From IMG/VR virus record IMGVR_UViG_3300046817_000694, positions 1 to 33,631 of that record: a stretch of DNA of 33,631 nucleotides, one strand, 5' to 3'. The position numbers and the translations under genes are program-made. The notes beneath the pieces are model-generated. The model was not told the origin of the DNA. It saw only the letters and a list, made by a program, of their open reading frames with translations, and did not search any database. The DNA comes from a virus. Positions 1 through 33,631 of the stretch are shown one piece after another (position 1 is the stretch's first letter; each line of letters begins with the position of its first letter).

Positions 1-2
1 CC

Positions 3-482
3 GAGGCAGTAGCGCCTACCGGAACCGCGAGAGTGATCTGGCATCCAGAGGATGGCGATCCGGGCAAGATGACCATGAATGGCATCGAGTTCAAGGCGAA
101 CGTGCCGGTCATCCTGCCGTTGAGCAAGACGATCTCGTATCCAGAGCGGAAAGAGTATTTTTTGCCGGATGGCACGCTGCAATCGCGCGGCGTCGAGACG
201 AAGAAGTCGATGGTCGAGATTCTTCGGACCAATCCGTCATTTTCAGTCGATGGCGTGCGTCCGCCGCGCAAGTCGGCCTCGGCGCGCCTGCCCGACGATG
301 CCGACAAGTACCGCGGCTATGCGCTGCGCTGGATACGCGAGAGCACGTCCCATGAGCAGATCGTGCAGCGGTGGGACGGCGAGCAGGAACTACGTGATCG
401 ATGTGGCTGCGCGCAGAAGGACATCGCCTATCTGACGCCGTTCCTCGAGGCGCGCAAGGATCAGGTGAAGGACGCAGCATAA
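3..482 (+). CDS. Unknown phage structural-region protein, 5'-partial
   Basis: The reading frame is open to the left window edge, so the true start probably lies upstream. An internal GTG at 33 would give 149 residues, but no Shine-Dalgarno sequence precedes it. The N-terminal half is beta-rich and reads like a small virion domain. The C-terminal half (from about residue 90) is helical and charged, and includes a CGC motif. It ends 3 nt before the gp4-like gene, in the interval between coat and neck genes in P22-like phages. I recognise no family. It may be a head or neck accessory protein, which is inferred from position only. Confidence 0.6.
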   Translation, partial: EAVAPTGTARVIWHPEDGDPGKMTMNGIEFKANVPVILPLSKTISYPERKEYFLPDGTLQSRGVETKKSMVEILRTNPSFSVDGVRPPRKSASARLPDDADKYRGYALRWIRESTSHEQIVQRWDGEQELRDRCGCAQKDIAYLTPFLEARKDQVKDAA

Positions 483-485
483 CCG

Positions 486-887
486 ATGCCCGCAACATCC
501 CCCTATCGGACGCAGGCCGAGCTGGTCGACGAGACGTTGGCCAATCTCGGCGTCAAGTCGGCCGGCCAGCCAACCGATCCTGAGGATGCTCTTTATGTCA
601 CCGAGAAGCTCGACTCCATCGTCCGCAAGCTGGCCGGGCTCGATATCGTCTACGTGCCGGATATCAATAATATTCCTGGCGCGTGGTTCTCCGACTTGGC
701 CGATATCGTGGCCGGCGAGTGTGCGGAGAAGTTCGGCCAGAACGGGACAGGGCTTGCCGACATGGTGAACAAGGGGCTTGGTGGCGCTGCGGGAGTGCCG
801 GTCGGCGGCGGCGCGGCGGCACGCTCGCTCAAGCAGATGAACCGCGGTCGGCCCACGGGCGAAGTGTTGAGGGTGGAGTATTTCTGA
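486..887 (+). CDS. P22 gp4-like tail accessory factor / head-tail joining protein
   Basis: This 133-residue protein starts with a helix carrying the pattern YRTQAELVDETLANLGV. A helical segment with NNIPGAWFSDLADIVAGECA and the downstream KFGQNG follows. This layout matches the P22 gp4 family of adaptors, which bind below the portal ring and close the head after packaging. P22 gp4 is 166 residues, so this is a short member. It lies directly before the gp10-like gene (1-nt gap), the same order as in P22, which supports the call. The C-terminus is a Gly/Ala-rich tail ending in VEYF. The start is the ATG just after the previous stop. Confidence 0.75.
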   Translation: MPATSPYRTQAELVDETLANLGVKSAGQPTDPEDALYVTEKLDSIVRKLAGLDIVYVPDINNIPGAWFSDLADIVAGECAEKFGQNGTGLADMVNKGLGGAAGVPVGGGAAARSLKQMNRGRPTGEVLRVEYF

Positions 888-888
888 C

Positions 889-2625
889 ATGGCGGACACG
901 GGCTCCCCGGTTGCGATCCCGTTCCCCCTCTCGACATTTCCTGGGGCCAACCCGCAGGAGAGCGGCGGCCGCCTCATCAATTGCTATGCGGAGCCGCTCG
1001 GTGAAGCGTCGCGTAAGACGGGCCCGGCAGAACAGGTCTGGCGTCGATCTCCGGGTCTGTCTCTGTTTGGTGTGACGTCTGAGGCGGCCGGCAGCTACCG
1101 CGGTGGCTTGCTGGTGAACAATCTTACATTTGAAGTGTGGGCAAACGTCTACACGGCATCAAGCGCGGGCGTGATGACCTCGCTGGGGCCGATGGCTGGA
1201 ACGCAGCATGTATCGATCGCGCATAATCAAAAACCATCTCCCGATGTGGTGGCGGTCGACATCGACAACGGCGCATTTCTGTTGACGACGGCCGGTGTTC
1301 CATCGGCGCCTGCGTCATATAACGGTGGCGGCAATTTGTCGCAGCCCAATAGCGTGTGCTTCCAGGATGGGTATTTCTTCTACACGATTGGCGACGGCCG
1401 GTGCTTTGCCTCGCCGTTGAATTCTGTCGGTACGATCAATACGCAGACGTTCATCACAGCGCAGTCCAAATCGGATGTGACGCTATTGCGCGGCATCGCC
1501 TATTCTGGGCTGTTGTGGCTATTTACGACAGGTGGGTGCGAGATATGGCAGGACGCCGCGAACGTGGCGCCGGCGTTCCCATATTCTCGCCTGCTCGTGC
1601 TCGAGTATGGCTTGGTGCAGCCGAACGCCATTGCGGGATGGGAAACCGGGTTCTCCATGCTGATGTGGGCAGCTCAGGACTTCGGCGTATATCTCGCAGC
1701 GCCTGGCAGCTTTCAGCCTCAGAAGGTATCGCCGCCTGATCTGGAGAAACTGATCGAGATCGAAGTTAGGGCCGGACACATTCTTGAGGCATCGTGCTAC
1801 GCTTTTGCTGGTAACAAGTTTTGGGTGCTGGCATCGCCGCTGTGGACGTGGGAATTCAATCTGACGACGCAAAAATGGAACGAGCGTTGGTCGCTTATTG
1901 CTGCGACTGGAAATTTTGGGCGCTGGCGCTGTGATGGGGGCCATCCGGCATTCGGCAAATGGCTGATGGGGAGCAATCAAAGCGGTGATCTGCTTTGGCT
2001 TGACAGAACAAATTACACCGAGAACGGGAATGTTCAATTGGTCCGCATCGAAAGCGGCGCCGTCACTGCGTTTCCCAATCAGTTGCGCATTGCGAGGGCT
2101 GACTTCCTGTTCGACACAGGCGTAGGTCAGGCGGTTGCCAATATTCAGACGTCGGTTATGGGAGCGGCCGCAGGCCCGGGCGGCGTGGTGAGACTGACTG
2201 TATTCAATACGCAGCAGATGAGCACCAATGACACCGTGAACGTGTCTGGCGTAGGTGGCACTACGGAAGCCAATGGGACTCATCTCATCACGGTGATCGA
2301 TGCGAGCCATATCGATCTGCAGGGCACGCTGTTCGTTCATGCCTGGACGTCTGGCGGAACGGTGGTCGACGTGACGGCGCCGCCGAACATCATCAATCCG
2401 GTGGTTGCGGTGTCGCTTTCCAAGGACGGCGGTGTGCGGTGGGGTAATCCGCTGATCCGCCAGTTGGGTCAACAGGCAAAGACGCAGAGGATGCGGGTCG
2501 CCGTCAAGTCGATGGGGCTTGCCGGTCCCGCCGGATGCCGCTGGCGGCTTGATGTCAGCGATCCAGTCTACACGGCATTCCTGAAGGGCACGATGGCGGC
2601 CGACAGCAGGGATGTGGGCATCTGA
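889..2625 (+). CDS. P22 gp10-like packaged-DNA stabilisation protein (tail hub)
   Basis: This 578-residue protein matches the gp10 family from its N-terminus. The opening PFPLSTFPGANPQESGGR is followed by a LINCYAE motif and a beta-propeller-like repeat region with FQDGYFFYT, WLFTTGGCEIWQ and NKFWVL elements. gp10 forms the hub between gp4 and the tailspikes or needle and holds packaged DNA in place. P22 gp10 has 472 residues. The extra length comes mainly from an inserted module at roughly residues 430-500, with the pattern VNVSGVGG-TEANGTH-ITVIDASHIDL. This is an Ig/FCCH-like repeat found in many phage tail proteins and also in the giant protein at 20333. The stop overlaps the next ATG. Confidence 0.88.
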   Translation: MADTGSPVAIPFPLSTFPGANPQESGGRLINCYAEPLGEASRKTGPAEQVWRRSPGLSLFGVTSEAAGSYRGGLLVNNLTFEVWANVYTASSAGVMTSLGPMAGTQHVSIAHNQKPSPDVVAVDIDNGAFLLTTAGVPSAPASYNGGGNLSQPNSVCFQDGYFFYTIGDGRCFASPLNSVGTINTQTFITAQSKSDVTLLRGIAYSGLLWLFTTGGCEIWQDAANVAPAFPYSRLLVLEYGLVQPNAIAGWETGFSMLMWAAQDFGVYLAAPGSFQPQKVSPPDLEKLIEIEVRAGHILEASCYAFAGNKFWVLASPLWTWEFNLTTQKWNERWSLIAATGNFGRWRCDGGHPAFGKWLMGSNQSGDLLWLDRTNYTENGNVQLVRIESGAVTAFPNQLRIARADFLFDTGVGQAVANIQTSVMGAAAGPGGVVRLTVFNTQQMSTNDTVNVSGVGGTTEANGTHLITVIDASHIDLQGTLFVHAWTSGGTVVDVTAPPNIINPVVAVSLSKDGGVRWGNPLIRQLGQQAKTQRMRVAVKSMGLAGPAGCRWRLDVSDPVYTAFLKGTMAADSRDVGI

Positions 2626-2873
2626 TGGCAATCAAACGGATCACATTACCGGGCCCGAACATCGCCTACGTCAATCGCGACGGCACGCCGAGCCAAGTGT
2701 TTGCCCAGTACATGCAAGTGATCGACGCGCTCCTGGGGGCGTTGGCTAGCAATCAGGTGGGCAATCCTATACAGTTGACGCAGGCTGTTAACGATGCGGC
2801 TGCGGCCGCCGCCGGCGTGGGCATCGGCCAACTATACCGGAACGGCTCCGCGTTGCTTGTGCGCGTGGTGTGA
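2625..2873 (+). CDS. Small conserved-type virion protein, function unknown
   Basis: This 82-residue protein starts at an ATG overlapping the gp10-like stop (ATGA-type coupling). It has a short N-terminal beta segment with GPNIAYVNRDGTPSQ. A helix QYMQVIDAL and an alanine-rich stretch follow, and it ends with GQLYRNGSALLVRVV. Small proteins with this ending are common in podovirus structural operons beside gp10-like genes, but no function is known to me. Tight coupling to gp10 suggests a co-assembled neck or tail component, which is inference. Confidence 0.65.
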   Translation: MAIKRITLPGPNIAYVNRDGTPSQVFAQYMQVIDALLGALASNQVGNPIQLTQAVNDAAAAAAGVGIGQLYRNGSALLVRVV

Positions 2874-3382
2874 TGGCAAGAAAGTTTAGAGCACTACCGT
2901 CTCAAGAGGAACTCCTGCGGCTTCTTGATTATAATCAGGAGGACGGAAGCCTTACATGGCGACTGAATGGGAAGACAGCAGGTACGGTGACGAAAGGTCG
3001 ACATGACGGAAGCAATCGATATCTGGTGGTAGGGATCAGGCGTCAACAGTATGCATCCAATCGGTTGATCTTCAAGATGATGACAGGACGTGATCCTGCG
3101 GAATTTATAGATCACGCAGATGGCGACAATTTAAATATGAGATGGAGCAATCTCAGAGAGGCGACAAACGGACAAAATCTTTGGAATGCTAAATTGCGCT
3201 CTAATAACAAAAGCGGAATCAAAGGAGTTATGTGGGATAAGCAACATAAAAAATGGCGCTCCTATATTTCAGATGGAAATAGGCAAATTAAGCTTGGGAG
3301 GTTTGGTTCCATTGAAGAGGCAGCAAGAGTAGTGAATGATGCTCGCGTTCGCCTTCATGGAGAATTCGCTCGGATGAAGTAA
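2873..3382 (+). CDS. HNH homing endonuclease with AP2-like DNA-binding domain
   Basis: Residues about 1-100 carry an HNH_3-type nuclease. LPSQEELLRLLDYN opens the protein, then a G-rich beta strand pair, then FIDHADGDNLNMRWSNLREAT, where His and the following Asn residues form the HNH metal/catalytic site. The C-terminal part (SGIKGVMWDKQHKKWRSYI, then LGRFGSIEEAARV) is an AP2-like DNA-binding domain. Such proteins are free-standing homing endonucleases that cut cognate phage DNA lacking the gene. The start ATG overlaps the previous stop; a GTG one codon upstream is possible. The gene is visibly richer in A and T than its neighbours and interrupts the structural operon, both signs of lateral insertion. 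It is intact. Confidence 0.88.
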   Translation: MARKFRALPSQEELLRLLDYNQEDGSLTWRLNGKTAGTVTKGRHDGSNRYLVVGIRRQQYASNRLIFKMMTGRDPAEFIDHADGDNLNMRWSNLREATNGQNLWNAKLRSNNKSGIKGVMWDKQHKKWRSYISDGNRQIKLGRFGSIEEAARVVNDARVRLHGEFARMK

Positions 3383-3393
3383 GGATACAACCT

Positions 3394-4056
3394 ATGAGTT
3401 TATTAGACATTTTCTCCAACGCTCCCGCGCAGGACGCCGCTGCCGCTCAAACTGCTGGCATCAATGCCGGCTATGGCCAGCTTTCCGATCTCTCTCAGCA
3501 AGGCCGCGGTGCGCTCACGACAAACTTTTCAGCCGCGTTGAAGCCGTTTCAGGCAAATTATGATGTAGCGTCTGGCGGCCAGCAGGCATACGCCGATGCG
3601 ACCGGCGCCAATGGCCCGGCAGGACTTGCGCGGGCACAAGCTCAATTCCAGACGAGCCCGGGTTATCAATTCCAGCTTGATCAGGGCATTGGTGCTGTCA
3701 ATGCCAACGCTGAAAAACTTGGTCAAGCCGCATCCGGCAACACCAATCTCGATCTTCTGAAATTTGGTCAGGGGTTGGCAAATACCGATTGGGGGAATTA
3801 TGTCTCGCGGCTGCAGCCATTCCTGGGGCAGGCGAGCACAGCAGCGCAAGGAATTGGGACTGTCGATACAGGCCTCGGGACTGCCCTCAACGCCAATCTC
3901 ACCAACCAAGGCAATGCCGCCTACGGGGCTAATACCTCCATCGGCAATGCAAACGCCAACGCTGATTTGGCGAGATACAACACCTCCGCAAATGCGCTCG
4001 GCGCGGTCGCTGGAGGTCTAGGACTGGGTGCCAATCTGTTCGGCAAGTTTGGATAA
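3394..4056 (+). CDS. DNA-ejection/transfer protein, P22 gp7-like position
   Basis: This 220-residue protein is rich in Gly, Ala, Asn and Gln. The central motif QTSPGYQFQLDQGIGAVN, followed by AASGNTNLDLLKFGQGLA and WGNYVSRLQPFLG, is the hallmark of phage proteins annotated as DNA transfer or ejection protein in podoviruses. These are internal virion proteins expelled with DNA to help form a channel through the envelope. Its length is close to P22 gp7 (229 residues), and it is the first of three ejection candidates in a row. The C-terminus is a small glycine zipper (GAVAGGLGLGANLFG) that could insert in membranes. A weak AGGA precedes the ATG. Confidence 0.75.
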   Translation: MSLLDIFSNAPAQDAAAAQTAGINAGYGQLSDLSQQGRGALTTNFSAALKPFQANYDVASGGQQAYADATGANGPAGLARAQAQFQTSPGYQFQLDQGIGAVNANAEKLGQAASGNTNLDLLKFGQGLANTDWGNYVSRLQPFLGQASTAAQGIGTVDTGLGTALNANLTNQGNAAYGANTSIGNANANADLARYNTSANALGAVAGGLGLGANLFGKFG

Positions 4057-4068
4057 GGACAATCCCTG

Positions 4069-4416
4069 ATGGCTGATAACTCCAATCCATATCTGACGGT
4101 CGGGGCTCCTAATTACGCTGGTCCCATGATGGACTGGCAGAAGATGGCGCAGGGGATGATGCCGCAGCAAGTAAGTCGGCCTCCCATAACGCCAGCGCAG
4201 GGGCCTCAGGGCGCGACGGCGGGGCAACCCAACATGGCGCAACAGCAGATGCAGGGGCTCGGCGAGAGGCTGCGGGCGATGTTTGGCGGCGGTCAGCCGG
4301 GGCCGCAGAATATGGTGCCGCCCAATGGTGCCAACGTGCCGGCCTATGGCCCTGGCATTGGTCCAGGCGGGCCGGTGCCGCTGATGCCGCCACAAGGGAA
4401 CCCGGGGCTTTACTGA
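4069..4416 (+). CDS. Pro/Gln/Gly-rich virion protein, unknown
   Basis: This 115-residue low-complexity protein is dominated by Pro, Gln, Gly and Met, with repeated MAQ, PQG and GPG patterns. It has no predicted fold, signal peptide or membrane helix. It starts 12 nt after the gp7-like gene with AAGGA upstream. It ends 1 nt before the next gene, so all ejection-block genes are co-transcribed. Disordered proteins at this position may be scaffold-like or co-ejected, but this is inference. The coding call rests on the spacing and the clean open frame. Confidence 0.6.
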   Translation: MADNSNPYLTVGAPNYAGPMMDWQKMAQGMMPQQVSRPPITPAQGPQGATAGQPNMAQQQMQGLGERLRAMFGGGQPGPQNMVPPNGANVPAYGPGIGPGGPVPLMPPQGNPGLY

Positions 4417-4417
4417 C

Positions 4418-6118
4418 ATGCCCGACTACAGCGTAGGAAATGCTCCTAGTGGCGCCTCTTATGCGGCGCCGTTGGTAGGCTTTCAGTTCGGGAAGGCTCT
4501 ATCTGACTTGCCTGAGCAGTACATGCAGGGCCGCGAGCAATTCCGCAAAACCCAGATGGAGGACATGTTTCGTGATCCGGCGAACTTGCCGATGAAAGAT
4601 GGACAACTTGATGTTAACGCAATCATTGCACGCGGCGCTCAAATTGGTGGCCTTCCATTTGTACAAGGTATGATTCCATTCTTGAACGATCTGGCGATCA
4701 GCAAGCAAGTTGGATCGTATCTTGGAGGAACTGATCGGCGGGCCGGTGATGGTGTCACTTATGCGCCTCCTAGTCGACCATCCAATGTCCCGAATGCTGC
4801 GGGAGCAAGCAATCTTCAACCGCAACCGCAAGATACATCTGGCAGTCAAGGGCCGCTCATCAACCAAGTCATAGCAGAAACATTGGGTTCTCGGGGACCG
4901 GAATTTTCTTCAGCAAGCATTCAGAGTCTTGCTCGGCAATTGAATATCGATCCACGTTCGCCGCTCAATCCGCGCCAAGTGCAGCAAGTGCAACGCGCAT
5001 TGAGCCGATCAGCGTTGCCGGCTGGGCCGGAAATTGGAAATCAGGAAACCAATCAGCCAAACGTTGAGAATAGCGCTGCAGAAGTAAACGGTAATGCCGC
5101 GAGGCCATTGCCGGCCAGCGGTGTCTCTGGCGCGGCTGGGCCGTCACAAGGTGGATTTGCAGAACGCTTTGCTGGAGGCGAGCCGCAACGAGGTCTTGCG
5201 CCGGGAATTTCCGTACAAGAGGCTCAAAGGCTCGAAGATACCGGAAACAACCAGTTGAAGGCTTCTGTTGCTGCAGGGCAGATGAGCAAGCCAACTCTGG
5301 CTAATAATCTGAAAGCATTGGGTGAGTCTAATATAGCCCGCGCCAAACAGATGCGCGAGCAACTAGGCGAGGCATATAAATTCACGCCAGAGCAAAAGAA
5401 GGACCGAGATCCTGTTGTTCAGGCGCGCGAATTACAAAGGCAAGTTCAGGAAGGCGATATCAAGGTCAGTGAGAAGACTTATCCCGGCTTGCAGATGTTG
5501 GGGCAGACCGGGAAAATGGGCAATGACAAAATTGACCGTATGCGGGTACAGATGTCCGACCCTAATTTCTTTTCCGGCGCCGGATCGCAGATTGTAGAAC
5601 GATTTAAACAATGGTCGGTATCGTTGGGCGGTAATCCGAACGCGGCGAACTCAATAGAAGAATTGCATAAAACTGTCAGTCAGATGTTGACTGACGATAT
5701 CAAGGCCATGGGGGCTTCCGGTGCTGGTCCCGTGCGTGTGGCGGAAGTGCAAAACATGCAGAAAGGCATTGCAAGCCTAAAGCAAAGCCCTGCGACGGTG
5801 AGGTATCTTCTGGAAGAGCTCTATCGCACACATAACGATAATATGGAAATTGCGCGCTTGGCGCAGCAGTACAAGTCTAATCCGAGAGGACCCGGCTATC
5901 TTGACGCCAATTGGGACAAGATACGTGATCAATATTACCAGCAAAATCCTCTGTTTTCGAAGGAAGAACTCGCCGATCCTCGCCTCGTAGCGCCGCCGTT
6001 CTTGCCTCGCGCCATAGCAGCCGATCCGGTCAGGGCCAAAGCTTGGGAGAAGCAGCAAGGCTTAAAATCCGGCGATCCGATCCGCACCGAAGACGGAAAA
6101 ATTAGGTGGGTGCGCTAG
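4418..6118 (+). CDS. Putative DNA-ejection protein, P22 gp20-like position
   Basis: This 566-residue soluble protein has no signal peptide. Residues 1-110 include helices with QFGKALSDLPEQYMQGREQFR. Residues 110-270 are a Pro/Gln/Ser-rich linker. Residues 270-566 are strongly helical, with many coiled-coil-like Lys/Glu/Gln heptads (NNLKALGESNIARAKQMREQ and the region around 400-500). The size, helical character and position between the gp7-like gene and a glycine-zipper protein fit the second ejection protein of P22-like phages (gp20, 471 residues). I see no enzymatic motif. It abuts the next gene, whose ATG follows this stop codon directly. Confidence 0.6.
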   Translation: MPDYSVGNAPSGASYAAPLVGFQFGKALSDLPEQYMQGREQFRKTQMEDMFRDPANLPMKDGQLDVNAIIARGAQIGGLPFVQGMIPFLNDLAISKQVGSYLGGTDRRAGDGVTYAPPSRPSNVPNAAGASNLQPQPQDTSGSQGPLINQVIAETLGSRGPEFSSASIQSLARQLNIDPRSPLNPRQVQQVQRALSRSALPAGPEIGNQETNQPNVENSAAEVNGNAARPLPASGVSGAAGPSQGGFAERFAGGEPQRGLAPGISVQEAQRLEDTGNNQLKASVAAGQMSKPTLANNLKALGESNIARAKQMREQLGEAYKFTPEQKKDRDPVVQARELQRQVQEGDIKVSEKTYPGLQMLGQTGKMGNDKIDRMRVQMSDPNFFSGAGSQIVERFKQWSVSLGGNPNAANSIEELHKTVSQMLTDDIKAMGASGAGPVRVAEVQNMQKGIASLKQSPATVRYLLEELYRTHNDNMEIARLAQQYKSNPRGPGYLDANWDKIRDQYYQQNPLFSKEELADPRLVAPPFLPRAIAADPVRAKAWEKQQGLKSGDPIRTEDGKIRWVR

Positions 6119-8428
6119 ATGGCCGGACTTTCCGCTGTCACAGGACGGCCGATTGGCACGAGTGTAACAATTCGGCCCGATACGATGACGCCCGCCCCTC
6201 CGGGCGGCGCGGTCGATGCCGGCGATCCCTATGCGGCCTACTCTGACGCACCGCCTGCGCCTCCTAAAGCCGAGAACGATGACGTGTATGCGGCATACTC
6301 TGACAAGCCTCCACCGAAGAAGGAAGCTCCCTCCCGCGAGATTGGCCCTGGCGAGGCGGCTGGCCGCGGTGCGCTAGAGAGCATTACGTTCGGAGCATAT
6401 CCGGCCATTGCCGGAATCATGGGCGCTGGCGGCCTCGACAAGGATGTGAAGGCAAGGTTTGAAAACCCTCACGCTGAGTTAGAAGCTCTGCTGAAGGGGC
6501 TCGGCAGGCTCGGCTACGAGCATCTGATCGCGCCCGCGCTCGGCATCGATGTCGGCGGCACCAAAGGGCTTGTCACGGGTGACAAGACGGGGCCGGCAAC
6601 GCAGGAGTATCGCAAGGCCCGTGAAGCCGCGCTAGCCGAACAACAATCGGCTTTTGAGCAACAGCCAGCGGCGTCCATTGGCGGACAGGTTGCCGGCGCC
6701 CTCGCCACGCCCAGCTTTGGCGCCCTCAAAGGCGTTTCGGCGCTCGGCAAGATAGGACAGGCAGCGAAGTCCGGGGCGATTAGCGGTGGTTTATATGGGG
6801 CTGGCACGGCCATCGGCGAAGGCAAGGATGCATCCGAAATCCCATTGGAGGCGGGCAAGGGAGCGGTAACAGGCGGAGTGCTCGGCGGCGCCGGTGGTGC
6901 ATTGTTGCAAGGCGCCGGCAAGGTGGCATCGCGCGTCGGCAACGTTTTCCGCGGCGCACGCGATCCTGAAGCGGAAGCGGCCCGAACTATTCTAGGGACG
7001 ATGACACAAGACGCCTCTGCGGGTGGATTAGGCATTGATAGACCCACTTATGAGGCTGCGCAACGCAGCGGTTTGCCGATTACGTGGATGGATGTCGGCG
7101 GGCAGGCAACACGTGACGTCGGCCGTGCTGCATCCGATCTTTCGCCTGCCGCGCGAGGCGCTTTGGATGTGGCGACGGCTGGGCGGATAGAGGATCGCCC
7201 CGAGCGCATGCGAAATGTTGTCCATACTGCCATGGGCGGAAGGTTGGATGCTCCGCTAGAGCGGGAAACCCTCGAAAGCCAAGCGCGAGTATACAATAGG
7301 CCGAGATACGAACGAGCCTATGCGATAGGAAATCGCTCAATCACGTTGGATAAAGAGATTACAGAGTCCCCAACCATTGCCAATGCCATGCGCGCCGCAG
7401 AAACGAAATGGAAAGACTGGCAAGTCATAGATGGGATTGGTTCAAAGAACCCTCCTGCAAAGCCAAATCTTCAATTTTGGGATTATGCAGCCCGTGAATT
7501 GGCTGGAAAGGCGCAGGAAGCAAGACGGGCCGGAAATATGCAGGAAGCAGCTCGATATGGGGGGCTAGAACGGCGATTAAAGGACGATCTAGATAAACTG
7601 GTTCCAGAGTTCAAGGATGCTCGTTCTGGTGCGGCATCCTTCTTCAAGGCCCAAGATGCAAGCGAGGCTGGCGAGAAGTTTATTTTGATGAACGCTGATC
7701 CGCGCGAGGCCAGACGTGCGCTTGCGGCAATGAACCCTGCGGAACGCGAATTATTCGCGCGGGGATTTGCCGATAAGCTTGCGGAAGGCGCCATGAATCA
7801 AGCCAACACTCTTGGGACTATCAAAAAGCTCTTCACTACTCCCCGGGCTCGGGAGAAGATTGAGATCGCCGTTGGTCCCGCCAGAGCCAAGGAAATCGAG
7901 GTCGCCATGCGGGCTGAGACCATCGCCCAGCGCAGTAGAGACGCTCTCGGGAATAGTCAGACCGCTCGATATCAACAGATGATTCAAGCTCTCAAGACTG
8001 GTGGTGGGCATGGTGTCGCTGGCGGACTCGGTGTTGGTGCTGTCGGTGCCTTTGAAGCAGTCAAGGAGCAAGACTGGGACCCAAAAGCTCTCATCGGCGG
8101 GGCTCTCATCGCTGGCGGGCTCAGGTATGGGGCTCATAAAGTCGACACGAAAGTCTTTCGGGCCATCGGTGAAATGCTCGCTGCCGACCCCGCGGCAAAC
8201 CCTGAGATGTTCAGGAAAGGCGTCCGCGCTGTCGCCCGGTCCCCGCAGTTGTTTAACGCTCTGCGTAATGGCACGGAAGTGGGGACGAGGGTCGCGGCGC
8301 ACGATATCGGGTTCGGACGGGTCGCTGCCGGTACGGCAGCAGCGTTGGACTATATAATGGCGGAAGAAGAGGCCCACCACCATCCCCAGAACGACATAAA
8401 TCCAATCACCCAGCCAGGAAACCAGTAG
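6119..8428 (+). CDS. Large internal virion/ejection protein, P22 gp16-like position
   Basis: This 769-residue protein has four visible parts. Residues 1-80 are Pro-rich, with two copies of the short repeat YAAYSD followed by PP. Residues about 190-285 are a long glycine-zipper region (many GxxxG steps such as GQVAGALATPSFGAL and GKGAVTGGVLGGAGGAL), able to insert in membrane. Residues about 290-600 are a charged helical domain. A second glycine-rich patch (GGGHGVAGGLGVGAVGAF) lies near residue 625. Glycine zippers are usual in ejection proteins that cross the cell envelope. P22 gp16 has 609 residues, so this is longer. There is no lytic transglycosylase motif. The start follows the previous stop immediately. 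Confidence 0.62.
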   Translation: MAGLSAVTGRPIGTSVTIRPDTMTPAPPGGAVDAGDPYAAYSDAPPAPPKAENDDVYAAYSDKPPPKKEAPSREIGPGEAAGRGALESITFGAYPAIAGIMGAGGLDKDVKARFENPHAELEALLKGLGRLGYEHLIAPALGIDVGGTKGLVTGDKTGPATQEYRKAREAALAEQQSAFEQQPAASIGGQVAGALATPSFGALKGVSALGKIGQAAKSGAISGGLYGAGTAIGEGKDASEIPLEAGKGAVTGGVLGGAGGALLQGAGKVASRVGNVFRGARDPEAEAARTILGTMTQDASAGGLGIDRPTYEAAQRSGLPITWMDVGGQATRDVGRAASDLSPAARGALDVATAGRIEDRPERMRNVVHTAMGGRLDAPLERETLESQARVYNRPRYERAYAIGNRSITLDKEITESPTIANAMRAAETKWKDWQVIDGIGSKNPPAKPNLQFWDYAARELAGKAQEARRAGNMQEAARYGGLERRLKDDLDKLVPEFKDARSGAASFFKAQDASEAGEKFILMNADPREARRALAAMNPAERELFARGFADKLAEGAMNQANTLGTIKKLFTTPRAREKIEIAVGPARAKEIEVAMRAETIAQRSRDALGNSQTARYQQMIQALKTGGGHGVAGGLGVGAVGAFEAVKEQDWDPKALIGGALIAGGLRYGAHKVDTKVFRAIGEMLAADPAANPEMFRKGVRAVARSPQLFNALRNGTEVGTRVAAHDIGFGRVAAGTAAALDYIMAEEEAHHHPQNDINPITQPGNQ

Positions 8429-8444
8429 ATAGAGAGCCGCCGCA

Positions 8445-9548
8445 ATGAACGCTAAAAAGCTGATCAATCGGGTTCCCCTTCTGGCGCTTTTCTATCTGCT
8501 TGGCGCGTCCTTCGCAAGCGCGCAAGGCACGCTAAACGTAATGCTCACGCAACAATTCTCGTTTTCCGGGTGCAGTACGACCGGCCAAGCATGCGGAACC
8601 CCACTTTCTGGCGGTCTTTTATATTTCTATCAAGTTGGAACGGTGGCAACCCCTCAGAATTCTTTTCAAGACACCGCTTTGACAATTCTTAATCCATGGC
8701 CTTTGTCTCTTGATGCCAATGGCAGAGTTCCTCCATTTTATCTAGCTAATGGTTCTATTCACGTCAGATTGACAGATGCCAGCGGCATCGTTCAATTCGA
8801 TGTGCCGTCCACTTTGGTCATTGGCCCTTCCGGTGGCGGCGGCGGTGGTTCCGGCATTGATCCGACCACGATTGCGTCAACCGGGGACATCAAGTTCCGG
8901 GCTACGTCCGAGACGATAGCGGGATGGGTCAAGCTCAATGGTCTTACGGTTGGATCGGGTTCGTCTGGAGCTACTGGTCGCGCCAATGCGGATACACAAC
9001 AGCTTTTCACGCATTTATGGGTTAACTGTCCTAACGCCCACTGTCCGGTAAGTGGAGGACGTGGCGGCACAGCGGCGGGTGACTTCAATGCCAACAAGAC
9101 AATTACGGTCCTAGACTTGCGTGGCAGAGCCCCCTGGGGGCTTGATGACATGGGAGCTTCTGCCTCTGGGCGTCTTCCTGCCGGTAACGTGACAAGCGGC
9201 AGCGGCGATACAGCGATTACTCCCAATGCGACAGGTGGCGAAGCAAATCACGTTCTTACTACAGCCGAGATGGCAGCTCATCAGCATAATGTATATTTTT
9301 CTGATCCAGGGCATACGCATCAATTTGCTGCGGCAGCGTTAGGGCAGCCGGGCGGAACAGATTTTTCCAGTGCTCCAGGAAATCTTTTATCAAATATAAC
9401 TTCGTCAACTGGTGCCAATAATTCTGTAGTTGGATGGGTTGGAAGTTCCCCAGGTACAAATGATTCCTTGACAGGTGGGGTGGGTAGCAATTCACCGCAC
9501 AACAATATGTCCCCGTTCATCCTCGGAAGCTGGTACATGAAATTATAG
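8445..9548 (+). CDS. Tail-collar-domain fibre protein with N-terminal signal peptide
   Basis: This 367-residue protein has an N-terminus with Lys/Arg, a hydrophobic core (LLALFYLLGASFASA) and an AxA cleavage site followed by Gln, typical of a Sec signal peptide. The mature part begins with a beta domain (about 27-130) and a Gly-rich linker (GPSGGGGGGSG). A tail-collar-type C-terminus follows: WVKLNG, TITVLDLRGRAPWGLDDMG, a His-rich AHQHN and GHTHQF region, and the terminal NNMSPFILGSWYMKL. That ending is common in short tail fibres (T4 gp12-like and related). Receptor binding is the likely role. An export signal is unexpected for a virion protein assembled in the cytoplasm. Spacing to the previous gene is 16 nt, with AGAGAG upstream. 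Confidence 0.75.
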   Translation: MNAKKLINRVPLLALFYLLGASFASAQGTLNVMLTQQFSFSGCSTTGQACGTPLSGGLLYFYQVGTVATPQNSFQDTALTILNPWPLSLDANGRVPPFYLANGSIHVRLTDASGIVQFDVPSTLVIGPSGGGGGGSGIDPTTIASTGDIKFRATSETIAGWVKLNGLTVGSGSSGATGRANADTQQLFTHLWVNCPNAHCPVSGGRGGTAAGDFNANKTITVLDLRGRAPWGLDDMGASASGRLPAGNVTSGSGDTAITPNATGGEANHVLTTAEMAAHQHNVYFSDPGHTHQFAAAALGQPGGTDFSSAPGNLLSNITSSTGANNSVVGWVGSSPGTNDSLTGGVGSNSPHNNMSPFILGSWYMKL

Positions 9549-9556
9549 GTTGTGAG

Positions 9557-10276
9557 ATGTACATCTTTCCTGTCCAGCTTCAGACGTTCAGCAATAGAGA
9601 AGACTGTCTCTTGACTGTGTCGATCTTTGATGACGACACAGGTCAGGCGGTCGATCTGGATTTCACCACAGTAGCAAATATGTTGCCGTTTACAGCAGCG
9701 GCATGGACGGTGACGGATGGTGCGATTGTCACGACGTCGGCAACCTCGATCACTATCCCGGTCTATCCGATTGGCAACCAGCTTTCCGCGCTATCGCTGA
9801 CGGTCGGGACTGGGCTCGCCATCGCTGCCGGCGATCCCATCAGAATACAGGACACGGCAACCGGCCTGAATTTCCTCACCGGCTATGTGCTGTCCTACAC
9901 CTCGTCCAACGGTGCGCTATCGGTCCAGATCGGATGCACGTTCGACTTCGAGATCAGGCGCACTGGGCCCCGGTTCACGACCGGTGGCTACACGCCATAT
10001 TTCGATTTCGGGGTGCCTGATGAGTACGGGCCTATCTTGCAGGCTCAACTCGGCACTGGCATCCAGATCATCGATGTGGGGATCATACAAATCCTGATCC
10101 CGGCTGCGACGTTCCAAAAGCTGCGTGGCGGCACTTATCAGGCGGCGCTCATCATGTCGGACTCGGTCAATACCCGGCAGGTGTTCGTTGCCAATCTCCC
10201 GGTTGCCCATGGCGGCGTAGGCAAGGTGCCGATTGCGAACGCCTCTGCTAACCCATACAATCCGAACATCTTTTGA
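9557..10276 (+). CDS. Unknown beta-rich phage protein (tail region)
   Basis: This 239-residue protein has no signal peptide or membrane helix. It is composed mainly of short beta strands: DCLLTVSIFDDDTGQAVDL, ISITIPVYP-like strands, and LSVQIGCTFDFEIRR. The opening resembles immunoglobulin-like domains that phages use to connect tail parts. It lies 8 nt after the collar fibre and 12 nt before the next gene, in one transcription unit. I do not recognise the family. A structural or adaptor role in the tailspike complex is inferred from location. Confidence 0.6.
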   Translation: MYIFPVQLQTFSNREDCLLTVSIFDDDTGQAVDLDFTTVANMLPFTAAAWTVTDGAIVTTSATSITIPVYPIGNQLSALSLTVGTGLAIAAGDPIRIQDTATGLNFLTGYVLSYTSSNGALSVQIGCTFDFEIRRTGPRFTTGGYTPYFDFGVPDEYGPILQAQLGTGIQIIDVGIIQILIPAATFQKLRGGTYQAALIMSDSVNTRQVFVANLPVAHGGVGKVPIANASANPYNPNIF

Positions 10277-10288
10277 TCGGAACAGCCG

Positions 10289-10867
10289 ATGACGCTGCCA
10301 GCAAATATCCGGGTCAATACAGGGGTTCCCTTCCCGTCTCTCGTGACGAGTACGGCGCCTGTTACCATCACTAAGAAGAACGGTATATGGACGGCGGGGC
10401 TCTCCTTTAATGTGATTGGTCAGCAAATCCCGCCTCTACAGGATTATCCAACGGATTATTTATTGTTGTTTGATGCAAATCGACAGACATTCTTCAAGAT
10501 GTCTCTGGCTACATTGATTTCTAATATTGTTCCACAAAATGTCCCTCCCATCCGCATGGCAGCATCCAATCCGACGATTGCTGCAACAAATTCCGATGTA
10601 GAGATAGGCGTCGATACTAGAACAACGTCTGTATCTGTTACGTTGCCAAGTGCTGCCTCGTGGGCATTGTCAAACCAAAACGGCGTATCGCTTACCTTGG
10701 TAGACATATTTGGAAATTCACTAGCAAATAACATAACCCCAGTTCTTAATGGAGGAGATATATTCTACTATGCTGGCGTACCTAAAGTTCAAGCCGACTA
10801 TGGAGTATTGGGACTTAGGCCCGCCGGATCGCCTATAAACGGATGGTACATAAAAGGAATAGACTGA
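10289..10867 (+). CDS. Unknown phage tail-region protein
   Basis: This 192-residue beta-rich protein lacks a signal peptide. An early segment, GVPFPSLVTSTAPVTITKKNG, is followed by WTAGLSFNVIGQQIP and DYLLLFDANRQTFFKMSLATL. The C-terminal half has VSVTLPSAASWALSNQNG and ends with SPINGWYIKGID. The 'pass through strand, then NGWYIKG' pattern is often seen in small phage tail or base proteins of unknown function. Its TGA overlaps the ATG of the tailspike gene (ATGA), so translation of the spike is probably coupled to it. This could be a spike-attachment or chaperone protein, which is inference from coupling. Confidence 0.58.
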   Translation: MTLPANIRVNTGVPFPSLVTSTAPVTITKKNGIWTAGLSFNVIGQQIPPLQDYPTDYLLLFDANRQTFFKMSLATLISNIVPQNVPPIRMAASNPTIAATNSDVEIGVDTRTTSVSVTLPSAASWALSNQNGVSLTLVDIFGNSLANNITPVLNGGDIFYYAGVPKVQADYGVLGLRPAGSPINGWYIKGID

Positions 10868-13467
10868 TGCTTAGGGTTATTCTTGCTTCCATTCTTGCGG
10901 CAGTTTGTACGACTGCTACATACGCACAGTCATCTGCCGTATTGCCCGGGAATTCCGTGTGGGGAAATCCGACCGGCGCCCGTGCTCAGGCAAAGCCGAT
11001 GTTGCTGGCCAATCCGCCCTTTGCTCCAAGCGCAACAGTGGATACGACGAACGCCGCCAACATCACGAGCGGGATATTGCCTATCCCTCGACTGTCTGGC
11101 TCCTACACTGGCATCACGGGCACCGGAACGCTTGTGGCAGGGGCGACTGGGGCAGGCTTCACGGTCGATCTAGGAACATCCACCGTGCTCGGGGTTCTGA
11201 CTGTTCCCAATGGCGGAACCGGAGCTGCGACATTTACGCCCAACCTTCCACTGATCGGCAACGGTGCAAGCGCGATTGCGCAAGGTAGCAGTAGCGGCAA
11301 CACCACTAAATTTGCGACAGTAACCGGAGCCTTTACGCCGGGCGATTGCGTCAGCATTGATGCGAGTGGGAATGTCGTGGCGGCCGGCGGCGCGTGTACG
11401 ACAGGCGGCGGCGGCGGCACGGTTGCGGCGTCCACGATTGGGCAGGTTCCAGTCTACACAGCGGCTACGACGGTCACGGGCAATCCTGCGCTCACCTCTA
11501 GTGCCGGCGCTCTGACGGTCGGCGTTCCCAACACAACGCTCGGAACGATCACGCTCGAGGGCAATGCTAGCGGTGCTGTGACGATCCAGCCGCAGGCGGT
11601 AGCAGGGGGGTGGAATTTTAATCTACCGACTAGCGCGGGAACCGCGGGACAGGTGCTGACTTCGCAAGGTGGCGGATCAACCGCGATGACGTGGACGAGC
11701 GTCAGCGGTGCCTCTGGCGTCGTCAGTGCCGGCTCGATCAATCAATTGGCTTGGTATGCCGCCAATGGCAGCACGGTGTCTGGCCTCGCGACCGCCAACA
11801 ATGGAACGCTCGTCACTTCGGCTGGTGGGGTTCCCTCGATCGGCTCGACATTGCCGTCTGCGGTGCAGAGCAACATAACATCGCTTGGTACGATTACTTC
11901 AGGGGTGTGGAACGGCACGGCTATTACAGGGTCGAACATTGCAGCCAATACAGTTACAAACTCCAATCGGGCGCAGATGTCAGCGACTACAACTTCATGC
12001 AATTCGACTGGCTCGACAGCCAATGCTACGGATTGCAGTGTCGCTACGATGCAGACCATGCTTGGTTTGCCAACGGCTTTTTCTGTAACGAGAGCGAATA
12101 TTCCAACAACCAGTTTTCCATCTACATTGAATTCGTTTGTGTCTGCTGGATATGCAACCGCCAACGATAGGGGTGCCGGTTGTATTTACGTGCGTGGCAC
12201 GAGCGCCAGTCCCGGAGCTATTCAGGATGCAGGAAGTAATTATTGGGGATTACCTATTGGAAAAGCATATGACGTTGGTTGCTTTGGCGCAAAAATGGAC
12301 GGAATCACAAATGACACGGTGGCCGTTCAGGCGGCATTGAATGCTCCCCCTACTGGAGCCGGAACGACAAGACTTGTAACCTTTCCCGGTGGCACAACAA
12401 TCCTGGATTCGGTTGTCATTCCGTCCAATACAACAGTGCGCGGCAGTGGCAAGACGGTGATACAAGCCGGCGCTACCACTACACAGATATTCATTATTAC
12501 GGATGCGGTGGAAATAATCAATGTTCTTATAGAAGATTTTCATTTTGTTTCCTCGACCGGAGAGACAGGAGTACAAACTGCCGGCGCCTTTGTGATATTT
12601 AACAATTGTTATAATTGTGAGTTGGGAAAGTTTTTTGCAAACGGTGCCTGGGATGTGGTGATTATCGAGGGAACCAACAATTCGAATGTTCGCGTCCATG
12701 ATGCGTATATTTTTGGCACAGTCGATGCCGGAATTACGGTATCCGGAGGAGCTGATCAATATATCCATCACGTAGTAATGAACAATCAACGCCCGCCGGC
12801 CGATGCCACTGGGGGCACCCAGCCTAATTACGGCATCAAGGTGACAAACACCGGAGGACTTTGGGTATCCGATAGCGATATTTCATATTCAGGCAACGGA
12901 ATTGGTTTGGTCCCTACGTCAGGTCGGGTTGAAAATGTGTTTATTGGAAACACAGCGATTGACAGCAATAATGGTCAAGGATTGCTCCTGCAACCCACCT
13001 CCGGAGCGAATGTTTACAGTGTATTTTTAACCAATTCCTGGACCTCTAACTCGCGCGGGTCTGGTATATATAGCGCTTGTTCAGGTGGCGGCACCGTTGA
13101 CGGTGTAGTAGCTGTGGGAAATCGCGCTATAAATAACGGAGGCCATGGGGCCGAAATACATTGCGGAAGCCATTACACTTTCAATGGAAGTTCGTGGGTT
13201 GGTAATTCCAATCCTGGTAATGGTGGCGCTGGTGGAGTTCTAAATGGAATCTCCATATTCAGTGGGGTAAGCCACGTTACGGCCATCAGCAATACATTTG
13301 CTGGTTTCGGGCAGACAAATTTCCAGGCAAATGGCATTGTCATTCAGGGGCCGTCTAACGATTATTATAACATTTATCTCAATGATTGCACGGGTGGATA
13401 TTCGCTATCATGTGTTGCTGACGGCGGAACCGGAACACATAAGAACATCGGATTAAATCTCCCGTGA
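10867..13467 (+). CDS. Beta-helix tailspike (pectate-lyase-like) with signal peptide
   Basis: This 866-residue protein is started at the ATG overlapping the previous stop; an ATG 24 nt upstream would bury the signal. Residues 1-20 are a Sec-type signal (LRVILASILAAVCTTATYA, then Gln). Residues 20-400 carry fibre-type repeats (VPNGGTGAATFT, GSINQLAWYAANGSTVSG, LGTITSGVWNGTAITGSNIA). From about residue 470 a pectate_lyase_3-type right-handed beta-helix starts with GCFGAKMDGITNDTVAVQAAL. It continues through ladder repeats (VENVFIGNTAIDSNNGQGLL) to the C-terminus. Such spikes bind and often cleave surface polysaccharide or capsule. The catalytic residues cannot be assigned by eye. The stop overlaps the endolysin GTG. 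Confidence 0.8.
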   Translation: MLRVILASILAAVCTTATYAQSSAVLPGNSVWGNPTGARAQAKPMLLANPPFAPSATVDTTNAANITSGILPIPRLSGSYTGITGTGTLVAGATGAGFTVDLGTSTVLGVLTVPNGGTGAATFTPNLPLIGNGASAIAQGSSSGNTTKFATVTGAFTPGDCVSIDASGNVVAAGGACTTGGGGGTVAASTIGQVPVYTAATTVTGNPALTSSAGALTVGVPNTTLGTITLEGNASGAVTIQPQAVAGGWNFNLPTSAGTAGQVLTSQGGGSTAMTWTSVSGASGVVSAGSINQLAWYAANGSTVSGLATANNGTLVTSAGGVPSIGSTLPSAVQSNITSLGTITSGVWNGTAITGSNIAANTVTNSNRAQMSATTTSCNSTGSTANATDCSVATMQTMLGLPTAFSVTRANIPTTSFPSTLNSFVSAGYATANDRGAGCIYVRGTSASPGAIQDAGSNYWGLPIGKAYDVGCFGAKMDGITNDTVAVQAALNAPPTGAGTTRLVTFPGGTTILDSVVIPSNTTVRGSGKTVIQAGATTTQIFIITDAVEIINVLIEDFHFVSSTGETGVQTAGAFVIFNNCYNCELGKFFANGAWDVVIIEGTNNSNVRVHDAYIFGTVDAGITVSGGADQYIHHVVMNNQRPPADATGGTQPNYGIKVTNTGGLWVSDSDISYSGNGIGLVPTSGRVENVFIGNTAIDSNNGQGLLLQPTSGANVYSVFLTNSWTSNSRGSGIYSACSGGGTVDGVVAVGNRAINNGGHGAEIHCGSHYTFNGSSWVGNSNPGNGGAGGVLNGISIFSGVSHVTAISNTFAGFGQTNFQANGIVIQGPSNDYYNIYLNDCTGGYSLSCVADGGTGTHKNIGLNLP

Positions 13468-14825
13468 CCGATCCTCTTGATGTAATGCGGCAGATCACCG
13501 GCACTACCGAGGCCTCGGCTAATAGCACGATTGTAAGTTGGGCCAAGAAGGTCGGCGAGCTATTTCCCGACATGGCGTCGTATTGTGCCAACTATACCAG
13601 CAGCACGATTGCGTGGTGCGGCGAGTCGATGGGCTACTGCATGGCGATGTGCGGCATTCGGCCGCCATACAATCCGTCCGATGATACCGGGAGCTTCTTC
13701 TACGCGCTTTCGTGGCGAGGTTTTGGCACCCCTGTCTCTTCCCCGCAGCCCGGCGATGTGCTGGTGTTTGCGTGGTCCGGTGGCGGTCATCACGTCACGT
13801 TTTACGAGAGTACGCAGGGGTCTTCCTACGTATGCCGCGGGGGGAACCAGAGCGATTCGGTTCGACTTTCGACTTTCCCGGCCTCGAGCTGCATTGCCAT
13901 ACGGAGGCCGCCGGCCGTTTCGGCAATACCTGTAACTGCGCCAATCGGAGCGCCGGTGACGATGCATAGCGGCATTACTGCCACGATGTTCGGCGGTTCG
14001 TCCGATCCGAACACATCTGCCTATGATGGCCACGTCATCACGGACACCGAGCTCGGCGTCGCGCTGCCCTATCACTTCAAGGGCGCGAGGCCTCAGGTCC
14101 GCGTCTGGAAGGATAGCCGTTCGGTCATTTGCTCCATCGTTGACGTCGGGCCCTGGAACACGAACGATCCCTATTGGCAGACCAACGCCCGCCCGCAGGC
14201 CGAGAGCGGAACCGACATGAGCGGCCGGCACACCAATCTCGCTGGCATCGACCTGACGCCCGCCGCAGCCAAGATACTTGGCATAGACGGCAAGGGCATC
14301 GTGAGTTGGGAATTCGTAGACGACACGCCCGCACAGAAGGAGCCAACACCCGTGGCACAAATCGACATCAACGCTATTTTGGCGGCGATCCAGCCGCAAA
14401 TCCAGGCTCTCATCCAGCAGGCTGTCGCCCAAGCGGCGGCGAATGCTGCACCCCCTGCGGCGTCCGTCCCGGTGGTCATCGCCCCGCCGCCGATTGTCGC
14501 ACCCACGGCGCCTGTACAGATCACCATGGCCAGCACGATCGCGCATATCGAGCCGGTGCTGACGCTATTCAACAAGTCTATCGCCGGCTTCATTCCGCCG
14601 CCCTATAACCTTATCCCGTTGGGATTGGCAGGGGTTGGCCACATCATCGCGGCAAGCAGCGGACAAGTTCAAGCGACGCCGGATAGCATCGGACAGGCGG
14701 TCAACGATATCGCCCAGGCCGGTCTCGGCGGCCTTCATGCTGGCGGCATCAATCTTCCTCCCTGGCTCACGGCCGTTCTCGGAGCGCTACATCCGGTCGC
14801 CACAGTCGATCCGGCTGCCAAATGA
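13464..14825 (+). CDS. Endolysin: NlpC/P60-like (TIGR02594) plus RlpA-like DPBB domain
   Basis: This 453-residue protein has a GTG start overlapping the previous TGA (GTGA). Residues 1-150 match the TIGR02594 cysteine peptidase/amidase fold, with TIAWCGESMGYC (candidate catalytic Cys52), PQPGDVLVF and GGGHHVTFYE (His109/His110). Residues about 168-290 resemble a double-psi beta-barrel of the RlpA type (GITATMFGG, VWKDSRSVICSIVDVGPW, then LTPAAAKILGIDGKG). Residues 300-453 are Ala/Pro-rich, then hydrophobic (FIPPPYNLIPLGLAGVGHIIA). It probably cleaves peptidoglycan at lysis. It lacks a signal peptide, so export depends on the holins downstream. Which of the two folds is catalytic is not settled. 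Confidence 0.78.
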   Translation: MTDPLDVMRQITGTTEASANSTIVSWAKKVGELFPDMASYCANYTSSTIAWCGESMGYCMAMCGIRPPYNPSDDTGSFFYALSWRGFGTPVSSPQPGDVLVFAWSGGGHHVTFYESTQGSSYVCRGGNQSDSVRLSTFPASSCIAIRRPPAVSAIPVTAPIGAPVTMHSGITATMFGGSSDPNTSAYDGHVITDTELGVALPYHFKGARPQVRVWKDSRSVICSIVDVGPWNTNDPYWQTNARPQAESGTDMSGRHTNLAGIDLTPAAAKILGIDGKGIVSWEFVDDTPAQKEPTPVAQIDINAILAAIQPQIQALIQQAVAQAAANAAPPAASVPVVIAPPPIVAPTAPVQITMASTIAHIEPVLTLFNKSIAGFIPPPYNLIPLGLAGVGHIIAASSGQVQATPDSIGQAVNDIAQAGLGGLHAGGINLPPWLTAVLGALHPVATVDPAAK

Positions 14826-15037
14826 GCCTGTACTGGACCATGCTCTTTGTGGGCTTTGCGGTCCTCGCGATCGCGGGCGAGACATATGCCCTGCAGACCA
14901 ATCGGACCACGATGAGCCGGTACATCTGGAACGCCAGCAAGGCATTCCCCCCGCTGCCGCTATTCGTTGGCTTGGTCGCTGGGTTCTTGTTCTGTCATTT
15001 CTTTTGGGGCGGAATAGTGTACTTTGCTCCCCCATGA
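14822..15037 (+). CDS. Small two-TM membrane protein, possible holin
   Basis: This 71-residue protein has two hydrophobic segments (about 4-22, LYWTMLFVGFAVLAIAG; and about 45-66, PLFVGLVAGFLFCHFFWGG) separated by a polar loop with TNRTTMSRYIWN. The ATG overlaps the endolysin stop (ATGA), and its own stop overlaps the next ATG. Size, topology and position directly after the endolysin fit a class II holin or a lysis accessory protein. The sequence does not match a holin family that I recognise. Confidence 0.62.
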   Translation: MSLYWTMLFVGFAVLAIAGETYALQTNRTTMSRYIWNASKAFPPLPLFVGLVAGFLFCHFFWGGIVYFAPP

Positions 15038-15207
15038 CTATGCCGGATCACAACAATGAACTCAGAGAGCGCTTGCATCGCGTCGAGGTGAAATTGGAGA
15101 ACTTGACTATTGTGGTTGCGCGGGGGCGTGGCATTTTGATCACAATAGGTGTTATCTTTGGGGCGGTTGCAGGTTCGCTGCTATCTTGGGTATTGCGCAA
15201 CAATTGA
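15034..15207 (+). CDS. XhlA-like small membrane protein (coiled coil + one TM)
   Basis: This 57-residue protein starts at the ATG that overlaps the upstream stop. Residues 5-30 form an amphipathic coiled-coil helix (NNELRERLHRVEVKLENLTI). A single membrane helix (about 34-53, ILITIGVIFGAVAGSLLSWVL) and a short RNN tail follow. This layout is that of the haemolysin XhlA family, small phage membrane proteins that act with a holin in lysis (as in Bacillus PBSX). It sits between two other membrane proteins in the lysis cassette. The call rests on topology and context more than sequence identity. Confidence 0.62.
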   Translation: MTMPDHNNELRERLHRVEVKLENLTIVVARGRGILITIGVIFGAVAGSLLSWVLRNN

Positions 15208-15218
15208 AAGGATACCTC

Positions 15219-15584
15219 ATGGCCACCGATACTCGCTCTCCTATCCCCCTAGATATGATTGGCGGCATCCTGCGTGCCGTCGTGCCGCCAGCGCTCGCTT
15301 ATGTGGTCGCCAAAGGATGGATTCCGCAGGAGTCGGTGGGCGATGTTCTGGCGGCATTGTCGGCTGTCGGGGCGGCTATCTGGTCGGTCTACAATAAGAC
15401 CGACTCATCGAAGATCGCCGCGGTGGAGGCCATTCCGGATGTGTCGAAGATCGTTGCCGTGGCTTCGCCAAATCCCGATGGAGCTGTTGCGGCGGCAGCG
15501 GATGATCCAAGCCGGCCGAAGGTTATCAACTCCGCCATGCCGTCTTCGGCCGCAACCGCGGCCAGCCGTAGGGTGACGATATGA
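15219..15584 (+). CDS. Pam3-gp28-like putative holin
   Basis: The ATG at 15219 is preceded by GAAAGGA and fits better than an in-frame GTG-type start further left. The 121-residue product has two hydrophobic stretches: MIGGILRAVVPPALAYVVAKGW and VGDVLAALSAVGAAIWSVYNK. An Ala/Asp-rich soluble tail with AIPDVSKIVAV follows. This arrangement is the signature of the Pam3-gp28 family of phage holins common in alphaproteobacterial phages. It would form the inner-membrane hole for the endolysin. Its TGA overlaps an ATG that opens a 19-codon remnant. Confidence 0.7.
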   Translation: MATDTRSPIPLDMIGGILRAVVPPALAYVVAKGWIPQESVGDVLAALSAVGAAIWSVYNKTDSSKIAAVEAIPDVSKIVAVASPNPDGAVAAAADDPSRPKVINSAMPSSAATAASRRVTI

Positions 15585-15640
15585 GCCAACCTCATCGAAT
15601 TGCAGGTGCCGGGCACGTTCATCGGAGCGGGATAAGGTGA
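15581..15640 (+). pseudogene. 19-codon remnant carrying a frameshifted copy of the downstream lipoprotein segment
   Basis: An ATG overlapping the holin stop opens a 19-codon frame that ends on the start of the next gene (ATGA both sides). It contains the first copy of a repeat also found at 15745-15788. In the second copy the bases read as QPHPVELQVPGTFIG within a longer gene. Here a 5-nt gap after QPH shifts the frame, and the ELQVPGTFIG part is left in another frame that ends in TAA soon after. It is best read as a broken partial duplicate, kept perhaps because the overlaps preserve translational coupling. Confidence 0.4.
15587..15625 (+). repeat. 39-bp direct repeat, copy 1
   Basis: Nine bases (15587-15595) plus thirty bases (15596-15625) are identical to 15745-15753 and 15759-15788; copy 1 lacks 5 bases (CCCGT) in between. 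It lies inside the 19-codon remnant. Confidence 0.85.
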
Positions 15641-15900
15641 TGAGCATTTTTCTCGTCGTCATCCTCATCTTGCTCATTCTCGGGTGCCGAAACGAACAAA
15701 GCAGCTATTGCGGACGCTCTGTCAGCGAACACGCCGTGATGGATCAACCTCATCCCGTCGAATTGCAGGTGCCGGGCACGTTCATCGGTCTTAACCCGCG
15801 GGGATGGGGTCCTCTGATCCTGCAGCCCTGCCAATGCCGTGCGTGCGTCCGCATCCGAGCCTTCAACGAGGGGAGGCTTGCGAAAGAGGCTGACCGATGA
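15640..15900 (+). CDS. Small membrane-anchored/lipoprotein-like protein in lysis cassette
   Basis: This 86-residue protein begins with a hydrophobic run (SIFLVVILILLILGC). The Cys at about residue 16 follows Leu-Gly, a weak lipobox. There is no Lys/Arg before the core, so a plain membrane anchor is equally possible. The remainder holds QPHPVELQVPGTFIG and a CQCRACVR cysteine cluster. A small lipoprotein beside holins and an Rz-like protein could be the outer-membrane spanin (Rz1-like), but sequence evidence is weak. Its stop overlaps the next ATG (ATGA). Confidence 0.5.
   Translation: MSIFLVVILILLILGCRNEQSSYCGRSVSEHAVMDQPHPVELQVPGTFIGLNPRGWGPLILQPCQCRACVRIRAFNEGRLAKEADR
15745..15788 (+). repeat. 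39-bp direct repeat, copy 2 (with 5-bp insertion)
   Basis: This copy is in the frame of the small membrane/lipoprotein gene and encodes QPHPVELQVPGTFIG. The spacing between copies is about 158 bp. Confidence 0.85.
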
Positions 15901-16022
15901 AGCGCGCCCTTTACCTCAACGGATCGAAATGGGCTGACCTCGGCCCGGAGCGCGACTTACGCTGGCTCTGCCTGATCGCCCATATCGCGATGATCGTCTG
16001 CGGGGGGTGCCGTGACCGATGA
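15897..16022 (+). CDS. 41-residue Arg/Cys-containing membrane peptide
   Basis: The ATG overlaps the previous stop (ATGA) and the frame ends 11 nt inside the next gene. The product has a polar N-terminal half (LNGSKWADLGPERDLR) and a hydrophobic segment WLCLIAHIAMIVCGGC followed by RDR. No family is recognised. It is called a gene because it fills the gap exactly, with coupled overlaps on both sides. A chance ORF cannot be excluded. Confidence 0.4.
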   Translation: MKRALYLNGSKWADLGPERDLRWLCLIAHIAMIVCGGCRDR

Positions 16023-16449
16023 ATCCACGCAGCCATGGATCGTTCGAAATCCCGTTGTCATTACGGCGCTGATTTCATACGCTTTTGGCGTTTTTGCGTG
16101 GGGCTGGCACATCAGCGAAGTAGTATCGGTTGAAACCGAGCGGGGAATACAACGCAATGAGCGCGTTATGGAAGATGCGCGCCGCATCGGTGTGTTAGAA
16201 CAGCAAGTTCCTATTTTATCTGCGCTCGTGGTTCGCATGACTGCCGTGGAGAAGGAAAACGACTCCCAGAGTCGCCGCATAGACACCATGGACAGCCAGG
16301 GCACGAGGATGCTGACGACGGTCGAGAACCGGCAGTCCGACGTGCTGACGCGCCTTGCTCGCATCGAGCAGTATGTGGTGGAAAACAACAAGCGGCTTGA
16401 CGGCATTGAGCAAGCAATTCGGACATTACAAGTGCCTCACCCGCCGTAA
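16012..16449 (+). CDS. Rz-like type II membrane coiled-coil protein (i-spanin candidate)
   Basis: This 145-residue protein has a GTG start. A short cytoplasmic N-terminus is followed by one membrane helix (about 14-35, VVITALISYAFGVFAWGWHI). A long charged coiled-coil domain to the C-terminus (RNERVMEDARRIGVLEQQV, VENRQSDVLTRLARIEQYV) then follows. This is the topology of Rz-type inner-membrane spanins, which bridge to an outer-membrane lipoprotein and fuse the two membranes at the last step of lysis. It lies in the lysis cassette, close to a possible lipoprotein partner at 15640. Phage coiled-coil anchors of other function have the same shape. Confidence 0.58.
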   Translation: MTDESTQPWIVRNPVVITALISYAFGVFAWGWHISEVVSVETERGIQRNERVMEDARRIGVLEQQVPILSALVVRMTAVEKENDSQSRRIDTMDSQGTRMLTTVENRQSDVLTRLARIEQYVVENNKRLDGIEQAIRTLQVPHPP

Positions 16450-16501
16450 GGAAATTTCTGTGATATGGGTCACGCCGAATAGGCTCCACGCGAGTTACCC
16501 T

Positions 16502-16702
16502 ATGGCGAACGGCGACAGATCGAAGCACTCCGAGAAGCCGCTCGTCGGGACTGAAAATGCTATCGTCCGTGAAATAATCGAGACTTACGAGCGCCGGCGA
16601 TGGTTGCGTGAGAGGGCTGACATATGGGCGCGGTGGGCGCTGGCTATTATACCGATAGCAATCACTATCTATGTGACATGGCAGGCGAGAGGTGGCAGGT
16701 GA
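16502..16702 (+). CDS. Small single-TM protein, unknown
   Basis: An ATG at 16502 gives 66 residues: a hydrophilic N-terminus with SEKPLVGTENAIV, a charged helix (REIIETYERRRWLRERADI) and one membrane helix (WARWALAIIPIAITIYVTW). A GTG at 16460 would add 14 residues. The stop overlaps a GTG of the next gene (GTGA). It is another link in the run of small membrane proteins. No family is recognised. Confidence 0.5.
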   Translation: MANGDRSKHSEKPLVGTENAIVREIIETYERRRWLRERADIWARWALAIIPIAITIYVTWQARGGR

Positions 16703-17142
16703 GGCTGCTGAAGCACATTGTTCCGATTGTCACCATCTCGGTGGTGACGATCTTCTTGATCTTGCTGTTCGACCGCCGCCAAGCCGTCGAGACGCTCACG
16801 ATACGGTTCGTCTCCGCCCCGGTAGTCGCTGGTAAGCCCGTCATGGTGCAATGGACGGTGATTGAGCGCCGGCACGGCTGCGCCGGCAAGGTTTATCCAA
16901 TCTGGATTGATAGCAGCGGGACCGTTTTCGATGCGAAGGTGGACATTGTTCCGTTCCGAGACGTCAAGGGCGACGATCCCCAGACATTCCGCCGCCCCCG
17001 CATAGTTCCGATCGGCTTGATGCCGGGAGACGCCACCTTCGCGCCATGGGCCGAGCGATGGTGCAACCCGGTGCAGGAGTGGCTGTGGCCGATGCGGGAC
17101 GAACTCCCGAAGGTAAAATTCACGGTATCGGCGCCGCCCTAG
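16699..17142 (+). CDS. Membrane-anchored periplasmic-type protein, unknown
   Basis: The GTG at 16699 overlaps the preceding stop; an ATG at 16678 would add 7 residues. The product (about 147 residues) has one N-terminal membrane helix (IVPIVTISVVTIFLILLF). A soluble beta-rich domain follows with VETLTIRFVSAPVVAGKPV, MVQWTVIERRHGCAGKVYP and the aromatic EWLWPMRDELPKVKF near the C-terminus. Two Cys residues (in HGCAG and RWCNP) could form a disulphide if the domain is periplasmic. The domain looks like a small Ig-like fold. It is the last of the coupled membrane genes. The role is unknown. Confidence 0.52.
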   Translation: MRLLKHIVPIVTISVVTIFLILLFDRRQAVETLTIRFVSAPVVAGKPVMVQWTVIERRHGCAGKVYPIWIDSSGTVFDAKVDIVPFRDVKGDDPQTFRRPRIVPIGLMPGDATFAPWAERWCNPVQEWLWPMRDELPKVKFTVSAPP

Positions 17143-17311
17143 CCACACACTCGACTGTCACCACCATCCGCATTTGCGCCATGCGCAGCCTCACCGTGTC
17201 GGCTTCCGTTAGGCAGGCATCTTCGGTCGAATGGCTCCATGAGCCGGTTCCGATGTGGACCGGACCGGAGGCGGAAGCCTGCAATACGAGGACAACCCAG
17301 ATCAGCTTTAT
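17120..17311 (-). pseudogene. Reverse-strand small secreted-protein ORF lacking a normal start codon
   Basis: Reading leftward from 17311 gives ATA-AAG-CTG, then the hydrophobic IWVVLVLQASASG. A small domain with PVHIGTGSWSHSTEDACLTE and VVTVECVARAAPIP follows, with stop at 17120. If the ATA were an ATG this would be a clean signal peptide followed by a short Cys-containing domain. Such small exported proteins are frequent in rhizobial phages. Third-base GC is high in this frame, as in real genes here. No ATG, GTG or TTG precedes the signal, and no good ribosome site is visible. It is therefore marked as a start-lost or non-canonical-start gene. It overlaps the end of the + strand gene. Confidence 0.38.
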
Positions 17312-17383
17312 GGTCTTGGCCCGCGATTGTTTGTGGACTTGATCTGTAGTAAGTTTGCGCTTCGTTCACCAGCGAGGGGACGC

Positions 17384-17644
17384 ATGCGGACTGTATTGAT
17401 TGCTGTTGCGGCCGTCTGTCTTCTGGCAAGCGCTGCCGCGTGGGCACAGGTGGGGATACCTAACGGATGCGCTCCGGGGATTCCCAATACCGTCCAAAGC
17501 GTTCTGGAATTGTTAGGTATTCCGGGATGTGGTGTTGGGGTGCCTGCTGGCGGGTCATCTTCTGGCCCGCCTCCCGTGGGATGTGTCGGAACGGGATACG
17601 ATTTCACCAAATCCTGCAACAGCCAATACATAGTGGTGCTCTGA
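17384..17644 (+). CDS. Small secreted Gly/Pro-rich protein
   Basis: The ATG at 17384 has AGGGGA 5-10 nt upstream. The 86-residue product opens with a classic signal peptide (RTVLIAVAAVCLLASAAAWA, cleavage before Gln). The mature part of about 65 residues is rich in Gly, Pro and Val. It has four Cys residues (NGCAPGIP, GIPGCGVGV, VGCVG and KSCNS), which could give two disulphides in the periplasm. It ends QYIVVL. No family is recognised. It is the first of five consecutive secreted products. Confidence 0.62.
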   Translation: MRTVLIAVAAVCLLASAAAWAQVGIPNGCAPGIPNTVQSVLELLGIPGCGVGVPAGGSSSGPPPVGCVGTGYDFTKSCNSQYIVVL

Positions 17645-17645
17645 T

Positions 17646-17888
17646 ATGAGATATTTATTCGCTTTCCTGATGTTGGTTCCGACCATTGCATTTGCACAGA
17701 CACCTGCGCCGCCCACTCGCACCTATACACTCACAATGACTGCGGATGAGGTCAACACCGTTTTGAATAAAATCGGCGAGATGCCGTGGAAAGACATCAA
17801 TCCGGTGCTCCAAAAATTGATCGGGCAGATAAACGCCCAGAACGGCCCTTCCACATCTCCTACGCCACCTACCGCTCCAAAGGAGTGA
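17646..17888 (+). CDS. Small secreted protein, unknown
   Basis: This 80-residue protein begins 1 nt after the previous stop. Its signal peptide (RYLFAFLMLVPTIAFA) is followed by Gln at the cleavage site. The mature protein has a beta strand RTYTLTMTADEV and an amphipathic helix (VNTVLNKIGEMPWKDINPVLQKLIGQINAQ). It ends in a Pro/Thr/Ser-rich tail. The strand-helix layout resembles small phage proteins with 'TADEVNTVLNKIGEMP' phrases found near lysis or tail genes in rhizobial phages; their function is unknown. It is tightly coupled to both neighbours. Confidence 0.6.
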   Translation: MRYLFAFLMLVPTIAFAQTPAPPTRTYTLTMTADEVNTVLNKIGEMPWKDINPVLQKLIGQINAQNGPSTSPTPPTAPKE

Positions 17889-17893
17889 TTCAG

Positions 17894-19561
17894 ATGTCAG
17901 CCCGCCGCATTCTCCTTGGGACGACCGCCTTGGTGTTGTTCGCATCCAGTGCGCTGGCTGCGGACAATGCGACGCTGATCACGCCTTGCGCTGCTGGCTG
18001 CGTCACTGTCAGGTCTATTGACACGACAGGGTCGGGCGGTCCCATGGTGCCTGTTGTAGCATTGGGTTCCACGACGGGAGCCACAATCGCCACAATCGCC
18101 GGCACGCCAAACACGACTAGCGTATTGTCTGTTCAGGGAACGACTGGTGGGACAACGCTTCCGGTGACGGCTGCGCAGGCGACCGCCGGCAATCTCAACG
18201 CAACTGTGGTAGGAACCGGCACCTTCGCCGTGCAGGCAACCGGCACAGTGACCGCCAACGCCGGAACCAACCTCAACACATCGCTGCTGGCCCTCGAAGC
18301 CGGCGGCAACCTCGCAGCCATCAAGCCCGGAACTGATCGGTTGATTTCGTCGGCTACGAACATCGTGGCGGGCTCTGCGCTAGCTACGACCTCGTTCATC
18401 ATCGGAACGCGCTACCTTTCAGCTCCGCCCACGTTTTCAAATGGCCAAGAAGGTGCCTTCCAGATTGACGCCAACGGGCGGATGCTGGTCACCGCCAATG
18501 CTACGCTCGGCGCCGAGACAACCAAAGTCATCGGCACTGTCCGCAATCTCGGAAACGTAGGCGGCGTGCTCGACGCTGTGGTGGGGGCCACCTATCCGGC
18601 AAATGCGCTGGCGGTTGGCGTGCTCAATGGCTCAAATATCGGACGCCTGGTCGGCGACGAGACGAGCGGTTTATGGGTGAACATCAAGGCTGGCGCCGGC
18701 AGCGGCGGAACAGCTATCGCCGATAGAGCAGGATGGACGGTTAGCAGCACCAACTTTACCCTAACAGGTGGCGAGTTTACATCTGGCGGCGCCACCACTT
18801 GTCCGACTGCTTCAGCTTGCACCGTGGCAATGACGGCCACGCGCGGACTGTTCCAAGACATGAACACCTGGGCCGAGACCAGCCTTGGTGTTCCCACCGC
18901 GTATGGCGTCGCGCCGACGACAGGCAACTACATCGGCGTCAATGCCTTTGTGACGAACGCAACGGCGGCAATTGGCAATAACGCCGACGGTGTTACGGTC
19001 ACGACGGGTGGCAACAGCCCGACAATATCTTACCTTGAAGGATTCAATGGAACGACTTGGGATCGTTTGCAGGTAGATGCCAGCAAGTTTTTGAAAGTAA
19101 ATGTCTCGGCGGGACTTGCTGTCCCGGCATGGGGCCATGTGGCGGTCGCCGCCGCTCCTCCGACTGGAGCAACTTATATTGGTGTCCTGGGTTCTGGTGC
19201 AACAGGCGGACACGTTGCTGCGCCGATTGGGTGTGATAGTCATATATTTAAGCACATCACATCGGCAACTGATACATTAGCAGTTCAGGGGGTTGCATCG
19301 CAGTCTGTTTATGTGTGCGCATGGCGCGCCCGTGCTGCCGGTGTAGCCACATGGTTCCTTGAGAATACTGCATCTGCCAATGCCAACTGTTCATCGGCCA
19401 ATACCCAGATAACAGGAGTTGCAACGGAAGCGGCAAACACTGGTGAAATCTTCGCTCCTCCGTTTTGGACAGGTCTGAAAAACACCGCTGGAAACGGCCT
19501 TTGCATCAACAGCACCGGAACGGGTGGTGTCGATGTTGATATTTGGTACGCGCAATTCTGA
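17894..19561 (+). CDS. Secreted beta-repeat phage protein (fibre-like)
   Basis: The ATG at 17894 follows AAAGGAG. The 555-residue product starts with a signal peptide (RRILLGTTALVLFASSALA before Ala). Residues 30-160 are Thr/Ala/Gly-rich fibre-type repeats (TTLPVTAAQATAGNLNATV, GTVTANAGTNLNTSLLALE). The middle is beta-rich. The C-terminal domain from about residue 410 has VAVAAAPPTGATYIGVL, then CDSHIFKHI, SQSVYVCAWRARAAG and GLCINSTGTGG. That Cys-rich pattern is common in phage proteins of rhizobia and relatives with unknown function. It is probably surface-active or virion-associated; enzyme motifs are not seen. Confidence 0.65.
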   Translation: MSARRILLGTTALVLFASSALAADNATLITPCAAGCVTVRSIDTTGSGGPMVPVVALGSTTGATIATIAGTPNTTSVLSVQGTTGGTTLPVTAAQATAGNLNATVVGTGTFAVQATGTVTANAGTNLNTSLLALEAGGNLAAIKPGTDRLISSATNIVAGSALATTSFIIGTRYLSAPPTFSNGQEGAFQIDANGRMLVTANATLGAETTKVIGTVRNLGNVGGVLDAVVGATYPANALAVGVLNGSNIGRLVGDETSGLWVNIKAGAGSGGTAIADRAGWTVSSTNFTLTGGEFTSGGATTCPTASACTVAMTATRGLFQDMNTWAETSLGVPTAYGVAPTTGNYIGVNAFVTNATAAIGNNADGVTVTTGGNSPTISYLEGFNGTTWDRLQVDASKFLKVNVSAGLAVPAWGHVAVAAAPPTGATYIGVLGSGATGGHVAAPIGCDSHIFKHITSATDTLAVQGVASQSVYVCAWRARAAGVATWFLENTASANANCSSANTQITGVATEAANTGEIFAPPFWTGLKNTAGNGLCINSTGTGGVDVDIWYAQF

Positions 19562-19571
19562 GGTATCGGAT

Positions 19572-20336
19572 ATGTTGAAATCCCTTACAGCAACAATTCT
19601 GCTGATTCTTGGCTGGCTGACGCCGGCGTTGGCGGCAGTTGGAGTTGATACGGCAAACTGCAAACCTAACCTTAATGACGATCACATCCCTGGAACAACA
19701 TCGCCGCAATCCACCGGAAATGTTTACACGGTAACCACCGGGTTCCCTGGGATGCTGGTCATGCTTATGCCCGACATTGGGACTCTCACTACGCCACCAA
19801 CCATAACCAGCGTGGTGTGGGATGCGGCCGGCGCCAACCAAGCTCTGACGCTTATTGGATCAATCATATCTGGCGGGGCCGTTGGCCAGGGTGTTTACCT
19901 TTATGGTGCCGTGGGGATTACCGCGGGCGCCACCAAAGCGATCACTGTGACCAGTTCGGCGAATGTGGCTAAACTATTTCTTAACATGTGCACGTTTAGT
20001 GGGGCCTTGAACGCGACCGTTGCGGCGACCTTCACCAACTTCACAACTGGGGTCGCCGTGACCACCGTCAACGTGACCAGCGCCACGGGGAACATTGTGG
20101 CTGGTGGGATTGCTACAGGAGCTGGCATTACCCCGATGACGGGAACAACAATTTTCCTGGATAACATAAATGGGACGAATATGAATGCCGCCGCAAATTA
20201 CGACAACGGCGCCGCTACCGTTACCATAGGGACGACCGTGGCGCCGACTACCGTTCTCGCTTATGTGAATGTCGTCGCATCAGGTGGCGCACCTACGCCC
20301 GCGCCGATGATGCAGTTGTTGGGAGTAGGGCGATGA
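19572..20336 (+). CDS. Secreted beta-rich protein, adhesin/Ig-like character
   Basis: This 254-residue protein has a signal peptide (LKSLTATILLILGWLTPALA, then Ala). The mature part consists of short beta strands rich in Thr, Val, Ala and Gly (NVYTVTTGFPGMLVMLM, TTPPTITSVVWDAAG, NQALTLIG, ITAGATKAITVTSSANV). It looks like a jelly-roll or Ig-like surface protein, a form often seen in phage proteins that display repeated domains. Two Cys residues are present in the mature part. The stop overlaps the start of the giant protein (ATGA), so the two are co-translated and may be partners. Confidence 0.6.
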   Translation: MLKSLTATILLILGWLTPALAAVGVDTANCKPNLNDDHIPGTTSPQSTGNVYTVTTGFPGMLVMLMPDIGTLTTPPTITSVVWDAAGANQALTLIGSIISGGAVGQGVYLYGAVGITAGATKAITVTSSANVAKLFLNMCTFSGALNATVAATFTNFTTGVAVTTVNVTSATGNIVAGGIATGAGITPMTGTTIFLDNINGTNMNAAANYDNGAATVTIGTTVAPTTVLAYVNVVASGGAPTPAPMMQLLGVGR

Positions 20337-23300
20337 TACGGGTTGTTCTGTCATTCATCCTCTTAATGATGGCAGCGCCGATTGGCGAGGCTCAGTGGGC
20401 TATCTTCCAGGCGAGCACCACAGCTAGCAGCGGTGGCGGCGGAACCGGCAATGGAGGCGGTCCTAACCTACGCGTAGCCGACATCTACGGCGTGCCCAAC
20501 TCAATATCGCCGTCCTCTTATTATGTCCCTGGGATTGCCTCCCAGGGTGTGACCACGGCGGATTTCTATAATTCGGATGGATGGTATTCTGCTCGGCCTT
20601 ATGACCTCACACTGTTCGGTCCGGTCGGGCAGGCTGCGGCAGCGCAGCATGGCCGATACTACTGGCCGATGACGCCGGATCATCCTAATAGCATCTTAAG
20701 CAGCTGGTCGGACGGAATGGACTTGAAGGGGGGGTTCGGGACAGACCCTCAGATGCCGCCCCGCGCCATCAACATGCAGGTGATGCCGCTTTCCGATGCA
20801 TCAATACCCCTGAGCAACAACAGCGTCACCAATCCATTTACCACCAACAATTCTACGATTTATCAAACTGGATTTCTTTACTACGATCCTGAAGATACTG
20901 GCAACACCATTCACTGGATGGGAGAGGGGGCGGATCAGGGTGCCACCGGTCCCGGCATCGTGTTCACGGGCACCACGACAAACACCTCGCCGATCGTGAC
21001 AGGAATCGCGGATACATCCAAAATCTCGGCTACCTATCCGGCAACGGCTGCAACCGGGATTCCGGCGAACACCACCGTTCTATCGGTAGACAGCGCAAGT
21101 CAAATCACGCTGAGCAACAATGCGACGGCTTCAGGGTCTAGAACAATCACAGCGCATACGTTTGGTGGTGTTGGGCACTACGCGACCACTCTCCGAACCA
21201 ATGATCTGCTCAATTGGACGTTATTTGGACCTTCCACGATGAATCCCGGATCGAACGACTTCACCAGCTTTCAACGTCCTACGCGCATATCGGCGGGCAA
21301 TTGGATATCGTACGCAGCGACCAACTATCGGGCGTTCAGCCGCCTCACGGGACCTCCCGGAGACAGCGGCTTGGATGCAAACGGATGGCGTTCGCTTGCT
21401 GGCGTGTCTACGTCAACGGACGGCCTCAACTTCGTGCGGCCAGAACCGGCTTCTTACATCGACACGCTCTACCATGTAGGAACGCGACGATTTAATGCCG
21501 GCGGTCAATGGGATCAGGTAATCATCTCTGGTCAGCAATGGCTGACTACGGCCGAAGATGCCAGAAACATCCTTATTACTGCGGCAAATCCGGCTGTGGT
21601 GTCAAAGACCGCACACGGACTTGTGGCCGGAAATCAGATCACGCTTGCGGCGGTGCCGTTTCCGGGTGGTGGACCTTATACCGCAGACCTCGTTAGCGGA
21701 TCGAGCTGCATCACCAACTTTGCCCCGGCAATCGGCAGCAGCGTGGAGGCAGGCAACAAGTTGTCCTCCAATCCCGTGTTTTACACGGCAGGTGGGGCCA
21801 TCATCGTGGGCATTCCACCAAACACAGTCGTCACATCTGTTGGAGTGTGTGGAGGGGCCAACAGCATCCAGATCAATAACAACGTCACCGTGAATGCGAC
21901 GGGAAGCCCAATCGTGTTCCTCATATTGCCTATCCCGCTCGTGGACGGACAAACGTATTTCGTCAAGACTGTTCTTGACCCTGACAGCTTTACAATTTCT
22001 GCCACCAATGGCGGGGCGGCAATAGACACGTCGATCGCCACTGTGAACCCCTGCATAGACAAGTCTACACCCGCGCTGTGCAATGTGCCCAACGGAGGCA
22101 TGTTTGTGACGCGCGTTGCGGTTGACAGCAACTTCAATATTCTCGCCTCGCCGGCGCCGGTTAGAGTGTCGGATGCCTATTTTGGCGTATGGCCCGGTCC
22201 GACCTACCTTCAAGCAGTCAATTCATATCTGGAGAGCGGGGTATTGACTTATTACGCCACCAGAGGCTTTTTTGTGTCGTCGCCTGCCTTTGGTCTTCCT
22301 TGGGGCGCCACATATTTGAACGGTGGTGCGCTTCAGCAGCAGTTGCTCGATATCTACAGCGAGTGCATAGACGTGGCGCTTTGCTATGCCTCCGCCCCAA
22401 TGGGCTTGACGGCGAGTGCAGCCGCGGGCGTCGTGACGCTGACTTGGAACGATACGCGACCGAACCAGAACTACCACCTTTATTATGGGTTCTCGCCGAG
22501 TTCCCAGCCGAACCTGATTGGTTCCATTACCGGGCTCACGACGACTTATACGCCCTATCTCCAAACGCCTGCGACCATGTATTTCAAGTTGGTGTCGCTG
22601 GACAATAGCAGCGTGGAGCAGGGCTCACGGGTGGTGTCGGCCTACGTCAGTTCCTCCACCGCGTTCGTCAACCAACACATTGCCCGGGCGCTAGACGATG
22701 GCGCCGATCCAGCGACGATTGATCGGAACAAACTCGATACCGTAGACGCTTGGATTACTTCCAATGGCTTGCATAATATGCTTGAGAATTGGGTAAGCGC
22801 CAGCTTTGGCGTCAAACAGGATACCAGTGGCATCGTGACAAAGGTGTACGATCTCGGTACGACGCGACATCCGGCCTACAACGATCTTTGGTTTTGCTCC
22901 GGTGCCTTTCCGTGCAATGGGGCATCGAACACCACATATCATCCGACCGGCTTGAACAACAATACACCAGCATGGACGAATAACGCCGCAAATGCCTTCG
23001 GCATAATCGGCGGCGTGATGGACGCCAGCAATCACAACGGCAGGATGAACCACATCCGGCGCAAGGTTGAGGTGTCTGTCTTTGCCTCCTACGCAAAGAC
23101 AGCGTCCGGCACTGATATCACTCTATTAGGGATAGGCGAATTCAGCGGAATGCACCTTCAACATTTGGCGGGAACGCCCGGGACGGCATCGTTTACGTTG
23201 TACGATGACAGCTTAACGCCGCAAACCGCAACGATTGCTGTTCCCACCTCGGCAACGACTCCGCACATCATCGGGGGGACGTTCGGCTGTGGCGCAACGC

Positions 23301-25861
23301 CGGCAGTAACGTGCCCTGCGGACACCAGCCCCGGGAGCCTAAATGTTTATATAGACGGTGTGCAGGGATCAACGCCGTCTCCGGCACTGCACTACAACGC
23401 CGGACTTTCGCTCTCAACAACACTCAAAGGTCAGCTTGGGGGAGTTGCCAACATCCAGTTTTATGTGAGTGGCGCCAAGGATTCAAAATTTAACTATGGA
23501 CTTCCATCTACTTATGTCATGGACGACAGCAGCGCGGGCTTTACAATGTCGGACCTGATCATCTTCTCCAAGGAATTGACGCCGACACAGGCGGCGTCAT
23601 TGACGACACTGCTGCAAGGCTTCGTCTCGCCGCCGACCGCGATTACAGCCGTGGCCGCTGGTGGCATCTCCATGGGCTCTCCGGCCGTCTATGACATCAC
23701 CGCAATGCCGTCAGGCGCTAGCGCTACCTGCAACACCGGCACACCGGCAAATGACAGTCCTGCATTTGCGAATTTTCAAACTCTGGCGTCGGCCTGGGAT
23801 GCGGCTAACCCCGGCGCTACGGGATCGATTGTGCTCAATATCCCGAATAGCACATGCTGGTTTTTGGGTTCGACGGGTATTGCGCCATTCAAGTGGGTCA
23901 TGAACCCAAGCGGATATGCGGGACAGGCTCGGGTGAGGGTAGTCGGCGCCGGAACTTCGTCTAAGCTGAGCGACGGCGGCACGGGCGGCGGGTTCTTTCC
24001 TGGCGGGGGCGGTCAGTTCGGAAATAACACCAGCCAAACGCGTGTGACAACGGTTAGCAAGGGGGCAACTGCATTGAATTTCACCGCCTGCCCTGGGGCG
24101 GGATGTGCGGCGGCTCTAGCGCTATTTGCCCCGGGCGCACCAGTCCTGATGACTGGGGTAGATTTGCAAGGCGAGGGTCAGCCGACCAATCCTGCATTCT
24201 GGGATTTTCTGACTGTCGCGACCGTGACCGCGACGGGCGTAACAGTCACCACACCGATCACTCACGATTACAAATCCACTTGGCCAAATTATTCCACGGG
24301 TAACGGTTTCCAACCCGATCAGGGCGGTCCTGGAACACTTTATGTTCTCGATCCGACATGGAATGTAAGTATCGAATTGAATAGACTGATCTTGGATCAA
24401 GGTGCTGGTGCCGGCGGGAGCGTGACAAATGGCAAAAGTGTAACGCTGAAGAACGTGGTTATCACGAGTGCCGCAACATCGTGTCAGGGGCCATCCGTCA
24501 ATGGGTTCCTTGCGTGGATCAACGTAACTGCCACCAACTGCACCGTAGAGGTAGACAAACTTATTGACACGTTCGTCTTACAAAATGTCACCGCGATAAC
24601 AAACGTTGATTGGCAATCCGCAAGCGCGAAACAGTTCATTGCGAGCGAGGTAACCGCCTCCTCGTTCTTGGGTGCTGGTGGGATCAATAACATTGTAGCC
24701 AATTCCTCGCCCGCTGAATTACATCTCGGATCGCACGGATACGGCGCGTCGTACGGACGAGACTATATCATCGGGAACAACATCCCGATCCTTATTGTGG
24801 GTAGCGCATCGCAAAGCATGATCAACCTGCGCGGTACTTGGTCGGGCGGCGTGCTCACAGTGCCGCCGAACTTCACTTTTAGCGCGGCGCAAAATAGCTC
24901 CGCAGCACCTTGTAGTGCCGCTCCTGGAAACATCTGCCTGACTGTAAGTTCGACTACGGGATGGTCTACCGGAATGGCGACAGACACCATCGTATTGAGT
25001 GGTTCCGCGTCATGTCAGGGCGATTGGATTTTGACTGTTGTCGATGCTACTCACGTCATCCTGAATGGCTCGACATTCGCCGCAACCTGCACCGGAGGCA
25101 GCGCCACGCTGCCGCTCAAATGGGCCGTTCCTGGGGCCAATCTCTATTGGGATGGCGCAAACGCCTCGCAGGGTCCGATGGCTCAGGTGCTCGACGTGGG
25201 AGCCTCGGGAGCGAATACAACGGTCACAACGTCTTTGGCTGGCGCCTTTCCTACCATGCCGCTCAATAGCGGTGTCGCTACCGTCAAGGTTCAATCGGTG
25301 CCTCAGGTATTTGCCGGCGGGAACTATGGCTCGGCTGCGGCCATCGATCTCAACCAGATGCCTGCGGGCGCTCCATACGGAAGTTACAGCAAGCTGATCG
25401 TGGCCGGTACAAATGGAAGCTATGCGTCAGTGCCGGCCGGTGGCTCGCCCACTGTCACGGGCAACCCCTCGACGCCCTATACGGTGCCGGTGTGGGGACA
25501 GATGGTGGGGATCAACATCACCGTAGGACCGGCATATACCGGGACAACCAACCCAATGAATTTTGGATTTGCCCAGTCCTACTTTACGCAAACGCTTGGT
25601 AGTGCGTCTGTTCCAGGAGCTTGGAATCCGACTGTCAATGCGAAGATCGCTAGCACGACGCCGCGGTTCCTGGGGCCGACCTCGACATCGGGAGCACAAA
25701 CCCTTGACGTGCTTTCGTCTCCACCTGGTGGCGCTAACTCTTGGCTGCTTACTAACCAAACGCAGCCTGTCTATACGTCAATCCCTGGTGACTTCTCCAC
25801 TACATCCACAACAGTTGAAATCGTCACCAACCAAGGCGTTGTCAACCCGGCGCAACAATAG
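20333..25861 (+). CDS. Giant mosaic secreted/tail protein (propeller, FN3, lectin-like, beta-helix)
   Basis: This 1842-residue protein begins with a signal peptide (VVLSFILLMMAAPIGEA, then Gln) and a Gly linker. Residues about 45-410 resemble a beta-propeller glycosidase of the GH43/GH32 kind (GHYATTLRTNDLLNWTLFGP). This is interrupted at about 208-275 by a phage Ig-like insert (GIPANTTVLSVDSASQITLS). A second insert at about 412-570 has the FCCH-like pattern KTAHGLVAGNQITL to DSFTISATNGG. Propeller-like text resumes (VLTYYATRGFF). About 688-772 is FN3-like, about 800-1130 lectin/LamG-like, and about 1150-1600 pectate-lyase-like beta-helix. Polysaccharide binding or cleavage at the host surface is the likely role. 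Its stop lies 1 nt from a convergent gene. Confidence 0.72.
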   Translation: MIRVVLSFILLMMAAPIGEAQWAIFQASTTASSGGGGTGNGGGPNLRVADIYGVPNSISPSSYYVPGIASQGVTTADFYNSDGWYSARPYDLTLFGPVGQAAAAQHGRYYWPMTPDHPNSILSSWSDGMDLKGGFGTDPQMPPRAINMQVMPLSDASIPLSNNSVTNPFTTNNSTIYQTGFLYYDPEDTGNTIHWMGEGADQGATGPGIVFTGTTTNTSPIVTGIADTSKISATYPATAATGIPANTTVLSVDSASQITLSNNATASGSRTITAHTFGGVGHYATTLRTNDLLNWTLFGPSTMNPGSNDFTSFQRPTRISAGNWISYAATNYRAFSRLTGPPGDSGLDANGWRSLAGVSTSTDGLNFVRPEPASYIDTLYHVGTRRFNAGGQWDQVIISGQQWLTTAEDARNILITAANPAVVSKTAHGLVAGNQITLAAVPFPGGGPYTADLVSGSSCITNFAPAIGSSVEAGNKLSSNPVFYTAGGAIIVGIPPNTVVTSVGVCGGANSIQINNNVTVNATGSPIVFLILPIPLVDGQTYFVKTVLDPDSFTISATNGGAAIDTSIATVNPCIDKSTPALCNVPNGGMFVTRVAVDSNFNILASPAPVRVSDAYFGVWPGPTYLQAVNSYLESGVLTYYATRGFFVSSPAFGLPWGATYLNGGALQQQLLDIYSECIDVALCYASAPMGLTASAAAGVVTLTWNDTRPNQNYHLYYGFSPSSQPNLIGSITGLTTTYTPYLQTPATMYFKLVSLDNSSVEQGSRVVSAYVSSSTAFVNQHIARALDDGADPATIDRNKLDTVDAWITSNGLHNMLENWVSASFGVKQDTSGIVTKVYDLGTTRHPAYNDLWFCSGAFPCNGASNTTYHPTGLNNNTPAWTNNAANAFGIIGGVMDASNHNGRMNHIRRKVEVSVFASYAKTASGTDITLLGIGEFSGMHLQHLAGTPGTASFTLYDDSLTPQTATIAVPTSATTPHIIGGTFGCGATPAVTCPADTSPGSLNVYIDGVQGSTPSPALHYNAGLSLSTTLKGQLGGVANIQFYVSGAKDSKFNYGLPSTYVMDDSSAGFTMSDLIIFSKELTPTQAASLTTLLQGFVSPPTAITAVAAGGISMGSPAVYDITAMPSGASATCNTGTPANDSPAFANFQTLASAWDAANPGATGSIVLNIPNSTCWFLGSTGIAPFKWVMNPSGYAGQARVRVVGAGTSSKLSDGGTGGGFFPGGGGQFGNNTSQTRVTTVSKGATALNFTACPGAGCAAALALFAPGAPVLMTGVDLQGEGQPTNPAFWDFLTVATVTATGVTVTTPITHDYKSTWPNYSTGNGFQPDQGGPGTLYVLDPTWNVSIELNRLILDQGAGAGGSVTNGKSVTLKNVVITSAATSCQGPSVNGFLAWINVTATNCTVEVDKLIDTFVLQNVTAITNVDWQSASAKQFIASEVTASSFLGAGGINNIVANSSPAELHLGSHGYGASYGRDYIIGNNIPILIVGSASQSMINLRGTWSGGVLTVPPNFTFSAAQNSSAAPCSAAPGNICLTVSSTTGWSTGMATDTIVLSGSASCQGDWILTVVDATHVILNGSTFAATCTGGSATLPLKWAVPGANLYWDGANASQGPMAQVLDVGASGANTTVTTSLAGAFPTMPLNSGVATVKVQSVPQVFAGGNYGSAAAIDLNQMPAGAPYGSYSKLIVAGTNGSYASVPAGGSPTVTGNPSTPYTVPVWGQMVGINITVGPAYTGTTNPMNFGFAQSYFTQTLGSASVPGAWNPTVNAKIASTTPRFLGPTSTSGAQTLDVLSSPPGGANSWLLTNQTQPVYTSIPGDFSTTSTTVEIVTNQGVVNPAQQ

Positions 25862-25862
25862 T

Positions 25863-26474
25863 TTATGTCGGGGCGAATATCAAACACTTGCGTCCGTTGA
25901 ACAATGCGAGTTCATGCGTCAAATTAATCCAATTAACGCGTCTTATCTCTGGCTCGAATGCGCTTTCATGTGGAAGGTTGCATATAATTTTCATGGGTCT
26001 GCGCTTTCTGTCGTAGGAATCCCGCACCTTATCCAAGGCTCCAGCTAATACAGAACCAGTAAATGAGTTGCAAATATAAAGCGTGGATGTATTTGGCGGT
26101 AGATTAAATGTCGCGGCATCTTCTAAAATAATCTGCGCTCGCGACTTTGCGCTTTTGGAATTTGCTCTTCCCCTTAGCATCAAGGCTGGATCAAACTCTA
26201 TACCTATCACCATAGCAAACGGCAGCCTTGCGGCTAGAATTGCGACGCGACCAAGGCCAGCCCCGTAGTCGATGAAAGTCGATTCAGGATCGACTAAAAT
26301 GTGAGGCTTAATGATTCGCCAGTCTCGAAAGAACGTCGGGCCATATCCCCTAACTTCCGGTCGAGATGGATCATATGGGAGGTGTATTTCACTGCTGTCG
26401 ATCCCCAAGCGCCATTCATTAAAACTCTCATCAGCGCGCTTCAGTCTGTTCGTTAGACTTTCGAGAATATTCAT
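25863..26474 (-). CDS. Class I SAM-dependent methyltransferase
   Basis: This 203-residue protein has the Rossmann SAM-binding motif I (STFIDYGAGLGRVAILAARL). An acidic strand-end GIEFDPAL follows for ribose binding, then EDAATFNLP for adenine contact. The upstream part (YDPSRPEVRGYGPTFFRDW) may be substrate-related. The start has AGGA about 9 nt upstream. It is the first leftward gene after the tail block and converges on the giant protein with 1 nt between stops. The substrate cannot be read from sequence: glycan, protein or small molecule are all possible. DNA-methylase target-binding motifs (DPPY/NPPY) are absent. It may alter the host surface, which is inference from location. Confidence 0.72.
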   Translation of the reverse strand: MNILESLTNRLKRADESFNEWRLGIDSSEIHLPYDPSRPEVRGYGPTFFRDWRIIKPHILVDPESTFIDYGAGLGRVAILAARLPFAMVIGIEFDPALMLRGRANSKSAKSRAQIILEDAATFNLPPNTSTLYICNSFTGSVLAGALDKVRDSYDRKRRPMKIICNLPHESAFEPEIRRVNWINLTHELALFNGRKCLIFAPT

Positions 26475-26536
26475 CTACGGTCGTCCTGTTCCATCTGGTC
26501 CCCACCTGTTGGATGCGTTGCGGCCGGTACGCCGCT

Positions 26537-26743
26537 TTATCGCGCGCATATCACGCGCCCTTCTTCATCCAATTGAATACCGCGAATCTTGCCCGACGGC
26601 GTTATCGCGTTGGCGATAGCGTTGATATAGTTGATAGGGAAGGCGTCCACACCTGGGCTAAGCAACATTGTGTTTTGGGCGAATGCCATCACGGCGCTAC
26701 TCATGATGAAGGCTGTCACTGCTCCGGCGAGAAAGTTTTTCAT
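26537..26743 (-). CDS. Small secreted protein
   Basis: This 68-residue protein is preceded by a strong ribosome site (GGAGGAG, 8 nt from ATG). The signal peptide (KNFLAGAVTAFIMSSAVMAFA, then Gln) is textbook. The mature part of about 46 residues has PGVDAFPINYINAIANAIT and PSGKIRGIQLDEEGRVICAR. It lies alone between the methyltransferase and the recombination genes on the - strand. It has the same A-Q cleavage site style as the tail-region secreted proteins although it is on the other strand. No family is recognised. Confidence 0.62.
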   Translation of the reverse strand: MKNFLAGAVTAFIMSSAVMAFAQNTMLLSPGVDAFPINYINAIANAITPSGKIRGIQLDEEGRVICAR

Positions 26744-26773
26744 ACCGTCTACTCCTCCGATAACTCAATATGG

Positions 26774-26810
26774 CGCCTCCGGGCACACAATAGGGAAGTG
26801 CCCGGAGGCG
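26774..26810 (-). terminator. Strong hairpin between ATPase gene and secreted-protein gene
   Basis: A perfect 13-bp inverted repeat (arms at 26774-26786 and 26798-26810, 11-nt loop) lies 47 nt beyond the stop of the recombination ATPase, in the direction of its transcription. No run of U follows, so factor-independent termination is uncertain. The hairpin could also slow decay of the ATPase mRNA or limit read-through into the secreted-protein gene at 26743. Confidence 0.5.
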
Positions 26811-26856
26811 ATCTCGGTGCGGCAACGCGTGGGTGGCTTTCGATCCCATTTTGGGC

Positions 26857-27975
26857 TTATGGGACCGGCCGCGCCGGGAGTTCGTCATCTACCTGTTTGG
26901 CTCGTAATTTGTGGCGGCGGTCCAGCGCGGCCTTGAGGATTTTCTGATCGGCGGGAGAAATTTCGGACCATGCCCTTTTCAGAACTTCCGACCCCTGCTC
27001 GGCCCACCGGCCGAGCGCCGCGTCGATACGGTCTATCCGCTCGCTATCGTCGATGTCGGCCGGGGGCGCCGCGTGAGCGACGGCAAGCCCCCCGGCCGGT
27101 CGATCGGGCGGCGTCGGCGGCGGCTGTGGCACCGCCGCTGTTTCGGGACTACTAGTGTTCGCCGTTGACACGACACTAGGACTATCTTTCGACCCGGCCG
27201 CCCAATTTGCTAGATTCTCTCCAATGTCTTCGTTGAGTTGCCCCCTTCCAGTGAGGTGCTGAAGGAAGTTTGGCCACTTCAAAAGGAAGTCTTCACCAGC
27301 AGATTCCGAGCGCCAAACAGGGACACCATTTGCCTGCGGCGGCAACAAGCACATAAGAGTCATCGCGTGAACGATCTCCGCTGGCGCAATCGCTTGGTAT
27401 CCTATCTTTGTCGGCACAGTTTTTCCGTCCGCCCCTTTGATTGGTTTTGTCTTCTCGCGGGCTCGGAACGTGAAGATCAACGGTGTGGTGATGCGAAGAA
27501 ACCCGTTGACCATGCGAACGCGATCAGCCTTCGGCTTGATCCATCCCGCCATTGCGAGCGCATCACGTCGGCGCCAGTCGTTGCGTTCTTCTGGTTTCAG
27601 CCGCCGATCAACTTCTTCCTCGTGCCACTCCAAAACGCCCCCAGGGCCTTCGTGCTCGTCGGATAAAGAGTCAACTATTATTGCGGACGGCTCCAGCAAA
27701 AGTTGCTGTTTTACAGCCTCAAGAAAATCACCAGGACGGCACGGTGGATCAAACTTCACAAGAGAAAACGGCACTTGCGCATGATACATGCGCGACCTGC
27801 CCGCCTCCGTGTCTATAACAACGATTGGCCCCTTGCGCACCCGCTGTATCCCGGCAGCAAGGCGCAGCGCGCTTAAGCTCTTTCCTCCCCCTGCAGGACC
27901 TTCAAGACCAATCAATAAAGGGAATGGCCCCTCGGGTTCTGTCTCTACCGGGAAAACTCTTTTTGGAGCATTCAT
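26857..27975 (-). CDS. Phage RecA-like AAA ATPase (AAA_24 / Sak4-type recombination protein)
   Basis: The ATG at 27975 is chosen because GGAGG lies 5 nt upstream; an in-frame GTG 12 nt earlier would overlap that site. In the 372-residue product, Walker A is GPAGGGKS (26-33). Two strand motifs follow: IVVIDTEAGR and the Walker B-like AIIVDSLSDEHEG (about 98-110). Further RecA-core text is RITTPLIFTFRAREKTKP. The C-terminal 110 residues are Pro/Ala/Ser-rich, then helical (RIDRIDAALGRWAEQG). Proteins of this family are short RecA/Rad51-like recombinases that assist strand annealing. It lies 58 nt after the exonuclease gene, so the two probably form an exonuclease-recombinase pair. Confidence 0.75.
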   Translation of the reverse strand: MNAPKRVFPVETEPEGPFPLLIGLEGPAGGGKSLSALRLAAGIQRVRKGPIVVIDTEAGRSRMYHAQVPFSLVKFDPPCRPGDFLEAVKQQLLLEPSAIIVDSLSDEHEGPGGVLEWHEEEVDRRLKPEERNDWRRRDALAMAGWIKPKADRVRMVNGFLRITTPLIFTFRAREKTKPIKGADGKTVPTKIGYQAIAPAEIVHAMTLMCLLPPQANGVPVWRSESAGEDFLLKWPNFLQHLTGRGQLNEDIGENLANWAAGSKDSPSVVSTANTSSPETAAVPQPPPTPPDRPAGGLAVAHAAPPADIDDSERIDRIDAALGRWAEQGSEVLKRAWSEISPADQKILKAALDRRHKLRAKQVDDELPARPVP

Positions 27976-28033
27976 AACGTCCTCCACCTAATCTTGGAAT
28001 AGAGCGAACTTGGTAGGCGTGAAAAATATGAAT

Positions 28034-29110
28034 CTACCCAGCATCCTGAATTGTCGTGCCGGGCGGCAGCAGCTTGTTTTCCTTGCGGCGCTTGTCGTCG
28101 GGCCGTGCCGCCTTGTACGGGCCCTTGCGCGGCTGGTAGATTTTAACGTCGGGCGCGCGATCGGGCGCCGCTCCACCTAACGCCGTCGTCAGAAACGGAT
28201 CGTTCGCCGCGAGCGCCACAAGCTCGTCGGTGAGCTCGCGCGTTAGCCAAGCGGACTCCTTCCATGGGGCGCCGCCGATCGCGACGGCCGAGCGTGAATA
28301 GCCCGGCCATATGTTTTGAGCCACGCAGGCTTTCCAGATGGCGACGGCCGCGGCGACCTGCTTGTGCGCGATCGTGCGCGCGGCGCCGTTCGGCTCGACG
28401 ACGGAACAGAGGTATGGCGGTTCGTTCTCCTGCACCAGGAATTTCCACCGCACGCGCCCGGCGAGCGCGGGCTTGAGGGTGACGATGATCCGCTCCTGAA
28501 ACGCCGCTTGAAATGCAAAGTGGTCGTCCATCTTGCCGCCCAGCAGCGTCGGGTTGGCGGTGCCGGCCGTGGTCTTGTAGTCCCAGCAAACCACGCCGTC
28601 AGGGATTCTTGCGCCGTAGAAATCGATCAGCGTGCGGGTCCAGCAGCCGACCGGATCGCGGGACAACGCGCAAAGCTCAATGTCGCCGTACTCCGGATTG
28701 AAGGCATGGGCCCCCCCTTCGATGTCCTTAAGCTGCCTGCGCGCCTCGATGGCCATGGCGCTGGCGGCCTCTAAATGCTTGTGCAGGATCGGCACGCGGC
28801 CAGCGGCCCGCAAGGCGTCGCGCTCCATCTGCGCGGCCTTGGTGCGGTAGTCGTCGGCCTCAATGACGCTGAAGCTGGCGCCGCGGCCGAGCAGCAAGAC
28901 GTGAGAGACGGTCCCGCGGTCCATGCGGGTATCCTCGGCTGACACAAAATTCGGATTGAGTCGCGGGTGCTGCCACCAAGCGGCGCGCGGGCAGCGCTCG
29001 AGCAGCACTTGGCCGATTGAATTGGACAGGGACGGCTCTACCGCCGGATCAGAATGATAGTCCGCTTCATCTATCACCCAAAATCCTGGCTCGGACAGCA
29101 ATGTCGTCAT
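28034..29110 (-). CDS. RecE-like PD-(D/E)XK exonuclease
   Basis: The ATG at 29110 has GGGAG upstream. The 358-residue protein has an N-terminal helix pair with EPSLSNSIGQVLL and MDRGTVSHVLLLG (His70). A PD-(D/E)XK core follows: the metal Asp in RTLIDFYG (Asp163), then CWDYKTT with Asp177 and Lys179. FQAAFQERI follows where the usual QxxxY stands in RecB-like nucleases. It fits the YqaJ/RecE-like phage exonucleases that resect double-stranded DNA for recombination. The C-terminus is basic (ARPDDKRRKENK). Longer upstream frames exist but lack a ribosome site. The function is inferred from the motifs and the ATPase neighbour. Confidence 0.8.
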   Translation of the reverse strand: MTTLLSEPGFWVIDEADYHSDPAVEPSLSNSIGQVLLERCPRAAWWQHPRLNPNFVSAEDTRMDRGTVSHVLLLGRGASFSVIEADDYRTKAAQMERDALRAAGRVPILHKHLEAASAMAIEARRQLKDIEGGAHAFNPEYGDIELCALSRDPVGCWTRTLIDFYGARIPDGVVCWDYKTTAGTANPTLLGGKMDDHFAFQAAFQERIIVTLKPALAGRVRWKFLVQENEPPYLCSVVEPNGAARTIAHKQVAAAVAIWKACVAQNIWPGYSRSAVAIGGAPWKESAWLTRELTDELVALAANDPFLTTALGGAAPDRAPDVKIYQPRKGPYKAARPDDKRRKENKLLPPGTTIQDAG

Positions 29111-29186
29111 GTGTGAATCTCCCGTTGTGATTTGACTAGAACGCCCAAATAAGATTTCAGTCAAGTTGAAATATATGGAGGCGTCT
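29111..29186. promoter_or_regulatory. Divergent control region with operator-like palindromes
   Basis: This 76-bp spacer lies between the leftward recombination genes and the rightward 29187 gene. It is AT-rich compared with its flanks. It contains ATTTCA-N7-TGAAAT (29154-29172, perfect 6-bp arms). It also has TTGACT (29132-29137) and its inverse AGTCAA (29159-29164), each of which could serve as a -35 box for opposite transcripts. A well-spaced -10 cannot be set with confidence. A repressor binding the palindrome could control both sides; no repressor gene is assigned. Confidence 0.5.
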
Positions 29187-29375
29187 GTGGAAATATATAT
29201 TACGTTCAAGCTGCGCGGCTGGCACGCCCAACATTTCATGCAGGTGTTGCGGATCGTCAACCTTGCGCCTGGCCGGCCGATCGACGAGTCGGAACTCGCG
29301 GCGTCCATCGTCCGGGCGGTGATCGAGGACGACGCGCGGGATAACGATCAGCCGCCGCAGGCGATGGTGCAATAG
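29187..29375 (+). CDS. Small phage protein, unknown
   Basis: The GTG at 29187 is chosen because GGAGG lies 5 nt upstream; an ATG at 29175 lies inside the control region. The 62-residue product starts EIYITFKLRGWHAQHFMQVL and continues with a helix (DESELAASIVRAVIEDDA). It is a small soluble protein of alpha-beta type with a Glu/Asp-rich C-terminus. It may be a regulator (ribbon-helix-helix-like size), but no DNA-binding pattern is clear. A leftward-facing terminator lies just after it. Confidence 0.52.
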   Translation: MEIYITFKLRGWHAQHFMQVLRIVNLAPGRPIDESELAASIVRAVIEDDARDNDQPPQAMVQ

Positions 29376-29410
29376 GAAAAACGGCCCGGAAGGGGGAGCT
29401 TCCGGACCGT
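29376..29410 (-). terminator. Intrinsic terminator for leftward transcription
   Basis: Arms at 29381-29392 and 29399-29410 form a 12-bp stem with one mismatch and a 6-nt loop. Read on the - strand the stem is followed by a run of five T (AAAAA at 29377-29381 on +). This is the form of a Rho-independent terminator for RNA coming from the right. On the + strand no T run follows, so the rightward transcript can pass. It would stop antisense RNA from reaching the divergent control region. Confidence 0.6.
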
Positions 29411-29442
29411 GACGGCGTAACGTTCTCAATCGGGAGGAAACG

Positions 29443-29784
29443 ATGGCTTACATGACAGAGGCGGCGAAGTCAAATACGTGTCCGTGCTGCGGGCAGCCGA
29501 TGCCACAGATGCGGGTGGGCGTGCGCATGTACCCGCAGACGGCCCGCATTTTCGACATTATCAAGCGGGCGGGGCCGAACGGCATATCCGGCGATGATCT
29601 GTTCGAGATAGCCTATGCGGGGGCGCACAGGAAACACCCGGCATACTCAACCGTGAAGGGGCACGTCACGCACGCGCGCTCTGCGCTGGCGGATACCGAA
29701 TACCGCATCGTGTGCGAGCGCGCCAAGCACGGGCCGGGCACCTATCGGCTGGTGAAAGTCGTTAAAGTCCAGGCGTTTGGATAG
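29443..29784 (+). CDS. Zinc-ribbon plus winged-helix-like protein
   Basis: This 113-residue protein has a strong site GGGAGGAAACG before ATG. An N-terminal Cys cluster (TCPCCGQPM) may bind metal. The remainder, with PQTARIFDIIKRAGPNGISGDDLFEIAY and STVKGHVTHARSALADTEYRIVCE, has a winged-helix-like pattern, as in small phage regulators. It ends GTYRLVKVVKV. It probably binds nucleic acid and may control the rightward cluster; this is inferred. Confidence 0.6.
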   Translation: MAYMTEAAKSNTCPCCGQPMPQMRVGVRMYPQTARIFDIIKRAGPNGISGDDLFEIAYAGAHRKHPAYSTVKGHVTHARSALADTEYRIVCERAKHGPGTYRLVKVVKVQAFG

Positions 29785-29796
29785 GTATCCTTCACC

Positions 29797-29973
29797 ATGA
29801 CACCTAACGAAAAACACGCCCTAGTTGATGCAGCTTCGGCATTTGAAGAGCACGGAATTGAAATACTTATGCCATGGGAGCACGATCTTGATCTCGCCGA
29901 GGGAGCACTTTACGAAGGCCTTTTAGCTGCCTGCCGTGCTTATCATGACAGAATGAAACATGCAGCAGATTGA
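29797..29973 (+). CDS. Small acidic helical protein upstream of RusA
   Basis: A clear ATG opens a 58-residue frame that overlaps the start of the RusA gene by 14 nt. The product is helical and acidic (EKHALVDAASAFEEHGIEIL, AEGALYEGLLAACRAYHDRM). The overlap and the local codon use support a real gene. There is no known family. It may assist the resolvase or be an independent small protein. Confidence 0.5.
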   Translation: MTPNEKHALVDAASAFEEHGIEILMPWEHDLDLAEGALYEGLLAACRAYHDRMKHAAD

Positions 29974-30337
29974 ATTATTGCTACCGTTCCCAACATCCAC
30001 GAATCGCATTTGGCGGATCGGGGTGCGGCGGATGTTTAGTTCGCAAACCTATTTGGCGTGGAAGGCCGAAGCGGCCGGAATGTATTGGCAGCAATATGGT
30101 GGTGGCAAGAAACGCCCCGCACCTCTTGGGTCATTCAAGATTTCCATCGTTCTGGATCAAAACAGGCGTGCGCGGTCGGACGGGGACAACCGAATCAAGG
30201 CGGTTCTGGATTTTTGCCAGTCTGCCGGGCTGGTGACGAACGACCGGAACTGCGACGGCGGCTCGTGGTCCTGGGGAATAGCCCCGACTGGTTGTAGAGT
30301 GGTCTTGACTGGCGAGCCCGCCGCGGCTAAACCGTGA
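29960..30337 (+). CDS. rusA: RusA-family Holliday-junction resolvase
   Basis: This 125-residue protein matches RusA in length (E. coli RusA has 120) and layout. The N-terminal strand LLLPFPTSTNRIWR is followed by a Lys/Arg helix. The catalytic stretch SDGDNRIKAVLDFCQSAGLVTNDRN then follows, with Asp74, Asp76 and Asp95 at the positions of the three essential Asp residues of RusA. It resolves four-way DNA junctions formed in phage replication and recombination, so it acts after the exonuclease-recombinase pair on the other strand. The ATG is 14 nt before the stop of the previous gene. Confidence 0.85.
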   Translation: MQQIELLLPFPTSTNRIWRIGVRRMFSSQTYLAWKAEAAGMYWQQYGGGKKRPAPLGSFKISIVLDQNRRARSDGDNRIKAVLDFCQSAGLVTNDRNCDGGSWSWGIAPTGCRVVLTGEPAAAKP

Positions 30338-30380
30338 GCGCCGACTGATCCTCGGCGTCAATACCCAGGCGATGGGCGGG

Positions 30381-30417
30381 GGTGCCTCCCCGTCCACCCT
30401 GCGGCACCCGAGGCACC
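30381..30417 (+). other. Short inverted repeat before the 30422 gene
   Basis: GGTGCCTC (30381-30388) and GAGGCACC (30410-30417) are perfect 8-bp arms with a 21-nt loop, ending 4 nt before the next ATG. It could mask or present the start of the 30422 gene, or be a chance GC-rich repeat. The rest of the 84-nt gap after RusA shows no gene. Confidence 0.3.
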
Positions 30418-30421
30418 GGGC

Positions 30422-30664
30422 ATGTCAGACGATTTCGATTGGAAAGATCCGGAGTGCGGCATCATTGTCGCGCCACGACCCGGTCTTGCTGTTTACACCA
30501 ATAATTTTGGCGCAATCATCATCCGACAAACCTATGAATCCGGCGACCCCGACGATGATTATTTTGTCTCGGTGTTTCCCGAGGATGTGGAAGCGCTGAT
30601 ACGCGCTTTGCGCAAAGAAAAACGCTCGGTCGACGCCAACCATGGGCGAGGAGATGGGTCATGA
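30422..30664 (+). CDS. Small acidic protein, unknown
   Basis: This 80-residue acidic protein opens with SDDFDWKDPECG. A beta hairpin (GLAVYTNNFGAIIIRQTY) follows, then GDPDDDYFVSVFPEDVEALIRALRKE, which resembles small phage accessory proteins. The stop overlaps the next ATG (ATGA). No family is recognised. The start ATG is weakly supported. Confidence 0.52.
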   Translation: MSDDFDWKDPECGIIVAPRPGLAVYTNNFGAIIIRQTYESGDPDDDYFVSVFPEDVEALIRALRKEKRSVDANHGRGDGS

Positions 30665-30933
30665 GCGCGAGCAAAGACCCCGCACCAATTCCAATTGACG
30701 GCGGCAAACCGTGTCCGAAATGCGCGCGGCCTATGCAGCGCTTTCGACACAGCGTCGCGTGGCGACCGCTTCCGGGCCGCGGGCTTTACACGCAATGGGA
30801 TCGCTGCATCCCGTGCGGCCACTTTCAGAATTATTGGCAATTTTACATGGCAGCCGCTCACGCGGAGACCGGGCCGGCGGCTGCCAATGCTGGCGCGATG
30901 GCTGGGATGCGATCAAAGCGCCAAGGGGTCTGA
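30661..30933 (+). CDS. Small zinc-ribbon-like protein
   Basis: This 90-residue protein has an ATG overlapping the previous stop. Two Cys pairs (CPKCARPM and DRCIPCGHF) are spaced about 30 residues apart and form a likely zinc ribbon. FQNYWQFYMAAAH and a disordered basic C-terminus (MRSKRQGV) follow. It probably binds nucleic acid or is a small adaptor; the exact role is unknown. It is the last clear gene of the rightward cluster. Confidence 0.58.
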   Translation: MSASKDPAPIPIDGGKPCPKCARPMQRFRHSVAWRPLPGRGLYTQWDRCIPCGHFQNYWQFYMAAAHAETGPAAANAGAMAGMRSKRQGV

Positions 30934-31199
30934 TCGAAAGAAGGGTGCCCCTGATCGTCGGGCGGGTGGCCCGAAAAAGTCCTTCGGCCGTGGGCGCACC
31001 CGTCGCCCGCGCCTCCGGCTCTGCGGCCCTGGCTCCGTCCGCCATGACCGTGCCCGGAAGATCGCGACCGGCTCTGCCGGTAGGTCTGATCTTTCCGGGT
31101 ACAACCCTTCACGCATCCGCCATAGACCTCTGAAAGAAGGGTCACCCGGTAAGATAGCTTCCAAAGGCGACACTAGGGGGGAACCTCAGAACTATCCCA
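30934..31199. other. Gene-poor gap after the rightward cluster
   Basis: No reading frame here has a convincing start, ribosome site and coding pattern on either strand. Two + frames are open (one basic, Arg/Lys/Gly-rich, one Ala/Pro-rich), but both overlap the end of the preceding gene. It may be the 3' untranslated part of the cluster up to the terminator at 31200-31255. Confidence 0.4.
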
Positions 31200-31255
31200 G
31201 GGGGCGGGCACGGCGCGCCCTACGTAGCGCCGTAGCCGTGAACGCCCCCTGTTTT
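31200..31255 (+). terminator. Large hairpin followed by T-rich tract (rightward terminator)
   Basis: Arms at 31200-31214 and 31235-31249 pair over 15 bp with two mismatches. The loop contains the palindrome CTACGTAG-like core. The second arm is followed directly by TGTTTT. This fits a Rho-independent terminator of the rightward transcript that carries RusA. No T run is present on the opposite side. Confidence 0.5.
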
Positions 31256-31303
31256 CGGAGCGAAGCGACGGGGTGGGGGTCCGGGGGTAGGGTTGGATAA
31301 CCC

Positions 31304-31312
31304 TGTGAATAA
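31304..31312 (-). other. DnaA-box match
   Basis: The - strand reads TTATTCACA, an exact match to the DnaA-box consensus TTATNCACA. A 7-of-9 variant, TTATCCAAC on the - strand, lies immediately to the left. It sits in a non-coding gap between converging gene clusters. One exact box is weak evidence for an origin. Confidence 0.35.
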
Positions 31313-31313
31313 C

Positions 31314-31400
31314 TCAGCGCCTCAATCGCCCGGGCGGAATGCGGTCGCAAGCCGCGTCAAGCCAGTCCAGCGCGAGGCACCACGCGATGGCGCTAGCCTT
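31314..31400 (-). pseudogene. Startless paralogue fragment of the 31589 membrane protein
   Basis: In the - strand frame a 28-codon stretch reads KASAIAWCLALDWLDAACDR to a TGA at 31314. The neighbouring gene ends in QAVAIAWCLILDFWESR. The shared AIAWCLxLD block corresponds to an 18-bp DNA repeat (31375-31392 and 31623-31640). No start codon exists between the upstream in-frame stop (31401-31403) and this text, so it is a decayed or truncated copy. Confidence 0.42.
31375..31392 (+). repeat. 18-bp direct repeat, copy 1
   Basis: Identical to 31623-31640. This copy lies in the startless paralogue fragment. Confidence 0.8.
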
Positions 31401-31596
31401 TCAGGCGATTTTCCAGAATCATCACAGCTTGGGTCAGATCCCTTTCCATCCGTGCGGTGATGTCAATGTTGTATTCCCGATCGGCAGGCGCGTCGAAATT
31501 GTCGCGGACCTTCGTGTCATAGGTTTGCCGATCTATCTCGCCATGCAACGGATTGAGCAAATCGAGCAGGATTTGGATCGTCTCGGCATCAACCAT
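31393..31596 (-). CDS. Small acidic helical protein, unknown
   Basis: This 67-residue protein has GGGAGAG about 6 nt before its ATG. It is helical and charged (DAETIQILLDLLNPLHGEI, then ADREYNIDITARMERDLTQAVMILENRL). It is the last intact gene of the leftward operon and overlaps the preceding small membrane gene by 8 nt. No family is recognised; early-phage accessory genes are often of this size. Confidence 0.52.
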   Translation of the reverse strand: MVDAETIQILLDLLNPLHGEIDRQTYDTKVRDNFDAPADREYNIDITARMERDLTQAVMILENRLKG

Positions 31597-31711
31597 AACG
31601 GCTCTCCCAAAAATCGAGGATTAGGCACCACGCGATGGCGACCGCTTGGCAGGCGAGCGTCGCGGCGCAGAGCCCGGCCGCGAGATCGAATAGCGGGGCC
31701 GCGGGGTTCAT
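31589..31711 (-). CDS. 40-residue single-TM protein
   Basis: An ATG at 31711 overlaps the stop of the upstream gene (ATGA). The product is one hydrophobic helix (APLFDLAAGLCAATLACQAV and AIAWCLILDFW), ending ESRYG. It is too short for a family match. A second copy of its AIAWCL block lies at 31375-31392. Small membrane proteins of this type in early operons often interfere with host functions, but nothing here shows which. Confidence 0.48.
   Translation of the reverse strand: MNPAAPLFDLAAGLCAATLACQAVAIAWCLILDFWESRYG
31623..31640 (+). repeat. 18-bp direct repeat, copy 2
   Basis: Identical to 31375-31392. This copy encodes part of the AIAWCL block in the 40-residue membrane protein; the pair flanks the 31393 gene. 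Confidence 0.8.
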
Positions 31712-31899
31712 GACGTCACCCGCGGGCGCGTGACGACCTCCACGCAATCGCCGTCGCGGCGAATGACGACCTCCATATCGTCGGGGATAGTGCACCGCCC
31801 GTACAAGTCGGGCAGCATCGACATCCCGCGCTCAAGCCCTTGCACCACAAACCCGATCCCGATGCTGCCCGGGTATTTAATCACTGGCAATTCGGCCAT
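31708..31899 (-). CDS. Small beta-type protein, unknown
   Basis: The ATG at 31899 follows GGGAGGGAG, an excellent ribosome site, so longer upstream frames are rejected. The 63-residue product has a compact beta pattern: ELPVIKYPGSIGIGFVVQGL, DLYGRCTIPDDMEVVIRRDG, and DCVEVVTRPRV. Its end overlaps the next start (ATGA). No known family; single-domain early phage protein. Confidence 0.55.
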   Translation of the reverse strand: MAELPVIKYPGSIGIGFVVQGLERGMSMLPDLYGRCTIPDDMEVVIRRDGDCVEVVTRPRVTS

Positions 31900-31936
31900 T
31901 TGCTCCCTCCCGTGTTGCGGCGGCACGCCCGGCATG

Positions 31937-32230
31937 TCATCGCGGCAAGTCCAGCGCGTGCCAGAACGCCTCCGCCCGAGTGTCGCACGGCGGCCCCATC
32001 GGCCGGTCGTTCCGGAACCCCTGCCACTTTGCAACCCCGTGTCGGCCCACCGAACACGCCTCAACCTCGTATTGTAAAAGGCGGCGAACGGACTCCGGTA
32101 TGCGTGTGGAACCACCGGCCCATCTATAAACAGTTGCGCGCGACACCCCGAACAGCCCGCCAGACTCGGAAACCGGCAACCCCAGCGCCGCGAGGGCTTC
32201 CAAGAACGCGGCAGGGGTCATAGGTGTCAT
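31937..32230 (-). CDS. Helix-turn-helix DNA-binding protein
   Basis: This 97-residue protein has residues 4-52 forming a Cro/YdaS-like helix-turn-helix (MTPAAFLEALAALGLPVSES, GLFGVSRATVYRWAGG, then STRIPESVRRLLQYE). The C-terminal half has GVAKWQGFRNDRPMG and CDTRAEAFWHALDL. A second in-frame ATG 9 nt inside is an alternative start. The ATG overlaps the previous stop (ATGA). It could regulate the operon or a phage switch. Its small size and operon position leave that open. Confidence 0.62.
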   Translation of the reverse strand: MTPMTPAAFLEALAALGLPVSESGGLFGVSRATVYRWAGGSTRIPESVRRLLQYEVEACSVGRHGVAKWQGFRNDRPMGPPCDTRAEAFWHALDLPR

Positions 32231-32484
32231 TCTCCACCCCCTGCGGAATCTCGCACCGGCGACGGCTTAGAACTCGATTCCCGACGGTTCCACGACGCCT
32301 TGTCCTTGCCGCCGAGCCCGCGCGGCCGCGCCCATGCAATCGAGGCGTCTTTCGCCCGGGAGAGGTTGACCATGTCAGACACACGCGCGCCTTGCACAAC
32401 GCGCCACATCCCGGGCCACTCAGGATCAGCCTTCACCAATACATCGGCCGGCCGACCGCCGATGCACAATTGCAATTCAATCAT
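32227..32484 (-). CDS. Small unknown phage protein
   Basis: This 85-residue protein is coupled at both ends by ATGA overlaps. Its sequence is beta-type at first (ELQLCIGGRPADVLVKADPEW, GMWRVVQGARVSDMVNLSRAK). A basic, Ser-rich C-terminus (KASWNRRESSSKPSPVRDS) follows. The pattern WPGMWRVV is common in small phage proteins of unknown function. No signal or membrane helix. Confidence 0.52.
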   Translation of the reverse strand: MIELQLCIGGRPADVLVKADPEWPGMWRVVQGARVSDMVNLSRAKDASIAWARPRGLGGKDKASWNRRESSSKPSPVRDSAGGGE

Positions 32485-32708
32485 TTGATCCTCCTGAGTG
32501 CGTTATCTGCGATTGTTGCGATGTATTCCAACCGATCACGCTGCGACCAGCGCTTGCCGGTGATCTTGCTGCGCTCCTGATCAACCGCGTCGCGCACGAT
32601 GGCGAGCGCGGCTTGCGCCGCGATCAGCTTCGCATCCACGGACAGCGCCTCCGGCTGCTCGGCCGGCCGCAGCTCGCCCGGGATGCGCCACGGGGCATTG
32701 TCGTTCAT
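32481..32708 (-). CDS. Small helical protein, unknown
   Basis: This 75-residue protein is coupled to neighbours by ATGA overlaps. The N-terminus (NDNAPWRIPGELRPAEQPEA) is extended. The remainder is an amphipathic helix pair (DAKLIAAQAALAIVRDAVDQ, then RWSQRDRLEYIATIADNAL). It resembles small phage-encoded helical proteins in early operons. No function is known. Confidence 0.5.
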   Translation of the reverse strand: MNDNAPWRIPGELRPAEQPEALSVDAKLIAAQAALAIVRDAVDQERSKITGKRWSQRDRLEYIATIADNALRRIK

Positions 32709-33088
32709 AACCTTCCCCCCATCACCTCAATATCGCTAGGCGCCGCGGGCAACGGCATCCAATGCGTGGGCTGGATGTATATTTTCCTGATTAGAGTACC
32801 TCCCCAAATCCAAGAGTTGTGCGACTGTGCCCAATAGCCAGTTTCCATTTTCCAGTTTTTGATTTCCCCCACGTCGGAAATGTCGGTTGCGGCCCAAAGC
32901 AAAACAATCTTATCTTTGGGGGCCGGCTCAATTGCAATCGGCCGCCACATGGTGGTTGACCGAAGATATTGGCGTGCCAGGACGCAGGCATCACAATCAG
33001 GGTCTCCTGGGACTAATTGCGTGAGTGGATCCATATTGAAGTCAAGCCACATATTCGCAATTTTTTGTGCTTGGCGAGCTTCGTTCAT
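32705..33088 (-). CDS. DUF551-like protein
   Basis: The ATG at 33088 is preceded by a G-rich site and overlaps the previous stop (ATGA). The 127-residue product carries the DUF551 pattern: MWRPIAIEPAPKDKIVLLW, then GYWAQSHNSWIWGG and the terminal PTHWMPLP. N-terminal helices include RQAQKIANMWLDFNMDP and CDACVLARQYL. DUF551 proteins are common in phage and prophage accessory genes; their biochemical role is unknown. Confidence 0.62.
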   Translation of the reverse strand: MNEARQAQKIANMWLDFNMDPLTQLVPGDPDCDACVLARQYLRSTTMWRPIAIEPAPKDKIVLLWAATDISDVGEIKNWKMETGYWAQSHNSWIWGGTLIRKIYIQPTHWMPLPAAPSDIEVMGGRL

Positions 33089-33174
33089 GACCCGCCCCCC
33101 ATCACCGCCGCCGCGAACGCGACCACGGCCGCCAAGCAAACCGCGACCACGACGAAATCGATCAGGTGCTTCAT
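33085..33174 (-). CDS. 29-residue hydrophobic membrane peptide
   Basis: The ATG at 33174 overlaps the stop of the upstream gene, and the stop overlaps the next ATG, both as ATGA. The product is MKHLI followed by one hydrophobic helix (DFVVVAVCLAAVVAFAAAVM) and GGGS. It is too short for family matching. Exact coupling at both ends supports expression. Confidence 0.45.
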   Translation of the reverse strand: MKHLIDFVVVAVCLAAVVAFAAAVMGGGS

Positions 33175-33380
33175 GTTCGCACCGAACCGTCATGCGGCCA
33201 CGAGTTCATGATGCGGTTCATGACAGTTTTTGCGTGCTCCGCGGTTACCTCCTCGTCCATTTCAAGCATCCTGATTTCCTCCCAAACGTCGTCATTCAAG
33301 GCGTCCAACTGGCCATCCGTAAAGCCCTCAGTAGTGTCCTGCGTCGCCGCAAAATGTTGGTCGAATTCTTCCCGTGTCAT
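33171..33380 (-). CDS. Small acidic protein, first clear gene of leftward operon
   Basis: The ATG at 33380 is chosen because TTGGGGGA lies 8 nt upstream and the sequence before it is AT-rich with poor codon bias. An upstream ATG at 33476 would give 101 residues. The 69-residue product is acidic and helical (EEFDQHFAATQDTTEGFTDG, DALNDDVWEEIRMLEMDEEV), ending NSWPHDGSVRT. No family is recognised. Confidence 0.5.
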   Translation of the reverse strand: MTREEFDQHFAATQDTTEGFTDGQLDALNDDVWEEIRMLEMDEEVTAEHAKTVMNRIMNSWPHDGSVRT

Positions 33381-33631
33381 GTTGGTGTCCCCCAAGTAGT
33401 CGATAAGATCAATCTTCGCATAATGAGATCGAAATGTAAATTGGTATTCGGCATGGCTGTCATGTGATAGTTGCATAATGAGACTAGCAGAAAGTTGATT
33501 GCGGAAATGTCCGGTTGACGCGCCGTGCATTTCGGCGGATGTATTTCGTGGTTCGGGCCGAAGGCGCCTAGCGCGTCGCTGGACGATCTGAAGCCGCGGC
33601 GGCGATCCTCTCATTGGCCGAAACCGTCGCG
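33381..33631. other. Upstream region of leftward operon, window edge
   Basis: The part nearest the first gene (33381-33490) is AT-richer and may hold the operon promoter, but no -35/-10 pair can be fixed. It contains a possible N-terminal extension of the first gene (ATG at 33476, weak ribosome site). The last 130 bases are GC-rich, and no gene is convincing on either strand. Confidence 0.3.

Follow-up and report, generated by a model that had tools for sequence, protein, structure and literature searches.

To our knowledge, the particles of tailed phages are taken to be assembled entirely in the cytoplasm. Phage genes with export signals, like those described below, are familiar from lambda Lom, Bor and the spanins, which are envelope or lysis proteins and not parts of the particle. 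The coat proteins of filamentous phages are an example of virion components that rely on secretion by the host (PMC4823517). Filamentous phages are put together at the membrane and need no lysis, whereas the putatively exported parts described here belong to an icosahedral tailed phage. The alphaproteobacterial Agrobacterium phage Milano has a disulfide-stabilised virion; its tail is contractile, and the matching passages of the papers on it name no signal peptide (PMC10811340, PMC10491603). Among the literature matches listed, from open-access papers and few subscription journals, there was no description of tailed phages whose tail fibres, spikes or cement bear signal peptides (SPs), so that SP-bearing virion proteins in these phages appear, as far as the open-access matches listed go, to have no earlier description. 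Virion proteomics of an isolated relative was not found in the literature (the matching passage of PMC10386132 concerns another podovirus), the part of PMC8566455 (phiAX1) that was searched gave no match for structural proteins or signals, and no paper on the addition of the P22 tailspike was found among the open-access literature.

The window is the whole stretch of viral DNA analysed, 33,631 nucleotides in length, and its gene order is of the P22 type. The genes for head closure protein Hc3 (P22 gp10-like, phrog_578; 889..2625, forward strand) and for ejection (phrog_598) are present, an ORF at 486-887 is assigned to the gp4 place from its position only, and the tail fibre gene (8445..9548, forward strand) comes after Hc3 and the ejection genes, as it does in P22-type phages. 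Residues ~33-125 of this fibre have a predicted fold like that of the head-binding domain of the P22, Sf6, Pam1 and Pan3 tailspikes. The starts of the P22 tailspike and the Pam5 fibre give no SP match, whereas the window fibre has a predicted cleavable SP before the domain. No named phage was matched by 25 kb of the window in a Megablast search.

Signal peptides in the window

The preliminary description had assigned Sec-type signals to eight proteins, and this assignment was borne out. ORFs were verified at all eight positions, and their N-termini read as good Sec SPs, in which a basic n-region leads into an uncharged hydrophobic core that ends in small-x-Ala. Small-x-small at -3/-1, together with such a region and core, predicts cleavage by signal peptidase I in 8/8, while Cys at +1, the mark of lipoproteins, is found in none. 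The SP scorer written for this analysis was tried on 18 E. coli signal peptides and accepts 18/18, with TolB (7.74) below the later cut-off of 8. Scanning the window with a minimum score of 8, at least 3 matching bases at the ribosome site and a minimum ORF length of 55 aa gave nine matches, namely the eight named genes and one 58-aa shadow ORF (19485, minus strand); 30 dinucleotide shuffles of the window gave 1.7 on average and never more than 6. The scores of the genes (8.1-10.5) lie in the same range as those of the E. coli set (7.7-10.7). Applied to P22, T7 and lambda, the identical scan picked out Rz, Rz1, Lom, Bor and T7 gp4.2, together with shadow ORFs and a start inside lambda H; none of its matches was the start of a gene for a fibre, a spike or a decoration protein. 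The earlier statement that known fibres and spikes need no signal holds for the P22, T7 and Pam5 starts, but many environmental relatives of the fibre do have an SP.

After the fibre, the next SP gene encodes the putative tailspike (10867..13467, forward strand; TYA|Q by eye), with 12 Cys in the mature part and a beta-helix-like stretch at aa 468-533 that weakly matches mannuronan epimerases (E 0.0045). Its start was preferred over one at 10843 because the former has a ribosome site. The gene is followed by a lysis enzyme candidate (13464..14825, forward strand), which has a CHAP-like domain just under Pfam's cut-off and no SP match. Further along the forward strand are two small SP proteins at 17384..17644 (AWA|Q by eye, 4 Cys) and 17646..17888 (AFA|Q, no Cys), a protein of 555 aa at 17894..19561 (ALA|A, 8 Cys), one of 254 aa at 19572..20336 (ALA|A, 2 Cys) and a giant of 1842 aa at 20333..25861 (GEA|Q, 20 Cys); a protein of 68 aa (26537..26743; AFA|Q, one Cys) is encoded on the reverse strand. 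The 17384 start sits within a longer GTG frame. Pfam gave no match for any of the eight SP proteins and PHROGs gave one for 8445 only, the 17894 protein had no tblastn match among named phages, and the giant protein had no match by sequence to solved structures. Among the collected loci, no relatives were found for 17384, 17646, 19572 and 26743, and partial matches only for 10867, 17894 and 20333. At the spike position, an SP-bearing ORF is present in 27 of 52 loci, a census that includes a few doubtful ORFs (e.g. L209), and in 1 of 52 in the antisense control; its frequency is alike beside leaderless fibres (12/23) and SP fibres (15/29).

Gln directly after the cleavage site was confirmed by eye in six of the eight proteins (8445, 10867, 17384, 17646, 20333, 26743). 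At the scorer's own site the count is 4/8, compared with 8/28 in the small sample of SPs predicted from 400 kb of a Bradyrhizobium genome (Fisher 0.40), and under a looser rule it is 6/8 compared with 12/28 (Fisher 0.23). The frequency is not clearly unusual, nor is the repeated style of cleavage site clearly beyond host habit, and the proposal of a shared, selected property was dropped.

Two forms of the fibre

In the 8445 fibre, the SP (aa 1-26, ASA|Q) is immediately followed by the head-binding domain, of the P22 tailspike type that docks fibres on virions, and then by a linker; the C-terminal half shows a weak likeness to short-tail-fibre/collar domains. The fibre matches 7eeq by phmmer (E 4e-4), and Foldseek with a fibre model of low overall confidence (pTM 0.42) points to the Pan3, Pam1 and P22 tail structures. 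By VIA, the modelled domain resembles that of Pan3 with Z 11.7 (rmsd 1.6, 82 aligned) and P22 1lkt with Z 9.3. There is one head-binding fibre gene per genome in 11/11 long genomes, the only match with E < 0.5, and no genome yielded a further fibre of leaderless form at this threshold. The preliminary description did not include the head-binding domain, the pairing of cysteines or the SP of a cement-like protein encoded outside the window.

Relatives of the fibre occur as '...AxA|(Q/A)GTLP', with an SP, and as 'M-AGTLP', leaderless. The 77 distinct homologues sampled (drawn from the 80 of 315 relatives most similar to the 8445 fibre, plus earlier loci) comprise 37 with an SP and 40 without; these shares are not natural frequencies, the sample having been picked for resemblance to that fibre. 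For five of the leaderless 40 the start was unresolved at first and reassigned later, and L207, whose start is unsure, was excluded from the tree and the cysteine column analysis. On the question whether homologues lack the hydrophobic N-terminus as a rule, the picture is mixed in this biased sample, and the P22-type trait of a cytoplasmic, leaderless fibre does not hold for the window fibre or for the 37 homologues with an SP. Since about half of the sampled homologues have no SP, the fibre as such can do without export.

In the alignment, SP|AGTLP lines up with M-AGTLP, placing the leaderless N-terminus at the predicted mature N-terminus, and small-x-small stands immediately before the mature start in 35/37 SP forms of the same sample (best 80 of 315 relatives plus earlier loci). 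Because the two forms share this N-terminus, the fibre SP is, as judged from the alignment, an add-on, predicted to be taken off exactly at its join with the mature part. Pairwise identity among 13 SP rows drops from 0.60 in the mature part to 0.28 in the SP region; the signal is conserved, its letters not. The tree of fibre homologues has five changes of SP state, of which at least four are forced by starred branches, so that by its topology the SP has been gained or lost at least four times. Under one and the same rule, an SP is counted at the start of 60/122 matching fibre frames, and of 0/51 for the conserved gene between fibre and spike (9557..10276, forward strand), 0/51 for the conserved gene preceding the spike (10289..10867, forward strand), both internal controls, and 0/66 for Hc3. 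A cytoplasmic form of the fibre made from an internal start was considered and rejected: restart sites near the cleavage region occur in 3/37 SP forms and in 11/148 control windows, which is not above chance, with the 8445 fibre among the three through an ATG at mature residue +6 that has a ribosome-like site.

Cysteine pairing and the cement-like protein

The cysteines of the 8445 fibre lie at 17/24 and 169/174 in mature numbering. Among complete fibre ORFs of the sample (best 80 of 315 relatives plus earlier loci; three incomplete SP ORFs excluded), the number of cysteines is even in 33 and odd in 1 of the SP forms, as against 22 and 18 of the leaderless forms (Fisher 2.8e-5). In SP forms, both cysteines of the column pairs (21,28), (40,75) and (200,211) are present in 12, 13 and 27 cases, respectively, and a single one in none. 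Leaderless fibres have Cys in column 40 without 75 five times and in column 211 without 200 nineteen times; their columns 189 and 211 are Cys together in 10, and each is Cys on its own in 9. The strict both-or-none pairing of the SP forms is as would be expected if they folded in an oxidising periplasm, and may be read as an indirect sign of the fibre's location there. For 89 SP proteins of many kinds the counts are 64 even, 15 odd and 10 zero, compared with 369, 424 and 273 for non-SP genes (Fisher 1.8e-9), although the 89 are not fully independent, because several divergent fibre and cement members and a few likely shadow ORFs are included. A phylogeny-aware sign test of SP against even Cys number had 4 usable pairs, too few for significance, and was not significant. 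SP forms with an odd number exist (the fibre of G006, prophage L237 and the cements of L039 and L071). A prophage of Rhodovulum sp. PH10 (L132) is also of the SP type. DsbA-family genes are present in 3/3 host genomes.

In the same phages, an SP also precedes a protein with a predicted capsid-cement fold, whose gene lies upstream of the window and beside the coat gene. In locus L003 the gene for the major head protein (phrog_334, 5617-6762) is followed by the cement-like gene (6813-7445), and both this place and the fold are shared with the cement of Pam1, GP4, KHP30 and KHP40. Residues 45-193 of the L002 member, also outside the window, are modelled with a cement fold, and the model gives Z 10.1, 9.1, 9.1 and 8.3 with the cement/capsid proteins of these four phages, the next row being at 6.8. 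Comparing the family profile with the Pam5 cement yielded no match (probability 0.2), and tblastn of the cement-like protein against named phages gave no match. The Pam5 cement has no SP, whereas 36 of 42 distinct members of the family score with one, and four are leaderless. Among 11 long genomes the gene is single copy in nine (G010 has an extra weak match, E 0.43), seen as two frames, one at each contig end, in G001, and absent from the matches in G004. Export states can be mixed, with an SP on the fibre and none on the cement, or the reverse (L046; L067).

Probable destination of the putatively exported proteins

The features established by sequence or model are the SPs, their join at the mature N-terminus, the docking-domain and cement folds, the strict Cys pairing of SP forms, and several gains and losses. 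From them we infer export, cleavage, disulfides and docking, so that outer virion proteins would probably be made as Sec precursors, oxidised in the periplasm and docked at lysis. The phages would be P22-like podoviruses with relatives in Rhizobiales-type Alphaproteobacteria, and the precursors would be the head-binding fibre (8445), very probably the spike (10867), and the cement-like protein. Signal peptidase I would cut the leader exactly before the virion-docking domain, and the exported proteins would fold in the periplasm, where paired cysteines become oxidised. Portal, coat, gp4, gp10, ejection proteins and DNA would be assembled in the cytoplasm without the exported parts; the pools would come together when the cell is opened by the lysis proteins, and the exported parts would dock on finished heads. 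We lean slightly towards the wider picture of a virion from two compartments, in which a cytoplasmic core may receive, at lysis, a Sec-exported, trimmed and disulfide-bonded coat of cement, fibre and spike, and gain or loss of the leader before the docking domain may switch the state. The earlier proposal, that receptor-binding proteins are exported and join virions outside or at lysis, is best supported for the fibre, with its docking domain, single copy and leaderless homologues starting at the mature N-terminus; virion membership is likely, though putative, for the spike. Counted against this reading are the leaderless half of the sampled fibre homologues, the mixed fibre and cement states, the equal frequency of the spike SP beside both fibre forms, the odd-Cys SP forms, the co-occurring cysteines in leaderless fibres, the non-significant sign test, the internal ATG of the 8445 fibre, the Milano disulfides in virions for which the matching passages name no SP, the Pam5 cement profile result and the low pTM of the fibre model.

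Exported proteins might instead work on the infected cell or lysogen, in receptor masking, capsule trimming or phage exclusion, without being virion parts. Lambda Lom, an SP-bearing envelope protein encoded among tail genes (as given in the matching passage of PMC12309495), is a precedent, and 17384, 17646, 17894, 19572, 20333 and 26743 are located past the lysis enzyme gene, the virion evidence being limited to other genes. Such a role is unlikely, in view of a fibre that bears a virion-docking domain and was found as one gene in each of the 11 long genomes, its leaderless homologues in the same family and tree, and a cement-like fold encoded directly after the coat gene. If the SP were inefficient or bypassed, a cytoplasmic share could enter virions normally while the exported share has another role or none; this would reconcile SPs with cytoplasmic assembly, many fibre homologues do function without an SP, and the 8445 fibre has its internal ATG. 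Such dual targeting is nevertheless rather improbable, as restart sites show no excess, SP scores fall within the E. coli range, and the Cys pairing of SP forms suggests an oxidised working form. That disulfides arise only after lysis, in the medium, and that the SP-like segments mean something else, is very doubtful: this may hold for Milano, with its many virion disulfides (PMC10811340, PMC10491603, matching passages), but leaderless fibres, released into the same kind of medium, have partnerless cysteines at those positions where SP forms have pairs. Least credible are uncleaved anchors in membrane or virion, the other option of the preliminary description; every SP form does have a hydrophobic core, since the scan selects for one, but small-x-small falls exactly before the mature start and leaderless homologues begin at that very residue.

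For the annotation of metagenomic phages, export with docking at lysis would imply that SP-bearing 'secreted' genes near head and tail genes can be virion parts. If this reading is true, it would raise the question whether the fibre is kept from something cytoplasmic or decoration is delayed until release. The picture of tailed-phage morphogenesis would change to one in which exported, oxidised parts are mounted at lysis, and phages would gain access to disulfide-stabilised receptor-binding proteins.

Gene order and signal peptides in the window

Gene order in the window is P22-like. The gene for Hc3, a P22 gp10-like protein (889–2625, phrog_578), is followed by an ejection protein (3394–4056, phrog_598), two large genes starting at 4418 and 6119, a tail fibre with a signal peptide at 8445 (phrog_8763 tail protein), two leaderless genes (9557 and 10289), a putative tailspike at 10867, again with a signal peptide, and a CHAP-like lysis enzyme candidate at 13464. 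Five further signal peptide genes lie past this point, plus one on the opposite strand (26743). An HNH/AP2 endonuclease gene (2870–3382, plus strand; phrog_99, PF13392, PF00847) interrupts the structural operon. On the minus strand, a methyltransferase-like gene (25863–26474; Methyltransf_25 slightly under the curated cut-off) lies between the giant signal peptide gene at 20333 and 26743, and an AAA-like protein (26857–27987; phrog_1366, weak AAA_24) adjoins an exonuclease VIII-like protein (28034–29308; phrog_412). A longer record, IMGVR_UViG_3300035118_000057 (G001, 58,598 bp), includes the window at 2291–35921, with 33,625 of 33,631 bases identical. Relatives of Hc3 occur in five bacterial genome records, all Alphaproteobacteria judging by name: uncultured Rhizobiales bacterium, Bradyrhizobiaceae bacterium, Rhodoplanes serenus, Rhodovulum sp. 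PH10 and Bradyrhizobium sp. LHD-71. The PH10 record (L132/G014), Paracoccaceae by name, is grouped with the family of LHD-71 in the genome collection, so that name and genome-based placement conflict.

The preliminary description of eight Sec-type N-termini was borne out for all eight. A scan with our own scorer (score of at least 8, a ribosome-site match and an ORF of at least 55 aa) gave nine matches in the window, namely the genes at 8445, 10867, 17384, 17646, 17894, 19572, 20333 and 26743 and one 58-aa shadow ORF, while 30 shuffles of the window gave a mean of 1.7 and a maximum of 6. Across 83 related loci (987 kb, same-species repeats included) there were 258 matches vs 45 in one shuffled set. 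Applied to P22, T7 and lambda, the same scan gave no match at fibre, spike or decoration gene starts; its matches there were spanins, Lom, Bor, T7 gp4.2, shadow ORFs and a start internal to lambda H. Cysteine at +1 was found in none of the eight proteins, and an Arg-Arg pair precedes the hydrophobic core of 17894. The proposal that Gln at +1 is a shared, selected property fared less well, its frequency being not clearly unusual (4/8 vs 8/28 host signal peptides at the scorer's site; 6/8 vs 12/28 by a loose rule).

Two forms of the tail fibre

The segment directly after the fibre signal peptide resembles the head-binding domain of the Pam1 tailspike in sequence (7eeq, E 4e-4). An AlphaFold2 model built from 20 homologues (pLDDT 81–89 in blocks, aa 51–120; whole-chain pTM 0.42) matched, by Foldseek, the head-binding domains of Pan3, Pam1, Sf6 and P22 (6e-5 and weaker), and VIA aligned it with Pan3 at Z 11.7 (82 residues, 1.6 Å) and with P22 1lkt at Z 9.3. 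The C-terminal half gave weak VIA matches to T4 short-tail-fibre (Z 6.6) and A-1(L) fibre (Z 6.4) entries. According to the title of entry 8eb7, the gp4/gp10 hub is where the head-binding domain is seated in P22. Judged by this predicted domain, the signal peptide-bearing fibre would belong to the virion.

Searching 92 sequences with a profile of the domain yielded 42 frames, of which 24 carry a signal peptide and 18 do not (same-species repeats included); a wider scan, with the best 80 of 315 relatives retained, brought this to 122 frames, 65 with a signal peptide, 50 leaderless and 7 with state not assigned. The preliminary description had looked to homologues for a hydrophobic N-terminus, and here the outcome is mixed: among 77 distinct proteins, 37 have the signal peptide and 40, five of them assigned only after first being unresolved, lack it. 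The two forms align column for column, leaderless proteins starting M-AGTLP and the others reading ...AxA/(A or Q)GTLP (slash, predicted cleavage), with small-x-small directly before the mature start in 35 of 37. Across 13 signal peptide rows, pairwise identity is 0.60 over the mature part and 0.28 over the signal peptide. A quick tree of 76 rows shows five switches of signal peptide state, at least four of these forced by starred branches. One rule applied to whole families (signal peptide and ribosome site at the start) scored 60/122 fibre frames vs 0/51 for 9557, 0/51 for 10289 and 0/66 for Hc3; the trait is therefore specific to certain genes and not a bias of these genomes.

In the LHD-71 family, 36 of 296 genomes match the fibre profile, many through the C-terminal half alone; the 30 loci retained hold 14 frames with the head-binding domain, four with signal peptides (one being the PH10 prophage counted before), nine leaderless and one ambiguous. 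Pam5 (L092) is a cyanophage whose head-binding fibre is leaderless; two signal peptide genes (17837 and 18313) directly follow its spike gene. Two ORFs with signal peptides (17057 and 18026) lie shortly before the Hc3-like gene of the named temperate Acetobacter phage phiAX1 (L094); one of them overlaps an annotated glucanotransferase gene.

Cement-like and other proteins with signal peptides

Relatives encode a 170–220-aa capsid cement-like protein with a signal peptide; its gene lies upstream of Hc3, outside the window. In L003, a locus whose Hc3 is 100% identical to that of the window, its gene (6813–7445) directly follows the major head protein (phrog_334), which the portal (phrog_156) precedes. 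The best structural matches of the cement-like model (pLDDT 79, pTM 0.73) are Pam1, GP4, KHP30 and KHP40 proteins of cement, capsid or virion type (Z 10.1, 9.1, 9.1 and 8.3; next row 6.8). A signal peptide was scored in 36 of 42 distinct members; of the other six, G001 ends at a contig edge, G005 has a signal peptide-like N-terminus missed by the rule, and L046, L056, L070 and L072 are leaderless, L046 and L072 beginning at the mature site (e.g. M-LLDPTK vs ASA/LVTDPNK). Unlike most members of this family, Pam5 cement has no signal peptide, and the family profile gave no sequence match to it. The states of fibre and cement can diverge: L046 pairs a signal peptide fibre with leaderless cement, and L067 is the opposite. 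Two further head-module genes have exported-looking N-termini (L003:2050–2445, L003:7506–8216; G001:53598), one for a 131-aa signal peptide protein directly after the portal gene, with an 84% identical L016 relative whose signal peptide differs, the other for a protein of 236 aa whose N-terminus is hydrophobic.

Among 52 distinct cases covering enough sequence at the spike position (1.2–5.5 kb past the fibre start), 27 have a signal peptide ORF of 150 aa or more (antisense control, 1/52); it accompanies 15/29 signal peptide fibres and 12/23 leaderless ones. The 10867 spike itself is variable, and its beta-helix match is weak. Genes 17384 to 26743 have partial relatives or none in the loci, so their products may be, but need not be, virion parts; some may act on the cell surface.

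Cysteine pairing and proposed assembly at lysis

Exported proteins of Gram-negative bacteria favour even cysteine numbers, according to PMC7678975. Complete mature fibres have an even number in 33/34 signal peptide forms vs 22/40 leaderless forms (Fisher 2.8e-5), or, without the zero class, even/odd counts of 31/1 vs 17/18 (7e-6), neither test being corrected for relatedness; a corrected test, with four usable pairs, gave no significant result. In signal peptide fibres, cysteines occur at both vs one of two alignment columns in 12/0 cases for (21,28), 13/0 for (40,75) and 27/0 for (200,211), and the (40,75) pair, by position, is present in both major signal peptide groups of the tree. Leaderless fibres have Cys at column 40 five times, never with 75, and at 211 nineteen times, never with 200; columns 189 and 211 are jointly Cys in 10 and singly in 9 and 9. 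The 31 signal peptide rows of the cement-like family give, for example, 17/0 for (278,294) and 5/0 for (73,80). Across loci, signal peptide proteins of many kinds are even in 64, odd in 15 and zero in 10 cases vs 369, 424 and 273 for other genes (Fisher 1.8e-9, relatedness not corrected for). Counts in the eight window proteins are 4, 12, 4, 0, 8, 2, 20 and 1; signal peptide forms with odd numbers include G006, L237 and the cements of L039 and L071. DsbA-family genes were present in all three host genomes tested. The gene that follows the lysis enzyme candidate (14822–15037, plus strand) encodes 71 aa with a weak match to a DsbD transmembrane region (PF13386, E 0.007, under cut-off); its product may be a holin, but some function in thiol chemistry would agree with the cysteine pattern.

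A cytoplasmic fibre might be made by internal restart, and the window fibre is one of three with a possible restart site, at mature +6. Such sites occur at the cleavage region in 3/37 fibres vs 11/148 control windows, and restart was rejected as a general source. The exact join, the single head-binding fibre gene (11/11 genomes) and the paired cysteines all favour the exported form as the functional one. Docking at lysis is plausible in view of P22, whose tailspikes add to finished particles, as do certain decoration proteins of phages. The core particle would be built in the cytoplasm and the outer parts held, oxidised, in the periplasm, until envelope rupture at lysis mixed both pools and the outer parts docked. 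Export, cleavage and docking at lysis of these virion parts are probable, and two-compartment assembly of a cytoplasmic core and exported outer parts is, on balance, a credible reading; confidence is tempered slightly by the restart site in the window fibre and by cysteine columns 189 and 211, which are partly paired in leaderless fibres. The protein parts belong to known families; among the open-access matches listed, there was no description of leaders added to them or of two-compartment assembly as proposed here. Docking at lysis, if demonstrated, would add a new assembly mode to those of tailed phages.
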